Shown in pieces: positions 1 through 64,000 of a DNA stretch of 64,000 nucleotides (position 1 is its first letter; the number at the start of each line of letters is the position of its first letter). The position numbers and the translations under genes were made by a program. Under the pieces are notes generated by a model that saw only the letters and a program-made list of their open reading frames with translations, was not told the origin of the DNA and made no database searches. Source of the DNA: Paraburkholderia sediminicola (GTDB lineage Bacteria > Pseudomonadota > Gammaproteobacteria > Burkholderiales > Burkholderiaceae); NCBI RefSeq assembly GCF_902859805.1, contig NZ_CADIKC010000001.1:558001-622000 (forward strand), read 5' to 3'.

Positions 1-1482
1 GTCGGATGCGTTGCGGTGAACCAGCGTGCGGATTTCGTCGTCGATCAGAAGCAGTTCGTAGACACCGCGACGTCCCGCATAACCGGACTGGCCGCACTTG
101 TCGCAACCGACGGGATGCCAGCGCACGCTGCCATCTTCCTCGACACGTTCTTCGCGGCACACAGGGCACAGGCGCCGCACCAGCCGCTGTGCCAGCACGC
201 CGAGCAGCGACGACGCCAGCAGGTAGGGTTCAACGCCCATGTCGGTCAAACGGGTCACGGCCGATGCCGCGTCGTTCGTGTGCAGCGTCGCCAGCACCAG
301 GTGACCGGTGAGCGACGCCTGCACCGCGATCTGCGCGGTTTCCAGATCGCGGATTTCACCGATCATGATGACGTCCGGATCCTGCCGCAGAATCGAGCGC
401 AGCGCCCGCGCGAAGGTCATGCCGATCCGTTCGTTGACCTGCGTCTGGCCGATGCCGGACAGGTCGTATTCGATCGGGTCTTCGACCGTCATGATGTTGG
501 TGGTCGCGGTCTCGAGCCGCGACATCGAGGCGTACAGCGTGGTTGTCTTGCCCGAGCCGGTCGGACCGGTCACCAGCACGATGCCGTGCGGTTTGCCGAT
601 CAGCTTGTCGAACTTGACGAGCGTGTCGGGTGCCATGCCGAGCGCTTCGAGATTCAGGCGCGAGGCGTCCTTTTCCAGCAGACGCAGCACCGCGCGTTCG
701 CCGTGACCAGTCGGCAATGTGGAGACACGCACGTCGACTGGACGTCCGCCGACACGCAGCGTGATACGGCCATCCTGCGGCAGACGCTTCTCAGCAATGT
801 CGAGCTGCGCCATGATCTTGATCCGCGAGATCAGCGCGCCGTGCAGCGCTTTTTTCGGCCGCACGACATCGCGTAACGTACCGTCGACACGGAAGCGCAC
901 CACAGAAGACGTCTCGAACGGCTCGATGTGAATGTCCGAGGCCTGTTCGCGTGCAGCCTGCGTGAGCAACGCGTTGATCATGCGGATGATCGGTGCATCG
1001 TCTTCCGATTCGAGCAGATCCTCGATCTCGGGAATGTCCTGCATCAGGCGCGACAGATCGACTTCGCCTTCCACTTCGCCGACCACCTGCGCCGCGCTGC
1101 CATCCTGGCGCGCGTAGGCCTGGTTGATCGCCTGAGCGAGTTCATCGGCGGGCACCCGCACTACCGACAACGCGCCGAAGTTGCGCGCGACTTCAGCAAG
1201 CGCAGCGTCGCTGGTGCGTTCGCTGATCCAGACTTCGAGACTATCGGCGTGCTGATGCGCGACCAGAATCTGGCCGCCGCGGGCGAAGCCGTAGGGCACG
1301 AGACGCGCGGCGACTGCGGATGGTGCGATGCGTTCGGCTTTGGCGGCAACCGGCATCTGCCCGGCTGCGGCTGCAGCCGCAGCCGCACCTGCAGCCGCAC
1401 CCGCTACATCTGCACCCGCACCCACATTCGCGCGCGCCGCTGCCGACAGCATCGGCAACACCGGAGCCACTGGCGTGCTCAC
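1..1482 (-). CDS. gspE: Type II secretion ATPase GspE (3' end cut by window edge)
   Basis: Cytoplasmic hexameric ATPase that powers pseudopilus assembly in type II secretion. I read 494 codons from a GTG at 1482 to the window edge. The frame is still open, and by family length only about 10-25 residues are missing. The Walker A motif GPTGSGKTTTLYA has its lysine near residue 312. The tetracysteine zinc motif typical of GspE is complete as CPVC (C439, C442) and CDKC (C460, C463). The GTG overlaps the gspD stop in the sequence GTGA, so the two genes are translationally coupled. Residues 26-41 are an alanine/glycine-rich run between the start and the N1-like domain, longer than I expect for this family. 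gspF would be expected next, beyond the left edge. Confidence 0.95.
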   Translation of the reverse strand, partial: MSTPVAPVLPMLSAAARANVGAGADVAGAAAGAAAAAAAAGQMPVAAKAERIAPSAVAARLVPYGFARGGQILVAHQHADSLEVWISERTSDAALAEVARNFGALSVVRVPADELAQAINQAYARQDGSAAQVVGEVEGEVDLSRLMQDIPEIEDLLESEDDAPIIRMINALLTQAAREQASDIHIEPFETSSVVRFRVDGTLRDVVRPKKALHGALISRIKIMAQLDIAEKRLPQDGRITLRVGGRPVDVRVSTLPTGHGERAVLRLLEKDASRLNLEALGMAPDTLVKFDKLIGKPHGIVLVTGPTGSGKTTTLYASMSRLETATTNIMTVEDPIEYDLSGIGQTQVNERIGMTFARALRSILRQDPDVIMIGEIRDLETAQIAVQASLTGHLVLATLHTNDAASAVTRLTDMGVEPYLLASSLLGVLAQRLVRRLCPVCREERVEEDGSVRWHPVGCDKCGQSGYAGRRGVYELLLIDDEIRTLVHRNASD

Positions 1483-3875
1483 GGCTGCACTCCCGGCGAC
1501 GATGTGGATGGCCCCGTAGGCACCGGATTAGCCTGCACTGCGCCGTTCATCGCGGAAGCGGCGTTCGGCTGCTGTGCCGAAGACGAAGACGGAGGCAAAG
1601 TCTGCGGCAATGACTGCGGCGGCGCCATCTGCTGACGACGCATCCTGTCGAGATCGAACAGATTCATCGCGGGCGAACCACCCTGGCTCGGGCCGATCGG
1701 CATCGGCGGAACCACCGGGTCATCGTTATCCTTGATCAGGTTGTTATCCGACTTGTACGCACCCGTCACGCCCTGGACGTAGTCGTAACGGTTCGACGTC
1801 ACAGCCTGCGCGGTATTGCGATCGCTGATGATCACAGGACGCAGAAACACCATCAGGTTGGTCTTATTGCGAGTCTTCTGTTCTGAACGGAACAACTGGC
1901 CAAGCCACGGAATATCGCCCAGCAGCGGCACCTTGCTGTTGCTCACCTGGTAGTTGTCCTGCATCAGGCCGCCCAGCACGATGATCTCGCCGTTATCGGC
2001 AAGTACCGTCGACTGGATCGAACGCTTGGTGAACTGCGGGCCGGACGGATTGGTCGTCGCGTTGGTCGTGCCGTTCACGATCGCCGAGTCTTCCGTGTAG
2101 AGCTGCAGCTTGAGAATCCCGCCGTCGGTGATCTGCGGCTTGATGTGCAGCGTCAGGCCGACATCGACGCGGTCGAACGTATTGAACGCGTTGCTCGTGG
2201 TACCGCTCGTCAGGTTCGAATACGAACCCGTCTGGATCGGCACGTTCGTACCGACAACGATCTTGGCTTCCTCGTTGTCGAGCGTGATGAGGTTAGGCGT
2301 GGACAGCACGTTCGCATCCTGAGTCTGCGAGAGTGCCTGCAACAGCGCGCCGAGTCCTTGTACACCGAAAATGTTGTGAATCCAGCCGACGTTGAGGCCC
2401 TGCTGGATACCGCTCCCGCTTGCGAGCGCTCCGGCGAGACCGCCGGTCGCGCCCGTCGCTGCGGCCGCGGCCGTCAGATTGATAATGCTGTTGCCGTTGC
2501 CGGTTGCCAGGTTGGTGCCGGCAAAGATCGAATTGTTCGCGACCTGCCACTGAATGCCGAGGTTGGCGTTCGTGTTCGAGTTCAACTCGACGATCAACGC
2601 CTCGATATAGACCTGTGCGCGGCGCACGTCGAGTTGATCGATGACATTGCGAACGCTTTGATAAACCGGTTCCGGTGCGGTGATGATGAGCGAATTCGTC
2701 GCGGCGTCGGCGGTGATCATGCCGCCCGAACTGCTGTCGTCGCCGCCGTGTGCGTTCGCGATCAAGCCGCCGCCCTGGCCGCCTTGCCCCCCACTGCTGC
2801 CTCCCAGGCCGCCGCCGCTCGAGCCGCCCAAGCCGCCGCTGCTCAGGCTGCTGCCGCTTCCCGAGGAACTCGGCAACGGCGGCACCCCGGACGTGCCGGT
2901 CGAGGTGCTGCTGGACAATCCGCCTGCGCCGTTGCCATTGCTTTGCCCGAAACCTTGCGTGCCGGACTTGTCGCTCGAACCGCTATCGCCGCTCTGGCCC
3001 ATCATGCCGCGCAATACCTTCGCGAGATCGACCGCGTTCGCGTTCATCACACGCACCACGTGCATATTGCCCGGCACGCGAGTCGCCGAATCGAGCCGCG
3101 CGATCAACGCTTTCGCGTCGCTGAGGCGCGACGCATTGGCGGCACGCAGCAGCAGCGCATTGATGCGCGGGTCGGCCGCGACCGATACCTTCAGCGTTGC
3201 GTCGGTGTTGCCGATATTGTTCGGGTCAAGCATGCGCTGCACGATCGGCGCGAGATCCAACGCGCTTTCATGCACGAGCGGCACGACGTCCACCTTCTGC
3301 GATTCGCCCGAGTCGATGCCCGCGATGATCGACGCGACCCGGCGCACGTTGTCCGCGTAATCGGTCACCACCAGCGTGTTGTCGTTCGCGTACGCGGCGA
3401 TTACGTTGTTCGGCGTGATCAGCGGCCGCAGCACCGGCAGCAGGTTGGTGGCCGACTCGTGACGCAAGCGGAACACCTGCGTGATCACAGTGTCGCCATG
3501 CGCTTTAGGCGTGTTGCCGACATACGTAGGAACGCCTTGCAGTTTCGCGTCCGCTTCAGGCACGACCTTGAGAATGCCATTGTCGGTAAGCAGCGCGAAG
3601 CCCTGCATGCGTAACGCGGCTTCCATGGTCTTGAGTGCACGCTCCTTGCTGACCGGGTTATCCGAGACGAGGTTCAACTGCCCTTTAACGCGCGGGTCGA
3701 CGATGATCGTCGTATCCGTTGCAGAGCCGATGGCTTTGGCGACCTGCCCGATATCGACATTCGCGAAGTTCAAGGTCACCTGAGCGTGCGCCGGTTGGGT
3801 AAGCGCGGGAATCACCAGGGCGAGTGCGAAAGCAATGCGTGTGACAGCATGGATACCGGAACTAAAACGTGTCAT
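1479..3875 (-). CDS. gspD: Type II secretion outer-membrane secretin GspD
   Basis: Forms the multimeric outer-membrane channel of the type II system. The frame is open from 3962, but I choose the ATG at 3875. That gives 798 residues beginning with a good signal peptide (basic start, hydrophobic core, AHA cleavage near residue 31). After it come an N0 domain (about 33-115) and repeated N1-N3 domains. A Gly/Ser-rich insertion follows at about 289-373, rich in GGS and GQG runs, then the conserved secretin domain including VYIEALIVE. The C-terminal tail of about 90 residues is rich in Pro, Ser and Gln and may contact a pilotin or be disordered. It is the first gene of the gspD-gspE unit and is transcribed away from the CoiA-like gene at 4314. 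Confidence 0.95.
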   Translation of the reverse strand: MTRFSSGIHAVTRIAFALALVIPALTQPAHAQVTLNFANVDIGQVAKAIGSATDTTIIVDPRVKGQLNLVSDNPVSKERALKTMEAALRMQGFALLTDNGILKVVPEADAKLQGVPTYVGNTPKAHGDTVITQVFRLRHESATNLLPVLRPLITPNNVIAAYANDNTLVVTDYADNVRRVASIIAGIDSGESQKVDVVPLVHESALDLAPIVQRMLDPNNIGNTDATLKVSVAADPRINALLLRAANASRLSDAKALIARLDSATRVPGNMHVVRVMNANAVDLAKVLRGMMGQSGDSGSSDKSGTQGFGQSNGNGAGGLSSSTSTGTSGVPPLPSSSGSGSSLSSGGLGGSSGGGLGGSSGGQGGQGGGLIANAHGGDDSSSGGMITADAATNSLIITAPEPVYQSVRNVIDQLDVRRAQVYIEALIVELNSNTNANLGIQWQVANNSIFAGTNLATGNGNSIINLTAAAAATGATGGLAGALASGSGIQQGLNVGWIHNIFGVQGLGALLQALSQTQDANVLSTPNLITLDNEEAKIVVGTNVPIQTGSYSNLTSGTTSNAFNTFDRVDVGLTLHIKPQITDGGILKLQLYTEDSAIVNGTTNATTNPSGPQFTKRSIQSTVLADNGEIIVLGGLMQDNYQVSNSKVPLLGDIPWLGQLFRSEQKTRNKTNLMVFLRPVIISDRNTAQAVTSNRYDYVQGVTGAYKSDNNLIKDNDDPVVPPMPIGPSQGGSPAMNLFDLDRMRRQQMAPPQSLPQTLPPSSSSAQQPNAASAMNGAVQANPVPTGPSTSSPGVQP

Positions 3876-4313
3876 GGATCGGGTTCGGTGCCGCAGTGCT
3901 CTGTTTGGGAAGCAGGCCCGCCTCGTAGAATCCCCACACCGTCGCGCATTTTTTATGCGCAATCAATGTGCGGCTCGAACCTGCACGTCATCTGTCGCAG
4001 CGCCGTTCAACGAGCCGGTCCGCACACAGGCAGGCAAGAGTAAGCGGCGAAATAGCGACGACGTGTGACAGATCCTCAGCACAATTTTTCGCACGATGTT
4101 CGCAATGGCTCGCCCAAGCGCGTACGTACTAACAATCGTTCACCGAGCCGACTTCCACGAACGCTAAGCTCACTCGCGTATTGATCGTCAAGCGATCGAT
4201 CACCCGTGTTGCGACTGTCGAGGTCACGTACACGAACTCCGACTATAACGAGGACGTTATCTGCACGGCCGGCGTTACCGCGTGCGCGATGTCCCAGAAC
4301 ACACGGCCAGTAC
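3876..4313. other. Divergent intergenic region between gspD and the CoiA-like gene
   Basis: There are 438 bases without a convincing gene. The short frames here show no domain and change strand. A small hairpin lies at 3944-3960 (6-bp stem GCGCAT, loop of five T). The promoters for the two divergent genes must be here, but I cannot assign a clear -35/-10 pair. No gspC-like gene is visible. Confidence 0.5.
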
Positions 4314-5096
4314 ATGAAAGAGAAGCCGCTAGTCGATCATGCGCTCCACCCGGAACAAGACCGCCTGTTGACGGTTGAAGACTATCTGCGTGAATTCTCC
4401 GGCGATGCTTCCGTTGGCGCGCCTGCCGCGCGCTGCCCGTTATGCGGCGAAGCGCTGCATATCGTGCAGTCGCGCGGGCGCAAGCATGTCCACTACTTTT
4501 CGCATGCGGACGGCGCGCTTGCGCTTTGCCCGCTCGCCGCCGATGCGTTGCCGAATCCGATTCTCATCACGGCGCAACCGCCGAATATCGAGCGGGAACG
4601 CAAACAGCGCGAAGCGTTCTCGCAACATTGGCGCGCACATTTGCAGGCGATGCGTGAACAGGTGCCCGAGTTAAGCGTGGTGCGCTTCATGCGGATTGTC
4701 GAGCATGCGGACGTGTTGCACCTGTGGGCTTGCCCCACGCTCGAACAGGCGGACGTGCCGTATATCTTTCTGGCGCTTGCCGAGTTCATTGCGCGTACGC
4801 CCGGCGCGCCCCAATCCGCCTGGGTGCGTTTCTGGTTCGATGCGTCGGTGCAATCGATCGCCGATCTGCGCAAGCCTCGCCCGGCGCCGCCGCGGCTCTT
4901 TCGTCTGCACTACCGGTCGACGCGTACCTCGATGTTTCCGGGTGGGCGGCATTTGCTCGGTTACGCCGAAGTACCGATGAGCGTTGATTTTCTGAACGAG
5001 TCCACGCGGCTGATGCGATCCGAAGTGATGACGTTCGAAACGTTCCTCGCGCAATCGGCGCTGCAGAGCAATGCGGTAACAAAGGAAGCTTCCTGA
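4314..5096 (+). CDS. Hypothetical protein with CoiA-like N-terminal zinc motif
   Basis: A 260-residue soluble protein without signal peptide or membrane segment. The frame is open from 4206, but the upstream part is Arg/Thr-rich and looks non-coding, so I start at the ATG at 4314 (MKEKPLVDH). Near residues 38-60 it has CPLCGEALHIV followed by RGRKHVHYFSH. The order Cys-x2-Cys, a short strand, then His-x-x-His resembles the N-terminal zinc-binding part of CoiA-type competence/nuclease proteins. The remaining 200 residues hold a possible helical stretch (about 85-115) and aromatic-rich strands that I do not recognise. I see no PD-(D/E)XK signature with certainty. Function is unknown; DNA or RNA handling is only a guess from the motif. 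Confidence 0.7.
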   Translation: MKEKPLVDHALHPEQDRLLTVEDYLREFSGDASVGAPAARCPLCGEALHIVQSRGRKHVHYFSHADGALALCPLAADALPNPILITAQPPNIERERKQREAFSQHWRAHLQAMREQVPELSVVRFMRIVEHADVLHLWACPTLEQADVPYIFLALAEFIARTPGAPQSAWVRFWFDASVQSIADLRKPRPAPPRLFRLHYRSTRTSMFPGGRHLLGYAEVPMSVDFLNESTRLMRSEVMTFETFLAQSALQSNAVTKEAS

Positions 5097-5367
5097 TGTG
5101 ACAACAAGTAAAACTGACGAGTGTGGGATAAGGTGAACGCATTCGTTGAAATCGAAATATGCATTGCTTATTCGATTAGACGATTTGAAACGCGGTTAAA
5201 AATCCATTGCGCATTTTATTGAATCACGCGCGATAAATTCTCCGTACCATTTGTTGCCATTTCGACGCACGCAATTCACGGACACTTCACCGTTTGCCTG
5301 GGAACTCGAACTTATATTGTTCAGGCAGTCCAGCCTCTTCTGGCTGCGCCCAAATCCCTCGTTCGTT

Positions 5368-5379
5368 TTCCTTAAGGAA
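5368..5379 (+). promoter_or_regulatory. Palindromic Shine-Dalgarno of the PstS-like gene
   Basis: A perfect 12-bp palindrome, TTCCTTAAGGAA, ends five bases before the ATG at 5385 and contains the ribosome-binding sequence AAGGAA. The 288 bases upstream (5097-5384) are clearly more AT-rich than the surroundings and hold no gene. A promoter must lie there, but I could not fix one, and I see no clear Pho box. Confidence 0.45.
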
Positions 5380-5384
5380 TTGCG

Positions 5385-6671
5385 ATGAAATCTAGCAAGC
5401 GTATCGTTTGTCAAGCTGTCCTGGCCGCTCTGTCGGCACTCGCAGCCTCCGCTGCAATGGCACAAACCGTACCGGCTCTGGTCGGCGGCGGCTCGTCGCT
5501 GGTTGCTCCTTCGATCGGCGCAGAAATCTCGATTTTCCCCGCTGCTGATGGTACGGCTACGTACGCATCGGTTGGCTCGGGCAAGGGTCAAACTGCTTTC
5601 CTGAACAACGACGCAACCCAGTTCGGCCTCGCTGCCGGCAAGGTTGTCCACTTCGCCAATAGCGATGCAGCTCTGTCGTCCTCGCAGATCAGCTCGTATG
5701 CGTCGAGCTCGTTGGGAACAACGTCCACTGGCGGCGGCCCGCTGATCCAGATCCCGTACATCGTGACGCCGATCACGATTCCGCTGGTCAACGCACCGGC
5801 TGGTACGGGTCCGCAAACGACGACTGGCCAGACGAACAGCGTCGCGCTGAATGACAACGACCTGTGCGGTATTTTCTCAGGCAAGCTGACGAACTGGAGC
5901 CAGGTCACGAATCCGGACAACGGTTCGTTCTACGCTGCTGGCCCGATCACGGTTGTTGTGCGCGGCGACGGTAGCGGCACGACCGATCTGCTGACGCGCC
6001 ACCTGGCAGCATCGGGTGTTTGCACGACCGGCACTGGTGGCAACTCGAACATCGCGTTCACCGAAACACAAACGTTCAAGGCAACGCTGTTCCCGGCTGG
6101 CCTGCCGAGCAACTTCGTCGAAGCGACGGGTAGCGGCGGCGTGGTCACCGCGCTCAAGAACCTCGGCACCGCAGCTGGTGTGGGTTATGTGAGCCCGGAC
6201 TACACGAACTCGTTCCTCGCAACGTCGACGAGCGCGCCGGCTGCGACGAATGCGCTGGCTGTTGCCAGCCTGCGTAACACCTCGACGGGCGCTGACGTGG
6301 TGCCGACGTATCAGAACGCCACGCTGGCGCTCGGTACGGTCGCTCTGCCGTCCAATCCGGCCGTTCAGACGCAATGGGTGCCGAACTCGGCCAACCCGTC
6401 CGTAGGCTACCCAATCTCCGGCACGAGCCAGATCATCGTTAGCCAGTGCTATGCGAACCACAGCAACTCGCCGACCGTCAACGCGTCGGTGGTGGACTTC
6501 CTGAACCTGCACTACAACAACGCCAGCAACGCCGCGATCCTTCACGGCAATGGCTTTGATACGGTGCCTTCGAGCTATGCGTCGGCGATCACCACCGACT
6601 TCCTGACCGGCACCCGTGCAAACCTCAACATCGGCAACTCCACGATCTGCGGCGCCGTCGCCGGCCGTTAA
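5385..6671 (+). CDS. Secreted PstS-like phosphate-binding protein
   Basis: A 428-residue protein of the PstS/DING-type substrate-binding family. It has a clear Sec signal peptide (residues 1-26, AMA before Gln27) and no lipobox. PstS hallmarks appear in order: GGGSSLVAP after the signal, a FANSDAALSSSQI segment, LNDNDLCGIFSGKLTNWSQ, VVVRGDGSGTTDLLTRHL (a phosphate-loop-like RGDGSGTT), and GVGYVSPDY. Its four cysteines (after the signal) suggest disulfides. It stands alone, not beside pstCAB, with a strong ribosome site and terminator, so it is probably well expressed. Because it neighbours type II secretion genes and such proteins are exported by the Hxc system in Pseudomonas, export by this type II system is an attractive but unproven idea. 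Ordinary periplasmic phosphate binding is the alternative. Confidence 0.85.
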   Translation: MKSSKRIVCQAVLAALSALAASAAMAQTVPALVGGGSSLVAPSIGAEISIFPAADGTATYASVGSGKGQTAFLNNDATQFGLAAGKVVHFANSDAALSSSQISSYASSSLGTTSTGGGPLIQIPYIVTPITIPLVNAPAGTGPQTTTGQTNSVALNDNDLCGIFSGKLTNWSQVTNPDNGSFYAAGPITVVVRGDGSGTTDLLTRHLAASGVCTTGTGGNSNIAFTETQTFKATLFPAGLPSNFVEATGSGGVVTALKNLGTAAGVGYVSPDYTNSFLATSTSAPAATNALAVASLRNTSTGADVVPTYQNATLALGTVALPSNPAVQTQWVPNSANPSVGYPISGTSQIIVSQCYANHSNSPTVNASVVDFLNLHYNNASNAAILHGNGFDTVPSSYASAITTDFLTGTRANLNIGNSTICGAVAGR

Positions 6672-6699
6672 GAGCTTGTAGAGTTTCGCTGCAAACACG

Positions 6700-6731
6700 C
6701 CGTGGCCTCATCTTATGAGGCCACGGTTTCT
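6700..6731 (+). terminator. Intrinsic terminator after the PstS-like gene
   Basis: A perfect 11-bp stem (CCGTGGCCTCA / TGAGGCCACGG) with a five-base loop, followed by TTTCTT, begins 29 bases after the stop codon. Confidence 0.85.
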
Positions 6732-6875
6732 TGCAATTCGAATAAACGTGGGCCAACGTACGTCAAGCCACGTTATCAGTTGCATTCATGTTCCGGGAAT
6801 ATTGATGAATCGTGTGAAGCACGTCATGGCTCGACTGTCATATCGAACCATGTGGGAATCGTCAGGTTTGAAGAA

Positions 6876-7988
6876 TTACGCGTTGTCGCCCTCATCATCG
6901 CGCAGCTCCCACATACCACCATGAACCGTCTCAATCGACGGTGTCTCGAACCATTGATGCGGTGCCAGAATCTCCGCGCGTCGAACATTAGGCAACACCT
7001 GCACATCAAAAATCTCTTCCACGCCATTATAGAACTCCAGAATGCCCAGCACCTGGCCGCTCGCAAGCTCAATCGCCGCGACGCCGGCGACAAGCTCACC
7101 TCTGCTTTCGATAGGCAAGCCTTGTGGTCCCCGTTTCATCCGCAGCTTAGATAAGCCAACGAACAGGACGCCGCCATAAACGGCTAGTCCATGCGTGAAC
7201 CCCGGCAGTTCGGCAACCACGCGTTTGGTCCCTGTCGTGGTATCGATCTGCAAAACGTGTCCGCGGCCGCCTTCAAGCACGTAGAGCTGACCGTCAATAA
7301 CACGCGGCGAATGGGGCATCGATAGCCCTGATGCAACGATGCGTCCGCTCGGCACTTCCATGACGATACCGCCGTCGGCCATCCCTTCGCGCCAGCCATA
7401 GGACGTGTTCGTGTGACCCAAGGCGGTCGCAAACGACGCCTTGCGATCGTGAAACGCCATGCCATTCAGATGGCAGCGGTCGTCGCCGGTGAAATCGGTC
7501 AGGAAAGGTGGCCGCCAGAACGGCGTGAAGTTGAAGAATCCATCGATCACACAAAGGCACGAAAAACGCGTGTTGACTGCGATCACGCGTGGACCGTCGA
7601 GCGCCATGTCATGCAGGTCGCAATTGCCCGTGAAGTGCGCGACACGCGGCACGAACACGCCGTCATAGTGGTTCGGGCGCGCAGGGTATTGCTGCGCGAT
7701 CGCCTTTGCATTTGCGAAGACGATCACTTCGCGATGCGTCGCGATCGCCAGCCGGTCGCCTTCGACTGCGAGACCCATCGAGCGCGGCAACATGCAGGCC
7801 GACAGTGTCGGGACGCCTTTGTCGACGCCGAGTAGCGCAACGCCCGATGGCCGCCGGCTCAGTGCAAGTGAACAGTTCAATGCCTCGAGCGTCGCGAGAA
7901 AGCGACCCGTATCGCGCAAGTCGATCAAATCGGGCTTCTCTGCGATCCCGTTGCCTTGCACTTCATCCTTCAGTTCTGCTGCCTCCAC
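6876..7988 (-). CDS. TIGR03032/DUF4915-type protein of unknown function
   Basis: A protein of about 370 residues lacking a signal peptide. The frame opens with TTG at 7994, but the AGAGGA ribosome site fits the GTG at 7988 better. Conserved stretches include a HFTGNCDLHDMA segment, VNTRFSCLCVID, FWRPPFLTD, DRCHLNGMA, GGRGHVLQID and FDVQVLPNVRRAE, which match what I know of the TIGR03032 family. Repeated short strands of the type 'G-hydrophobic-L-Y-V-hydrophobic-D' suggest a beta-propeller. It follows the giant haemagglutinin gene on the same strand with a 100-bp gap, so it may be co-transcribed and serve adhesin production. The reaction, if any, is unknown. Confidence 0.8.
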   Translation of the reverse strand: MEAAELKDEVQGNGIAEKPDLIDLRDTGRFLATLEALNCSLALSRRPSGVALLGVDKGVPTLSACMLPRSMGLAVEGDRLAIATHREVIVFANAKAIAQQYPARPNHYDGVFVPRVAHFTGNCDLHDMALDGPRVIAVNTRFSCLCVIDGFFNFTPFWRPPFLTDFTGDDRCHLNGMAFHDRKASFATALGHTNTSYGWREGMADGGIVMEVPSGRIVASGLSMPHSPRVIDGQLYVLEGGRGHVLQIDTTTGTKRVVAELPGFTHGLAVYGGVLFVGLSKLRMKRGPQGLPIESRGELVAGVAAIELASGQVLGILEFYNGVEEIFDVQVLPNVRRAEILAPHQWFETPSIETVHGGMWELRDDEGDNA

Positions 7989-8094
7989 TGTCAATTTCCT
8001 CTTTCAGGTTGAAGCATTGTTTCGAAGGTTATACATCGCCGCGGCGTCCGTCGTTCGTACCCTCTGTCTCGTCGTACGCCACCGCAATAGCCAT

Positions 8095-11000
8095 CTATTT
8101 TTTGGCCCCCGGCTTCCGTTTCTTCTTCGAATCGTCTGAGTCATCCGAGTCATCCGAGTCTAAGGAGTTCGAGTTATCACCGAAGCCCTCCACTTCCACA
8201 GATATCACCCAGCGCCGCCCTGCCCCACCGGACGCATTGTTCTTCGCCAGATCCTGCGCCATCTGGTTCGCCGCCGATGCAGTCGAACTCGCCGACGTTA
8301 ATACGCCGGCATTGACCGACTGGCCCACCGGCACACCGAACGATTGTTGCGCCTGAATGTTGTCCGCATTCGCGACATGCAGCGCCGCGACGTTCAGGGT
8401 ACCCGAGACGCGAATCCCCGCATCGCCGGCATCCACCGTGCCGCGCGGCGCAACCAGCGTGGCATCGCCCACCGGCACGCCCGGTATGGTTTGCAGTGTC
8501 GCGATACCCGCGCCGGTCACCTCGCCCCGTGCGTCCACCGTGCAATAGTGATTCACGTCGCACACGTAATTCGGCGCCGGCACGTCCGCCACCGATTTGG
8601 ACCCCTTACCTGCATTGATGTCACCATTCGAACTCCAGATGGTCATGTTGCCACCCTGCTCGGTGAAAATCCGGCTTTGGGCAAGGAGAATGCTTTCGTC
8701 GGTGAAGATGTTGACGTCGCCTTTTTCCAGCGTCAGGATGCCCTGCGTGCTGGGACCGGCAAGTACCTGCCCCGTGCTATTGACGATGGCAGGCGGGGCC
8801 GACACGCTGCCTACCAATGCCTCGCCTCCTGGCCCAAGGATCGTTACATTGCCGCCCTGCTGCGTCTGGATAGTCGTGCTGCGAATGTCCAGGTTGCCGG
8901 TCTTCACGAGCGTGTTCGCCCCGTTGGCGCCTCCGCCGAGATTGTTCGCCGTGTAGCCTAGCGACGCCGGAAACAGCGTGTTGATTGCCTGGTAGCCGCG
9001 CGCGTACTGCTGGTAGAACCGGCTCGCCGGGTTGTTGTAGTCGTTGCCGACGTCCGTCAGGATCTTGAAGAACACCTGCTCGACGAACTGCTGCTGGACA
9101 TACGACGGCAACGCCTTGAACTGCGCCCATGCCTCGCTGCCCGTGAGTCCGCTCACGCTCTGGAGCGCGGCCTGCTTGTCTTTTGTGAGTCCGGTATCGA
9201 CCGCAAGCCCCGCGTCATACTGCTGCATGAACGCGATCCCGGTGGCCCCGAGGCCCTCGATGTTGCTGACGTTCCCGCTCGCTGGATCGATGTATGCCGA
9301 GATGAACTGCGCAATGTCGATGCCCGGGCCGACGCCGAACAATACCTGTACGTTTGCGCTTTCGTGCGGAAGGTTCGGATTATTGGCGTTGCCGACTGCA
9401 TCGATACCGGTCGGATCTGGGGTAAATCCGTCGTTTCTGCCGGATGCAATAAAGGCTTGCTGCTGATTAGATAGCGGCCCGATGTTTCGGCCCGCTTCGA
9501 CGTCGAAAGTACCAGGGCCACCAAGCACCAGGCTCGGGAGGACGGAATTGAGTCTAGATAGCGGCGTGTCATAGATATCACGCCCCGCGACAATCCGGGT
9601 GAAGTCGGACGACCGCAGATTTTGCCCCAGAAACGCCAGATTCACGATGTCCTGGCCGGCCTGGATCAGTGCGGGTTTGTCGATTACGACGCTCACATTC
9701 TGGTCGTAGAATCCTGCGTTTGTCGCACCGGCCGGCTCCAGCACGCCATCGACAATGCTGCCGTTCACGCTGTAGATATGGGCCAGTTGGTTATCGTCGG
9801 CGTGCAGCGGAGTCAGTGCGTGAGCGGTGCTGCTCAAACTTGTCTGCCCCGTTAGACCAGGCACCGACGCCGTCTGGTTGATCGGCGACGGCATCAGCGA
9901 GGGATCGAGATCGAGCATGCCAAATGCGGCCAACCTGCCGGACAGGAACGCAAATTGATTCGATACGTTAATCGACTGATCGGCGAGCAGATTCAGATTG
10001 CCTGATGCGGACGGGAATAGCGCGCCGCCTGAAGCAATCGTAATCCCGCCGCTGAATGCTGTCAGATTGACCGATGCGGGCAATACATAGGAGAGGTCGA
10101 TGGCACCGCCCCCGCCGCCGATCAGGCCAATCGAGCTAAGCGTGCCTAGCGCGACATCCCCGGTCGTCGACGATATGTCAACTGCGGAAGTTGAAGAATA
10201 AGACTGCCGGTCGGTGTGTTGGTGATAAGTGTTCACCAGTGCGCCGCCTGTGACGTACGACGGATCCAACACGCCACCAATATCGGCACCTTGCCGCGCG
10301 CTCACGTCGAGCGTGCCGTCCTGTGTCGCCAGCAGCGTTGAAACCGGAGCAATGGGCACGTTGACGGGGCGTCCGGTCCCAACGTTGTTCACGCTAAATT
10401 GCGTATAGACAGCTCCATCGGACCCGATCGCACCGCCTGCCGTAATGGTGCCCGTGCCTTTCGCGACAAAGTAGTCACCGCTCAAAATGTTGCCGCCCGC
10501 TGTCACGGTCAGATTCCCGCCGCCCACTGTGACGGGTACGTTGCTGCTGTTCAAATACCATGTGGTCGGCAGCGATACAGCGAGATCGGTAATGTTGCCT
10601 CCCGAGCTCACGGAGACATTGCCGCCTACGCTCATCACGCCCTGGCCGAAGGCGCCAAAGTCGATTGACGTCTGATTAATCTGCGTGAAATTAGAGCCGC
10701 CGGTCTGGCTATTCTGCGTTACCGTCGGGTTGCCCGTAATTTGCATCCATTGCCACCAGAATTGACTGATGTTCGCACCCACCACCCCAGTGACTGAGCC
10801 GGTCGCATCAGTCGCGTTTTCAATGCCGGTGATATCGCCCTGAGCGTGAATGGAAATGTCGCCTGCAGAGTCGGGGTTGACCGTGGGGCTCACCAGAATG
10901 TCCGGAAGAGCTTGTGAAGTATTTCCCTTCACAATCGTTGCTGTATTGCCGATCGTTGTTCCCACCGCCGGTGCGCCTGCCGTGTAGATAACGCCCGGCG

Positions 11001-14000
11001 CGGTCGAGTCAAGCAATGCGAAGTTGTTGCCCGCGGCAATATCGATCGAACCGGTGCCGGTGCGGATCATCGTCGGAGCGAGCAGTGCCACGTTGTTCGT
11101 ATCGACATAGGCAAAATGGCCATCGAGCGTCACGTCACCGCCGCCACCTGTTTTGAAAATGGACGCAGCCTGCACTGACAATGGATCAGCGCTGGCGAGA
11201 TCGGCGCCGGACACTACCCGGAACGACGTGCTCGATCCGCCGTTGACCGATGCCGCTGCCAGTGGCAACGGATTGGCGGAATTAGCAATCGGCGACGGCG
11301 TGTTGTCGGTCACGCCAGGAATAGTGACACTGACAATCGATCCACCGCCGCCGCTGGCCGGTGTGCCACCCGTAATCAAAGCAACGGGCTGCGGGATGGG
11401 AGCAGCCGGTGGGGTGAGCGGTGAGAAAGAACTCCAGTTTGCGTCCAGATAGGACTCGTATTTCGATAGATAAGCGAGATACAGCGCCGGATTGGCTGCC
11501 TGATCCGCTGCCGACGGCGGTGCCGGGGCAGGAACTGCCGAACCGGAAATGTGTATTCTCGAAGCGATGTAAGCTGCGTTAATGCTCGTCGCTGACCCGA
11601 TACCGGATATCTTTGCGGGCGCGAGGATGAAGTCCGCATAAGCCGCGTACAGCGCATAGTATTCTTTTATCTGCTCCGGATCGCCGCTTGTAAGTTGAAC
11701 CGGTGCGGTATCGACACCGGCGTATTGCGGGTTTGGGCCGTTGACGCCGTAGTAGGCAAGCGTATTGTTGTAGGGGCCGGCGGTCTCGGTGCTGTAGTTG
11801 TTGGATACTGTGGCGAAATCCGTACGGTTGGGTGCGTAGACGCTAAACGATTGGCCGGCGGTCACCGGATTCGCGATCTGAAAGAACCCATCCGTCAAAC
11901 TCGCATTCACCTGCACATCGTGCACCGCCCGGAACGTAATATCCGGCGCCTGCCCATTGAAGCGGAACGCCAGATTCGTCGGCGATGCGCCCGCGCCCAG
12001 ATTCCAGTTCGTCAACACGGAGATATCGCCGTTGTTGATTGCCGTACTCGGGTTGTCGAGTTCAATGCCAGGCACGACATGGAAGTTCGCCACATTGGTC
12101 GTGGCGAACTGGGCCGCGACACCCGTCAGGCCATTCTCGACGAAGCTCATCAAGGTACCAGGCACTGCGGCGGTCGCATCGCCACCGACATAGCCATAGA
12201 AGCTCTGGTGATCGGCATTGGCCGTCGTCGGTGTGAAAAAGTCGTTTGTCAGATAGGTTTTCAGTTGCTGCGCGCTCGTCGGCGCGGCCAGCACGGTGCC
12301 ACTCTGATCCGTCCACGTACCCGCAACCATGCCCGGTTGCCCCGCTCCCGCGACGCTATCGCCATACCATCCCGCCGGATCGACAATGCCGTCGAAATGC
12401 TTGGCACCCGTACTCGGATCAGTGGTGCTCCACACCGCGTACGCTTCCAGATTGACGCTGCGCGCATCCTTGATCTGCACGCCCGGTGCCAGCGTCACAT
12501 TCACGCCGCCGTTATCCAGCAACGGCGCACGGAAGCTCACAGTGCCACCTGACAACCCACCCGCCGTACCGCCCGTGACATCAATCACCGCGTTGTTGCC
12601 GAACTTGATGACACCGGAATTCGCCGCGGAAATATTCTCGTAGCCGTAAGTCGGGTTCACCGTGACTGTGCTGCCCGGCGTACCGGTTGTGTCGATGACG
12701 ATGGTGCCGCCGCGTTGCGTCGCGCTCGAACCAGTCGCAATGAGCGAGCCTTCGACATCCACTCCGCTCTTTCCATACAGACCGATCTGCCCGCCGGCAA
12801 CACCCGCTGCATTGATCGTACCGAGAATCTGCACATTGCCGTTGTTCGGATCTTGTCCACCCGCCCCGCCATCCGCCGTCAACGCCACCTGATGCGCGGT
12901 CAGCGTATTCCCCGCCGACAAGGTCAGATTGCCCGCGCCCGCCTGCACTGAAATCGCGCTATTCACACCGCTCGATGCCAGCGTGTGCGCAAGACTGTCG
13001 AGATTCACCGCGCCGCCAGTGTCGAGCGAGAATGAGCCACCTGCGAAACCCGTCGCCGCGCCGCCTTTCAGCGTGCCATTCAGATTGACCACCTGCTGCG
13101 GCGCCGACAGCGTAAGACTGCCCGCTGCTCCACCACCGCTCGCACCTGAGAAGTCGAGCGTGGAGCCGCTCAGCACGTTCACCGATCCAGTATCGGCCGT
13201 AAGCGTGATCGCCCCGGCGGGCGCGTATTCGGTGACATCGAAGAACGCCTTCGAGACACCCGCTGAACTGACCGTCGCGCTGCTGCCAATAGTCAGATCA
13301 CCGCTGGTCGCTTCGAGACTCACGTTTCCTGCAGGCGCAGCAATTTTCGCGTTGTCGTTAACCGTGCCGCCAATGAAGCTCCACGCGCCACCCAACGGCG
13401 TGTTCGTCAGCGCCGTGCCTGCTGCGCCATTGATTGTCAGCGCACCGCTCGTCTTCACGGTAGACGCGGAACTGGTATCCGCAAGATAGACCGGCGCGTT
13501 GAGCGTAACCGGCAGCGCGCCGAAATCGAATGTGCCGGTGTTCTGTCCGACGATGCCGCCCGTCGCGTTCATCGTCACGTTGCCAAAGCCGGACACGGTC
13601 TTGTTGCCCGTACCGAGGTCGATCTCCTTCGCGTTGACGGTCAGCGTGCCGCTGCCGCTCACACCGCTCGGAACCGGCGCGCCCGCTTCATTCGTGAACG
13701 CTATGGTCGCGCCATTGAGCGTGACCGAGCCACCATTGCTATCGAACGTACCCGCGCTCAGGTCGACGTTATTGCCGAACGTCGCATTGATATCGCCGAC
13801 AAAGTTCATCGCCCCGAGACTGCGCAGCGTGAGTTGCTGCGCGTTTGCGAGTTGCGCAAGACCGGCCGCGCCAATCACGAAGCCAGGCAGGTTCGCGGCG
13901 GCAGCTCCAGTTGCATTGGTGAACGTGATGGAAGAACCGGCAGCAGTGATTGCCTTGCCCGACAGTTGCACGGTCGGGTCGACTTTCAGATCGCCCGACG

Positions 14001-17000
14001 AATCAAGCGTCAACGACTGCCCACCGGTGAGCGTCGCGCCGGCGCCGACGGTCAACACCCCGGTGCCGGACGTATCGAACCGCGAGACCGTCACGGACGC
14101 GCCGTTCGAGACGCGCAGCAGCGCCCCGTCGCCGGAAATGGCAGGCGTGCTCGTAGCACTGTTGGCGAGTTGGCCGATCGTGATCGGCACGTCTTTCGCC
14201 GCCGGATAATTGCCGCTCGCGGTAATCACGCTGCCCGCGTCCACGCGCAAGCCGTTCGCCGCGTTCGGGTCCGTGCCGGTTGGGTCGGTCTTCGTCACGA
14301 GCAGTACTTCAGGTCCACTCAACGCGCTCGACGCGTTGTTCGACACCACCACGCTGTCGGCGATCGGTGTAATCGTGATGCCACCGCTGGTCTGGGCCCG
14401 CGTGCCGCCGATCAGCAGACTGCCCGCGTTCAGCGAATCGAGATCGCTAGCGCCGATCTGTAGATAGCCCGCCAGCGCGGGGCCGCCGTTACCGGTGATC
14501 TGAATGTCCTTCGACGCGATGTCGACTTCGGCTGGCGCGCCGCCCGTTCCTGCCGCCGTGTTCAATGCCGCGCCGAGCGTCAGCGCGTTGATTGCGGCAA
14601 GCGCCAACTGGCCGCCGTCCACCGGCAGCAGCGGGGTTACCTTGCCGGCACTGCTCGCAAGCTGCGGGAAAAACTGATTCGCGCCGGTCAGCGTGTATTG
14701 CGAATACTGCTGCCACACCTTACCCGATTGCACATCGAACAGCGTAGGCGTGGCGCTGCGTGCGCCGCTGAGCGCATCAACGGAATAGCCGGCCACCATC
14801 GCCGTGCCGTCGGGAAGAATCTGCGCGGCGTTCGGCGTAACGGCTCCGCTCGCGCTCGCAAGCGTCACCCGGTAGGCGCCCGGCAAGGTGGCGTATTTGC
14901 CCGGCAGCAGCGTATAGACACCCACCGCCAATCCCGGCACGCCGGACAGATAAACGGATTGACCCACTGCACTGTTGAGGGCTGCCTGACCGACGCCCGC
15001 GCTGAGCGTCGTGGTGCTCACCGTGCCGTTCGCATTCGTCGACGGTTGCAGGCTCTGCGCGAACATCGGGTCGTACGCGGCGACCGGCGACTGCGCGCCC
15101 GGCAGGATCGCATAGACATTGCCGGCATTGGCGTTCACCGGCAACGCAACACCGCTCGCCGTGCTCGCGTAGCTCACGTTGTATTGCGACAGGACATCGC
15201 GGCTGCCGCCGGTGCCCGGCACCCACTCGGCAGCTTGCAGGTCGCCACCGCCAGAGAGGTCGATCGACGCGCCCGGGTTGAGCGCGACCTTGCTGCCATT
15301 CACGCCGATGAACTTTGCAGGCGGCGCGGTCAGGTCGGGCGCGGCGCTAAGGCTTGCGATTGGGTTGAACTGCCACTCCACGCCGTCGACGGTCGTGCCG
15401 AACGGAATGATCGCACCGTCATTGGAAACCGACGTTACGCTGCCATTGCCGAGCGTGACCGAGTCTGTCGCCACAATCGGAAGGCCGTTGAACTGCGTGA
15501 CGGTCGTCGTGTTGGTCGGGTCGCCGACGCCGAACACCAGCGAGCCTGAAGGCGCACGCACCGTCCCCGATTGCACAATCTGGTTCGCGTCGACAATGAG
15601 ACTGCCGCCGGCCGACAGCGGTACGCCAGACGTGCCGTTGGGGAGGAACGTAATCGTGGTCGGCACCGGTTTGCCGGTTGATGGATCATTCGGTCCAACC
15701 GCGTCGATAATGAATGTGCTGCCTGTAGAGGGATAGATATCCGCCGCTTTGAAAGTCAAGTTACCGGCGGTGTACAGTTCGCCGGCTTGAAGTGCGTTCG
15801 GCGAGCCGCTTGCATTACTCGCATTGGTCGAACTCATGCGGATATCGCCGCTGCTCGTGAAATTGGCTTGCCCGAAGTTGTTGAGCTGGAACTGGTTTTC
15901 CAGATCGATGAACGATGCGTTGACGTTGAGCGTACCGTCCGCAAGTGCTTTGACGGGCGTCAGATTCGTTTGGCTGGCCGTCCCGGTTAAGGATGCGCCG
16001 ATCGACACATAGGGGGCGTCGATCGTGACCGTCGGCGCGCCGATTGTCTGGGTGCCTTTGGCAAGCACCGACGCAAGCGTCGAGCGTTTGGTCGAATCGG
16101 ACGAGACGAGTGCAGCGAGCTGATCGCTGCTTAGCGCCACGATCTGACCCGATGCGATCGATACGGCACGGCCCAAACTCAAATCCACATTGCCGACGAA
16201 CGCGACCGGTACGGGTGCAGTTCCGCTGCTTGAATTGCCCAGCGCCAGCGTGGAAATCCCTGAACCCTCCAGACGATCCACGGAGAACTGCAGCACGCCG
16301 CTTGGCGTCCCGTCGAATTCCTGCCCTGGAGCCAGGCCGGCCGGCACAAGCGTGCCGCTTTGTTGCAGCGCTATCAGGGACGCGCCCGGCGCCGTGAATT
16401 TAGGCCCGCCGCCCGGCTGACTGGCGTTGTTGACCGGCTGCTGTTGTGCGAGCAGCGTCAGCGTCCCGCCTTGCGCCTGCGCTGCACCCGGCTGCGCCTT
16501 CAGCGTGCCATCGAAGTACAGCGCACTGGACCCAACCAGCGTGATCGAGCCTGCATCGCTCCAGACGCTCTGCGGCGCGTACACCCCTGACGCCAACGGT
16601 TCGTCGAAGGTCGCCGACGCACCCGAGACGTTGATGGTCGACCCTGCCTGCGCGACGATCACACCGGAGTCGTTCGAGATGTTGACCGATCCACCCGCGA
16701 GCACCTTGCCGGTAGTCGGTACTGTCGTTGCAAGTCCGGTCTTGACCGGTGCAGCAAGCGGATTGATCAAGGCGACGCCGGACACGTCGAGCAGCGCATC
16801 CGCGCCGAGCCAGACAGACTTGGTCGGCGAAACGTCATTGCTGTTTGCAAGCTGGCCACTCTGCACATACGGCGACCCGGAAAACGTATCGCCGCTCAGC
16901 GTAATCGTGCCGCCCGGGGCAATGATCGATCCGAGAACCGTGACCTGCGCAGGCGAACCCAGACCGACGCTCGCGCCGGCGTCCGCATGAATCGAAGCAC

Positions 17001-20000
17001 CCTCGCCGACTGTTACCGCACCGGTCACGCCCGTGTCCGTGTAGCTGGGCAGCACGTTGGATGGGCTCTGCCAGGACAGATAACTGCCGGCAGTCATCAC
17101 CAAACTGGTCGGTTGACGATGGAACGGATCCAGCACGCTCAGCGTGGTCAAACCGTTCGCTCCGAGATCCGCGCCGCTCACGGCCTGCTGCAAGGCAACC
17201 GTGTTGGGTACGCGGTTCAACTGCGTAAGCGCCACGGTCGTGCCCGGCTCGATCGTGGCGTCATAGAAGGCATTCAGCACGTACTTGCCGAAGCCCTGCT
17301 GCGAAAAGAAGTTCGCCGGCAAAAACAGATCCCACGCGGGCGCCGCCGTTGGGTCACCTCCCACCTGGAAGCCCAATGCCTGCAGCGTCAACGTCCCACC
17401 GCCCGAGAAACCCTCGCTTTTGATCGTGCCGTCCATCGCGATGCTGCCCGTCGTGGGCTGCGAGCCGGGTAGCGTCAGCAGCGTCCCGGGTGTGCCGAAC
17501 TGCGTGCCCGTGTAGGTCAGCAACGACACGTTGCCGCCGCGCCCCCGCGCGATGCCGTTCTGCATCAGCATCTGGCCATTAGCCAGCATTTCGCCGCCGC
17601 TCGACACGTCGAGCACGCTGCCTTGCTGCAGGTCGATTGAGCCGGTTACATCGGTGAAGCTCGGATTCGAGTTCGAGCCAGACCGCGCGCTCGTCTCCAC
17701 CGTCGATAGCGTAATGCTCCCGCCGTTGATGAACTGGCTGTTGCCCGATGTGGTGCCGGGTGCGCTTTGGGTATCGTTGTTAACCCACTGCCCTGCAGCG
17801 CTGATCAGCGCATCGGGGCCAACGACGATGTTGCCGCTGCTGGAAATCGTAATCGTACCGGCCGGCGCAACCAGTTCCCCCAGCACATTGACCGTGCTGC
17901 CCTGCGCCGGGCTGTTCAGCGTAATCGAGCCACCGGGCTGCACCTTCAGTTGCGCGCCCTGCGCCACGACGATACCCTTGCCGCCGGTGCTATCTTCCGC
18001 GACGCTGACTTTCGCGAATCCACCGTTGCTCAACGTGTCGACCGGCACCACCTTTGTGGCAAGCACATTGTTCGGATCGGTGCTGGCGAGTGTGGCTAGC
18101 GCGGCCGTATTGAGCGGCGTGTCGTTCGAAAAGCCGGGCGTGAGACTGTCCAGCGACGGAGCACTGCCTTGAAGGATGACCGTACCCGATTCGCCGGTCG
18201 TCGACGAGAGCACCGCCCCTTGGGTCGCCTGAGCCCCGACCACGCCGAGTGTAAACGCCCCACCCGTCGGCTGCGCATTGCCTTGCACCTGCTTCGAGCC
18301 GCCGAACGCCTGCGCGCTGATATCGCCGTTGAGCACCATCGCGTCGGAGGCGAACACGTTGAGCGTGCCCGCATTGCCGCCGACGATGTAATCCGCCTGA
18401 TACGCCCCACCGGTGAGCAGCGGGTTGCTCCAGGTATTTGTGACGTTCCAGCGCGGATGACGCTCGACGAACTGCCCCGCGACGCCCACATACGTATCCA
18501 ACGGATTCGCCTGGCCAATCGGCACGATGGCGCCGTTCGCATCGACGAGGCGCGTGGTATTGAGAATGCCGCCGTCGTAATGGACATACCCGCCGTTCAG
18601 GTTCATCGACGAGCCGGACGCCGTCATCACCTGGGCGCCGGCCAGATCGATCGTGCCGCCATTGGTCAGCAGTTGATCGACCGAACGAGGAATCAGGCTC
18701 ACGTAACCGGACAGATTCAGGATCGGACTGCCGACCCATTGCAATCCGTCGGCATTGGTGCCGGACAGTGTGCTGTCGAACACTACGTTCTTTAAACCGA
18801 ACAGGAAGCTGTTGCGCAGCAAGGGCGAATCAGCCAGCTCGTTCTGACCGATCCGCGGCACGGTGACCAGCGTGGACGAGATCGGCAATTCGACATTCGC
18901 GAGACCCGAGACGTCGATGATTGCGCCCGTGTCGAGATAGATGCGGCCCGGGACCGACGTATCTCCGGCAGGCTGTCTGTCTCCCGCCACTTTTGGCGTA
19001 AGCGCCGTGATCGACACTGTCGATCCGGGCGCTTCGATCAATGAACCGGACTGCAACCAGACCGACCCCGCCTTCATCGCGATGCTGCCCGGCGTGAAGG
19101 TCGTGCCCGGGCTGGAGGTAGCGGTCGCGCCATCGGTGTCGGGCAGGACCGTGGTGAGCGAGCCGTTACCGAATGTCAGTTGACCCGCGCGGTTCGTGGG
19201 GTCGCCATTGGGTCCCGTCTGCACCAGCAATACACCGGGACCGGTGTAAGCGGTCCCGGTGGGCGTGTTCGCACTGTATTCGTCGACGGTCGAAATGGTG
19301 ATGCTGCCCGGCTGGCTGACGCTCGTCGTCGTTCCCACCACCCCGTTCTGCGCGACGCTGCTGCCAAGCAGCGTAACGTTGCCGCGCGCCGCCTGCACGA
19401 TACCGGTGTTCACCAGGCTGCCTACCGGCGTGACGTCGACCGAGTTGCCGTTGGTGGTCGGTACTCGCAGCGCCCCGGTCAATTCAGGCAGCAGCACCTG
19501 GGGGTTAGTCGGGTTCGGCGTCAATCCCACGCCGACGCCTGCGGCAAGTATCACCTGCCCGCCCGTCGCCGTGATGCTGCCGGCGTTGGTCACACTGGGT
19601 GCCGCCACCAGCACGAAGCCGCCGTCGCTGGCCGTGCCGTTCGTGGCTGTTGAAATCGACGCGCCAGGCGCGATCATCACGGCGCCAGGCGTTTGATACT
19701 GACCCGCGGTGGGATCGGTAACTGTATTGCCAAGCCCCAGTACTTCGTTCGGGCTTCTAGAGCCGCTCGCCTGCGGGTTGGATTGCCCAGCCTCCAGTCC
19801 CGCCAGCCCGCCCGACTGCTGCAAAAACAACACGTTGCTCTGTGCGATATCGGCAGGCGTCTGAATCAGATGGTTGTTCGTGTTCAGAAAATCCAGCGAC
19901 GACGCCATCAACGAATGCACGTTCACCTGCGAACCCGCGCCGAACAGAATGCCGTTACGGTTGATCACATACACCGAGCCTTGCGCCTTGACGTTGCCTA

Positions 20001-20688
20001 GAATCTGGCTCGGCAGGCCGCTCGGATCGTTAATGCGGTTCAGCACGACCCAGTTGTTCGCGCCATTGGTTTGCGCGCCACTCGACTGGTCGAAGTTGAG
20101 CGTGGTCTGTTTGCCCACGTTCATGGTCTGCCACGTCACCACCGCATTCTGGCCGGTCTGCTTCACATCGACATTGACATGACCGCTGCTGTCGACACTC
20201 TGCTGCGGCCCGTTCGCATTGATCCACAGCACCGGATTAGAGGTATCGGTGTTCTGACTGATCAGGTTGCCGTTGCCGTCCTTCACAAAGCTCACGCCCG
20301 GCGCAACCTGCAGGCCGCCGGCACCCAGACCGTTCGGCACATTGCCCGCAGCGCCAGCCGCCGCAGCCGCCTGTTGCGCGGCGACTTGCGCGGCAATCAC
20401 GGACGCGGCGCGACCCAGATTCTGAATGGACGGCTTGCTTGCCTGCAGCGCCTGCTGCGGCGACACACCCAGGTTCGGCACACCCGCGCCGCCCGCCGCG
20501 GCGTTGCCGCCGGCGGCCATGCGCGCGCCCAGTTGTCCAAGATTCACCATCCCTGCCGCATGCGCATTTGCCGCCGCGCCGGTCGCGATCATGATCGCAA
20601 TTGCCTGGCAGATTGGCCGCAGGGCAATACGCGATGCTTCGCGCGCGCGTGATGAACGTGAACGATGATTGGGCACGCTAGCTTTCAT
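8095..20688 (-). CDS. Giant filamentous haemagglutinin-family exoprotein (TpsA-like, DUF3739-type C-terminus)
   Basis: An intact 4197-residue surface or secreted protein. It starts with an extended signal peptide (basic residues to about 24, hydrophobic core, AHA cleavage near residue 44), usual for two-partner secretion. The filamentous-haemagglutinin N-terminal (TPS) domain lies at about 125-290. It includes NVDVKQTGQNAVVTWQ, NVGKQTTLNF, VVLNRINDPSG, ILGNVKAQGSVYVINRNGI and LFGAGSQVNVHSLMASS. About 3500 residues of Gly/Ala/Ser/Thr/Asn-rich strands follow, consistent with a long right-handed beta-helix. Near 3880-4130 a region with YARGYQAINTLFP and GTVDAGDAGIRVSG resembles the DUF3739 C-terminal region. 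The end is (DSD)-rich acidic repeats followed by KKKRKPGAKK. The ATG has an AGGAA site. No TpsB transporter gene is visible, and the three upstream TPR glycosyltransferases are on the same strand. Confidence 0.92.
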   Translation of the reverse strand: MKASVPNHRSRSSRAREASRIALRPICQAIAIMIATGAAANAHAAGMVNLGQLGARMAAGGNAAAGGAGVPNLGVSPQQALQASKPSIQNLGRAASVIAAQVAAQQAAAAAGAAGNVPNGLGAGGLQVAPGVSFVKDGNGNLISQNTDTSNPVLWINANGPQQSVDSSGHVNVDVKQTGQNAVVTWQTMNVGKQTTLNFDQSSGAQTNGANNWVVLNRINDPSGLPSQILGNVKAQGSVYVINRNGILFGAGSQVNVHSLMASSLDFLNTNNHLIQTPADIAQSNVLFLQQSGGLAGLEAGQSNPQASGSRSPNEVLGLGNTVTDPTAGQYQTPGAVMIAPGASISTATNGTASDGGFVLVAAPSVTNAGSITATGGQVILAAGVGVGLTPNPTNPQVLLPELTGALRVPTTNGNSVDVTPVGSLVNTGIVQAARGNVTLLGSSVAQNGVVGTTTSVSQPGSITISTVDEYSANTPTGTAYTGPGVLLVQTGPNGDPTNRAGQLTFGNGSLTTVLPDTDGATATSSPGTTFTPGSIAMKAGSVWLQSGSLIEAPGSTVSITALTPKVAGDRQPAGDTSVPGRIYLDTGAIIDVSGLANVELPISSTLVTVPRIGQNELADSPLLRNSFLFGLKNVVFDSTLSGTNADGLQWVGSPILNLSGYVSLIPRSVDQLLTNGGTIDLAGAQVMTASGSSMNLNGGYVHYDGGILNTTRLVDANGAIVPIGQANPLDTYVGVAGQFVERHPRWNVTNTWSNPLLTGGAYQADYIVGGNAGTLNVFASDAMVLNGDISAQAFGGSKQVQGNAQPTGGAFTLGVVGAQATQGAVLSSTTGESGTVILQGSAPSLDSLTPGFSNDTPLNTAALATLASTDPNNVLATKVVPVDTLSNGGFAKVSVAEDSTGGKGIVVAQGAQLKVQPGGSITLNSPAQGSTVNVLGELVAPAGTITISSSGNIVVGPDALISAAGQWVNNDTQSAPGTTSGNSQFINGGSITLSTVETSARSGSNSNPSFTDVTGSIDLQQGSVLDVSSGGEMLANGQMLMQNGIARGRGGNVSLLTYTGTQFGTPGTLLTLPGSQPTTGSIAMDGTIKSEGFSGGGTLTLQALGFQVGGDPTAAPAWDLFLPANFFSQQGFGKYVLNAFYDATIEPGTTVALTQLNRVPNTVALQQAVSGADLGANGLTTLSVLDPFHRQPTSLVMTAGSYLSWQSPSNVLPSYTDTGVTGAVTVGEGASIHADAGASVGLGSPAQVTVLGSIIAPGGTITLSGDTFSGSPYVQSGQLANSNDVSPTKSVWLGADALLDVSGVALINPLAAPVKTGLATTVPTTGKVLAGGSVNISNDSGVIVAQAGSTINVSGASATFDEPLASGVYAPQSVWSDAGSITLVGSSALYFDGTLKAQPGAAQAQGGTLTLLAQQQPVNNASQPGGGPKFTAPGASLIALQQSGTLVPAGLAPGQEFDGTPSGVLQFSVDRLEGSGISTLALGNSSSGTAPVPVAFVGNVDLSLGRAVSIASGQIVALSSDQLAALVSSDSTKRSTLASVLAKGTQTIGAPTVTIDAPYVSIGASLTGTASQTNLTPVKALADGTLNVNASFIDLENQFQLNNFGQANFTSSGDIRMSSTNASNASGSPNALQAGELYTAGNLTFKAADIYPSTGSTFIIDAVGPNDPSTGKPVPTTITFLPNGTSGVPLSAGGSLIVDANQIVQSGTVRAPSGSLVFGVGDPTNTTTVTQFNGLPIVATDSVTLGNGSVTSVSNDGAIIPFGTTVDGVEWQFNPIASLSAAPDLTAPPAKFIGVNGSKVALNPGASIDLSGGGDLQAAEWVPGTGGSRDVLSQYNVSYASTASGVALPVNANAGNVYAILPGAQSPVAAYDPMFAQSLQPSTNANGTVSTTTLSAGVGQAALNSAVGQSVYLSGVPGLAVGVYTLLPGKYATLPGAYRVTLASASGAVTPNAAQILPDGTAMVAGYSVDALSGARSATPTLFDVQSGKVWQQYSQYTLTGANQFFPQLASSAGKVTPLLPVDGGQLALAAINALTLGAALNTAAGTGGAPAEVDIASKDIQITGNGGPALAGYLQIGASDLDSLNAGSLLIGGTRAQTSGGITITPIADSVVVSNNASSALSGPEVLLVTKTDPTGTDPNAANGLRVDAGSVITASGNYPAAKDVPITIGQLANSATSTPAISGDGALLRVSNGASVTVSRFDTSGTGVLTVGAGATLTGGQSLTLDSSGDLKVDPTVQLSGKAITAAGSSITFTNATGAAAANLPGFVIGAAGLAQLANAQQLTLRSLGAMNFVGDINATFGNNVDLSAGTFDSNGGSVTLNGATIAFTNEAGAPVPSGVSGSGTLTVNAKEIDLGTGNKTVSGFGNVTMNATGGIVGQNTGTFDFGALPVTLNAPVYLADTSSASTVKTSGALTINGAAGTALTNTPLGGAWSFIGGTVNDNAKIAAPAGNVSLEATSGDLTIGSSATVSSAGVSKAFFDVTEYAPAGAITLTADTGSVNVLSGSTLDFSGASGGGAAGSLTLSAPQQVVNLNGTLKGGAATGFAGGSFSLDTGGAVNLDSLAHTLASSGVNSAISVQAGAGNLTLSAGNTLTAHQVALTADGGAGGQDPNNGNVQILGTINAAGVAGGQIGLYGKSGVDVEGSLIATGSSATQRGGTIVIDTTGTPGSTVTVNPTYGYENISAANSGVIKFGNNAVIDVTGGTAGGLSGGTVSFRAPLLDNGGVNVTLAPGVQIKDARSVNLEAYAVWSTTDPSTGAKHFDGIVDPAGWYGDSVAGAGQPGMVAGTWTDQSGTVLAAPTSAQQLKTYLTNDFFTPTTANADHQSFYGYVGGDATAAVPGTLMSFVENGLTGVAAQFATTNVANFHVVPGIELDNPSTAINNGDISVLTNWNLGAGASPTNLAFRFNGQAPDITFRAVHDVQVNASLTDGFFQIANPVTAGQSFSVYAPNRTDFATVSNNYSTETAGPYNNTLAYYGVNGPNPQYAGVDTAPVQLTSGDPEQIKEYYALYAAYADFILAPAKISGIGSATSINAAYIASRIHISGSAVPAPAPPSAADQAANPALYLAYLSKYESYLDANWSSFSPLTPPAAPIPQPVALITGGTPASGGGGSIVSVTIPGVTDNTPSPIANSANPLPLAAASVNGGSSTSFRVVSGADLASADPLSVQAASIFKTGGGGDVTLDGHFAYVDTNNVALLAPTMIRTGTGSIDIAAGNNFALLDSTAPGVIYTAGAPAVGTTIGNTATIVKGNTSQALPDILVSPTVNPDSAGDISIHAQGDITGIENATDATGSVTGVVGANISQFWWQWMQITGNPTVTQNSQTGGSNFTQINQTSIDFGAFGQGVMSVGGNVSVSSGGNITDLAVSLPTTWYLNSSNVPVTVGGGNLTVTAGGNILSGDYFVAKGTGTITAGGAIGSDGAVYTQFSVNNVGTGRPVNVPIAPVSTLLATQDGTLDVSARQGADIGGVLDPSYVTGGALVNTYHQHTDRQSYSSTSAVDISSTTGDVALGTLSSIGLIGGGGGAIDLSYVLPASVNLTAFSGGITIASGGALFPSASGNLNLLADQSINVSNQFAFLSGRLAAFGMLDLDPSLMPSPINQTASVPGLTGQTSLSSTAHALTPLHADDNQLAHIYSVNGSIVDGVLEPAGATNAGFYDQNVSVVIDKPALIQAGQDIVNLAFLGQNLRSSDFTRIVAGRDIYDTPLSRLNSVLPSLVLGGPGTFDVEAGRNIGPLSNQQQAFIASGRNDGFTPDPTGIDAVGNANNPNLPHESANVQVLFGVGPGIDIAQFISAYIDPASGNVSNIEGLGATGIAFMQQYDAGLAVDTGLTKDKQAALQSVSGLTGSEAWAQFKALPSYVQQQFVEQVFFKILTDVGNDYNNPASRFYQQYARGYQAINTLFPASLGYTANNLGGGANGANTLVKTGNLDIRSTTIQTQQGGNVTILGPGGEALVGSVSAPPAIVNSTGQVLAGPSTQGILTLEKGDVNIFTDESILLAQSRIFTEQGGNMTIWSSNGDINAGKGSKSVADVPAPNYVCDVNHYCTVDARGEVTGAGIATLQTIPGVPVGDATLVAPRGTVDAGDAGIRVSGTLNVAALHVANADNIQAQQSFGVPVGQSVNAGVLTSASSTASAANQMAQDLAKNNASGGAGRRWVISVEVEGFGDNSNSLDSDDSDDSDDSKKKRKPGAKK

Positions 20689-20828
20689 TGTCTATTCCTG
20701 AGCACTCTTGACTTGACGACCGTCAGTACAGCGCAACGCTCAGCGCTTGTCCCCGAAACGGCCCCCCCGCATGCGGCACGCACGGCCGCATTGATCCACG
20801 GGAGCATAGGGATGCTGCGTGGCAGCGA

Positions 20829-20856
20829 TATTTACGATGATCAGGACAATTGACAA
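20829..20856 (-). promoter_or_regulatory. Possible promoter of the haemagglutinin gene
   Basis: On the minus strand TTGTCA (20851-20856) is followed after 16 bases by TAAATA (20829-20834), about 140 bases before the haemagglutinin start. It lies in the 253-bp gap after the third TPR gene. It is a reasonable but imperfect sigma-70 pair. Confidence 0.3.
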
Positions 20857-20941
20857 TGGGTTAAATGTACGTACCTTCTGTCACTCTGCGTTAATCAGAG
20901 CGCGGTGCGTTCAACCCCATATCAGCGACGGGTTCCGCGCG

Positions 20942-23167
20942 TTACGACGCACATCGATTCGCAAGTTGGCGTGCAACACGCGCGACGACCTCTTCCCAAT
21001 CACCTGGCTTCTGTTGACGAAAAAGCCGTGCCTGCGGATACCACGGACTATCTTCGCGTTCGAGCAACCAGCGCCAATCGGGCACACCGGGCAGTAAAAC
21101 CCAGAACGGTTTGCCGAGCGCGCCAGCGAGATGGATGACCGATGTATCGACAGAAATCACCAGATCGAGCGCATTCACCAACGCAGCCGTATCCGAAAAG
21201 TCCTTCAACTCGGTGCCGAAATGAATCAGACCGCTGTCTTGCAGCGACTGTGCGTCGCGCTCGCGCACGAACTGATGCAGGCTGAAAAAACTCGCGTGCT
21301 GCGTATAAAGCGGCGCCAGCATCTCCAGCGGCACGGATCGGTTCTGGTCGTTGTTGTGCGCCGGGTTGCCCGACCACGCGAGTCCGATTCTGAGCGTTCC
21401 GGGTCGCGCTGCGGCATCGACCTTGTCGGCCCATATGCGGCTGTTTTCCGCATCCGCTTGCAGATAAGGCGTGGAAGAGGGAATCGTGTCGAGTTGTGTG
21501 CCGAACGCGAACGGCACGCTCAACAGCGGGCATTGCAGATCGAACGACGGCAGCGGGTCACCCATTGAAACCACTTCGCTCGGACCATGCAGCGATTCCA
21601 TCAATTGCGTTAATGCGCTGGGCACCTCGAGAATGACGCGAGCACCGCGTGCGGCAACCAGGCTTGCGTAGCGGCAAAACTGCAGCGTATCGCCATAACC
21701 CTGTTCGGCATGCAGCAACACCGTCTTTCCATCCACTGACGCATCGCCGCTCCACGACGGCTGCCGCTCATGACGCCGATGACGGGCAATCGACGGATCG
21801 CGCCAGCGGTTTTCGTGCTGCCGCCACCCTTCAGCGAAATCGCCCGTCAGCAGGCGGCAGAATGCCTCGGCCGCTTGCGCCGTGAACAGCGCGGGATCCA
21901 GCTCCTGTGCGCGCTGAAAGCACGTGATCGCCTCCGCGTGCCGCTGCAACTGCTGCAACGAGAGACCGCGCATGTACCACGCATGCCCCGTGTCGGTCGG
22001 CGATACAAGCGCCTGTTCGTAGCTGTCGAGCGCGTCGTCATGGCGACCCAGTTGCTGCAGGACGTTGCCACGGCTCCAATAGAGTTCAGCGCTCGGCCCG
22101 GCAGCCAGCGCACGATCGTAGCTTTCGAGCGCGTCGGCGTGACGCGCCATCAGATGCAGCGCGACGCCACGGTTGTTGCTTGCGGCGTCGAGGCCCGGCG
22201 CGCGTGCCAGTGCGCTGTCGAAGGCAACGAGCGCATCGGCATGCCGTTTCATACCTTCAAGTGCATTGCCCCGGCCGAGCCACGCGAGCGCATGATCCGG
22301 TTCCAGCGCAAGCAAGCGATCGCAGCGCGCGAGCAATGCGTCGTAGCGGTGCAGATTGTCGAGCACCACGCAACCGTTGTAGAGCGCAGCGACGTCATGC
22401 GGATTCGCTTCAAGTATCTCGTCGTAGCATGCAAGCGCGTCTTCTTCCCGGCCCAGTAACTGCAGTACGCCGCCACACGCCAGCAATACGTCGACCGTCT
22501 TCGGGCGAATCACGAGCGCAGTGCGATAAGCCTGCAATGCGCGGTCGCATTGTCCGAGGTCGCGCCACGCGTGCGCACTGTTCAGATGCGTGGCGTATTC
22601 GTTGGGCGTCAACGCGAGCGCGCGGTCGTAGCTGATCAACGCGTCAGCCGGACGGTTCAGCGCGCGCAGCACGTTGCCGCGATTGCTCCACGCTTCCGGC
22701 AGCGCGCTCGACACGGCGAGCGCCGCGTCATACGCACTCAACGCTTCCAGATACTGCTGAAGCGCCAGTTTCACGTTGCCAAGCGCCACCAGCGCCGGCG
22801 CAAGCCGTGGTTCGAGTCGTAGCGCGCGATCGAGCACCGCCAGCGCCTCGTCATTGCGGCCGAGCCGCACCAGGACCGCGCCGTGGTTGGCCAAGGCCCA
22901 TCCATAGCCCAGCCCGAGACTGAGCGAGCGCGCAATCAACGGCTCGGCCGCCTCCGCCTCGCCATTGTGTAAATGCGCGACGCCTAGCAGATGCAACGCG
23001 TAGGCGTTCGCGGGGTCGATGGCAAGCACGGCACGATACCCATGTTGCGCTTCCGCCAGTTTCCCGCGTTCGTGCTGGCCTCGTGCGAACTGCAGCATAT
23101 GATCGATGACCGGTTGTCCCGGCATCGCAGCTTGCGGCGCTAGCGCTTCCGCGTGTTTGAATAGCAT
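20942..23167 (-). CDS. TPR-repeat protein with C-terminal heptosyltransferase-like domain (copy 3)
   Basis: A 741-residue protein with no signal peptide, so cytoplasmic. Residues from about 30 to 430 are tandem tetratricopeptide repeats of 34 residues with the usual A-x-G/A-x-Y-x-A-L pattern and P at the end of helix B. The last 300 residues form a GT-B type domain like GT9 heptosyltransferases: LLHAEQGYGDTLQFCRY, then GLAWSGNPAHNNDQNRS, then LVISVDTSVIHLAGALGKP and PDWRWLLEREDSPWYP. It lies four bases after the second copy and 253 bases before the giant haemagglutinin. I infer that it glycosylates a protein, most likely the haemagglutinin, using the TPRs to hold it. The donor sugar is unknown. 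Confidence 0.85.
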   Translation of the reverse strand: MLFKHAEALAPQAAMPGQPVIDHMLQFARGQHERGKLAEAQHGYRAVLAIDPANAYALHLLGVAHLHNGEAEAAEPLIARSLSLGLGYGWALANHGAVLVRLGRNDEALAVLDRALRLEPRLAPALVALGNVKLALQQYLEALSAYDAALAVSSALPEAWSNRGNVLRALNRPADALISYDRALALTPNEYATHLNSAHAWRDLGQCDRALQAYRTALVIRPKTVDVLLACGGVLQLLGREEDALACYDEILEANPHDVAALYNGCVVLDNLHRYDALLARCDRLLALEPDHALAWLGRGNALEGMKRHADALVAFDSALARAPGLDAASNNRGVALHLMARHADALESYDRALAAGPSAELYWSRGNVLQQLGRHDDALDSYEQALVSPTDTGHAWYMRGLSLQQLQRHAEAITCFQRAQELDPALFTAQAAEAFCRLLTGDFAEGWRQHENRWRDPSIARHRRHERQPSWSGDASVDGKTVLLHAEQGYGDTLQFCRYASLVAARGARVILEVPSALTQLMESLHGPSEVVSMGDPLPSFDLQCPLLSVPFAFGTQLDTIPSSTPYLQADAENSRIWADKVDAAARPGTLRIGLAWSGNPAHNNDQNRSVPLEMLAPLYTQHASFFSLHQFVRERDAQSLQDSGLIHFGTELKDFSDTAALVNALDLVISVDTSVIHLAGALGKPFWVLLPGVPDWRWLLEREDSPWYPQARLFRQQKPGDWEEVVARVARQLANRCAS

Positions 23168-23171
23168 AGGC

Positions 23172-25397
23172 TCACCCGTGCGGTGATACGTTAGTCGACA
23201 CCACAGATCGCAGCGCTTCGCTCACGCGCGGCAGCACGTTGCTCCAATCGCCCGGCCCCGGCTGCCGGAACAGCCGCATACGCGGATACCACGGACTGTC
23301 ATCGCGATCGAACAGCCAGCGCCAATCCGGCCAGTGCGGCAGCAATACCCAGCAAGGCTTACCGAGCGCACCGGCCAGATGGGCAACCGACGTGTCGACG
23401 CTCAAAACCAAATCCGTGAGTTCGATCAGCGCCGCCGTATCGGAGAAGTCACGCACCTCGTCGCCGAAGTACGCAACGCCGAGTGAATCGAGCACTGCCC
23501 GATCATCGTCACTCAGCGGCTTTTGCAAACTGATCCATTCGTACGCATCCGTGAGTACGGGCCGCAACTGTTCCAGCGCGATCGAGCGGTTGTGGTCGTC
23601 GAGATGCTTGGGGTTGCCTGCCCAGACAATGCCGACCCGCGGACGGCTCGCGGTGCCGAGTCGTGCACGCCACTTGTCGACGAGCACCGGATCGGCCTGC
23701 AAATACGGCGGCCCCGACGGGATGGCGTCGAGCTCCGTGTGAAAGGCGCGCGGCAGACTGAGCAACGGACAGTGCAGATCGAAGATCGGCAACACGTCGC
23801 CTTGCGCGACCAGTTCGTCGACACCATCGAGCCCGCGAAGCAGCGACTTCAATGCCGGCTGAACTTCGAGAATGACATGCGCGCCCAGCGCTTTGACAAG
23901 CGGCGCATAGCGGCAAAACTGCATCGTGTCGCCGAAGCCCTGCTCCGCGTGGAGCAGGATCCGCTGACCAGCAAGCGATTGAGTACCGTCCCATGTGGGA
24001 TGGGCGAAGTCGCGTTTTTGCGAGCCGACCTGCGGCTCGCGCCAGCGCCATTCATATTCCGGCCAGCCGCGTGCGAAATCACCGGTGATCAGATAAACGA
24101 AGGCCTGCGAAAAATGCGTATCGACATCGTCCGGATCGATTTCGAGTACCCGTTCGAACGCTTCCAATGCTTCGCGATGGCGCTTCATCACCCGCAGCGT
24201 ATTGCCGCGCTGAAAGACCACCATCCGCTCTCGCGGCGCAAGCGCCACGGCACGATCATGCGCAACCAGCGAGTCTTCATATCGCAATAGCCGGTGCAGC
24301 ACGATCGCGTAACTGGACCATGCCGGGCCATACTCCGAATCCAGTGCAAGCGCGCGTTCGCTGCTTTGCAACGCGTCCTCGATTCGACGAAGCTGACACA
24401 ACACGCGCGTGCGGTTGCACAGCGTCTCGATCGAGTCCGGCTCGATCTGCAGCGCGGCGTCATAGCTCGCCAGCGCCGCATCGAACTGCAACAACTTCTG
24501 TTGCGCATTACCGCGGTTGGCGAGCGCCTTCGCGTGGTCCGGTTGCAGTGCAAGCACCCGCTCGCAGCGCACCGTCGCTTCGTCGTAGCGCCTCAGGCGC
24601 TCCAGCACGACTGAGCTGTTGTACAACGCGTCGATGTAATCGGGTTGCCACGCGATCGACTCGTTGAGGCCCGCCAGCGCCTCGGGCAATCTGCCGAGAT
24701 CCGCCAGCGTCATGCCGCGCAGGAATAGCAAACGTGCGTTGCCAGGCGAGATCGCCAGCGCGCGCTCGCAGTGGTCGAGCGCTGCTTCGCTGCGTCCCAT
24801 TTGCCTGAGCACATCGGCGCAATACCCCAATACCTCCAATGACGCCGGCTGCACCGCGCGCGCCCGCTCGAACGACGCCAGTGCCTCCGGCGCGCGTCCC
24901 AACGTGAGCGCGACTGCGCCGTGGCGGCATAGCGCGTCGACCAGCGTCGGCGCAACCTTCAGCACATGGTCCCACGCCGCTAGCGCCTCATCGAACCGTG
25001 TCATTTCTTCCAGCAGACTCGCGCGTTGGGCCAGTGCACGCAGATGCGCCGGGTTGAGCGTCACCGCTTCGGTCAGACAGTTCAACGCCTCGTCGCGACG
25101 TCCCAGGCTCGTCAGCACAGAAGCGCGATTGGCGAGCGCTAACGCAGTGGGAGCAAGGTCGATGGCGCGTTTCAACGACGCGTCGGCTTCTTCGGCCCTG
25201 CTCTGCTGGAACTGCAAGACGCCGAGGCCGTGCCATGCCTGTGCGTGATCGGGCGAGTCGGCTAGCACGACGCGGTAGCCGCTTTCCGCCTCCGCGAAAC
25301 TCCCGCGTTCGTGAGCTGCATGTGCGGCGCTGAACAGGTCTTGTGTGGCCGCACGGTGCCCGCTGACCGGCGCGTTCGCTGCCACGTCAGCGTCCAT
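23172..25397 (-). CDS. TPR-repeat protein with C-terminal heptosyltransferase-like domain (copy 2)
   Basis: A 741-residue paralogue of its neighbours. I start it at the ATG at 25397, which overlaps the end of copy 1 by 11 bases. A GTG at 25442 would add 15 residues. TPR repeats fill about residues 20-430, and the C-terminal domain has LLHAEQGFGDTMQFCRY, VGIVWAGNPKHLDDHNRS, LVLSVDTSVAHLAGALGKP and PDWRWLFDRDDSPWYP. All motifs seen in the other two copies are intact, so it is not a decaying duplicate. The TPR halves differ more than the catalytic halves, as expected if the copies recognise different acceptor segments. Confidence 0.85.
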   Translation of the reverse strand: MDADVAANAPVSGHRAATQDLFSAAHAAHERGSFAEAESGYRVVLADSPDHAQAWHGLGVLQFQQSRAEEADASLKRAIDLAPTALALANRASVLTSLGRRDEALNCLTEAVTLNPAHLRALAQRASLLEEMTRFDEALAAWDHVLKVAPTLVDALCRHGAVALTLGRAPEALASFERARAVQPASLEVLGYCADVLRQMGRSEAALDHCERALAISPGNARLLFLRGMTLADLGRLPEALAGLNESIAWQPDYIDALYNSSVVLERLRRYDEATVRCERVLALQPDHAKALANRGNAQQKLLQFDAALASYDAALQIEPDSIETLCNRTRVLCQLRRIEDALQSSERALALDSEYGPAWSSYAIVLHRLLRYEDSLVAHDRAVALAPRERMVVFQRGNTLRVMKRHREALEAFERVLEIDPDDVDTHFSQAFVYLITGDFARGWPEYEWRWREPQVGSQKRDFAHPTWDGTQSLAGQRILLHAEQGFGDTMQFCRYAPLVKALGAHVILEVQPALKSLLRGLDGVDELVAQGDVLPIFDLHCPLLSLPRAFHTELDAIPSGPPYLQADPVLVDKWRARLGTASRPRVGIVWAGNPKHLDDHNRSIALEQLRPVLTDAYEWISLQKPLSDDDRAVLDSLGVAYFGDEVRDFSDTAALIELTDLVLSVDTSVAHLAGALGKPCWVLLPHWPDWRWLFDRDDSPWYPRMRLFRQPGPGDWSNVLPRVSEALRSVVSTNVSPHG

Positions 25398-27687
25398 GGC
25401 GAAGGCTCGCAGTGTCGTCAATCGTTCGCGACGTTGCTTCACGCAGCGCGTTTTTGACGGACTCGATTGCCGAAGCCCAGTCTCCCGGTTTGCCTTGGCG
25501 GAATAGACGCGCCGTTGGATACCACGGGCTGTCGGTTCTGTCGCTCAGCCAGCGCCAGTCGGAAGGCTCAGACAGCAGCAGCCATACCGGCCGGCCCAAT
25601 GCACCCGCCAGATGCGCGACGCCGGTATCGACCGCAATGACGAGATCGAGAGCGCTCACCAGCGCGGCCGTGTCGGAGAAGTCACGGATTTCGTTGGCCA
25701 GGTTGCTCAACGGCAGCGTGGCAAGATCAGCCTTGTCTTCATCCCGCACCAGCTTTTGCAGACTGATCCAGTCGACGTCCGGCGCCGACTTCACGAGCGG
25801 CGCCAGACTCGCCAGACGGATCGAGCGATTCCGGTCGTTCAGATGCTGCGGATTGCCGGACCATACGACACCTACGCGCATCCGGCGATCATCGCCCAGT
25901 AGTTGTCGCCACTTTTCCACCATCTTGGGATCGGCGGCAAGATACGGCGTGTGTGCAGGCAGCGTCGTGAGATCAGTGCCGAGTGCTAGCGGCACGCTAA
26001 GCAGCGGGCAATGGAAATCGTACGGCGGCAAAGGCTCGCCTTTCGAGAAAATCTGTGAGGGACCCCGCAATGACGGCATCAGCAGCCGCAACGCAGGTTG
26101 CACCTCGAGCAATACCTTCGCTCCGCGCGCCACGATAGGCTCCACGAAACGGCAGAACTGCAACGTGTCGCCAAAACCTTGCTCCGCGTGCAGCAGGATG
26201 GTTTTTCCGTTCAGGTCCTCGGCACCCGACCAGCGCGGCGCAGTCAGGTCGTGGCGCGCGTCCTTCGAGGCTGGGTCGCGCCAGCGCCATTCGTATTCGC
26301 TCCAACCGCGCTCGAAGTCACCCTGACGCAAATAGACGAAAGCGCGCGCGCCGTGGGCATCGAAGTGTTCGGGTTCGAGCGCAAGCGCCCGCTCGTAGGC
26401 TTCTAATGCTTCGCCAGGTTTCGCTACGTTCAGCAATACGTTGCCCCGGTTCAACCACGCAATCGTCGAGCGCGGGTCGATTTCCAGCATGCGTTCATTA
26501 GCCGCCAATGCCTCGTCGAAACGCTGCAGATCCTGCAGCACGTTGCCGCGATTACCCCATGCCGCAGCGAATGAAGGCTCGATGGCGAGAACCTGGTCGA
26601 GGTTGGTGAGTGCTTCGTCGTAGCGCCCCAGGTGCCGCAGCGCTGTGCTGCGGTTGCATCGCATGCTTGTGGATTGCGGATCGAGCAAAAGTGCGGCGTC
26701 GTAGTCGGTCAGCGCCGACTTGTAGTCCTTCAATGCAAGCCGCGCGTTCGCCCGGGTTGCCAGCGCCCTCGCGTGTTGTGCTTGCAAGGCAAGCACACGG
26801 TCGCACCGCGCCACGACTTCCTGCACGTGGCCGAGATGCTCGAGCGCCACGGCGCTGTTGTAGAGCGCGTCGATGAGATCCGGCTGTCCGGCGATCGCTT
26901 CGTTGAAACTCGCCAACGCCTCCCGCGCACGCCCCATGTCGATCAGCAGCATGCCGCGCATGTTCAGAATGGCCGGGTGGTTGGGCGCGATCTCCAGCGC
27001 GCGATCATAAGCGCCCAGCGCTTCGGCATGCCGGCCCTGCAACTTGAGCACGTTGCCGCGATTGGCGTGCGATTCGAAGGAACGCGGATCGACTGTCAAG
27101 GCTGCCGCATAGGTATCCAGCGCCTCCTGATAGCGGCCAAGCACGCGCAACGCACTGCCGCGGTTGCATAAGGCATCGAGTGTCATCGGCGCGACGGCCA
27201 GGGTCTGGTCGTAGGCGGCAACGGCTTCCTCGTAACGCCCCGCTTCGATCAGCGTGTTGCCACGGCGCACCAGCGCGTGCAAATCGCGTGGATCAAGCTT
27301 GAGGGCCGCGTCGAAACATGCCAGTGCTTCGTCGATCTGTCCGCCGGCGGCGAGGATGGAGCCGAGATTGGCGAGTGCGAGCGGTTGCGGCATGAGCTGC
27401 GTCGAGCGGCGCAGCAGTGTCAGCGCGCGCTCAGGTTGTCCCTGCTGCGCGTGAAGCACGCCGTATAGATGTAAGGCTTCCGCGTCGTCCGGCTGGTCGG
27501 CGAGCAACGTTTCGTAGGCCCGTTTCGCTTCGTCGAGGCGACCGCCTTCGTGCAGAAGCGTCGCCTGCACGAGCGTCATGCGAGGTTCAGCATAACCGGT
27601 AGCCGCCGCTTCGCCCGCCGTCGTTTCGTGAATCCGCGCGTTTGCCGGCGCCGGCTGGATCGCCACGCCTTGCTGTGCGTTTTGCAT
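25387..27687 (-). CDS. TPR-repeat protein with C-terminal heptosyltransferase-like domain (copy 1)
   Basis: A 766-residue first member of the three-gene set. The frame is open to 27927, but the ATG at 27687 has a GAGG site at good spacing and is chosen. An ATG at 27801 would give 804 residues. TPR units run from about residue 35 to 460. The C-terminal domain shows LLHAEQGFGDTLQFCRF, VGVVWSGNPQHLNDRNRS, LVIAVDTGVAHLAGALGRP and SDWRWLSDRTDSPWYP. It is divergent from gspI across 388 bases. Genes with TPRs plus a GT9-like domain are often called 'glycosyltransferase family protein', and the exact acceptor has not been shown here. Confidence 0.85.
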   Translation of the reverse strand: MQNAQQGVAIQPAPANARIHETTAGEAAATGYAEPRMTLVQATLLHEGGRLDEAKRAYETLLADQPDDAEALHLYGVLHAQQGQPERALTLLRRSTQLMPQPLALANLGSILAAGGQIDEALACFDAALKLDPRDLHALVRRGNTLIEAGRYEEAVAAYDQTLAVAPMTLDALCNRGSALRVLGRYQEALDTYAAALTVDPRSFESHANRGNVLKLQGRHAEALGAYDRALEIAPNHPAILNMRGMLLIDMGRAREALASFNEAIAGQPDLIDALYNSAVALEHLGHVQEVVARCDRVLALQAQHARALATRANARLALKDYKSALTDYDAALLLDPQSTSMRCNRSTALRHLGRYDEALTNLDQVLAIEPSFAAAWGNRGNVLQDLQRFDEALAANERMLEIDPRSTIAWLNRGNVLLNVAKPGEALEAYERALALEPEHFDAHGARAFVYLRQGDFERGWSEYEWRWRDPASKDARHDLTAPRWSGAEDLNGKTILLHAEQGFGDTLQFCRFVEPIVARGAKVLLEVQPALRLLMPSLRGPSQIFSKGEPLPPYDFHCPLLSVPLALGTDLTTLPAHTPYLAADPKMVEKWRQLLGDDRRMRVGVVWSGNPQHLNDRNRSIRLASLAPLVKSAPDVDWISLQKLVRDEDKADLATLPLSNLANEIRDFSDTAALVSALDLVIAVDTGVAHLAGALGRPVWLLLSEPSDWRWLSDRTDSPWYPTARLFRQGKPGDWASAIESVKNALREATSRTIDDTASLRHGR

Positions 27688-28075
27688 TGTTTGCCTCGCT
27701 ATCGCGGTGTGCCCGTGGCTGCCCTTGCGTAGCAGCTTTATACGGAGATCAGGGAGATCGGCCCACTCGACCCATTGGACCCGTTCGACCTGCAGGGCCA
27801 TTGCTCGTCGACAGAGATTAGCCGAGCTCGCATAACGGGCGTGTGACGCAAGGTACGGACACCTGCGGTATTGCGGCTCAAAATGGGGCCGCACGTTGTT
27901 CAGTACATTTCGACATGCAGCAGGCACATCTCAGCGCTACATTCAAGGCGTCCTGGCGCGAGGAGGCCAATCCTTTGCGTTCACAGAAAGCAAACCGCCT
28001 CGACACGCGTCGAAACAAACGTGCTTTTTCGCACGACGTATTGCAGCAGCACGTATTGATCCAATATCACGGCCT
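27688..28075. other. Divergent intergenic region between TPR copy 1 and gspI
   Basis: There are 388 bases with no convincing gene. The stretch around 27765-27795 repeats the words GACCCATTGGACCCGTTCGACC. Promoters for the two divergent transcripts are expected, but none is clear. If TPR copy 1 began at 27801, part of this would be coding. Confidence 0.4.
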
Positions 28076-28483
28076 ATGTCCCTACTACGCGACGCGACAG
28101 TGAAACGAAGAGGCCGGCGCGCTTCTGGTTTTACGCTGATCGAAGTGCTGATCGCGTTGGCGATTGTGGCTATCGCGCTGGGTGCCACGCTGAGAGCGAT
28201 CGGTTCGCTGAGCATCAACACCGAAGCCGCGCGCGCGCGGATGCTCGCGCTGTGGAGCGCGGACAATGCATTGAGTGAACTGGCGATCTCGCAGCAATGG
28301 CCCGACCCGGGCCGCCGCGTTTTTGCATGCCCGCAAGGCGGGCAGACGTTTATTTGCCGCGAGACGGTTGTGCAATCGGAAACGCCGTCCATTCGCGCGG
28401 TGACCGTTGCGGTGTATCGCGACACTTCGAGCAATGCGGAACTCGCCGCCATGGCGACGGCGCTTCAGCATGAATCACGTTAA
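28076..28483 (+). CDS. gspI: Type II secretion minor pseudopilin GspI
   Basis: A 135-residue minor pseudopilin that forms part of the pseudopilus tip. From the ATG at 28076 it has a basic leader, then the prepilin peptidase site G18/F19 in SGFTLIEVLIALAIVAIALGA, with glutamate at +5. The globular part carries two cysteines (FACPQGGQTFICRE) as in GspI. The frame is open upstream to 27896, but that part has no pilin leader character. It overlaps the gspJ start by 14 bases. gspG, gspH, gspK, gspL and gspM are not next to it, which is unusual. Confidence 0.9.
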   Translation: MSLLRDATVKRRGRRASGFTLIEVLIALAIVAIALGATLRAIGSLSINTEAARARMLALWSADNALSELAISQQWPDPGRRVFACPQGGQTFICRETVVQSETPSIRAVTVAVYRDTSSNAELAAMATALQHESR

Positions 28484-29156
28484 GCCCATGAGCCACGCGA
28501 ACCTTCGGAAGCATCGAAGCCGCCGCGCGCGGCAGTCGGCGTTCACGTTGATAGAAATGCTGGTGGCGATCGCGCTGCTCGCACTGGTCGCCGTCTTATG
28601 CTGGCGAGGTCTCGACGCCACGATTCGCACCCGCGAGGATGTCGTCGGGCACCTCGCTCGCACACGTAATCTCGCGCGTTATTTCTCCCAGCTTCAATTC
28701 GATACGCTGAACATGGCGACCCCGCAGGAAATCGGCGGCGCGCCGCTGCGAATCCGGCCGAACGAGCTGGTTATCGCGCGCCATCTCGGAGTCGGCGCCG
28801 GCCCAACACGATTGCAGATCGTGCGCTATCAACTCAAGAATCACCAGTTGATACGCAGCGCATCAGCGCCGCTCTCCACGCTTACTGAAGTGAAGGATGC
28901 GGCCCAGAACATGGACGGCTTCGCCGGGGTCGTCGCGATGGACGATGTGCGGTCAATGAACGTGTTCGTGTGGATGGCGCCAGTGTGGACCGATCAGCAG
29001 CAGGTCATCGCCAATGCTTATGCGCGATTTCTCACGCAATATGCGGTCGGGACGAACAGCACGGTCGGCATGCCGCTGCCGCGCGGCATACGATTTTCAA
29101 TCTCGACGGGTAGCCCTGCGGCTGCGTTTGTCAGAACCATGCCGCTCGCGCAGTGA
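28470..29156 (+). CDS. gspJ: Type II secretion minor pseudopilin GspJ
   Basis: A 228-residue minor pseudopilin, partner of GspI and GspK at the pseudopilus tip. The prepilin segment is SAFTLIEMLVAIALLALVAVLCWRGLD, with Glu at +5. Residue -1 is Ala24 in place of the near-invariant Gly, which should still allow processing but perhaps less efficiently. The W-R-G-L-D after the hydrophobic helix and the PxGIRFSIS near the end are typical of GspJ. Start 28470 overlaps gspI, and an ATG at 28488 (MSHANL) is the alternative. No gspK follows; the next gene is an opposite-strand TetR regulator. Confidence 0.9.
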   Translation: MNHVKPMSHANLRKHRSRRARQSAFTLIEMLVAIALLALVAVLCWRGLDATIRTREDVVGHLARTRNLARYFSQLQFDTLNMATPQEIGGAPLRIRPNELVIARHLGVGAGPTRLQIVRYQLKNHQLIRSASAPLSTLTEVKDAAQNMDGFAGVVAMDDVRSMNVFVWMAPVWTDQQQVIANAYARFLTQYAVGTNSTVGMPLPRGIRFSISTGSPAAAFVRTMPLAQ

Positions 29157-29251
29157 CCGACTAGCGGAATCCATCGCGCCCGGAGCGGTGCATGCGACGC
29201 GTCATGACTGCCGCTGCCGCCGCTACCTCCGCCTGCACAATCCTGCGCGAT

Positions 29252-29857
29252 TCAGGGCGCGACGTGCCCCGCAAGCGTGCTTTGCTGCGCGGCGATCAAC
29301 TGCCGCGCGATGTCCCACGCGGTCATCGCCGAATCGGGATTCCCCGAAATCTGCGCGGTCACGGTGGCGCCGTCCACCAGGATCAGCAACTGCGCCGCGA
29401 GCCGCGCCGCCACTGCCGGCTCGAACATGTCCGCGAGCAACTCACCTAGCAACGCCGTCACGTGCTCCTTCTGGGCGGCGGACGCGCGATGGATCGCATC
29501 GCCATGATCCGGAAACTCCGAGGCGGCGTTAATGAACATGCAGCCGCAAAACGTCGCCTCCTTGAACCACGTTTCATGCCAGAGAAACACCGCCTTGATG
29601 CGTTCCAGCGGTTGTTCATAGCCGTTCACAAACGCGCGCAGGGAGTCGGCTGCACTTTCTTCACGCTGCTTGAGGACAGCCAGAACGAGTTCGGACTTCG
29701 ACGCGAAGTGGTTATAGAGCGTCATCTTCGCGACGCCCGATTCCGTGATGATTCGATCGACGCCTACAGCGTGGTATCCCTCTTTCGAGAACAACTCGGT
29801 GGCTTTGTCGATCAACTGTTGCCGCTTGCCCGAAGGCGTCTTTTGCGTCAGTGACAT
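29252..29857 (-). CDS. TetR/AcrR-family transcriptional regulator
   Basis: A 201-residue repressor. The N-terminal helix-turn-helix is at about residues 13-58 (ATELFSKEGYHAVGVDRII and GVAKMTLYNHFASKSEL), and a ligand-binding domain follows with a CGCMFINAASEF segment typical of one widespread TetR subgroup. It sits 44 bases downstream of the antitoxin-like gene on the same strand, so both may form one transcript. A palindrome ACAGA-TGGG-TCTGT at 30359-30372, upstream of that pair, is a candidate operator. Target genes are unknown. Confidence 0.88.
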   Translation of the reverse strand: MSLTQKTPSGKRQQLIDKATELFSKEGYHAVGVDRIITESGVAKMTLYNHFASKSELVLAVLKQREESAADSLRAFVNGYEQPLERIKAVFLWHETWFKEATFCGCMFINAASEFPDHGDAIHRASAAQKEHVTALLGELLADMFEPAVAARLAAQLLILVDGATVTAQISGNPDSAMTAWDIARQLIAAQQSTLAGHVAP

Positions 29858-29901
29858 TCTTCAATGAGTAGATACGGTGGGCCCGGGCGAGATACCTGAG
29901 T

Positions 29902-30204
29902 TCACTTGGCGCCCATTGCCTCAGCCATGGCCAGATGGGATTCGGACAGCAAATGTACCGCGCTGCCCATTTCACACGAGTGAATCTGTAAATCGACTTG
30001 CGCGATGCTGGTGTTCATTTCGATGTCTTTCAGCTTGCCGATCAACTCTGCCCATTGCTCGATAGATACGAGGCACGCAACGGGCCTTTGATGCCGCATC
30101 ACGATCAACGGCCGCGCGCAGGCGTCGCGCAGGGCCTTCGACGGATTCTTGCTTAGATCACGTGTGGTGATGGACAGTGCACCGAGTGTCGCCAGATTTT
30201 CCAT
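29902..30204 (-). CDS. Phd/YefM-like antitoxin without a neighbouring toxin
   Basis: A 100-residue protein whose first 55 residues fit the Phd/YefM antitoxin and DNA-binding fold: SITTRDLSKNPSKALRDA, then PLIVMRHQRPVACLVSIEQW. The C-terminal 45 residues, which in real antitoxins wrap the toxin, are not recognisable. No RelE, Doc or PIN-type toxin frame lies on either side; downstream comes the TetR gene. It may be an orphan antitoxin, or a repressor that has kept only the DNA-binding role. Confidence 0.75.
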   Translation of the reverse strand: MENLATLGALSITTRDLSKNPSKALRDACARPLIVMRHQRPVACLVSIEQWAELIGKLKDIEMNTSIAQVDLQIHSCEMGSAVHLLSESHLAMAEAMGAK

Positions 30205-30657
30205 GTCAGCCCTCTCAGCAATTCACCGGCAGCAGCCAACGGATCTCGTCGCCTGCCGTGGCGTTTGCTTATGTGTGTTCTGATTTGTGCGCGGGGCGTT
30301 GCCGTCCGTTACCCGGTAAGGCGCGGTAATGAAATGGAACAACGCCGAGGCATTCTATACAGATGGGTCTGTTTAAGCGACAGGCAATGTTGAGATTTTC
30401 GTTGAATTATTTTTTGCAATTTGCTTTCTATATGCCTTCAGTTCTGGATGCCTCGTTAGAGAAAACACATAGTGGGAATCTGGCGTTCCGGCATCCCCCT
30501 GGCCTGCGTTCCAGTCCTCGGTTGTACGAACAATTTTTCATCCGGATGTCATGACAGTGGCGGCTTTGCTGGGGCTGCCACACTGCTGTCATGGCCGCGC
30601 CATAACAACGGGTCACCCTGAACATGAGCTGTTCCGTCCTCACCCAGGAGACATGCC
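30205..30657. other. Intergenic region with candidate TetR operator
   Basis: There are 453 bases with no convincing gene. The 63-residue frame at 30363-30554 has no ribosome site or domain. An inverted repeat ACAGA-TGGG-TCTGT lies at 30359-30372. The region 30385-30445 is locally AT-rich. The last 15 bases hold the AGGAG site of the phospholipase-D-like gene. Confidence 0.45.
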
Positions 30658-33147
30658 ATGTTGACCGCCCGCGTTGGAATCGTGTCGCAATCCGCCGCCG
30701 TACCTTACAGCGATGTCGTCCGTGTCGCGCAGGCCCTCAACCTGCAGATCAGCCGCGATCTCGCACCGATCTGGAATGTGTCGGGCACCGTTGTCGCGCT
30801 CGAGTCCACCGACCATCTCGATCCAGGCGTCTGGCCGGTTTACGTGGTGGACGAGGTTCAGGCGGGCGCCGCCGGATTTCACCTGACCGAGCACAACCAG
30901 CCGTTCGCGGTTGTCCTGGCCGGCAATACATGGTCGCTGTCGGCGAGTCACGAGATACTCGAAATGCTGGTCGATCCAGGCGGCAACCGCCTCACCGCGG
31001 CCAATGCGGTGACGATCATCGACAACGAAGTGCAGGACGGTGACGGCAAGGTCGAATATCTGGTCGAGATATGCGATCCGCCCGAAGACGCAACCTGCGC
31101 CTATCTGATCGACGACGTGCTGGTCTCGGACTTCTACACGCCTAACTATTTCGACCCTGCCGGCACGTCGGGCGCACGCTACAGTTTCAGCGGCAAGATC
31201 ACGCGGCCTCGCCAGGTGCTGCCTAATGGCTACCTCACCTGGTTCAACCCGCAGAACAACAAGCTGCAGCAGGTCAGGCATTTCGGCGCGCCCGAAATTG
31301 TCGATCTCGCATCCGGGCAACCCGGTGGCGGATCGCTGACGGGCGGACGGTCGCTGCGCAGCTTCGTCGACGGCCTCACGCAGTTGCCTCAGCCGCTCTC
31401 GCAATTGAAAGCGAGCGCGCCGGCGGTGGAACGGCGAGACGCGCGCCGCATGATATTCGCCAGTGCGTTGCCAACCGGCGCGGCCCTTTTCTCGGCGGCG
31501 CTCGCTCGCCTCAAGACGGACCCTGCCGGCACCGCCGGTGCGAAACAGGAAACTGAGGAAACCCAGGCAATCAACATTCGGACCATGCTCGACACGCACG
31601 CCGACTCGTTCCGGCAAGCAGGTGTGCTGTCCGTGCGTAGCGGCTTGCAATGGCCGGCGCCTGGACGCGCTGTCATGCCAGCCATTGTCGTCACCGTGGC
31701 GGCGGACAAGCTCACAGCACTGCAAGCCGCGCTGCCGAAGCAGATCGACGGCGTACCCGTCGATGTACGCGCTGCCGACGCCATGGAATCGATGCAGGCG
31801 CTAGACCCCTCGCGATATTGCGCACTGGCTGAAGCTCGCCATGAACTGCGGCAACCCGATTTCGCGGACCAGGTGTTCTTCGACGGACAGGGCAACGCAC
31901 TCGCAAGTCCGCCTGCGCCGCTCCAGGCGTTCGTCGCTGCCCGTGCGCGCAAGGAGCAGATTCCGTACGTACCGGCGCCGGACGCGAGTCTCGATGCAGT
32001 GACGGAACAGGTCTCGCTGGTGCTGCACGTCAGTCCCGATGCCGGATGGGCGGAGCTATCGAGTTTCATCGCCGGCGTTCGCAAAGAACTGGTGGTGGGC
32101 ATGTACGACTTCACATCGGAGCACATTCTCGCTGCTGTCAAATCCGCGTTTGCCGGAGACCAGAAGCTGACGCTTACGCTCGACCATCCCGCGAAGAATC
32201 CCACGGCCGACCAGACCGATGAGCAAACCCAGGACGATCTCTCGGCCAAGCTCGGCGAGCGCTTCGCCGGCACCTGGGCGCTCACCAATGCCGATCCGAA
32301 AGCCCCTGTCTGGATCTATCCGAACGCGTATCACATCAAGGTCGCGGTGCGCGAAGACGATACCTTCTGGCTCTCTTCGGGCAACTGGAACAACAGCAAT
32401 CAGCCGGAGATCGATCTGTCGGACGTGGCAGCCGCGCGCAAGCTCGCCGAGAAGAGCGATCGGGACTGGCATGTGATCGTCACGAGCAAGGCGTTGGCGA
32501 GCACGTTTCGCGCGTTCCTGGAGAATGACTATAAGGTCTCTCACGACGCGATAACTCAAGCCCGGGCAATGGGGATGGATATTCCCGGAGCCGGGACCGC
32601 CGCGCTCGACGTTCCAATCGAAGCGTTTGCAGCCGGCAAGGCCCCGCGCCAGTTCTTTGCGCCGAAGACGTTGAGCGATACCGTACAGATCCAGCCGCTA
32701 CTCACGCCCGATAACTATCAACCGCATGTTCAGACGCTCATCGAGTCCACCCAGCAGCGCTTCTACATGCAGACCCAATATATCCATCCGAGCGGACGCC
32801 CGGACGATGCGCAACATGACGCGTTGATTGCGGCGGTGAAGGCGCTCATCGACCGCAAACTCGACGTGCGTCTCATCACCAGTCAGTTCCAGAACGACGC
32901 ATGGGTCGAGAAGCTGGTCGCGGCGGGCGTGCCGTCGTCGGTGCTGCGCCGGCAGGCGAACGTTCACAACAAAGGAATCGTGGTCGACGGAAATGTCGTC
33001 ATGGTCAGCAGTCAGAACTGGTCGGCGGACGGCACGCTGCGCAATCGCGATGCGGGCCTGATCATTCATAGCGCGGATGCCGCGGCTTACTTCGAGCAGA
33101 TTTTCCTGCACGACTGGAATTATCTGGCTTCGCCGGTGGGCAGCTAA
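30658..33147 (+). CDS. Phospholipase-D-fold protein with an N-terminal His-Glu-motif domain
   Basis: An 829-residue protein without signal peptide or membrane segment. It starts at an ATG with AGGAG seven bases away. The C-terminal half (about 450-829) has two PLD-type units. The second has a perfect HKD motif, VHNKGIVVDGN (H770, K772, D777), followed by SSQNWS. The first reads YHIKVAVREDD (H559, K561) followed by SSGNWN, with the acidic residue shifted, so it may be degenerate. The N-terminal 200 residues contain SHEILEMLVDP (H98, E99, E102), which looks like a metallopeptidase-type motif, and many Asp/Glu residues. The order suggests a phosphodiesterase or nuclease joined to a hydrolase-like module, perhaps an effector. 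Substrate is unknown. Confidence 0.75.
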   Translation: MLTARVGIVSQSAAVPYSDVVRVAQALNLQISRDLAPIWNVSGTVVALESTDHLDPGVWPVYVVDEVQAGAAGFHLTEHNQPFAVVLAGNTWSLSASHEILEMLVDPGGNRLTAANAVTIIDNEVQDGDGKVEYLVEICDPPEDATCAYLIDDVLVSDFYTPNYFDPAGTSGARYSFSGKITRPRQVLPNGYLTWFNPQNNKLQQVRHFGAPEIVDLASGQPGGGSLTGGRSLRSFVDGLTQLPQPLSQLKASAPAVERRDARRMIFASALPTGAALFSAALARLKTDPAGTAGAKQETEETQAINIRTMLDTHADSFRQAGVLSVRSGLQWPAPGRAVMPAIVVTVAADKLTALQAALPKQIDGVPVDVRAADAMESMQALDPSRYCALAEARHELRQPDFADQVFFDGQGNALASPPAPLQAFVAARARKEQIPYVPAPDASLDAVTEQVSLVLHVSPDAGWAELSSFIAGVRKELVVGMYDFTSEHILAAVKSAFAGDQKLTLTLDHPAKNPTADQTDEQTQDDLSAKLGERFAGTWALTNADPKAPVWIYPNAYHIKVAVREDDTFWLSSGNWNNSNQPEIDLSDVAAARKLAEKSDRDWHVIVTSKALASTFRAFLENDYKVSHDAITQARAMGMDIPGAGTAALDVPIEAFAAGKAPRQFFAPKTLSDTVQIQPLLTPDNYQPHVQTLIESTQQRFYMQTQYIHPSGRPDDAQHDALIAAVKALIDRKLDVRLITSQFQNDAWVEKLVAAGVPSSVLRRQANVHNKGIVVDGNVVMVSSQNWSADGTLRNRDAGLIIHSADAAAYFEQIFLHDWNYLASPVGS

Positions 33148-33201
33148 GGGGCCTTGCGAAGCGCGCGTGTGCGGTTGTGAAAACAGCATTGCAAAACGGA
33201 A

Positions 33202-33240
33202 GCGGCACAACGTGGCAGTAATCACGCCACGTTGTGCCGC
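33202..33240. terminator. Bidirectional terminator between convergent genes
   Basis: A perfect 15-bp stem (GCGGCACAACGTGGC and its complement) with a nine-base loop lies between two convergent genes. On the minus strand it is followed by a short T run (CCGTTTTGC). On the plus strand there is no T tract. Confidence 0.7.
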
Positions 33241-33267
33241 ATCGCGCGCTGAGTCCTAGCCGAGCTA

Positions 33268-34374
33268 TCAGTCGAGCGCGAGCAGTCGCTCGTAAAGCGC
33301 GTCATAGTAAGCGGCACACGTATTCAGACGCCATTGCGCGCCCGCATAGATGTCGTCCATTTGCGAAGGGAACTTGGTGGCGAGCGGCACGATGACGTTC
33401 GACAGCCAGCCCTCCGCGTGCACCACGTCGATGGAGACGTGTTCGTCGTAGTACTCGAGCTCGCCCGCTCCACCCAGGCCGAGCCGCCGGCATCCGCGCG
33501 TGAGTTTTTCGTATTGCGTCGGATCGAGCAACTCAGTCACGGCCATCACGCCCAGCGACTTCAGACCCTGGCTGCGATTCAGGCCCGTCATCATGAACAG
33601 GTTGTAGCCGGCCAGCCCCTGCCAGCCGAGCAAAGACGCGTGATCGTCGTCGGCATGAGGAATGTCCACGGTCTGCAACAGGTGGCGGAACAGCGTGACG
33701 TGGCTTCGCTGAGGATCGCCCTTGCCCGCTTCGTCCCAGAAGTTCTGCGACAGCTCACCGCGCACGGAAGGGTCCGAGCCCAGCAATGCGAGAACGATCA
33801 GATCGAAGAAACGGATATTGAGCGCGCTGTCGCTGCGAAAGAACGCAGACAGTTGCGCTCGCGTGGCGTCTTTCTCAAGGAAATCGAATAGCGGATGCTT
33901 TGACGCGCGATGCTGCGCCGATACCGCGCGGATGGCGTCGGTCAGGTCATGTGCGGAGTGCACGTTGGCGTCGAGCCGCGTCGTGTGTAGCGCTTCGGAC
34001 GCAAGCCAGCGTCGTTCGATCGCGCCACGCAGACGGGTCAGATAGGGATTGAACTGGTTCACGCACCGCTTGCTTCCGGCCGGTGCGACGTGGAGTTCAT
34101 ACAGCGCGAAAAGCGTGGCATGCACGTCCGCCAGCGCATCGTCCTCCCTACGCGCGAACGCGGCCTCGATCGCCTCATCGGCTCGTTGCAGCAGCGCGGC
34201 GAATTCCTGGGGATGTACGTCGAAATGCAACTCCAGCGCGGAATCTTCAAGCATCGCGCGAATTACGGACGAAAGATCTTCTGCTTCCGCCAGATGCATC
34301 GAGATGGGTAGTGACGACGAATCACGGAAAGGCGAACGGATCGCGTGTTCCGATTCGGCATGGACGCTAAACAT
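33268..34374 (-). CDS. Iron-containing redox enzyme family protein (haem-oxygenase-like fold)
   Basis: A 368-residue protein. From about residue 165 it shows the helical haem-oxygenase-like diiron pattern: FFRSDSALNIRFFDLIVLALLG, NFWDEAGKGDPQRSHVTLFRHLL, and ELEYYDEHVSIDVVHAEGWLSNVI. The acidic and histidine residues (E/D-x-x-x-H) are those expected to bind two irons in this family. The first 160 residues are mainly helical with no known motif. Related enzymes carry out oxidative cleavage or desaturation of small molecules, often in natural-product pathways. No biosynthetic partners lie beside it, so the substrate is open. It converges on the phospholipase-D-like gene. Confidence 0.82.
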   Translation of the reverse strand: MFSVHAESEHAIRSPFRDSSSLPISMHLAEAEDLSSVIRAMLEDSALELHFDVHPQEFAALLQRADEAIEAAFARREDDALADVHATLFALYELHVAPAGSKRCVNQFNPYLTRLRGAIERRWLASEALHTTRLDANVHSAHDLTDAIRAVSAQHRASKHPLFDFLEKDATRAQLSAFFRSDSALNIRFFDLIVLALLGSDPSVRGELSQNFWDEAGKGDPQRSHVTLFRHLLQTVDIPHADDDHASLLGWQGLAGYNLFMMTGLNRSQGLKSLGVMAVTELLDPTQYEKLTRGCRRLGLGGAGELEYYDEHVSIDVVHAEGWLSNVIVPLATKFPSQMDDIYAGAQWRLNTCAAYYDALYERLLALD

Positions 34375-34792
34375 GGGGATACCCCGGCTAGACTGTTATC
34401 TGTGCACCCGCGCGGTATCGCGATGGATGGCCTGACGCGATGTCAGGCTGACATTGGCGTGCAGTAAGCGTCAGTGCTTACAGATTGTGTCGTCGCCGCG
34501 TTGCGTTCGCGTGTCTAAATGTACTTACAACGGGATTGCGTTCCCTGTGCGCGTGCACCGGCCCGTGCGTCTCTCGTGCACGGCCCGGCCAACGTGCATG
34601 GCAGGTGCGCTGGGAAGCGGCTGGCAGGCCGGCGTAATTTGTCCGTCACCCGCCAGCAATATGGCGATGTCATGATGATGCTTCGTACCCGCCCCTGCGG
34701 CTCGAGAACTTGCAGCCGGATGCGCTGCAGTCCGACACCGCCCGGGCGGGCACGCCTCCCGCCAAAACTTGCATCGAACCACGATGCCGGGT
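34375..34792. other. Intergenic region upstream of the diiron-protein gene
   Basis: There are 418 bases with no convincing gene on either strand. A small inverted repeat GCCTGAC-GCGAT-GTCAGGC is at 34430-34448, 56 bases upstream of the start of the diiron-protein gene, and could be an operator. Confidence 0.4.
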
Positions 34793-35503
34793 TTAGCCCT
34801 TCGCGGGACGCCCCGTCTTTACCGTTTCAAGCGACGACACCGCGGCCAGCAGGCGCTGCGCCGAAGCCGACTCGAGCATCATCAGGCCTGCGCGCAACAG
34901 TTCGCTCTTCTTCACCGGCACGCCGGCGTCGAGGCACTTCTGCTTGAGCGACGCGATCATGTCGTAGTCCGACTTCGGCATCGTGAAGCTGTCGCGCACG
35001 ACTTTTTCTTTCTTCGGCTGCTTGGCTTTCTTCGCTTCCGGAGCGCTGGCAGGCGCGGCTTCCGCAGTTGCGGAACGCTTCGGCTTGGCTGCTTTCTTCG
35101 TGGTTTGCGCCGCTTCGGCAGTGGCCGCGGGCTTGGTCTTGGGGGCTTTTTCGACGACAGGCTTGGCTTCCGCTGCTGCCGAGGACTTCGCTTTAGCGGC
35201 CTTCTTGACGACAGGGGCCGCTTCCGCAGTTGCCGAGCGCTTTGCTTTGGCTGGTTTCTTGACGGCGGCCTTCGCTTCCGCAGTCGCCGCGCGCTTCACT
35301 TTCTTGGCAGCTTTCTTGACGACAGGCTTTGCTTCCGCGGCGGCCGCGCGCTTCGCTTTGGACGCTTTTTCGACGGCAGGCGCCGCTTGCTCCGGCTGCT
35401 CCGCCGCGACTGCCGGCTCGGCGCCATCTACTGCGTGCTTCGACGAGCTCTTGGGGAAGTGGAACGCCTTCTTGGTGTGCTCTTTCGTAACGGGTGTTGT
35501 CAT
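34793..35503 (-). CDS. Lys/Ala-rich histone-like protein with C-terminal ribbon-helix-helix-like domain
   Basis: A 236-residue basic protein. Residues about 45-175 are a degenerate repeat of the type A-x-A-x-A-K-P-V-V-K-K-A-A-K-A-K, like the tails of eukaryotic H1 or bacterial Hc1/AlgP-like proteins, and probably bind DNA non-specifically. The last 65 residues are different: VVRDSFTMPKSDYDMIASLKQKC followed by GVPVKKSELLRAGLMML, which fits a ribbon-helix-helix DNA-binding fold. So it may combine a sequence-specific head with a disordered binding tail. The number of repeats may vary between strains. A GAGAG site precedes the ATG, and an almost perfect 20-bp palindrome lies 27 bases upstream. 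Confidence 0.75.
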   Translation of the reverse strand: MTTPVTKEHTKKAFHFPKSSSKHAVDGAEPAVAAEQPEQAAPAVEKASKAKRAAAAEAKPVVKKAAKKVKRAATAEAKAAVKKPAKAKRSATAEAAPVVKKAAKAKSSAAAEAKPVVEKAPKTKPAATAEAAQTTKKAAKPKRSATAEAAPASAPEAKKAKQPKKEKVVRDSFTMPKSDYDMIASLKQKCLDAGVPVKKSELLRAGLMMLESASAQRLLAAVSSLETVKTGRPAKG

Positions 35504-35529
35504 GTGGTCTCTCCGTGTTGATAACCGTA

Positions 35530-35549
35530 TAAACAGTATATACCGTTTA
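35530..35549 (-). promoter_or_regulatory. Near-perfect palindrome upstream of the histone-like gene
   Basis: TAAACAGTATATACCGTTTA has 9 of 10 positions paired and lies in an AT-rich patch 27 bases before the start. On the minus strand it contains TATACT, which could be a -10 box. It is a candidate self-regulatory operator for the ribbon-helix-helix-like protein. Confidence 0.45.
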
Positions 35550-35676
35550 TTTTGCTATCGGACATGGAGCGCCATAGGCTGCCGTATCAGCAATCGACTT
35601 GCACATTGAAGGAAATAACGCTGATCGCCGCGGCGCGATGCTGCCATGCAACGCGCCGCGGTCAAGGCGGTACAGC

Positions 35677-36705
35677 TTACTTCAGACGCGCTTGCAACTC
35701 GTTGGCAAGCTGCCTCGTTGCAGCCTTGGTCGGCGCGTCGTTGGCGAGCGCGTTAAGCAAGCCAAAGTCGTGGATCGTGCCGTTGTAGCGAACTATCGTG
35801 ACTTCGTCGCCCGCTGTATCGAGCTTGCGGCCATAGGCCTCGCCTTCATCGCGCAGTACGTCGAACTGCGCGACCTGAATGAGCGCCGGCGGCAGCCCCT
35901 TCAACTGCTCCACCGACGCGCGCAGCGGCGACGCGTAGATCTCATTACGCTGCTTCGGATCCTTGGTGTAGGCGTCCCAGAACCACTTCATCATCGGCCG
36001 GGTGAGGAAGTGGCCTTCCGGATAGGCGTTGTACGAGCCGTCGCTGAAATTGTTGTCCGTCACCGGCCACATCAGGCCTTGAAAGCGGATTGCGGGACCC
36101 TGCTTGTTCTTCGCCATCAGGGATACAACCGCGGCCATGTTGCCGCCGACGCTGTTGCCCACTACTGCGAGGCGGCTGCCGTCCACGCCGATTTCATTGC
36201 CGTGTTCCGCGACCCATCTGGTGGCCGCGTACGCCTGATTGATCGCCACCGGATAACGCGCTTCGGGCGACGGCGTGTAATTGACAAACACCGCCACGGC
36301 CCCGGATTGCACGACGAGGTCACGCACCAGCCGCTCGTGCGTCTGGAAATCGCCAAGGATCCAACCGCCGCCGTGGAAGAACATGAACACCGGCAACGTA
36401 CCCGTTGCGCCTTGCGGCCGTACGATCGTGATCGGCACGCTGATGCCGTCCTGCTCGATGGTCTTGTTCGACACATCGATGCCGGACAGATCGACCTTCA
36501 CGCTGTTCTGCGCGCTAACCAGCACCTGACGCGCCTGCGCCGGTGTCAATGTGTTGATTGCCGGTCCTGTGCCGCTGTTCAACGCATGCAGGAACTGGCT
36601 GGTCACCAGATCGGGCGAGGCGGACGTTGCCGGGCTTGCGGCGATGGCGAGGGTCGCGCTGGTTGCAAGTACGGCGGCCAGCAGCAAAGGCTTGAAGGTC
36701 TTCAT
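35677..36705 (-). CDS. Exported alpha/beta hydrolase (HSL-type esterase)
   Basis: A 342-residue carboxylesterase-like enzyme with a signal peptide (residues 1-22 or 1-29). The oxyanion motif HGGGW is at 111-115. The nucleophile elbow is GNSVGG with Ser185, a variant of the usual GDSAGG. The catalytic partners are probably D282 (QFDVLRDE) and H312 (TIHDFG). It follows the ohr gene with a 37-bp gap on the same strand and is thus probably controlled by the same TetR repressor. The natural substrate is unknown; short acyl esters are usual for the family. Confidence 0.88.
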   Translation of the reverse strand: MKTFKPLLLAAVLATSATLAIAASPATSASPDLVTSQFLHALNSGTGPAINTLTPAQARQVLVSAQNSVKVDLSGIDVSNKTIEQDGISVPITIVRPQGATGTLPVFMFFHGGGWILGDFQTHERLVRDLVVQSGAVAVFVNYTPSPEARYPVAINQAYAATRWVAEHGNEIGVDGSRLAVVGNSVGGNMAAVVSLMAKNKQGPAIRFQGLMWPVTDNNFSDGSYNAYPEGHFLTRPMMKWFWDAYTKDPKQRNEIYASPLRASVEQLKGLPPALIQVAQFDVLRDEGEAYGRKLDTAGDEVTIVRYNGTIHDFGLLNALANDAPTKAATRQLANELQARLK

Positions 36706-36742
36706 GATTTTTTCCAGGTTTGTAACGGTGAGAGGCTGAGGC

Positions 36743-37168
36743 TTAGACGATCGTCAGGGTGACGTCGATGTTGCCGCGGGTCGCGTTCGAGTAAGGGCAA
36801 ACGACGTGCGCCTTGTCGACCAGTGTTTGCGCCGCTTCGCGCGGCATGCCGGGCAGCGAGATCTTCAGTTCCACTTCAATGCCAAAACCATTCGGGATCG
36901 CGCCGATGCCGACGCTGCCGTCGATCGAGACGTCCGCGGGGATGGCGATCTTGTCGCGGGCGGCGACGAATTTCATCGCGCCGAGGAAACAGGCGCTATA
37001 GCCGGCCGCGAAGAGCTGTTCCGGATTGGCGCCCTCGCCGCCCGCGCCGCCCAGTTCTTTCGGCGTGGTCAGCTTGAAATCGAGGTTGCCTGCGGGCACC
37101 ACGGCGCGGCCATCGCGGCCACCGGTGGCATGAGCTTGAGCGCGGTAGAGGACTTTTTCGAGTGACAT
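36743..37168 (-). CDS. ohr: Organic hydroperoxide resistance protein Ohr
   Basis: A 141-residue thiol peroxidase of the Ohr/OsmC family that reduces organic hydroperoxides. The two redox cysteines are in place: C60 ([10 protein letters not shown]) and C124 ([13 protein letters not shown]). Length and motifs are those of true Ohr rather than OsmC. The ribosome site AAGGAG is well spaced. It is usually under MarR-type OhrR, but here the neighbour is a TetR gene and two copies of a shared TetR-type operator lie upstream. Confidence 0.95.
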
Positions 37169-37205
37169 GGTGAAGCTCCTTACAAGAGTGAGTGATCGAA
37201 TTTGC

Positions 37206-37223
37206 TATCTACTACTAGATAGA
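37206..37223. promoter_or_regulatory. TetR-type operator copy A (before ohr)
   Basis: TATCTACTACTAGATAGA, an 18-bp near-palindrome, lies 38 bases upstream of the ohr start. It matches copies at 37311-37328 and 37967-37984 except in the centre. Confidence 0.7.
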
Positions 37224-37300
37224 TTAATCCGTAAAATTAAACAGGCAATTCAGGCTTTTCCTGGCTACTTCCTCGCTACTTCCTATTCCCAGCTTTATTT

Positions 37301-37336
37301 CCCATCAATCTATCTACTCAAAGATAGATTGATGGG
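37301..37336. promoter_or_regulatory. TetR-type operator copy B inside a 15-bp perfect inverted repeat
   Basis: TATCTACTCAAAGATAGA (37311-37328) is embedded in a longer perfect repeat: 15-bp arms CCCATCAATCTATCT and complement with a six-base loop. It lies between the tetR stop and the ohr promoter. It could act as an operator and also as a transcription-attenuating hairpin. Confidence 0.65.
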
Positions 37337-37388
37337 CCAAACAAAGAGGCGGCGCACCGCCTCTTAACTGACTACCGCGCTGCGAGCT

Positions 37389-37955
37389 TCACCGCGCAAT
37401 CCGCACCGTCGCCTCGACGTCTTCGAGCCGGGCCTTGGTGTGGAACAGACGGCTTGCAAGCACACTGCCCTGAAAAGCCGCATACAACGCCCGCGCCGCG
37501 TTTTCCGGTTTCCCGTTCACCGCCAGCGTGCCTTCCTGCACACCTTGCGCGAGAACCTTGGCTAGCCAGTTTTCGTTCGCTTTGAAAAACGCCTGCACGG
37601 CTTGGCGGATGTTGTCAGGCAGCGATTCGATGTCTGCAGCCAGCATGCCGCACAGGCAGATCTGATTGCCGTCACCGAGTGTCCTGCCGAACAGCTTCGC
37701 GTACTTGCTCAGCTTTGTGTCCGCGGCCAATGAAGCGTTAATGCCATGGAGCGCGCCCAATACCTCATTGCTGTACGCATTCACCGCCTCCAGAACCAGA
37801 TCGTCTTTCGACGGAAAGTAGTAGTGGATGCTCGAGGTTTTCACGCCGACCAGACTGGACAGATCACGGTAACTGAACCCGTTGTAACCACGCAGCATGA
37901 TGAGCGTGATTGCGTGGTCGAGGATCTGTTCGCGGACTGTCGTTGTCGGTTCCAT
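37389..37955 (-). CDS. TetR/AcrR-family repressor of the ohr-esterase unit
   Basis: A 188-residue regulator. The helix-turn-helix is at about residues 8-52 (ITLIMLRGYNGFSYRDLSS and GVKTSSIHYYFPSKDDL), and a ligand domain follows with ICLCGMLAADIESLP, whose cysteines could sense oxidants or electrophiles. It is upstream of ohr on the same strand. The same 18-bp near-palindrome occurs just before its own start and twice before ohr, which strongly suggests autoregulation and control of ohr and the esterase. Confidence 0.9.
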   Translation of the reverse strand: MEPTTTVREQILDHAITLIMLRGYNGFSYRDLSSLVGVKTSSIHYYFPSKDDLVLEAVNAYSNEVLGALHGINASLAADTKLSKYAKLFGRTLGDGNQICLCGMLAADIESLPDNIRQAVQAFFKANENWLAKVLAQGVQEGTLAVNGKPENAARALYAAFQGSVLASRLFHTKARLEDVEATVRIAR

Positions 37956-37966
37956 GGAGTGAACTT

Positions 37967-37984
37967 TATCTACTCATAGATAGA
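37967..37984. promoter_or_regulatory. TetR-type operator copy C (before tetR)
   Basis: TATCTACTCATAGATAGA lies 12 bases upstream of the tetR start, close enough to block its own transcription or translation start region. Confidence 0.7.
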
Positions 37985-38199
37985 CTGTCAAGCGACTTTG
38001 CAATTTTTCAGGCAACGCGACGTGGCTATCCGATATGAAGGCAGAGCCGCGGTGGCATAGACTGTTTTCTGTCGCCGGCTCGACCGTTGCCTATCCTGTG
38101 AGATACCGTGGGGAGCAGGGTTCGCAACCGGAACCTCCGGTGGCGCTAAAAACGGCATTCCGTCCATCCTTTGTTCCCGTTGGTCGACGAGATCTCATC

Positions 38200-39108
38200 A
38201 TGGAATATATCGAAAGCCTGCGCATTTTCCGGTCGGTGGTCGAACTGAAGAGTTTCACCCGCGCGGCGGATATTCATGGCTTGGCCCGGCCGGCGGTGTC
38301 GCGGGCAATCGCGGGGTTGGAAGAGCGGATCGGATGCCGGCTGTTGAACCGGACGACCCGGCAGGTTTCACTCACCGAAGCCGCGGAACGATTCTATGAA
38401 GGCTGCGTGCGTATCCTGGACGATCTGGATGTACTCGAAGCGAACGTAGCAAACCAGACACGCGAAGCGGGTGGCGTCTTACGCCTTGTCGCCCATACGA
38501 CGGCGACGGTAAGCCGGCTGGTTCCCCTGATCGCCGGATTCAAGCGGGCCCATCCGAAAGTCACGCTCGACGTGACGCTGACGGAGCGGCCCGTCGACCT
38601 CGTCGGCGACGGGTTCGACCTTGGCCTCATTCTTCCGTACATGCTGACGAGCGAAACGACGGTGGTGCGCCTGCTCGAACGCATTCCGGTTGTCATCGTC
38701 GCGACGCCGCAGTATCTGCAGGCGTCGTCAACGCCGGGAGACCCGTCGGAACTGGCCACGCATCTTTTTGTGCCGATGTCGCCGTCCATTCGGCGCCCTG
38801 TCATCGGCTTCCGGATTGGCGAGGAGGAGTTGAGCGTTCCGCTTCGCTTCGATGTTTCGTCGAACAGCCCCGCCTTCAACCTGGAAATGGTGCTGCAGGG
38901 TTTCGGAATCGGTGTCGTGCCGGCAGCGCTTGTAGAAAACGAATTGGCCTCGGGGAAGCTCGTCCAGCTGCTCAGCGGTTCGCAGCTTGTCGACGACAGC
39001 GTCGAAATCCAGCTCGCCTACAGCAACCGGACCCTGCTGCCGGCCAAGGTGCGCGCATTTATCGACTATGCGGCTGCCTTCTTCGAAACGCTGGCGACAT
39101 CGCGCTAA
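38200..39108 (+). CDS. LysR-family transcriptional regulator
   Basis: A 302-residue regulator. I use the ATG at 38200 (MEYIESLRIF). The open frame from 38035 adds 55 residues without LysR character. The N-terminal winged helix is at about 1-60 (SFTRAADIHGLARPAVSRAIAGLEERIGCRLLNRTTR), then a coiled linker and a periplasmic-binding-like effector domain. It belongs to the large group with the ending RTLLPAKVRAFIDY, which often controls quinone or oxidoreductase genes. No divergent target gene is present, since the TetR gene points away; its regulon is unknown. Confidence 0.9.
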   Translation: MEYIESLRIFRSVVELKSFTRAADIHGLARPAVSRAIAGLEERIGCRLLNRTTRQVSLTEAAERFYEGCVRILDDLDVLEANVANQTREAGGVLRLVAHTTATVSRLVPLIAGFKRAHPKVTLDVTLTERPVDLVGDGFDLGLILPYMLTSETTVVRLLERIPVVIVATPQYLQASSTPGDPSELATHLFVPMSPSIRRPVIGFRIGEEELSVPLRFDVSSNSPAFNLEMVLQGFGIGVVPAALVENELASGKLVQLLSGSQLVDDSVEIQLAYSNRTLLPAKVRAFIDYAAAFFETLATSR

Positions 39109-39180
39109 TCGGGCAAAGACAACCTGCGAAACGCGCCGGTGACAAAAAGGGCGGGATGAGTCGCCGCTTTCGGTGCTCGG

Positions 39181-39208
39181 TATTCGGTATTCGGTATTCG
39201 GTATTCGG
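39181..39208. repeat. Tandem heptamer TATTCGG, four copies
   Basis: Four perfect copies of a seven-base unit, preceded by the related CGGTGCTCGG, lie 73 bases after the lysR stop and 157 bases before marR. This is the only obvious short tandem repeat in the window's intergenic DNA. Confidence 0.9.
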
Positions 39209-39358
39209 TGATGAGCCCGACTGGATCCGGCCAACGCCACGCGCGCCCGGTCAGCGCCCAGCCCCATTCCTCGTTGCTCCCCGGACGATTGGTGCACGAA
39301 ACGACAACAAACTGATAATCCGGCCAGCATCGCTTCCCGGCCGGGGCCGCACTACTCT

Positions 39359-39370
39359 GTGCGTATGCAC
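39359..39370. promoter_or_regulatory. Candidate MarR operator overlapping the marR start
   Basis: GTGCGTATGCAC differs at one position from the perfect palindrome GTGCATATGCAC found before the efflux operon. It contains the ATG of marR itself. Confidence 0.5.
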
Positions 39371-39799
39371 TCAAACGATCTTCCGGACGACGACTGCTTT
39401 GCTCTCCGTCAAGCCTCCCGACATATTTCGAAGCTTTACGAGCGTCATTTGTCTGAAGCCGGCATCACGCCCACACAGTTCAGCGTCCTCAGAACACTGA
39501 GTCGTTGTACGAATCTGACGATGGCCGAGTTGGCCAAAGCCATGGTGATGGACAGAACGACCCTCGTTCGAGCGCTTAAACCCCTGCTCCGGCGTGGCCT
39601 CGTGGTTGCTCCCGCCGAACCGCAAAGCAATCGGCGGTTGCGAGTCGTGCTCACCCGCAGAGGGTTGACGAAGCTCGACGAAGCGGCCGCTCATTGGGCA
39701 ACCGCGCAGGCCAGTTTCGAACGTAGTTTTGGCCAGCAACAGGCAGCGCATCTGCGAAGCGAACTGTTTCGCATGACGAGCTACCTGTCCGAAAGATAA
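39365..39799 (+). CDS. MarR-family repressor of the efflux operon
   Basis: A 144-residue MarR protein (a GTG six bases earlier would add two residues). Recognition region: TPTQFSVLRTLSRCTNLTMAELAKAM followed by MDRTTLVRALKPLLRRGLV, and the wing with SNRRLRVVLTRRG. The efflux genes follow on the same strand after 129 bases. A matching 12-bp palindrome lies before the outer-membrane factor gene and one overlaps its own start, so it very likely represses the operon and itself. Confidence 0.92.
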   Translation: MHSNDLPDDDCFALRQASRHISKLYERHLSEAGITPTQFSVLRTLSRCTNLTMAELAKAMVMDRTTLVRALKPLLRRGLVVAPAEPQSNRRLRVVLTRRGLTKLDEAAAHWATAQASFERSFGQQQAAHLRSELFRMTSYLSER

Positions 39800-39860
39800 C
39801 CCCAACGCAACAGACTTATTCACCTCGTAGATCGATAAGCAAATATTTGAACGCTATTGT

Positions 39861-39872
39861 GTGCATATGCAC
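39861..39872. promoter_or_regulatory. MarR operator before the efflux operon
   Basis: A perfect 12-bp palindrome, GTGCATATGCAC, lies 57 bases upstream of the outer-membrane factor start, with an AT-rich patch (AAATATTTGAA) just before it. Confidence 0.65.
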
Positions 39873-39928
39873 TTTAAGCAATGCGAAGCCATACAACCCA
39901 GATCAGCCAAAGGAAAACGGAAACCATC

Positions 39929-41437
39929 ATGAAGCACGATCGACCCCAGCTCCGAGCGAGCGCATGGGCTGCCACGATAGCCGCGGCGGTAGCGGCGCTT
40001 GGTCTCGCCGGATGCGTCAACTACGCCGGCATCAAGAGCGACAAGCAGATTGCCCCGCCCACCCAGTACGAGACGAAGGAGAGCTTGCCTGCCGAGGGTG
40101 GACAGTGGCCTGCCATGGATTGGTCTAAGCAATTCGGCGATCCGCAACTGTCTGCGCTGATCGACGAGGCGTTAAAGGGTAATCCAACGATCGACCAGGC
40201 ACGCGCCCGGATTGAGAAAGCCTCTGCCTCTGTCGGCAACGCCCATTCCGCACTCTATCCAAACGTGACGGGAAGCTATTCATGGACGCGCGAGCGCTAT
40301 AGCGAAAATGGGTCGACTCCACCGCCGGTCAACGGCACATGGCAGAGCGAGAACAACGTGCTCGCCGGTGCTTCGTTTGATCTCGACCTGTGGGGCAAGA
40401 ATCGCGAGCGGCTTCGTCAGTCCGTCTCGCAGGAGAAGGTCGCTGAAGCCGAAGCCGAGGAGGTGCGCATCTCTTTGGCCGCTTCGGTGGCCAGCACCTA
40501 CAACCATCTTGCGCAGCTCTATGCGTTGCGCGATATCGAAGCCCGCGAAGTGAAGAATCGCGAGGACATCGGGCGAATCACGGACGGGCGTGTGGGCGCG
40601 GGACTCGACACCAACGTGGAGCGGCAGACCGCATACGGCGAAACCGCGACGAGCCGTTCCAGCGTCAGCGACCTCGATGGACAGATCACGACCGTACGCT
40701 ATCAGTTGGGCGCCCTGCTTGGTGAAGGACCGGACGGCGGCCTCAAGATCGCCAATCCATCGCTTGGAGAAGGTAACGACGTCGCGCTTCCCGACAACCT
40801 GCCCGCCGATCTGATCTCGCGCCGCCCGGACATCGTTGCGGCCTATTGGCAGGTCGATTCAGCAATCCACGATGTGAAGGAAAAGAAGGCCGAGTTCTTT
40901 CCGGACGTCAATCTTTCCGCATCAGCCGCGCTGGACGCGTTTGGCTGGGGGCGATTCCTGACAGCTGGAAGCGGCCAACTTCAGGCAGGACCCGCGATCC
41001 ATCTGCCTATCTTCGACGCCGGCGCCCTGCGCTCACAACTGAAGGGCCGCTACGCGGACTTCGACTACGACGTCGCCACGTACAACCAGACGTTGATCAG
41101 CGCTTTATCCGATGTTGCCACGCAGGTCACGCAGATCCACTCGGCCGACCGTCAACTGGTCGACGCACAGCAGGCCCTGGATGCGCAGACCAAAGCCTAT
41201 CAACTGGCGCTCGTTCGATACAAGGCGGGTTTGAACCAGCAACTGCAGGTGTTGAACGCGGATGACAACCGGCTCGCAGCCGAAACAGCCGTCGTGAACC
41301 TCGAAATGGATCGCCGCGGCATGCAGATCGGGCTGATCAAGGCACTCGGCGGCGGCTTCGACGCTTCGCACGCCGGCCTTGCTGCGAACACGGAGACGCC
41401 GATTCCCGCGCCGTCCGGCAGCACGGCAACTCACTGA
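39929..41437 (+). CDS. Outer-membrane efflux lipoprotein (NodT/OprM family)
   Basis: A 502-residue TolC-like channel. From the ATG at 39929 it has a lipoprotein signal ending in LGLAGC, with Cys near residue 31, then two outer-membrane efflux repeats (WSKQFGDPQLSALIDEAL and SRRPDIVAAYWQVDSA are typical). It is the first gene of a tripartite exporter: channel, periplasmic adaptor, 14-helix inner-membrane pump. Lipid anchoring and trimer formation are expected. The substrates are not evident; aromatic acids or drugs are common for this combination under MarR control. Confidence 0.93.
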   Translation: MKHDRPQLRASAWAATIAAAVAALGLAGCVNYAGIKSDKQIAPPTQYETKESLPAEGGQWPAMDWSKQFGDPQLSALIDEALKGNPTIDQARARIEKASASVGNAHSALYPNVTGSYSWTRERYSENGSTPPPVNGTWQSENNVLAGASFDLDLWGKNRERLRQSVSQEKVAEAEAEEVRISLAASVASTYNHLAQLYALRDIEAREVKNREDIGRITDGRVGAGLDTNVERQTAYGETATSRSSVSDLDGQITTVRYQLGALLGEGPDGGLKIANPSLGEGNDVALPDNLPADLISRRPDIVAAYWQVDSAIHDVKEKKAEFFPDVNLSASAALDAFGWGRFLTAGSGQLQAGPAIHLPIFDAGALRSQLKGRYADFDYDVATYNQTLISALSDVATQVTQIHSADRQLVDAQQALDAQTKAYQLALVRYKAGLNQQLQVLNADDNRLAAETAVVNLEMDRRGMQIGLIKALGGGFDASHAGLAANTETPIPAPSGSTATH

Positions 41438-41503
41438 ACGACCCGATCTGCGCTCGGGCGTAACGCGCCTGAGCGCGACCATCAAACCTTATTGGAGCTA
41501 CTC

Positions 41504-42664
41504 ATGAACGCACCTCAGTCACAGTCAGATAAAGAGCCGGAAAAGAAACCCGGCAAACGCAAACTCCTGCTTTCGCTGCTTGCCGCTTCGCTCGCAATCG
41601 CAGGCGCTGCGTATGGCGCTTTCTATTTCGTCAACGCCCGTCACCACGTGGATACGGACGACGCATACGTCAACGGCAACGTCGTGCAAATTACGCCGCA
41701 GGTCACGGGAACCGTCATCGGTGTCAATGCGGATAACACGCAAATCGTCAGGAAGGGCGAACCGATCGTCCAGATCGATCCCGCGGACGCCAGGATTGCG
41801 CTGCAACAGGCCGAGGCGAATCTGGGCCAAACCGTTCGCAGAGTCCATGGCCTGTATGCCGACGACGACAGATACCGTGCAGATATCGCTGAACGCCAGT
41901 CGGATCTTTCGAAGGCACAGGACGATCTGAAGCGCCGGCTTGCCACTGGCATGACGGGGGCGGTGTCGGACGAGGAAATCTCACATGCACGTGACGCGGT
42001 CCGCTCGGCTCAGGCTTCGCTTGAGGCAGCCCGGCAACAGCTTGGCGCCAATCGCGCGTTGACGGCCAACACGTCGGTCGAGAAGCATCCGGACGTACTG
42101 GCAAGCGCCGCCCACGTTCGCGACGCCTACCTGGCTTACGCGCGCACCACGTTGCCGGCCCCCGTGACCGGATATATCGCACAGCGCTCGGTTCAGGTCG
42201 GGCAGCGCGTGTCACCCGGCGCAGCGCTGATGTCGGTGGTGCCGCTGGAGCAGGTCTGGGTCGATGCGAACTTCAAGGAGTGGCAGCTTCGTCACATCCG
42301 TGTTGGACAACCTGTTGAGCTGACAGCCGACGTCTACGGCGCCTCCGTCGTTTATCACGGCAAGGTGGTGGGCTTTACGCCGGGCACCGGATCGGCACTG
42401 GCGCTGTTGCCTGCGCAGAACGCGACCGGCAACTGGATCAAGGTGGTGCAGCGGCTCCCGGTGCGTATCGAGATTCCGCCTGCGGAACTGGAAAAGCATC
42501 CGTTGCGTGTGGGTCTGTCAATGAACGTGGATGTCAACGTCAAGGACCCTGCCGGCGCCCAGCTCGGTACGCAGTCTACGTCCGCCTATAAGACCGACGT
42601 TTTCGCAAAGTACGGCGACGAGGCCGATGCCGCGATCGCGCGAATCATCGCCGAAAACGAATGA
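41504..42664 (+). CDS. emrA: Periplasmic adaptor subunit (EmrA/HlyD family)
   Basis: A 386-residue membrane-fusion protein with one N-terminal transmembrane helix (about 24-45, basic KRK before it), then HHVDTDDAYVNGNVVQITPQVTGTV, the hallmark of EmrA-type proteins, a coiled-coil hairpin (about 95-190), the lipoyl and beta-barrel domains with VWVDANFKEWQL. The ATG at 41504 has GGAG at proper spacing. It follows the channel gene after 66 bases and links it to the MFS pump. Confidence 0.93.
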   Translation: MNAPQSQSDKEPEKKPGKRKLLLSLLAASLAIAGAAYGAFYFVNARHHVDTDDAYVNGNVVQITPQVTGTVIGVNADNTQIVRKGEPIVQIDPADARIALQQAEANLGQTVRRVHGLYADDDRYRADIAERQSDLSKAQDDLKRRLATGMTGAVSDEEISHARDAVRSAQASLEAARQQLGANRALTANTSVEKHPDVLASAAHVRDAYLAYARTTLPAPVTGYIAQRSVQVGQRVSPGAALMSVVPLEQVWVDANFKEWQLRHIRVGQPVELTADVYGASVVYHGKVVGFTPGTGSALALLPAQNATGNWIKVVQRLPVRIEIPPAELEKHPLRVGLSMNVDVNVKDPAGAQLGTQSTSAYKTDVFAKYGDEADAAIARIIAENE

Positions 42665-42737
42665 CCTCCGCTCATTGGACCGCGGCACTCGAAAGAAGCC
42701 GCGCCTTTCTTGCCAGACACAGGACAGCCGTATCACC

Positions 42738-44294
42738 ATGAACTCCAACCATCCAAATCACCCGCCGCTTACCGGGGCGACGCTCGCCCTGGGCTCGCTG
42801 AGCGTGGGTCTCGCGGGCTTTATGACCGTGCTCGATTCGTCGATCGCCAACGTCGCCATTCCGACCATTTCCGGCAACCTCGGTGTATCGGTCGACGAAG
42901 GCACGTGGGTCATCACCGTCTTTGCCGCTGCGAATGCAATCGCGATTCCCTTGACTGGCTGGCTGACGCAGAGGCTGGGGCAGGTCCGGCTGTTCGTCGG
43001 CTCGATATTGTTGTTCGTGTTCGCATCCTGGCTGTGCGGCATCGCGCCGACGTTGCCGATCCTGTTGTTTGCGCGCGCGCTGCAGGGCGCCTTTGCCGGG
43101 CCGCTCATCCCGATGTCGCAGGCACTGCTGCTCAGTTCGTGGCCGAAGGCGAAATCCTCGCTGGCACTCGCGCTGTTCTCGATGATCGTGGTGACCGGGC
43201 CGATTGTCGGGCCGTCGCTCGGCGGCTGGGTAACGGACAGCTATAGCTGGTCGTGGATCTTCTATATCAACATCCCGGTCGGACTGTTCGCTGCCGCGAT
43301 GGTCTGGCTTCTCTATCGCAAGCGCGATACGCCGGCCAGAAAGCTGCCCATCGACGTTGTCGGGCTGGTGCTGCTAATCGTCTGGGTCGCGTCGCTTCAG
43401 GTGATGCTGGACAAGGGTAAGGATCTCGACTGGTTCTCGTCGACCACGATCGTCGTGCTGGCTATCGTTGCGGCAGTGGGTCTCGCGGCATTCATTATCT
43501 GGGAGCTCACGGAAAAGAATCCGATCGTCGACCTGACGCTGTTCAAGCAGCGCAACTTTCTCGGCGGCACCGTTTCGATTGCCGTCGCGTATGGCATCTT
43601 CTTCGGAACGCTGGTGCTGCTTCCGCAGTGGATGCAGGAGTACCTGGGATATCGAGCCGTCGACGCAGGGCTTGCTACGGCGCCGCTGGGCATTTTCGCG
43701 GTGATCGGCGCGCCCCTCATGGGCAAGATTCTGCCGCGTTCCGATGCGCGCATTATCGGCACGTTCGCGTTCATCGGATTCGCGATTGTCTACTTCATGC
43801 GCACGTATTTCTATACCGACATCAGCGAGGGATACATCATCCTGCCGACCCTGTTGCAGGGTATTCCGATGGCGCTGTTCTTCGCTCCGCTCACCGTGAT
43901 CATCCTCTCGGGGCAGCCGCCCGAAAAGGTGCCGGCCGCAGCCGGACTGTCCACCTTCGGACGCGTGTTCTTCGGCGGTATCGGTACGTCGCTGGCGAAC
44001 GTCGTGTGGAATAACCGGACGATCATGCATCACGAGATTCTGACGCAGCAGTCGAGCCCGACCAACCCGATCTTCAATGCGCAGATGGAGTCCTACCATT
44101 CGGTGCTTGGTCTGGGACAAGGCGCTTCGTATGCGTTGTTCGACCATACAGTGCAGACGCAGGCCGCCATGTTAGGGCTGAACGACGTGTTCTACGGAGC
44201 CGCGATCATCATGATCATCATCATCCCGCTCATCTGGATCACGAAGCCAGGCAAGGCTGGCGGTTCGAGCGACGCGGCCGCGGCGGCGCATTGA
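42738..44294 (+). CDS. emrB: MFS drug transporter, DHA2/EmrB type
   Basis: A 518-residue proton-coupled exporter with 14 predicted membrane helices. DHA2 landmarks are FMTVLDSSIANVAIPTISG (helix 1), WVITVFAAANAIAIPLTGWL, RALQGAFAGPLIPMSQALL and IVGPSLGGWVTD (antiporter motif C). The chosen ATG (42738) is 73 bases after emrA; the frame is open further upstream inside emrA but lacks membrane character there. It completes the MarR-controlled efflux operon. Confidence 0.94.
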   Translation: MNSNHPNHPPLTGATLALGSLSVGLAGFMTVLDSSIANVAIPTISGNLGVSVDEGTWVITVFAAANAIAIPLTGWLTQRLGQVRLFVGSILLFVFASWLCGIAPTLPILLFARALQGAFAGPLIPMSQALLLSSWPKAKSSLALALFSMIVVTGPIVGPSLGGWVTDSYSWSWIFYINIPVGLFAAAMVWLLYRKRDTPARKLPIDVVGLVLLIVWVASLQVMLDKGKDLDWFSSTTIVVLAIVAAVGLAAFIIWELTEKNPIVDLTLFKQRNFLGGTVSIAVAYGIFFGTLVLLPQWMQEYLGYRAVDAGLATAPLGIFAVIGAPLMGKILPRSDARIIGTFAFIGFAIVYFMRTYFYTDISEGYIILPTLLQGIPMALFFAPLTVIILSGQPPEKVPAAAGLSTFGRVFFGGIGTSLANVVWNNRTIMHHEILTQQSSPTNPIFNAQMESYHSVLGLGQGASYALFDHTVQTQAAMLGLNDVFYGAAIIMIIIIPLIWITKPGKAGGSSDAAAAAH

Positions 44295-44346
44295 AAGACG
44301 GCTGGGGATTGTCGTCCGTACCGGGCACCATCCCACAAACCGTATA

Positions 44347-44357
44347 GGTACTGTACC
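44347..44357. promoter_or_regulatory. Palindrome GGTACTGTACC before lysE
   Basis: A perfect 11-bp palindrome lies 55 bases upstream of the lysE start. It contains TACTGTA, similar to the ACAGT words before the transaminase gene. It may be a site for the MocR protein encoded next door. Confidence 0.4.
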
Positions 44358-44412
44358 GGCGTGGTTCGCTAGAATGCTCCGAGGGTCTTATCGACCAACC
44401 TCGGAGCCACCC

Positions 44413-45042
44413 ATGTCCATGTCCTACCTCAGTCTCAGCGCGCTCCCCGCCGGCATTCTGTTCGCGCTCGTCACCACGATCACGCCCGGTCCGAACAACA
44501 CGATGTTGCTCGCCTCGGGCGTCAACTTCGGCTTTCGCCGCACGCTACCGCATCTCTCAGGGATCAGCGCCGGGGTCGTACTGTTGATGCTGTCGGTGGG
44601 GATTGGTCTGGGCGAAGCCTTCGTGCACTTCCCGGTGCTGTACACGGTGCTCGAAGTCGCGAGCGTCGCGTACCTGTTGTACCTCGCGTGGAAAATCGGC
44701 ACGTCGGGTGAGTTGAAGGTGAAGAAAGGCGATCGCCGGCCCATGAAGTTTCATGAAGCCATTGCGTTTCAGTGGGTCAATCCGAAAGCGTGGATGATGG
44801 TGCTGACCGCCGCCACAACGATTCATCTCAGCGAGAGCGCCAGCGTGAATGCCATCGCGATGGCGGTGATCTTCTACGTGATCGGCTTTCCGTGTATCTG
44901 CCTGTGGGCGGGCTTCGGCACGGCGATACGCAAAGTGCTGTCGGACCCGAAGCGGCTGCGCATCTTCAACGTCGCCATGGCGCTGCTGCTGGTGCTCTCG
45001 CTGTATCCGATCGCGCTCAAACTGCTCGGCCAGTCCGTTTAG
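44413..45042 (+). CDS. LysE/RhtB-family amino-acid exporter
   Basis: A 209-residue inner-membrane protein with about six helices. The signature TPGPNNTMLLASGVNFGFRRTLPHLSGI is near residues 24-50, and AIAFQWVNPKAWMMVL is in the middle, both standard for the family. A GGAG site precedes the ATG at 44413. It converges with the MocR regulator with 11 bases between the stops. Such exporters next to MocR regulators often belong to the MocR regulon. The exported compound is unknown. Confidence 0.92.
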   Translation: MSMSYLSLSALPAGILFALVTTITPGPNNTMLLASGVNFGFRRTLPHLSGISAGVVLLMLSVGIGLGEAFVHFPVLYTVLEVASVAYLLYLAWKIGTSGELKVKKGDRRPMKFHEAIAFQWVNPKAWMMVLTAATTIHLSESASVNAIAMAVIFYVIGFPCICLWAGFGTAIRKVLSDPKRLRIFNVAMALLLVLSLYPIALKLLGQSV

Positions 45043-45053
45043 GATCGGGCCCG

Positions 45054-46469
45054 CTAGATCGCGCCCTGCCCGACTCGCTCGATGAAGCGCCACAACGCGT
45101 CGTCGGTCGAGTACGGCGCGTTGAAACGGAACCAGGCGCTCGGGGCGTCGTCGGGACGGAAATAGGAGCCAGGTGCGAGCCAGATGCCGTGCTGAAGCGC
45201 GGCCGTCGCGACCTCGCTCGCACGTTCTGCTTCGATCGGCAGGCGAGCCCACAGAAACAGGCCGGCTCGCGGCCGGTGAAACAGTTCCAGTCCGAGCGAA
45301 TCGAGACGCTCTTCGACTGTCGCATGCGCGAGCTTGAGCCGCTCGTTCACGACTTCGACGTGACGCGCATAGCGCCCTTCGAGCAGGACCTTGTCGACGA
45401 TCCGTTCGATCGCTTCCGACGAGGTCAATCCCACCGCCATCTTCGTGCGCGCCAGTTCGCGCAGGACTGCACGCTCGGCGACCACATAGCCGCAACGCAG
45501 CCCCGGCGTCACCGTCTTCGAAAAACCGCCCACGTAGAGCACGCGCTGCAAGCCTTCCATGGCGACAAACAAAGGCGCGCCGGACGGCGCCAGCTCGCGG
45601 CTGACGTCGTCTTCGATCACCCACATGCGCTGCCGCTCGGCGATCTGCAACAGACGAAACGCCGCCGACATGCCGAAGGTCGCGCCGGTCGGATTTTGCA
45701 GCGTGGTGTTGACGAAAATTGCCTTCGGCTTGTGCTGCGCGACCAGCGCTTCGAGCACGTCCGTATCGACGCCGGCCGGCGTGCGCGGCACGCCATGCAC
45801 CACCAGACCCGCCAGCTTGAGAATCTGCAGCAGATTGCAGTAACCGGGATCTTCGACGATCACAGCGTCACCCGCGCGCAGCAGCGTGCGGACGATCAGA
45901 TCCAGCCCTTGCGTCGCGCCCTGCGTGAGCAGCACGTTGGAAACGTCCACCGGCAAACCGCGCCGGTCGAGTTGCTCGGCGATCCGCTCGCGCAGCGGCG
46001 CGAAACCGTACGGATGCCCGTAGTCGCCGAGCCGCGCCGCCGGCACGCGGCTCATTGCACGCAGCGCATGCTGCAAACCCGTCTCGTTGATCCATTCGTT
46101 CGGCAGCCAGCCGCCGCCCGCCTTGATCGGCACCGAGTGGTCGGCGAACACGTCGGACAGCAGCCAGGTCGCGGTCAGGCTCGGCGGCTGCCAGTCGGTC
46201 GGGGCTGCGCGCGCGGACCGCGCGCGCGCAGCCACGCGATAACCGGAACCGCGCCGCGCCACCACGAGCCCCATCGAAACGAGACGGTTGTAGGCCTCCG
46301 TGACCGTGAAGGTGCTCAGTTCGTGGCTTTGCGCCAACTGCCGCACCGAGGGCAACAGCGCGCCGGCGCGCAGCGACTGCGCCTCGATGGCGCGCGCGAA
46401 GCCCTGCACGACCTGCTCAACGAGCGTGGGAGCGGCGCGTCGGTCACGCTCAAGTTGTAGTTCGATCAT
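45054..46469 (-). CDS. MocR-type regulator (GntR helix-turn-helix fused to aminotransferase fold)
   Basis: A 471-residue regulator. Residues 1-80 are a GntR winged helix (LPSVRQLAQSHELSTFTVTEAYNRLVSMGLV and RRGSGYRV). The rest is a fold-type-I aminotransferase domain with the PLP lysine in GGFSKTVTPGLRCGY and the Asp/Asn motif NTTLQNPTGATFG. These proteins sense PLP or an amino-compound adduct. It is divergent from the transaminase gene across 222 bases that hold repeated ACAGTTA words, so it probably regulates that gene. Confidence 0.93.
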   Translation of the reverse strand: MIELQLERDRRAAPTLVEQVVQGFARAIEAQSLRAGALLPSVRQLAQSHELSTFTVTEAYNRLVSMGLVVARRGSGYRVAARARSARAAPTDWQPPSLTATWLLSDVFADHSVPIKAGGGWLPNEWINETGLQHALRAMSRVPAARLGDYGHPYGFAPLRERIAEQLDRRGLPVDVSNVLLTQGATQGLDLIVRTLLRAGDAVIVEDPGYCNLLQILKLAGLVVHGVPRTPAGVDTDVLEALVAQHKPKAIFVNTTLQNPTGATFGMSAAFRLLQIAERQRMWVIEDDVSRELAPSGAPLFVAMEGLQRVLYVGGFSKTVTPGLRCGYVVAERAVLRELARTKMAVGLTSSEAIERIVDKVLLEGRYARHVEVVNERLKLAHATVEERLDSLGLELFHRPRAGLFLWARLPIEAERASEVATAALQHGIWLAPGSYFRPDDAPSAWFRFNAPYSTDDALWRFIERVGQGAI

Positions 46470-46582
46470 GGTTCGGACTGAAAGACCGGTTGCGACGGCC
46501 GGCTACGTTGCCAGAAAGATGGCGCGGAAGGCGCCAGATAAAGCGTCAAATGGAGTCACCGCGGCGTCATCGCGCGATCGAC

Positions 46583-46633
46583 ACAGTTACCGCAAATCCA
46601 CCAATACAGTTAGCACCACACTGCGTCAACTGT
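46583..46633. promoter_or_regulatory. Direct and inverted ACAGTT repeats between mocR and the transaminase gene
   Basis: ACAGTTA occurs at 46583-46589 and 46606-46612, 23 bases apart, and the inverted form AACTGT is at 46628-46633. Two direct repeats plus an inverted one are the usual layout of MocR operators. Confidence 0.55.
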
Positions 46634-46691
46634 TTATGCCGCCATTAAACCGCGGACGCTACAGTTTCGCTACCACTTCGAGGAGAAAACC

Positions 46692-48020
46692 ATGACTTCG
46701 CGCCCCGTCATCGACGACCTGTCGTCTTTCTGGATGCCCTTCACCGCCAACCGTCAGTTCAAGGCCGCGCCGCGCCTGCTGGAATCGGCCAAGGGCATGT
46801 ACTACCGCACCACGGACGGGCGTGAAGTGCTCGACGGCTGCGCGGGTCTCTGGTGCGTGAACGCCGGCCACGGCCGCGACGAAATCGTTGCCGCGATCAC
46901 CGAACAACTGTCCACGCTCGACTTCGCGCCGACCTTCCAGATGGGCCACCCGCTGGCGTTCGAAGCGGCCACCAAAGTCGCCGAACTGATGCCGGACGGT
47001 CTCGACCGCATCTTCTTCACGAACTCCGGCTCGGAATCGGTCGACACCGCCCTGAAAATCGCGCTGGCGTACCACCGTTCGCGCGGCGAAGGCCAGCGCA
47101 CGCGTCTGATCGGCCGCGAGCGGGGTTATCACGGCGTGGGCTTCGGCGGCATTTCGGTGGGCGGCATCGCGCCGAACCGCAAGACCTTCTCCGGCGCGCT
47201 GCTGCCGGCGGTCGATCATCTGCCGCACACGCATAACCTCGAACACAACGCGTTTTCGAAGGGCCAGCCGGCCTGGGGCGCGCATCTCGCCGACGAACTC
47301 GAGCGCATCGTCACGTTGCACGACGCATCGACGATCGCCGCAGTGATCGTCGAACCGGTGGCCGGCTCGACGGGCGTGCTGATTCCGCCGCAAGGCTATC
47401 TGCAGAAGCTGCGCGAGATCTGCACGAAGCACGGCATCCTGCTGATTTTCGACGAAGTGATTACCGCTTTCGGCCGCGTCGGCAAGGCGACGGCCAGCGA
47501 ATATTTCGGCGTCACGCCCGATCTGATCACGATGGCCAAGGCAATCAACAACGCTGCGATCCCGATGGGCGCAGTGGCCGCGAGCCGCACGATCCACGAC
47601 ACGATCGTCAACGCCGGCGCACAGGGTGCGATCGAACTGTTCCACGGCTACACGTATTCGGCCCACCCGGCTGCGGCCGCTGCCGCCGTTGCGACACTCG
47701 ACCTGTATCGCCGCGAAGGCCTGTTTGAGCGCGCCGCGACAATGGCGCCGAAGTTCGAAGCCGCCGCTCACTCGCTGCGCGGTGCCAAGCATGTGAAGGA
47801 CGTTCGCAACCTCGGCTTGATCGCGGGCGTGGAACTCGAGTCGCGCGACGGCGCGCCGGGCGCGCGTGCTTACGAAGCGTTCGTGAAGTGCTTCGAGGCG
47901 GGCGTGCTGGTGCGCTTTACCGGCGATATCCTCGCGTTCTCGCCGCCGCTCATCATCGATGAAGAGCAGATCGCGCACATCTTCAAGACGGTGGGCGACG
48001 TGCTGGCGACAGTGCAGTAA
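46692..48020 (+). CDS. bauA: Omega-amino acid (beta-alanine):pyruvate transaminase
   Basis: A 442-residue class-III PLP transaminase. It closely follows the known omega-amino-acid:pyruvate transaminases: SSFWMPFTANRQF near the start, FFTNSGSESVDTALKIA, GRERGYHGVGFGG, LIFDEVITAFGR (PLP-ring Asp), MAKAINNAAIPMGAV (PLP lysine) and FHGYTYSAHPAA. The likely reaction converts beta-alanine or a similar omega-amine plus pyruvate into malonate semialdehyde and alanine. No semialdehyde dehydrogenase follows it, so the exact role (beta-alanine, taurine, polyamine) is not fixed by context. Confidence 0.9.
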   Translation: MTSRPVIDDLSSFWMPFTANRQFKAAPRLLESAKGMYYRTTDGREVLDGCAGLWCVNAGHGRDEIVAAITEQLSTLDFAPTFQMGHPLAFEAATKVAELMPDGLDRIFFTNSGSESVDTALKIALAYHRSRGEGQRTRLIGRERGYHGVGFGGISVGGIAPNRKTFSGALLPAVDHLPHTHNLEHNAFSKGQPAWGAHLADELERIVTLHDASTIAAVIVEPVAGSTGVLIPPQGYLQKLREICTKHGILLIFDEVITAFGRVGKATASEYFGVTPDLITMAKAINNAAIPMGAVAASRTIHDTIVNAGAQGAIELFHGYTYSAHPAAAAAAVATLDLYRREGLFERAATMAPKFEAAAHSLRGAKHVKDVRNLGLIAGVELESRDGAPGARAYEAFVKCFEAGVLVRFTGDILAFSPPLIIDEEQIAHIFKTVGDVLATVQ

Positions 48021-48098
48021 GACCGAGCGATGTGGCGCGCGTGGGTGGCGCGCGCCCCGCTCACCCACGTCGCCGTCCTGGCGACGACACCAGTGATA

Positions 48099-48623
48099 TC
48101 AGTGATGCGCGCGTGAAGCCCTCGTGTGCGCGGCCTTTTTGGCCGCCGCCGAGCGGCCTGAAGCGCCCTTGGTCGCTGCTGCCTTCTTCGCCGCGGCGGA
48201 GCGGCTGGCCGCCGGACGCCTGGCTGCTGCCGACTTCGCCTGCTTCGACATTGCGGTGTGCGACGCGCCGGCGGTGCTTTCACGCTTCAAAGCGTTGGTC
48301 GCGGCGCGTGAACGCTTAGCTGTCGACTCGCTGCTCGCGCGCTTCTTCGCCGTGCTCTTGTGCTGTCCTGCGGCATTGTCCTTTTGCGCTTTCTTGCGGG
48401 TCGCCTCGCTCGCGGCGCCCTTTTTCGGCGATTTCACGGCGACGCCTGCGCGCCGCGCTTCCGACAGGCCGATTGCAATCGCCTGCCTGGCCGACCTGAC
48501 GCCGTGCTTGCCGGCGCGCACCTTATCGATCTGTTCCTTGACGAATTCCCCTGCCTGGGTACTCGGTGCCTTGCCGGCACGCTTGTCGGCTTGGGCACGC
48601 TTGATGGTTTTCTGTTCGGGCAT
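48099..48623 (-). CDS. DUF6496-type basic, Lys/Ala-rich protein
   Basis: A 174-residue, strongly basic protein. The first 60 residues contain GEFVKEQIDKVRAGKHGV and SARQAIAIGLSEARRAGVAV, the pattern I know as DUF6496. The rest is a low-complexity tail of Ala, Lys, Ser and Arg with repeated SAAAKKA words. DNA or nucleoid binding is likely but not shown. The frame on the other strand is an antisense shadow. Confidence 0.78.
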   Translation of the reverse strand: MPEQKTIKRAQADKRAGKAPSTQAGEFVKEQIDKVRAGKHGVRSARQAIAIGLSEARRAGVAVKSPKKGAASEATRKKAQKDNAAGQHKSTAKKRASSESTAKRSRAATNALKRESTAGASHTAMSKQAKSAAARRPAASRSAAAKKAAATKGASGRSAAAKKAAHTRASRAHH

Positions 48624-48913
48624 GACAGTCCTCCGGTTCGCTGTTGGCTTTGTACGTGCAGCAACGCGTGTGCCGGGGGGCGTGCGCCGCGGCGGCCGAT
48701 GCGGGTGGAGCGCTGCTTGACGGGGATGGGGGCGTTTTGCGGGGCGCGGGCGTTTTCAGAAGGAGTGCCGCTGCCGTGGTGAGACATCGGGAAAGCTCGT
48801 TGCGGCGCAGCGAAACTTCAGGAAATTGGGTGACAAGGCTCGCGCCTGGCAACTGGACGGCGTATGGTGAGAGCAAGGGTTGGCGCCGTGGTCCGACCTG
48901 CCGGGAGACGCCC

Positions 48914-49165
48914 ATGAAGATACCTACCGTTCGCGCAGGTGCGCATATCGAAGGCGTGCATTGGGTTGCCGAGTACGCTGAGGACGTTCACGAGATTCGT
49001 GTGTTCCGCGAAGGCCAGGAAGTGGATGTGCATAATGCGCCGTCCTCGTTGTTCGGCGATGAGGAGAATGCGGGGTCGAGGAGCACCGCTGATCATCGAG
49101 CGGTGGAAGCCGCTGTGTTGGCTTATTTGCGGCGGTTTGTGATTGAGCATGATGCGGAGGAGTAG
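48914..49165 (+). CDS. Small hypothetical protein
   Basis: An 83-residue acidic protein from the ATG at 48914 with a GGGAG site. The sequence (HWVAEYAEDVHEIRVFREG, then a Glu/Asp-rich middle and LAYLRRFVIEHD at the end) gives no recognisable domain. It looks like a real short gene because codon use is orderly and the ribosome site fits, whereas the frame extending upstream to 48644 does not look coding. Confidence 0.55.
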   Translation: MKIPTVRAGAHIEGVHWVAEYAEDVHEIRVFREGQEVDVHNAPSSLFGDEENAGSRSTADHRAVEAAVLAYLRRFVIEHDAEE

Positions 49166-50039
49166 GGTTTTTTGCCTGCGCGGCGCTTGTTTTTCGGTGT
49201 TCCCGGGGCTTTGGGTTTTCGTTGTTCTGGCTTTCGTGCCTTTCCTTGCATTGTTAGTGGTCTATTAGCGTTGCCCCTGTGCGGGGCGGCACCTACTTTT
49301 CTTTGCCGGCTGCAAAGAAAAGTAGGCAAAAGAAAGCAGCTCAAACCGCTAATGCTAAGCGGGGGCCGTGGTCTGCTGCGGGTAGTGGTGCATCTGGAAT
49401 CTGGGTTCGTGCCCCTGCATACGCCAGTGACAAAGGCGTCATACCTCCGGCGGCGCTGCGCGCGCCGAAGAGCTATTCATAAAACCGATCGCTGCGTTTT
49501 GGCGCTCGCGTCTCACCACCGGACCGTGGCTCGTCCTTGCACCGCCATCACCGCGATTGTGATTGGAACTGCAACTGCGACCGCCAGCCGTAGCCGTAGC
49601 CACCGCCGCAGCCGCGATTGCGATTGCGATTGCGGGGCACCGACAATTCATTTGAAGCGGGGGTTTCCGGGTGAATGCAGAAGCGCGTCGCCGAGGCGAA
49701 GCCGACGGCCCCCACAAACCCCAACCGAAGCCCGCGGTTTCCCCTGCAAACCCGTCCGCGACGCACGCAGTGCGGAGTGGGAGCTGATGAGTCCTTTGTC
49801 ACTAGCGCTGAATGCGCGAGAGCACGGATTCCAGTCGCACCACTACCCGCAGCAGACCACGGTGCCCACTTAGCATTAGCGGTTTGAGCCGCTTTCTTTG
49901 CTTATCTTTCTTTGCGGCGGCAAAGAAAGTAAGTGCCGCCCCGCACAGGGGCAACGCTAATAGACCACTAACAAATCAAGGAAAGGCCAAAGCCCCAAGA
50001 ACACGGCCAATGCCGCCGCAAAAGGCAAAAAAAGAACCT
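49166..50039. repeat. Long imperfect inverted repeat filling the gap between convergent genes
   Basis: The left arm (about 49166-49450) and right arm (about 49785-50039) are inverted copies with short gaps. Matching words, left against the right arm's reverse complement, include GTTAGTGGTCTATTAGCG with GTTGCCCCTGTGCGGGGCGGCAC, then CTCAAACCGCTAATGCTAAG, GTGGTCTGCTGCGGG, GTAGTGGTGC and AGTGACAAAGG. Each arm has an inner hairpin; the left one is a perfect 14-bp stem (49293-49325, CTACTTTTCTTTGC). The 330-bp core (with GCGATT repeats) shows no gene, and frames crossing it are not credible. The outer edges reach the stop codons of the flanking genes. Confidence 0.85.
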
Positions 50040-51248
50040 TCACTCCCCCGGCCGCAACTTCTTAACCTCAGCATCCGAAGGCTGCACACTCCCCCCATCG
50101 ATATACCGATAAGAAGTCATCACCCCCTTACCGTCTTTAAGACCGGTAACCCCAACAAACGCCCCCATGGTCGACTGATTATCCTGCGCCCGATAAGTAA
50201 TCGGCCCGAAGGGCGTCTCCACCCCCAGCCCCTTGAACGCGGCGGCGAGCTTATCCGGATCGGTAGAACCAGCCTTCTTGATCCCCGCCGCGATCGACAT
50301 CAACGCCGAGTATCCAACCACCGACCCCAGTCGCGGATAATCGTGATATTTCGCCTGATACGCATCGACAAATTTCTTGTTCGCCGCCGTATCGATCGAA
50401 TACCACGGATAGCCCGTCACAATCCATCCGGTCGGCGCCTCCGCTCCCAACGGATCGAGATAGTCCGGCTCGCCCGTCAGCAGCGACACCACGCTGCGAT
50501 CCTTGAACAAGCCGCGCGTATTGCCCTCGCGCACAAACTTGCCGAGATCGGCGCCGAACAGCACGTTGAAAATTGCATCCGGCTTCGCGTCGGCAATTGC
50601 CTGCGACACCGCGCCCGCGTCGACATTGCCCAGCGGCGTCGCCTGTTCGGCGACGAACTCCACGTCCGGCTGCGCCGCTGTCATCAGCTTCTTGAACGTC
50701 GCCACCGCCGACTGTCCGTACTCGTAGTTCGGATACACAAGCGCCCAACGCTTCTTCTTCAGCTTCACCGCCTCGGGCACCAGCATCGCCACCTGCATAT
50801 ACGTCGACGGACGCAGACGGTACGTGTATTTGTTGCCGTCGGCCCAAACGATCTTGTCGGTCAACGGCTCGGCCGCGAGGAAGAAAATCTTCTTCTGCTT
50901 CGCGAAGTCGGTCAACGCAAGACCGGTGTTCGACAGGAACCCGCCGAACAACAATTGCACCTGCTCGCGTGCAATCAACTCCTGCGCGACGCGGATGGTG
51001 TCGCCCGGATTGCCGTTGTCGTCGCGCGACACCACTTCAAGCTGTTTGCCGAGTACGCCACCCGCCGCGTTCACCTGCTCGAGCGCGAGATTCCAGCCGT
51101 TCTTGTAAGGCCCGAGAAAGGCGGGCTGCGCCTTATAGCTGTTGATTTCACCAATCTTGATGGTCTGCTGTGCACTCGCGCCAACGGCCGCGAGCGATAG
51201 AACCGTTGAAACCGTGAGGCGAGAGATCCATCCTGCGCGCGTGGTCAT
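50040..51248 (-). CDS. Branched-chain-type ABC transporter substrate-binding protein
   Basis: A 402-residue periplasmic solute receptor of the LivJ/HAAT family. The ATG at 51248 with GGAG is chosen; the signal peptide is residues 1-26 (ASA cleavage). Typical parts are IKIGEINSYKAQPAFLGPYKNGWNLALEQVNAAGGVLGKQLEVV, DDNGNPGDTIRVAQELI and the YPNYEYGQSAVATFKKLM hinge. It is last in the minus-strand cluster, 155 bases after the molybdenum subunit, and serves the LivFGHM-type genes. The ligand is presumably the N-heterocyclic acid degraded by this cluster rather than an amino acid. Confidence 0.92.
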   Translation of the reverse strand: MTTRAGWISRLTVSTVLSLAAVGASAQQTIKIGEINSYKAQPAFLGPYKNGWNLALEQVNAAGGVLGKQLEVVSRDDNGNPGDTIRVAQELIAREQVQLLFGGFLSNTGLALTDFAKQKKIFFLAAEPLTDKIVWADGNKYTYRLRPSTYMQVAMLVPEAVKLKKKRWALVYPNYEYGQSAVATFKKLMTAAQPDVEFVAEQATPLGNVDAGAVSQAIADAKPDAIFNVLFGADLGKFVREGNTRGLFKDRSVVSLLTGEPDYLDPLGAEAPTGWIVTGYPWYSIDTAANKKFVDAYQAKYHDYPRLGSVVGYSALMSIAAGIKKAGSTDPDKLAAAFKGLGVETPFGPITYRAQDNQSTMGAFVGVTGLKDGKGVMTSYRYIDGGSVQPSDAEVKKLRPGE

Positions 51249-51403
51249 GCGTTTCTCCGTTATCAAAAGGATTGCGGGAATGCGGTCGTTTTTATCAAGC
51301 GTTGAAGCGTTTGGCGATTCGTCCGGCGAACCGTATTGCGAATTGTGCTGCCAGTGGTGCTACGGGCGATGCTGCGAGTCATGCTGCAGTACGTTTGGCG
51401 ATT

Positions 51404-54400
51404 TCACTCTGCCCGCGGCGTCGCGCGAATTCTCGCCACGCTCGCTGTGACGTCCTGCCATGCCGGCTTGCCGCCGGCAAATTGCTGACGCAGGTAAGTC
51501 ACGAGTTCGGCGACCTGGGCGTCGTTGAAACTGTCGCGGTAAGCCGGCATCGTACCGAGTTCAGGCCGCGCAGGCGAGCCGATACCGTCGAGAATCACAC
51601 GAATCAGATTATCAGGCGTCGTGCTGTGCAGATTCGTGTTAAGCGCAAGCGACGGATGCGCACCGAACAATTGCGGTCCACTGCCCGTGTGATGACAGGC
51701 TGCACACGCGCCGTCGAAGAGACGCGCACCGAGACCCGTTGCCGCGCCCGTGATCGTACTGGCCTGCTCGTATTGACGCGCCATCGCCACCGGATCCGCA
51801 TTGGGCTCCAGCGGACTCAACGACGCCAGATACGTGGCCATCGCGCGAATATCGGTGTCGGGCAACACCGCCAGATCGTTGACGACCGGCGCCATCGGTC
51901 CGGCCGCGACACCATGCAGCGGCGCATGCCCGTAGCGCAGATAGCTGAACAGTTCGTCCTCGCTCCAGGGCACGGGCGCGTTGGAAAGCGTCGACAGCGC
52001 GGGTGCCTCCCACCCTTCCGCCACGCCGCCGCCCATGAAGGCGGCACCGGTTTTCTCGGCGCCGAATGCATTGCGCGGCGTATGGCATGCGCTGCAATGG
52101 CCGAGGCCGTTCACGAGATACGCCCCGCGATTCCATTGCGCACTCTGTGTCGCACTGGCGGTAAACGTATTGCGTCCGAGGAAAAGCCCGTTCCATACAG
52201 CCATCAAAGGACGCACGCTGAATGGATAGGCGAGCTTCGTTTCCGGCGGTCTGGAACGCACCGGCGTTTGCGCCATCAGATACGCGTAGAGCGCTTTCAG
52301 ATCGTCGTCGGACGTGTTCCTGAACGACGTGTACGGGAACGCGGGATACAGATGATGGCCGTCTCGGCTGATGCCTTGCCGCATTGCCCGCATGAATGCG
52401 TCGAGCGACCATGTGCCGATCCCGGTTTGTCCGTCAGGCGTGATGTTGGTGCTGTAGATGGTGCCGAATGGCGTATCGAGCGGTTTGCCGCCGGCATTCG
52501 GCACGCCGTTGTGCGCGGTATGACAAACCGCGCAATTGCCCAGCGCCGCCAGCAGTTTGCCGCGCGCCACCAATTCGGGCGCAAACGCGCTCGCGAGCGG
52601 CGGCGTAATCGGCGCCATGGCTTGTGGCGTCAAAGCCAATGCACCGAGCCAGCCGGCCGCACCCGCGGCAATTGCGCCGAGAAAACCGAGCCGCCAGCGC
52701 TTCTTCTTGCGCGCCGCCGCATCTTCCGCTTGCGCATCGGCAAGTGCAGCGCGGATCGTCTCCGGGGTGAACGGCGGTCTGCGAAAACGCACACCTGTCG
52801 CGTCGTACAGCGCATTGGCGATCGCCGCGGCACCAGGCAGCGACGCTGATTCGCCTGTGCCCATCGGTGGCTCGCCGTGGCGCGGCATCATCACGACTTC
52901 GATCACCGGCACTTCGCGGAACGTCAGAATCGGATACGCGCCCCACTCCTGGCTCGTCACCGCGTTATCGCCGAACGTCACGCGTTCTTTCAACGCACGG
53001 CTGGTCGCCTGAATCACGTTGCCGTGTATCTGATGACGCACTCCGTCAGGATTCACCATAGTGCCGGTGTCCTGGCCGACCACCACGCGCGTCACTGCGA
53101 GTTCGCCGCTCTTGCGATTGACTTCGACGTCAGCGACCCACGCTGACCATGCCGCGCCAAAACCGGGGAATTTGCTGTGCACGTAGCGGGCGTAGGCGAA
53201 ACCTCGGCCACGCGCAATGTCGCCCTCTTCCTGATCATCTTTCAAGGCGATGTTGCGAGGTTGCCAGCCAGCCTTCTCGGCCACGGCCTTCACGAGATCG
53301 ATCGCGCGCGGATCGGTCAGATGCTTCAAACGAAACTCGACCGGGTCTGCGCCCGCCTCAGCCGCGAGTTCGTCGATAAAGGATTCATGCGCGAAGGTGT
53401 TCGGCAAGGCCGACACGCCCCGTAACCAGGACGCGCGCACAATCGGTGGCGTGTCGTCGCAGACAATGCGCATGGTCCGGTAGTCGTACGGCGGCACCGA
53501 CGTGCGGTCGCCCATTTCGAATACTTGCGGCTGCGCGGAAATGGTTCCGGTGAGTAGCAACGCTAACGTGGGCGCATCGTTCGAGGGATAGCGCGTCGCG
53601 AAATCGTAGGCAGCGAGCTCGCCTTCCGCGCTCAAAGCGCCGCGCACGTCCATCAATTGCGCGGCGCCCTTCGGCTCCCATGCATGCTCGTCTTCGCGCG
53701 ATAGTTGCACGCGCACCGGACTGCCGGTTGCGCGCGACAGCAGCGCGGCGTCGGCGGCGACATCGTCCGCACAATTGCGACCATAACAGCCCGCCGCGTC
53801 CATCCGCACGATTTCGATGTTCCCTTCATCCAGCGCCATCAGCAACGCGAGATCGGCGCGCAACGAATGAGGGTTCTGCGTGCCGGACCAGACTTTCAGC
53901 TTCGCATCGCGGTAGTCGGCCACCGCGCACGACGGTCCAATCGACGCATGCATCTGAAACGGCCATACGTAGGTGCGTTCCAGCGTTCGGGCAGGGTCTT
54001 GCGCGAGTGCTGCGTCAACGTCGCCTTCGATCACCAGATCGCGTCGCCTGGCCGGATTCGCTCTTAGCGCGGCTTCCACTTCCTCGCTGGTTTCGAGCGC
54101 AGGCAAACCCTCGACCGCTTTCCACTGCACATGCAGGCGCTTCACCGCCTGCTGCGCGACCTCTTCGCGCTCAGCCACGATGCCGACAAAATCGCGGATC
54201 ACCACGACCTTGACGATGCCTGGCAAATCGCAGACCGAAGCTTCATCGACATGCAACAGACTGTTGCCCATGAAGTCGCCCTGCGCGACACCGGCATACG
54301 GTGGACGGACAACGCGCCCGTGCAGCATGCTAGGCACACGCACGTCATGCACGAAACTCAATTCCCCGGTCGCCTTCGCCGGAATATCGACACGTGGCGT

Positions 54401-55015
54401 GCTCTTGCCAACGATCTTGTACGCGTCCGGCGATTTCAAAGGCGCATCGGTGGCAAGGTCCAATTCGATGCGCCGCCCGGTGATCAATTCGCCGTAGGCA
54501 ATGCTTTTTTCCGTCCCGCCATCGCGCGTGAAAACCACACCGTCTCGCACATCGAGTTGCTCTGTGCTGACATTCAGGCGCGCGGCCGCTTCCGCCAGAA
54601 GGAACTGACGTGCTTGTGCCGCTGCATGCCTGAGTGGCACCGCCGATATCTGGATCGTCGCGCTTGCAATCGTCGGCCCCTGATTCGGCGCCTCGCTGGT
54701 GTGGCCGAGTACGACCGACACACGCGTCAACGGCACATCCAGTTCTTCCGCAACGATCTGCGCGAGCGCGGTGCCGATGCCGGTACCGAGATCGACGTGA
54801 CCGTTGAACGCCACCACGCTGCCGTCGTCGCGCACCACGAGAAACATGTCCGCCTCGGTCGGCACGAACGACGAGCGCGACCCCGGCTGACCGATCGCAG
54901 GCTTCACCGGCGCCTGTGGCGGCCGCGTGATGATGAGCACGCTCTGCGCGTCATAGAGCTGTCGTCGTGACAGCGGCGCGGAACGTCGATCGACGCTGAA
55001 ATCCGGCCCTGTCAT
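51404..55015 (-). CDS. Molybdenum hydroxylase large subunit fused to tri-haem cytochrome c (NicB-like)
   Basis: A 1203-residue fusion. Residues 1-765 are the xanthine-dehydrogenase-type molybdopterin domain (VVAFNGHVDLGTGIGTALAQIVAEEL, MHASIGPSCAVADY, AAGCYGRNCADDVAADAALL). A single membrane helix at about 772-798 after RKKKRWR separates it from three cytochrome c units with haem motifs CAVCH (C828), CSACH (C974) and CAACH (C1104). The layout places the hydroxylase in the cytoplasm and the haems in the periplasm, handing electrons to the respiratory chain. Nicotinate dehydrogenase NicB has the same composition. Its start overlaps the end of the [2Fe-2S] gene by four bases (55012-55015). Confidence 0.92.
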   Translation of the reverse strand: MTGPDFSVDRRSAPLSRRQLYDAQSVLIITRPPQAPVKPAIGQPGSRSSFVPTEADMFLVVRDDGSVVAFNGHVDLGTGIGTALAQIVAEELDVPLTRVSVVLGHTSEAPNQGPTIASATIQISAVPLRHAAAQARQFLLAEAAARLNVSTEQLDVRDGVVFTRDGGTEKSIAYGELITGRRIELDLATDAPLKSPDAYKIVGKSTPRVDIPAKATGELSFVHDVRVPSMLHGRVVRPPYAGVAQGDFMGNSLLHVDEASVCDLPGIVKVVVIRDFVGIVAEREEVAQQAVKRLHVQWKAVEGLPALETSEEVEAALRANPARRRDLVIEGDVDAALAQDPARTLERTYVWPFQMHASIGPSCAVADYRDAKLKVWSGTQNPHSLRADLALLMALDEGNIEIVRMDAAGCYGRNCADDVAADAALLSRATGSPVRVQLSREDEHAWEPKGAAQLMDVRGALSAEGELAAYDFATRYPSNDAPTLALLLTGTISAQPQVFEMGDRTSVPPYDYRTMRIVCDDTPPIVRASWLRGVSALPNTFAHESFIDELAAEAGADPVEFRLKHLTDPRAIDLVKAVAEKAGWQPRNIALKDDQEEGDIARGRGFAYARYVHSKFPGFGAAWSAWVADVEVNRKSGELAVTRVVVGQDTGTMVNPDGVRHQIHGNVIQATSRALKERVTFGDNAVTSQEWGAYPILTFREVPVIEVVMMPRHGEPPMGTGESASLPGAAAIANALYDATGVRFRRPPFTPETIRAALADAQAEDAAARKKKRWRLGFLGAIAAGAAGWLGALALTPQAMAPITPPLASAFAPELVARGKLLAALGNCAVCHTAHNGVPNAGGKPLDTPFGTIYSTNITPDGQTGIGTWSLDAFMRAMRQGISRDGHHLYPAFPYTSFRNTSDDDLKALYAYLMAQTPVRSRPPETKLAYPFSVRPLMAVWNGLFLGRNTFTASATQSAQWNRGAYLVNGLGHCSACHTPRNAFGAEKTGAAFMGGGVAEGWEAPALSTLSNAPVPWSEDELFSYLRYGHAPLHGVAAGPMAPVVNDLAVLPDTDIRAMATYLASLSPLEPNADPVAMARQYEQASTITGAATGLGARLFDGACAACHHTGSGPQLFGAHPSLALNTNLHSTTPDNLIRVILDGIGSPARPELGTMPAYRDSFNDAQVAELVTYLRQQFAGGKPAWQDVTASVARIRATPRAE

Positions 55016-55533
55016 GCACGCACTCCTTCACGCACGGAGTTTTGCTCAGCGAGCAGTTCGGCCGCGCGCTGCACGGCGCGCACAATCTCGACATGCGTGC
55101 CGCAGCGGCAAAGGTTGCGCGACAGTTCCCGCCGGATCGTCTCGACGCTCGGATGCGGATCGCGATCGAGCAACGCTTTGGCGGTCATGATCATGCCGTT
55201 CAGGCAATAGCCGCACTGCGCGGCCTGTTCTTCGATAAACGCCTGCTGCACTGGATGCAGTGCGACACGCGTGCCCAGTCCTTCGAGCGTGGTGATCTCG
55301 CGCCCCAAGGCAACCTTCGCAGTCGTCACGCAGGAACGCGTCGGCATGCCGTCGAGCAGGACCGTACACGCGCCACACTCGCCAAGTCCGCAGCCGAATT
55401 TCGGACCGTTCAACGCGAGATCGTTACGCAGCAGATAAAGCAGCGGCGTGTCCACAGCGGCGCTGACGAGATGCGTCACGCCGTTGACGTGTAGCGCGAG
55501 AGGCGCCGGGCGGTTCATGACAATGCCGGCCAC
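55012..55533 (-). CDS. [2Fe-2S] subunit of the molybdenum hydroxylase (NicA-like)
   Basis: A 173-residue small subunit. The plant-type cluster is ligated by C48, C53, C56 and C68 (FGCGLGECGACTVLLDGMPTRSC); the second all-helical cluster by C107, C110, C142 and C144 (CGYCLNGMIMTAKALL, NLCRCGTH). It overlaps the next subunit by four bases and follows the enamidase-like gene after 16 bases. Start at 55533 or at the ATG at 55518. Expected to pass electrons from molybdenum to the haems of its partner. Confidence 0.93.
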   Translation of the reverse strand: MAGIVMNRPAPLALHVNGVTHLVSAAVDTPLLYLLRNDLALNGPKFGCGLGECGACTVLLDGMPTRSCVTTAKVALGREITTLEGLGTRVALHPVQQAFIEEQAAQCGYCLNGMIMTAKALLDRDPHPSVETIRRELSRNLCRCGTHVEIVRAVQRAAELLAEQNSVREGVRA

Positions 55534-55549
55534 GCCGTGCGGCGCGCGT

Positions 55550-56749
55550 TCAAAGCACCACCGGCACTTCGGTCGCCGGTGGCGTATTACGGCTGCGCCG
55601 GCAGCGGATCAAGCCATCGATCATCACCATGCCGACACCAGGAATATCGCCGAGTTGCACACTCTCCAGCAGCGTATCGGCAGCCGTGTGCTGCGCGCGG
55701 TCCATGAAGACGAGGTCGGCGGGGCGGCCCACTTCGATCAACCCTTGCCGCAGATTGCGTTGCCGTGCGGTATTGCCGGTCGCGAAGCAGAAAGCGATTT
55801 CTGCGGGGACATCGGCGAGACTGGAGATCAGCGCGATCATCCGCAGAATGCCGAGCGGCTGCACGCCGGAACCCGCCGGACTATCGGTGCCGAGAATGAT
55901 CCGATGCGGACACTTCAATTCGATCGCATGACGTGCGGTGAGCAAGGCGATCCGTTCGTTGCCGTTGTGAACGATCTCGAGCGCCCGGCTCGATTGCTCG
56001 CACAGATCGCATACGTGCCGATAGGAAAGCGACGTATGGCCGCCATTGATGTGGCCGATCACGTCCGCGTCAGCGGCGAGCACCACGTCCCGATCGATCA
56101 GACCCGAGCCCGGAATCGACGGACCGCCCGTGTGAATCGTGCTTTGGATGCCGTACTTGCGGGCCCAGGCGACCATCTGCGCCGCTTCTTCGCCGCCTTT
56201 CACGCTGCCGAGTCCCACTTCGCCGAGCAGCTTCACACCCGCTTCCGAGAGCTCCTTGAAGTCCTCCTCGACCATGCCCTTCTCGATCACCGGCGCACCA
56301 GCCATGACTTTCACGCCACCGCCGACACCTGCGCCACGCATTCCTTCGAACGAACGTTGAGCCGTAATGGCAAGTGCCTTTACGCCAATCACGTCTTTCG
56401 GACGGCCAGGCAAATGCACTTCGCCGGCGGAAATCATCGTCGTCACGCCGCCGTTCAGGTTCGATTCGATCCAGCCCATCTGATTCTGGCGCGGCGTCCA
56501 GTCGCCGAACACCGGATGCACGTGCGAATCGATCAGGCCTGGAGCGACAGTGGTGCCTTTACAGTCGACGGTGGTCCGCGCGCCTTCGAGGTCGCAATCT
56601 TTCTCTCGGCCGATGGCGACGATCACGCCGTCATCGATCACCAGCGTGTTCGCATCGAGAATCGGCTGGTCGATATCGCCGGATAACAGCAAGCCGATGT
56701 TCGTTACCGCGACCTTGCCCGACAAGCCTGTCAACGTCTCTGCTGCCAT
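55550..56749 (-). CDS. Enamidase-like amidohydrolase
   Basis: A 399-residue cyclic amidohydrolase that closely resembles the enamidase of Eubacterium barkeri, which opens 1,4,5,6-tetrahydro-6-oxonicotinate to 2-formylglutarate and ammonia. Metal ligands are all visible: H76 and H78 in DSHVHP, Glu in LGEVGLGS, His in IHTGG and IGHINGG, Asp in GTDSPAG. Shared words are GGVTTMISAGE, PGRPKDVIGVKALAIT and SRNTPPA near the end. The ATG at 56749 has AGGAGAGG. It lies between the transporter and the hydroxylase genes, as expected for the ring-opening step. Confidence 0.88.
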   Translation of the reverse strand: MAAETLTGLSGKVAVTNIGLLLSGDIDQPILDANTLVIDDGVIVAIGREKDCDLEGARTTVDCKGTTVAPGLIDSHVHPVFGDWTPRQNQMGWIESNLNGGVTTMISAGEVHLPGRPKDVIGVKALAITAQRSFEGMRGAGVGGGVKVMAGAPVIEKGMVEEDFKELSEAGVKLLGEVGLGSVKGGEEAAQMVAWARKYGIQSTIHTGGPSIPGSGLIDRDVVLAADADVIGHINGGHTSLSYRHVCDLCEQSSRALEIVHNGNERIALLTARHAIELKCPHRIILGTDSPAGSGVQPLGILRMIALISSLADVPAEIAFCFATGNTARQRNLRQGLIEVGRPADLVFMDRAQHTAADTLLESVQLGDIPGVGMVMIDGLIRCRRSRNTPPATEVPVVL

Positions 56750-56822
56750 CTGCCTCTCCTTTCGCACCGACTGCCCGTCGTCGGATGCGTGCACAGCCTG
56801 CACGCATCCGACGCCAATGGAA

Positions 56823-57536
56823 TCACACGCTCAGATAAGCGCGCCTGACTGTTTCGTTCTTTGCGAGTTCGCCGATCGTACCGCTGAAGCGGATCTGCCC
56901 TTTTTCGAGGACGTATGCGCGATCGCTGACCAGTTCGGCGAAGTGCAGATTCTGTTCCGACAATAGAATCGACAGCCCTTCGCGCTTGAGTTCGAGAATC
57001 ATGTTGGCCATCTGCTCGACGATCACGGGCGCGACGCCCTCGGACGGTTCATCGAGCAGTACCAGATACGGATTGCCCATCAGCGTGCGCGAGACGGTGA
57101 GCATCTGCTGCTCGCCGCCGCTCATCTGGCCGCCGGGACGTTTCGGCATTTCGCCGAGATTGGGGAAGAGGCGGAACAGCTTTTCCGGCGTCCACTCAGG
57201 CGCACCTTCACGTGGCGGCTGACGGCCCGTATCGAGGTTCTCCATCACGGTCAGATCGGAGAACACCCGGCGATCTTCGGGGACGAATCCCATGCCCATG
57301 CGGGCGATCCGATACGGCGGCAACGCCGCGATGTTTTGCCCGCGAAAACGGACTTCTCCCTGACGCCGCGGCAGCAGACCCATCACGGCTTTCATCGTCG
57401 TCGATTTGCCGGCGCCGTTGCGACCCATTAGCGCGACGACTTCGCCGCGGCCGACTTCGAGGCCGACGTCGAACAGAATGTGCGCGCGGCCATAGAACGC
57501 GTTGAGGCCGGCGACTTTCAGCATCGGCTCGCTCAT
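56823..57536 (-). CDS. livF: ABC transporter ATPase, LivF-type
   Basis: A 237-residue ATPase. Walker A GRNGAGKST, signature QMSGGEQQ, Walker B LVLLDEPSEGVAP, and a LivF-type ending (RAYLSV). The four-base overlap with the next ATPase gene (ATGA) shows coupling. It is a dedicated transporter part of this catabolic cluster. Confidence 0.95.
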   Translation of the reverse strand: MSEPMLKVAGLNAFYGRAHILFDVGLEVGRGEVVALMGRNGAGKSTTMKAVMGLLPRRQGEVRFRGQNIAALPPYRIARMGMGFVPEDRRVFSDLTVMENLDTGRQPPREGAPEWTPEKLFRLFPNLGEMPKRPGGQMSGGEQQMLTVSRTLMGNPYLVLLDEPSEGVAPVIVEQMANMILELKREGLSILLSEQNLHFAELVSDRAYVLEKGQIRFSGTIGELAKNETVRRAYLSV

Positions 57537-58342
57537 TGCAGCGCTCCTTGTCCTTGATGGCCGCCCGCCGCTTCATGCAGCGGCGCGCGTGGCTGGAAGG
57601 TCTTGCCGGTGCCGAAATAGACTTCCTGCACGCGTGCGTCGTTGCGGATCGTTTCGGCATCGCCCTCGGCGATCAACTTGCCGCGCGCGAGCACGATCAT
57701 GCGATCGGCGTACGCGAATACAACGTCCATACTGTGCTCGGTAAACAGCACGCCGATTTTGTGCTCGGTGACGAGTCGCTTGGTCAACGCCATCAGCTCG
57801 TTGCGCTCCTTTGGCGCCATGCCGGCAGTAGGCTCGTCCATCAGTAATAGCTTTGGACGGTTCGCCAAAGCGATAGCGAGTTCAACGCGCTTGACGTCGC
57901 CGTATGCGAGCACACCGCAGGCGCGGCTCGCGTCGGCGCCCATGCCGACGTGTTCGAGCAGCGTCATGGCTTCATCCGCATAGCGCAAGCCTGCGGGTTT
58001 CCAGAGCCCGAATGTCTTTCGTTCACGCGAGACCAGCGCCATCTGCACATTTTCGAGCACGGTCATCGAATTGAAGGTCGCGGCAATCTGAAATGTGCGG
58101 CCGACGCCCAGGCGCCAGATATCGCGTGGCCGCATGCCGACCAGCTCATGATCGTTGAGACGAATCGAACCGGACGACGGCTGCAGTTGCCCGTTGACCA
58201 TGTTGAAGCAGGTCGACTTGCCCGCTCCGTTCGGACCCAGCAGCGCCAGCAGTTGACCGGCTTCGAGATCGAAGGAAACATCGTCGACCGCTTTTAGCCC
58301 GCCGAACGATTTGGAGAGGCCGGAGACGCGCAGCAAGCTCAT
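57533..58342 (-). CDS. livG: ABC transporter ATPase, LivG-type
   Basis: A 269-residue ATPase. Walker A GPNGAGKST, a LivG-type signature reading LAYGDVKRVELAIAL (usually LSYGEQ), Walker B KLLLMDEPTAGM and a switch histidine in FTEHSMDVVFAYADR. Start and stop each overlap neighbours by four bases. Confidence 0.95.
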   Translation of the reverse strand: MSLLRVSGLSKSFGGLKAVDDVSFDLEAGQLLALLGPNGAGKSTCFNMVNGQLQPSSGSIRLNDHELVGMRPRDIWRLGVGRTFQIAATFNSMTVLENVQMALVSRERKTFGLWKPAGLRYADEAMTLLEHVGMGADASRACGVLAYGDVKRVELAIALANRPKLLLMDEPTAGMAPKERNELMALTKRLVTEHKIGVLFTEHSMDVVFAYADRMIVLARGKLIAEGDAETIRNDARVQEVYFGTGKTFQPRAPLHEAAGGHQGQGALQ

Positions 58343-60279
58343 AGCCCCTCCTTGATCGCCGTACCCTGTGACGGCGATGGAGCACGCTCTTCCGCCTTAT
58401 CCACCGTATCGTCGCCGAAACGCTCGCGAATGAAACCGACGATGCCCTGCGGAAACGCAATCACCAGCAGCAGGATCGCGAAACCCAACAACGCCTGCCA
58501 ATAATCGGTTTGCCGCGCGACGGTGTCCTGCAACCACGTGAACACGGCTGCGCCGACGATCGGGCCAGTCAACGTCTGCAAGCCGCCGAGCAGCACCATC
58601 ACAAGGCCATCCACTGAACGGCTGACGCTGATCACCTCCGGCGAAATCGTCCCCTTGGAGAAGGCATAAAGCGATCCGGCAAGCCCGCAAAACAGCGACG
58701 CGACAACGAACGCCGCCCACTGCACGCGTTTCACGTCGATGCCGATTGCCTCGGCGCGCAGCACCGAATCGCGCGACGCCCGCATCGCGTAGCCAAGCGG
58801 CGAGAACAGCATCTTGCGCAACAGCCACACGCCGATCACGGCACAAACGAGCGTCAGATAATAAAAAGCCACCGGCGACGACAACCAGTTCGACGGCCAC
58901 AAGCCGAGAATGCCGTTACTGCCGCCCGTCACGTCGTCCCACTGAAACACGACCGACCAGACGATCTGCGCGAAAGCGAGTGTCAGCATCGCGAGGTAGA
59001 CGCCTGAGAGGCGCACGCAAAACCAGCCGAACACAAGCGCGCCAGCCACGGCGAGCAAGGGGCCGAGCAGCAACGCGGCTTCCATCGGTAGATTCAACAC
59101 TTTGAGAAACAGCGCGGCGCCGTATGCGCCCAAGCCGAAGTACGCGGCGTGGCCGAACGAATGCATGCCGCCAGGGCCCATGATGAAATGCAGACTCGTC
59201 GCGAACAACACGGCAATCAGGATCTCAACCAGCAGCACAGGCATGTAGGGAAACGCATTGGCTGCAAGCGGCGCGAGTACCAGCGCGAGCAACGCGATGG
59301 CCGCCAACCACTTCAGGCGCTTGCCCGCCGGCCGCAACGGCGCTTCAGGCGCGGCCATGCCACGCACTGCGGCGCTCGCCTTCCCTAGCAAGCCCCAAGG
59401 CCGCACCACCAGCACGACCGCCATCACGACGAATTCCGCAACGAGCGTAAAGCGGCTCAACGACAGATCGATGCCGAACACCGAAACATGGCCGATACCG
59501 ATGCACAGCGCCTTGATCTCGGCGATCAGCAAGGCCGCGACAAACGCACCCGGAATCGACCCCATGCCCCCGACCACGACGACGACGAACGCATTGCCGA
59601 TAGTCTCCAGATCCAGCGACAGATTCGCCGACATCCGCGGCCCTTGCAGCGCGCCGCCCAGGCCGGCGAGAAACGCGCCGACGAAAAACACGCCGGTAAA
59701 CAGCCACGCCTGATTGATCCCTAGAGCACCAAGCATCTCGCGATCCTGCGTGGCGGCACGCACCAGCGTGCCCCAACGTGTGCGCGTCAACGCATACCAG
59801 AGCAGCAGCAACACCACCGGCCCGATCACGATCAGCGCGATATCGTAGGTCGGCAGCGGATGGCCGAGAAAATTGACTGCGCCAGCCAGATGCGGCGCAC
59901 GCGGCCCGAACAGGTCTTCCGGGCCCCACAGCCAGAGCGCGGCGTCACGAAAGATCAGCACCAGCGCGAATGTCGCCAGTAGATGGAACAACTCGGGGGC
60001 CTGGTAGATGCGCCGTAACACGATCATTTCGACCAGCGCACCGAGCACCGCAACCACCAGCGCGGCCGCCAGTACCGACAACCAGAATCCACCCGCCGTA
60101 TGGCCGAAGCGACTCGCGATGCTATACGCGACATAGATGCCGAACATATAGAACGAGCCGTGCGCGAAGTTGACGATACGCGTCACGCCGAAGATCAACG
60201 ACAAACCGGCGGCGACGAGAAACAGCGTCGACGCGTCGGCGAGTCCGTTGACCAGCTGTACCAGCAAATTCGAAAGCAT
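58339..60279 (-). CDS. Fused LivH-LivM ABC permease
   Basis: A 646-residue protein that joins the two permeases usually made separately. Residues about 1-300 are LivH-like (GVTRIVNFAHGSFYM, GALGINQAWLF, GGMGSIPGAFVAALLIAEIKAL), then a linker (RGMAAPEAPLRPAGKR, about 311-326), and residues 330-620 are LivM-like (HFIMGPGGMHSFGHAAYFGLGAYGAA, FAQIVWSVVFQWDDVTGGSNGI, GLVMVLLGGLQTLTGPIVGAA). It is the sole permease of the cluster. A four-base overlap with livG supports one transcript. Confidence 0.94.
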   Translation of the reverse strand: MLSNLLVQLVNGLADASTLFLVAAGLSLIFGVTRIVNFAHGSFYMFGIYVAYSIASRFGHTAGGFWLSVLAAALVVAVLGALVEMIVLRRIYQAPELFHLLATFALVLIFRDAALWLWGPEDLFGPRAPHLAGAVNFLGHPLPTYDIALIVIGPVVLLLLWYALTRTRWGTLVRAATQDREMLGALGINQAWLFTGVFFVGAFLAGLGGALQGPRMSANLSLDLETIGNAFVVVVVGGMGSIPGAFVAALLIAEIKALCIGIGHVSVFGIDLSLSRFTLVAEFVVMAVVLVVRPWGLLGKASAAVRGMAAPEAPLRPAGKRLKWLAAIALLALVLAPLAANAFPYMPVLLVEILIAVLFATSLHFIMGPGGMHSFGHAAYFGLGAYGAALFLKVLNLPMEAALLLGPLLAVAGALVFGWFCVRLSGVYLAMLTLAFAQIVWSVVFQWDDVTGGSNGILGLWPSNWLSSPVAFYYLTLVCAVIGVWLLRKMLFSPLGYAMRASRDSVLRAEAIGIDVKRVQWAAFVVASLFCGLAGSLYAFSKGTISPEVISVSRSVDGLVMVLLGGLQTLTGPIVGAAVFTWLQDTVARQTDYWQALLGFAILLLVIAFPQGIVGFIRERFGDDTVDKAEERAPSPSQGTAIKEGL

Positions 60280-60297
60280 CGCGACCCTTGAAGTAAC

Positions 60298-60882
60298 TCA
60301 GCGCAAACCGTCTTCGCCTTTGATCTCACTCACCTGCAAGCCGCCGATACGCGGTAACGGCCGGCCCGAAGCCGTCACTGCGACCGCCACGACAATTTCG
60401 TTGGCGCGCGGCGCGTCTGACACGCGCGCTTCGATTGCATCGAAATGGCTGCGCACGAAGGCCGCATCCTTGTGTCCCAGCGGCACGTCGATCGCGGTGC
60501 CAAGCGTACCCATTTTTTTCGCCGACGGCACCAGCGCCGCGCCCTTCTCGACTGCGACCCGCAGCGGAGCACCGAGCTTGGGGTGCAGAATCGCCGCCGC
60601 ATGTTCGAGTTCCCCCGCTTCGCCGACGATCGCCGCCTTGCCATAGCTCTGCGCGTCGCCCGGTTTGATACCTAAGGCTTCGACGCACTTGTTGCCGAGC
60701 AAGGCACCCAGTTCCTCACCGGCTTCGATCAGCGCGTCAAGCCTGGCCTCATAGCGGCCCGCGTAAGGATTATCGATCACCGCAATCGCGACTGCACGGC
60801 GTGTCGGTGGCTCGATGGCCTGCCCCATTTCAATGCGTGTCTCATCGACCTGCACGACCAGCTTGCGAAGCTTGATTGCCAT
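60298..60882 (-). CDS. 'Amino acid synthesis' family protein (PF06684), copy 2
   Basis: A 194-residue paralogue of the gene at 61015. Shared words are NPYAGRYEARLDALIEAGEELG, QSYGKAAIVGEAGELEHAAAIL, VPSAKKMG, IDVPLGHKDAAFVRSHFDAIEARV and SGRPLPRIGGL. The family (earlier DUF1185) is named only from an old operon association; its chemistry is unknown. The conserved His-Lys and Glu residues and its place between reductase and enamidase suggest a role on a ring or semialdehyde intermediate. A GGAG site precedes the ATG, 18 bases before the permease. Confidence 0.85.
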   Translation of the reverse strand: MAIKLRKLVVQVDETRIEMGQAIEPPTRRAVAIAVIDNPYAGRYEARLDALIEAGEELGALLGNKCVEALGIKPGDAQSYGKAAIVGEAGELEHAAAILHPKLGAPLRVAVEKGAALVPSAKKMGTLGTAIDVPLGHKDAAFVRSHFDAIEARVSDAPRANEIVVAVAVTASGRPLPRIGGLQVSEIKGEDGLR

Positions 60883-61014
60883 TTCGATCTCCGGGTTTCG
60901 ATGCGTGTTCTGCTTAGTGTTCTACTTACTCGCCTCAGCGCATCGTTTCAGCTCAGCGCTTCGACTCATTGTTTCATTGCAATGCTTCAGCGCATTGCGT
61001 GGCTCGGGCGCCGC

Positions 61015-61605
61015 TCAACGCAAGCCGTCCTTGCCCACAATCGCCTCTTTCGCCAGGCCTCCAACGCGCGCATGCACGCGCTGGCCCGTGCTCATCACGA
61101 GGATATACACCAGCTCGTCCGCTGCGGGCGCGCCGGGCACACGCACTTCGATCGCATCGAAATGGCTGCGCACGTAGCTCGCGTTGACATGCGTCAGCGG
61201 CACGTCGAGCGCGGTGGAAGGCGCGCCGACTTTCTTCGTCGACGGCACGATCGCGTTGGTCGGCACGCCGTTTTTTTCCAGCAGTTCGCGCATCGCATAG
61301 CCGCCGGGGACGTGCCACAACGCGCCATGCTCGAGTTCGCCGCGCGAGCCGATGATTGCACCCTTGCCATAGCTTTCGATCGCCGCGTGCGGCACGGCCA
61401 TCGCCGCCAGCAACCGTTGCGCCATGTCAAAGCCGATCGGCTTAAGCGCTTCCATGGCGTGTTCGATTCTGGCTTCGTAGCGGCCGGCGAACGGATTCGT
61501 CATCACCGCGGCAATCGCGCCGCGCCTGAGCGGCTGCGCAGGCGCGGGACCGAACTCGTGGAAAATGTCTTCGACGTGCGTCAGCACGCGGCGTATTTCG
61601 AACAC
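61015..61605 (-). CDS. 'Amino acid synthesis' family protein (PF06684), copy 1
   Basis: A 196-residue protein starting at GTG 61605 with GGAGG at five bases. Conserved with copy 2: NPFAGRYEARIEHAMEALKPIG, ESYGKGAIIGSRGELEHGA, STKKVG, LDVPLTHVNASYVRSHFDAIEVRV and QRVHARVGGL. Its start overlaps the end of the UPF0280 gene by 25 bases. The two copies may form a heteromer, since both remain intact. The 132 bases between the copies contain repeated CAGCGC words but no gene. Confidence 0.85.
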   Translation of the reverse strand: MFEIRRVLTHVEDIFHEFGPAPAQPLRRGAIAAVMTNPFAGRYEARIEHAMEALKPIGFDMAQRLLAAMAVPHAAIESYGKGAIIGSRGELEHGALWHVPGGYAMRELLEKNGVPTNAIVPSTKKVGAPSTALDVPLTHVNASYVRSHFDAIEVRVPGAPAADELVYILVMSTGQRVHARVGGLAKEAIVGKDGLR

Positions 61606-62522
61606 GGAGCCTCCGTTGTTATCCGGGCGCGCTGCATAAATAACGCGCCATTCTGATAGGTACCACCGGTCACACGCGCCCGCCCTTGCAGGAACAGCAC
61701 GGCGCCTTCGATCAAACCTTGTTCGTGCAAGCGCTGCGCCGCGTCGACACCGCGTGCCAGCGCGAAATCGATTAGTGGTTGCGGCAAGGACGGCACGTCG
61801 ACAGTCACGAGCAGATCACCGAGATCGCTATCGTCCTTCAACGAGGAAGCCGGCCTGCGCACGATACCCGCATGCTCCAGATTGACGGCGTTGGCGATCA
61901 TCGTGGCGGCGGCATCGGCGGTGGCGGCATTGCGGGCGAGCACCGTTACGCTGTCGGCGATCCCCAGGCTGAAGCTGCGGCCGCGCCAGCCGCTTGTCGC
62001 GACGCCGCGAATTGGCATGGCGGCGTCGAGCGTCAGGTTTGCGTCCAAAGCCCGATCGCCTGAGGCTTTCTCGCCTGAGAACGCCGCCAGATCGGCGAAC
62101 ACGCCCACGCGGTACTGCTGTCCTTCGGTCAAATGGAGTGCGATGTCGCCGCCGTTGTTGATGAAGGCGCGCGAGATGCCTTCGCGTGCAAACGCCGTGA
62201 TCAATTCGTCCGCGACGCTGCCTGCAACGGCCGCCATCGGCGTGATATAGCGCGCGCGGTGCGGATGACATGCGTTCCACATGCGCCGCGCCACGGCGCC
62301 TTTCAACGTGCAATCCCTATGCGCCGCGTCGCCCGGCACAGGCTGCCGAAGCAGCTTCAACTCGCCGACCAACTCGGGCAATACGTCCACAAAGCGCGCC
62401 CAGCACGCCTCGTAAGCAGCCTGCACCGCGGAGGGCTCGCCGTCCGCGCTGAGGATCAGATCGATCGGGCCGTGCTGCCAATGCCAGCGGGCCGCGTCGA
62501 GCCGGGTTCGGGTGGGGTTCAT
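61581..62522 (-). CDS. UPF0280-family protein
   Basis: A 313-residue protein (ATG at 62522; the frame is open to 62738 but that part overlaps the preceding gene and is not conserved-looking). Features are RMWNACHPHRARYITPMAAVAGSVADELITA, FINNGGDIALHL, and RGVATSGWRGRSFSLGIADSVTVLARNAATADAAATMIANAVN. The last resembles ApbE-type flavin transferases, to which UPF0280 is distantly related. Its role in this cluster is unknown; attachment or handling of a flavin for the reductase is one possibility. Confidence 0.87.
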   Translation of the reverse strand: MNPTRTRLDAARWHWQHGPIDLILSADGEPSAVQAAYEACWARFVDVLPELVGELKLLRQPVPGDAAHRDCTLKGAVARRMWNACHPHRARYITPMAAVAGSVADELITAFAREGISRAFINNGGDIALHLTEGQQYRVGVFADLAAFSGEKASGDRALDANLTLDAAMPIRGVATSGWRGRSFSLGIADSVTVLARNAATADAAATMIANAVNLEHAGIVRRPASSLKDDSDLGDLLVTVDVPSLPQPLIDFALARGVDAAQRLHEQGLIEGAVLFLQGRARVTGGTYQNGALFMQRARITTEAPCSKYAAC

Positions 62523-62571
62523 CGTGTGCGTCGAGTTTGTCGTGTCGATTGTGCCGGCGGTGGCGCCGCCG

Positions 62572-64000
62572 TTAGCCTGGCATTGGCGGCATGGCCGGCG
62601 GCCACGGATTGTCGGGATGACGCGCGATAGTTCTGCGCGCGAGCGGCGCCCCTTCCGTATGCTCCGGTCCATTCGCCAGCACGCTTTCCAATGAACGCAC
62701 TGCGTCGAGATGGCCGCCGAGATCGCGATACGCGTCATACGTCATGGTGAATTCGATCGGCGCGACGATCGCAGGCGTGGGCACAGTGCCGAACGATCGA
62801 TCGGGCATGCGCGAGACATCCACCATCACGGTGATGCCGCCACCCGGCCACACGTAGGTTGGCGCGCCGCCACATGTTACGTTCACCAGCCTCTGTTTGA
62901 TCGCGCGGGTGAGCAGGACCGGGTTCTCCGTTGCCCCCGCTCGCAGACTGCCGCCCGCGCCGCCGAGAAACAGCACCGTTGCAAGCGACGGCTCGCAGTT
63001 CTCGCCGATTCGTTCGACCGTGCCTCGCACGGCATCCGGCATGGCTGCGATGCGCGGCACGAGGTTCTGATCGAGTTCATACCACTGCGCGTGTTCGCCG
63101 GTGGTCGACACCATCAGCAAGCGCATACCGGGTTTCGCCACCGCCGGATCGAAGCTTTCGACAATCGCCAGCGGGTCCTGAATGTCGGTGCCGCCCCAAC
63201 CAGTGCCGGGGTTCGCCACCTGGAAATAACGGCCAGGCGTCGATTTGCGTCCGCGAATCTTCAGACCTGAGGGCGTCATGCCGAGGCAACGGCCCGCCTG
63301 GTGCTCAGTCAGCACGCCGGTGATGTGATCGTCGACCACGACCACTTCGTCTGCGTGACCGAACCATTGCTTCGCAAAGATACCGATGGTGGCCGACCCA
63401 CAACCCACCCGCATGCGCTGTTCTTCGACGCCATCGACAATCGGCGCCGCACCCGCGCGAATCACCAGACTCGCACCGCCGTCGATGGTCAACTCCACCG
63501 CTTCCTTGTTGCCGAGCGCGAGCATCATGTCGCACGTCACGCGGCCTTCTTTCTTGCTGCCGCCCGTCAGATGATGAACACCGCCGAGGCTCAGCATCTG
63601 CGAGCCGTACTCCGCCGTAGTCACATGGCCGACAATCTCGCCATGGCAACGTACGTTCGATTGCTCCGGCCCAAGAAAGCGGTCGGTATCGATCTTCACC
63701 TTGAAGCTGCAATAGCTGAAAATGCCCTCGGTGACGACCGTGACCATGTCGACGTCGTCGCGCTTCGAGGAAACGATGAAAGGTGCGGGCTTGTAGTCGG
63801 GATACGTGGACGATGCGCCAACGCCGGTAACAAACAGCGCCTGTTCCGCGACGGGATCGCGCACCTCCGACGATGCACCAAATTCGACCGTGGTATCCGC
63901 ATTGCTTGTGATCGCTTCAGGCGAATCCGCGGCGCGTGAAAGAAACACCACAGGGTCGACCCGAATCAACCGTCCGTCCGCATTCGCATAACGATCGCAC
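62572..64000 (-). CDS. 6-hydroxynicotinate reductase-like protein (5' end cut by window edge)
   Basis: 476 C-terminal residues are visible; the frame continues out of the window, so the N-terminus is missing. I recognise it as the family annotated 6-hydroxynicotinate reductase in Burkholderiales. It has DRYANADGRLIRVDPVVFLSR at the edge, EGIFSYCSFKVKIDTDRFLG, SLGGVHHLTGGSKKEGRVTCDMMLALGN, LTIDGGASLVIRAG, CGSATIGIF, and PTYVWPGGGITVMVDVSRMP. The missing part should hold ferredoxin-type cysteines. In E. barkeri the enzyme reduces 6-hydroxynicotinate to the tetrahydro-oxo acid that enamidase opens, and the enamidase-like gene lies eight kilobases downstream in the same set. Identity rests on memory of the family plus this context. 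Confidence 0.75.
   Translation of the reverse strand, partial: CDRYANADGRLIRVDPVVFLSRAADSPEAITSNADTTVEFGASSEVRDPVAEQALFVTGVGASSTYPDYKPAPFIVSSKRDDVDMVTVVTEGIFSYCSFKVKIDTDRFLGPEQSNVRCHGEIVGHVTTAEYGSQMLSLGGVHHLTGGSKKEGRVTCDMMLALGNKEAVELTIDGGASLVIRAGAAPIVDGVEEQRMRVGCGSATIGIFAKQWFGHADEVVVVDDHITGVLTEHQAGRCLGMTPSGLKIRGRKSTPGRYFQVANPGTGWGGTDIQDPLAIVESFDPAVAKPGMRLLMVSTTGEHAQWYELDQNLVPRIAAMPDAVRGTVERIGENCEPSLATVLFLGGAGGSLRAGATENPVLLTRAIKQRLVNVTCGGAPTYVWPGGGITVMVDVSRMPDRSFGTVPTPAIVAPIEFTMTYDAYRDLGGHLDAVRSLESVLANGPEHTEGAPLARRTIARHPDNPWPPAMPPMPG

What the first reader, a model, noticed from the sequence alone, without database searches (positions are those of the whole stretch)
6876..27687. Giant haemagglutinin with three tandem TPR-heptosyltransferase-like proteins: a possible adhesin glycosylation locus
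Five same-strand genes occur in order: three intact TPR+GT9-like proteins, a 4197-residue filamentous haemagglutinin and a TIGR03032-type protein. Heptosyltransferase-like enzymes (Aah/TibC) glycosylate autotransporter adhesins, but they do not carry long TPR arrays and do not act on TpsA proteins. Three diverged copies beside a protein with thousands of Ser/Thr/Asn suggests a dedicated multi-enzyme modification system in which each TPR domain reads a different part of the adhesin. The conserved motifs in all three copies argue against decay.
Basis: partly seen in the sequence, partly recalled or inferred. Interest (0 to 1): 0.8.

Follow-up and report, generated by a model that had tools for sequence, protein, structure and literature searches.

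The report
OGT-like enzyme triad guarding giant adhesin
Next to the gene for a giant protein that is predicted to be secreted, these bacteria carry three tandem genes whose proteins combine a long protein-grasping coil with a predicted sugar-transferring domain, are kept together across many related species, and would likely decorate the giant protein with sugars before it leaves the cell; this is untested.

Summary
The five genes are real and intact. The window is Paraburkholderia. The giant haemagglutinin (4197 aa) is the TpsA of a larger locus, partly left of the window: TpsB, ExbB/ExbD/TonB, porin, PpiC and a type II secretion system. This gene set resembles the Pseudomonas PUMA3/Pdt-Hxc locus. 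The three upstream proteins are a fixed triad: the order GT1-GT2-GT3-TpsA was read in 29 distinct loci. They form three separate orthologous clades (31, 31 and 30 members, no mixing) under purifying selection (dN/dS 0.10-0.14). Of 31 Burkholderia-group loci found through the neighbouring ExbB gene, 27 have the triad; of 49 loci outside that group, none. The predicted structure is a TPR superhelix plus a GT-B-like domain; its best whole-chain PDB matches are SPINDLY and human OGT. So the glycosylation reading is well supported by linkage and fold, but sugar, linkage chemistry and substrate are untested. The claim that each TPR reads a different adhesin part is not established. All 30 GT3 copies lack a lysine kept in 61 of 62 GT1/GT2 copies. 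New variant of a known kind: a dedicated glycosyltransferase partner for two-partner secretion.

The parts
25387..27687 (-). GT1: TPR array + GT9-like GT domain (766 aa from ATG; frame open to 27927)
   Evidence: orthologue clade of 31
23172..25397 (-). GT2: TPR array + GT-B-like domain (from ATG 25397; GTG at 25442 also possible); overlaps the end of GT1
   Evidence: AF2 model pLDDT 90.9; orthologue clade of 31
20942..23167 (-). GT3: TPR array + GT domain, 741 aa, 4 bp after GT2; lacks the lysine of the SLQK motif
   Evidence: orthologue clade of 30, 30 of 30 without Lys
8095..20688 (-). TpsA: giant DUF3739 filamentous haemagglutinin family protein, 4197 aa, with hydrophobic signal-like segment near the N-terminus
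19894..20136 (-). TPS (adhes_NPXG, TIGR01901) secretion domain of TpsA, residues 185-265
   Evidence: E 5.3e-16
8329..8655 (-). DUF3739 domain of TpsA, residues 4012-4120
   Evidence: E 5.3e-32
6876..7994 (-). TIGR03032/DUF4915 protein, predicted beta-propeller, no signal peptide apparent
5385..6671 (+). PBP_like_2 protein, possible counterpart of the LapA/DING substrate of an Hxc-type T2SS (inferred)
   Evidence: present in 9 of the 10 mapped close loci
4206..5096 (+). protein of unknown function with a CPLC motif, resembling one left of the window
   Evidence: (no Pfam match)
1479..3962 (-). GspD secretin of the T2SS
1..1482 (-). GspE ATPase of the T2SS (continues left of the window)
27896..28483 (+). 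GspI pseudopilin ORF (T2SSI, E 2.5e-19), divergent from GT1; true start probably later
28407..29156 (+). second ORF with prepilin methylation motif, probably a T2SS pseudopilin

Best explanation
The locus likely makes a glycosylated giant exoprotein: three conserved TPR-glycosyltransferase-like proteins, predicted to be built like the cytosolic enzymes OGT and SPINDLY, would bind the neighbouring TpsA protein in the cytoplasm and add sugars to it before export. Shown here: the triad, its fixed order before TpsA, three separate orthologous clades, purifying selection, and no hydrophobic signal-like N-terminus in the three GTs. Predicted: the TPR superhelix plus GT-B-like fold (GT2 modelled). 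Inferred: TpsA then leaves through Sec and the TpsB pore encoded in the same locus, whose dedicated ExbB-ExbD-TonB set may energise or sense the process as in the PUMA3/Pdt locus. Inferred: GT1 and GT2 are catalytic. GT3, which lacks the SLQK lysine, has either another donor or an accessory role. Inferred: the linkage is to Ser/Thr rather than Asn, because Asn sequons are not clearly enriched. The donor is unlikely to be a nonulosonic acid, since the genome shows no NeuB.
Against: No biochemistry. The catalytic pocket was not examined, and the long whole-chain structural alignments have rmsd 11-13 A and TM-scores of 0.34-0.54, so the TPR part carries most of the match and domain placement differs. 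Pararobbsia silviterrae keeps a 60%-identical TpsA with no triad (G016/G178) and has the highest Ser+Thr (20.1%) of the 16 TpsA compared, so Ser/Thr richness does not follow the triad. Six distant TpsA proteins of similar size do without it. G126 has only two copies and G097 a 260-aa GT3 fragment. GT3 lacks a lysine found in 175 of 241 homologous domains. Sequence gives only partial GT9 likeness and none to GT41.
Confidence: 0.6

Rival explanations
1. The three enzymes are glycosyltransferases but act on another target, such as another locus product, other envelope proteins or a glycan, and sit here because the cluster is one co-regulated unit.
For: The locus also encodes a T2SS, a porin and other exported proteins. 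TpsA can exist without the triad (G016). The sugar donor and acceptor are unknown. Four of the genome's other TPR-GT genes are single genes away from any adhesin of this kind.
Against: The triad is immediately upstream of tpsA, not of the other genes, in 29 distinct loci. In five of the 22 loci the contig differs in length from that of the ExbB locus (L133, L139, L144, L149, L152), so there triad and TpsA are together while TpsB-ExbB is on another contig (this may only be an assembly break). Long TPR superhelices suit protein rather than glycan substrates (general knowledge).
Confidence: 0.22
2. The TPR proteins are secretion chaperones that hold the giant unfolded TpsA for Sec export, and the GT domain is a structural relic or regulatory sensor.
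For: TpsA is 4197 aa and must stay unfolded (general knowledge of two-partner secretion). GT3 lacks the SLQK lysine in 30 of 30 copies. TPR arrays are common in chaperones.
Against: The E, D, H, W and Y residues of the core motifs are invariant in 92 of 92 triad domains, and the GT halves are as constrained as the TPR halves. GT1 and GT2 keep the lysine in 61 of 62.
Confidence: 0.12
3. One reading: heptose transfer, with each TPR domain reading a different segment of the adhesin.
For: A short GT9-like stretch; three diverged copies; TPR halves 36-42% identical between paralogues.
Against: No donor evidence; the GT9 match covers 31-54 residues. TPR halves also diverge faster between orthologues, so the extra divergence between paralogues is modest.
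Confidence: 0.06

Closest known systems
[quoted passage not shown]
   Same: Cytoplasmic glycosyltransferase encoded beside a TpsA-TpsB pair that covalently modifies the TpsA (PMC5422565 passages; PMC3983070 listing and outline only)
   Different: One enzyme per system against three here; N-linked mono- and di-hexoses; GT41 family (recalled). Here no GT41 match and no clear sequon enrichment (61 seen, 51 expected)
FlmG, flagellin O-glycosyltransferase of Caulobacter crescentus
   Same: N-terminal TPR domain that binds the substrate, C-terminal GT-B-type domain, soluble and cytoplasmic (PMC7591256 passages and section 10)
   Different: One gene, six flagellin substrates, pseudaminic acid donor; the host genome here has no NeuB.
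O-GlcNAc transferase (OGT) and SPINDLY of eukaryotes
   Same: Best PDB matches of the whole predicted chain: TPR superhelix followed by GT-B
   Different: Catalytic sequence is GT41, substrates intracellular (both recalled); the GT domain here has a GT9-like motif
PUMA3/Pdt-Hxc locus of Pseudomonas aeruginosa (PdtA, PdtB, ExbB2, ExbD2, TonB4, PA0696-PA0699, Hxc T2SS, alkaline phosphatase)
   Same: Like gene set: TpsA, TpsB, ExbB, ExbD, TonB, PpiC, T2SS (PMC2729926 passages; PMC4971064 passages). Equating the porin with PA0696 and the PBP-type protein with the alkaline phosphatase is my inference. Llamas et al. already report PUMA3 relatives in Burkholderia vietnamiensis
   Different: No TPR glycosyltransferase or DUF4915 gene in the regulated-gene table seen in that paper. 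The window lacks a VreR-like anti-sigma at the locus. No P. aeruginosa sequence was compared
Aah/TibC autotransporter heptosyltransferases
   Same: Glycosylate adhesins; heptosyltransferases
   Different: No TPR array, autotransporter substrates (recalled; seen only as reference-list entries)

Membership tests
GT9 heptosyltransferase (PF01075) | Full-length match above the curated cut-off | tested here: not met
   31-33 residues matched; only GT1 passes 22 bits (26.8), GT3 20.3, GT2 19.2. hhalign to three GT9 proteins of the same genome: 54 columns, probability 84%
GT41 (OGT/SPY/HMW1C) | GT41 sequence profile PF13844 | tested here: not met
   Not among the hits for GT2 and GT3 at E<=0.01 nor for the GT1 domain at E<=0.1; hhalign probability 1.2% against two GT41-like proteins of the genome, one of them cut short
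GT41 (OGT/SPY/HMW1C) | N-terminal TPR/TPR-like domain joined to a GT-B catalytic domain | tested here: met
   Predicted model of GT2; the GT part alone was not modelled
HMW1C-type third partner of TPS | Glycosyltransferase-like gene beside tpsA, product cytoplasmic | tested here: met
   no hydrophobic signal-like N-terminus in GT1-3
HMW1C-type third partner of TPS | N-linked modification at NX(S/T) sequons | tested here: inconclusive
   61 sequons against 51 expected from composition in the window TpsA; near expectation in the other 15
FlmG class | TPR N-terminus and GT-B-type C-terminus in one soluble protein | tested here: met
FlmG class | Nonulosonic acid donor made by a NeuB synthase | tested here: not met
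   PF03102: 0 matches in the genome, 9 of 14 control genomes positive
FlmG class | Sequence orthology with FlmG | not tested
   FlmG sequence not obtained
PUMA3/Pdt two-partner secretion locus | TpsA with TPS domain plus TpsB with POTRA and ExbB/ExbD/TonB in one cluster | tested here: met
PUMA3/Pdt two-partner secretion locus | VreR-like anti-sigma factor at the locus | tested here: not met
   Absent in the window genome's locus and in G097; present in 7 of the 9 triad-bearing loci checked
PUMA3/Pdt two-partner secretion locus | pho box before tpsA | tested here: not met
   No site of 10/12 or better within 700 bp before TpsA or GT1 in the window; sites at 84 and 78 bp before TpsA in G129 and G144 (simple consensus)
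Protein glycosyltransferase acting on TpsA | Sugar on TpsA that depends on the triad | not testable with these tools
   Needs mass spectrometry and deletions

The most novel reading that the evidence does not exclude
A three-enzyme, OGT/SPINDLY-like protein O-glycosylation machine dedicated to one giant secreted protein: GT1 and GT2 are active transferases and GT3 is a conserved lysine-less partner that works only with them, a bacterial counterpart of OGT with a GT9-like catalytic core and a non-sialic donor.
Probability: 0.3. Interest if true: 0.78.

Novelty: new variant of a known kind. Interest (0 to 1): 0.62.

Why it matters
The two-partner adhesin system with a glycosyltransferase partner that I found in print (HMW1C) uses one enzyme per adhesin. 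A conserved set of three non-interchangeable TPR enzymes beside one substrate of about 4200 residues would be a natural test bed for how TPR arrays choose substrates, a question also open for FlmG-type and OGT-type enzymes. It also adds a possible modification step to a Pdt-type adhesin of a large, mostly environmental bacterial group, and gives a candidate tool for cytoplasmic protein glycosylation.

Tried and rejected
Heptosyltransferase membership: rejected as a firm label. GT41 membership by sequence: not met. A Ser/Thr test of TpsA: the six distant triad-less TpsA have 13.2-15.6% Ser+Thr and the nine beside GT genes (two of these with an incomplete set) 16.7-19.5%, but the close triad-less one (G016) has 20.1%, so the difference follows ancestry. 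Sequon enrichment: none clear. Pho box at the triad or TpsA in the window: none by a 10/12 consensus rule (5 sites seen in 94 kb, 5.65 expected from single-base shuffles). Idea that the triad replaced the sigma/anti-sigma pair: rejected, since 7 of 9 triad-bearing loci keep a VreR-like gene. Asn-ladder count in the TPRs: Asn at position 6 in 43% (GT1), 26% (GT2), 14% (GT3) of the repeats that matched a simple pattern; suggestive of OGT only for GT1, and not used. An earlier reading that every TPR-GT above 430 bits belongs to a triad was dropped: G038:C93 (446.7 bits) falls outside the three clades, as does G017's best hit. One search scored at most 15 candidates per genome, so its lesser paralogues are undercounted. 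Plasmid search for annotated triads: two Burkholderia records with near-full-length hits have 3 places each; the two Burkholderia-group stretches opened (H2, H11) carry no annotated genes; the Azospirillum hit opened (H4) lies among unrelated genes. B. cenocepacia glycoproteome paper PMC11237607: no occurrence of haemagglutinin, two-partner, adhesin or TPR in the main text (term search only). Papers: no hits for DUF3739 or TIGR03032; searches for TPR glycosyltransferase with two-partner secretion returned only the two HMW1C papers, and one search returned FlmG, one HMW1C-like and two unrelated papers; on Burkholderia flagellin glycosylation gave only a listing. First profile comparison with GT9 and GT41 used wrong frames for some proteins and was repeated. 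One search read protein ids that could be mixed with gapped alignment rows; its tree was rebuilt with clean sequences, with the same three clades (supports 0.997/0.986/1.0 before, 0.985/0.906/1.0 after).
Full report
What is there. The window lies in a Paraburkholderia genome of 8.6 Mb (nearest haemagglutinin relatives are P. agricolaris 92% and P. fungorum 91% over TpsA residues 120-620). Five minus-strand genes are intact: three TPR-glycosyltransferase-like genes, then a 4197-aa TpsA with a TPS domain (TIGR01901) and DUF3739, then a TIGR03032/DUF4915 gene. GT2 overlaps the end of GT1, GT3 starts 4 bp after GT2, TpsA starts 253 bp after GT3, and DUF4915 100 bp after TpsA, so the three GT genes look like one transcription unit (inference).

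The unit is larger than the finding. GspD and GspE lie downstream inside the window, and GspI plus a second methylation-motif protein lie divergently upstream. Left of the window, on the same strand, are GspF, GspG, GspH, GspL, GspM, TpsB (POTRA_2 and ShlB), a DUF2341-LamG-ExbB fusion, ExbD, TonB, Porin_5, YbjN, PpiC and a DegP-like protease. A PBP_like_2 protein, possibly a LapA/DING-type T2SS substrate, lies between. This resembles the gene list of the P. aeruginosa PUMA3 region (PMC2729926, passages): Hxc T2SS, alkaline phosphatase, TpsA PA0690, TpsB PA0692, ExbB2/ExbD2, a TonB homologue, PA0696-PA0698 and the PpiC PA0699. That paper already notes PUMA3 relatives in Burkholderia vietnamiensis. 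pdtA and phdA respond to phosphate starvation through PhoB and VreI (PMC4971064, passages). So the haemagglutinin is a Pdt-type TpsA by gene neighbourhood; no P. aeruginosa sequence was compared.

Linkage. Among 150 genomes of the family, 23 have DUF3739 (32 loci). I mapped 16 of these 32 loci: the window and 15 stretches from 14 other genomes. Ten have the window's own TpsA or one 59-65% identical to it in the best alignment; seven of these have the full order GT1-GT2-GT3-TpsA, G126 has two copies, G097 has two plus a 260-aa GT3 fragment, and G016 has none. The six distant ones (26-28% identical) have none; in five of them, and in G016, a FecR-type anti-sigma gene sits just before TpsA instead (the sixth, G069, was not examined for this). 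A search with the ExbB fusion across named species genomes found 395 stretches that encode a relative and kept the best 80 loci. TpsB is within the fetched stretch in 80 of 80. In the 31 loci of Burkholderia, Paraburkholderia, Caballeronia, Trinickia and Pararobbsia and a Burkholderiales MAG (three of the 31 are MAGs), 27 genomes hold a cluster of three or four triad-type GT domains; the exceptions are one with two copies at a contig end (G164), two MAGs (G168 none, G180 scattered) and Pararobbsia silviterrae. In the 49 others (Dyella, Luteibacter, Pinirhizobacter, Pseudomonas, Cupriavidus, Alcaligenes, MAGs of Lysobacterales and Alphaproteobacteria) none has a triad: one solitary match at E<=1e-100 among 19, two solitary matches at E<=1e-60 among 30; a much more diverged set in the first 19 could have fallen below the stricter limit. 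I fetched 22 of the 27 clusters (the other five were already mapped under other handles): all 22 read GT1-GT2-GT3-TpsA, one with an extra GT1-like copy.

Three lasting copies. In a tree of 340 GT domains (92 triad domains, 241 from the 120 listed homologues, seven others) the GT1, GT2 and GT3 sets are each one clade, with supports 0.985, 0.906 and 1.0, and no member crosses over; the only outsiders inside are P0022 (the window's own GT2) and its 92% relative P0058. The homologues are the best 120 listed of 7998. The triplication therefore predates the split of these genera, and all three copies were mostly kept. Against P. fungorum (one pair), dN/dS is 0.102, 0.137 and 0.111 for GT1, GT2 and GT3, with both halves at 0.09-0.14; the compared part of TpsA (1713 codons) gives 0.127. 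This argues against decay.

How it probably works (inference). The three GTs have no hydrophobic signal-like N-terminus, while TpsA has such a segment (best 15-residue hydropathy near the N-terminus 0.35-1.07 against 1.91; no signal-peptide program was run). The simplest model is that the triad binds TpsA in the cytoplasm through the TPR superhelices and transfers sugar, as FlmG does to flagellin through its TPR domain (PMC7591256) and HMW1C does to HMW1 (PMC5422565). The donor is unlikely to be a nonulosonic acid, because NeuB gives no match in this genome. Asn sequons in TpsA are near the number expected by composition (61 against 51), so O-linkage is the better guess. GT3 may have another donor or be an accessory subunit.

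What speaks against it. Nothing shows sugar on TpsA. Pararobbsia has the same type of TpsA, richer in Ser+Thr than any of the other 15 compared, and no triad. TPR halves are more diverged than GT halves between paralogues (36-42% against 53-55% identity), but this is also so between orthologues (56-60% against 63-68%), so the claim that each TPR domain reads its own part of the adhesin is not established.

Verdict. The glycosylation reading is the best explanation (0.6), but it is a new variant of a known kind: TpsA systems with a glycosyltransferase partner and TPR-bearing protein glycosyltransferases are both in print. New here, as far as the searches show, are the fixed triad, its restriction to the Burkholderia group among the loci examined, and the lysine-less third copy.

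Noticed in passing
left of the window, L002:9671-11515 (-): ExbB proton-channel domain fused to DUF2341 and a laminin-G-like domain, next to TpsB, ExbD and TonB; TpsB is within the fetched stretch in 80 of 80 named loci found with this fusion. A TonB-type motor beside a two-partner secretion pore also occurs in the PUMA3 locus; its role is unknown to me.
   Followed up: partly
6876-7994: TIGR03032/DUF4915 is a predicted beta-propeller with invariant His, Cys and Asp motifs, tied to this TpsA system in the Burkholderia group; function unknown.
   Followed up: partly
30575 (before the PLD-domain gene 30658-33147, +): A pho-box-like site (11 of 12 consensus bases, 83 bp before the gene); 0.25 such sites expected in 94 kb by single-base shuffling, 1 seen. 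May mark a phosphate-regulated phospholipase D-like gene.
   Followed up: no
4206-5096 (+) and L002:2876-3679 (-): Two similar-looking proteins of unknown function with a CPLC motif flank the secretion cluster on either side.
   Followed up: no
L136 (genome of Paraburkholderia sp. BCC1885): Four GT copies instead of three, the extra one GT1-like.
   Followed up: no
G000:C15:30628-40682: A second TpsB and a 2895-aa open frame with Fil_haemagg_2 lie on contig 15, about 24 kb from a single TPR-GT paralogue.
   Followed up: partly
homologues P0006-P0125: Most of the 120 listed TPR-GT homologues carry two GT domains in one chain (111 with two, 5 with three, 4 with one); the list favours long proteins.
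   Followed up: no
window locus compared with G011, G075, G106, G122, G126, G130, G148: The VreR-like anti-sigma gene is present in seven related loci but missing in the window genome's locus and in G097, so regulation may differ here.
   Followed up: partly
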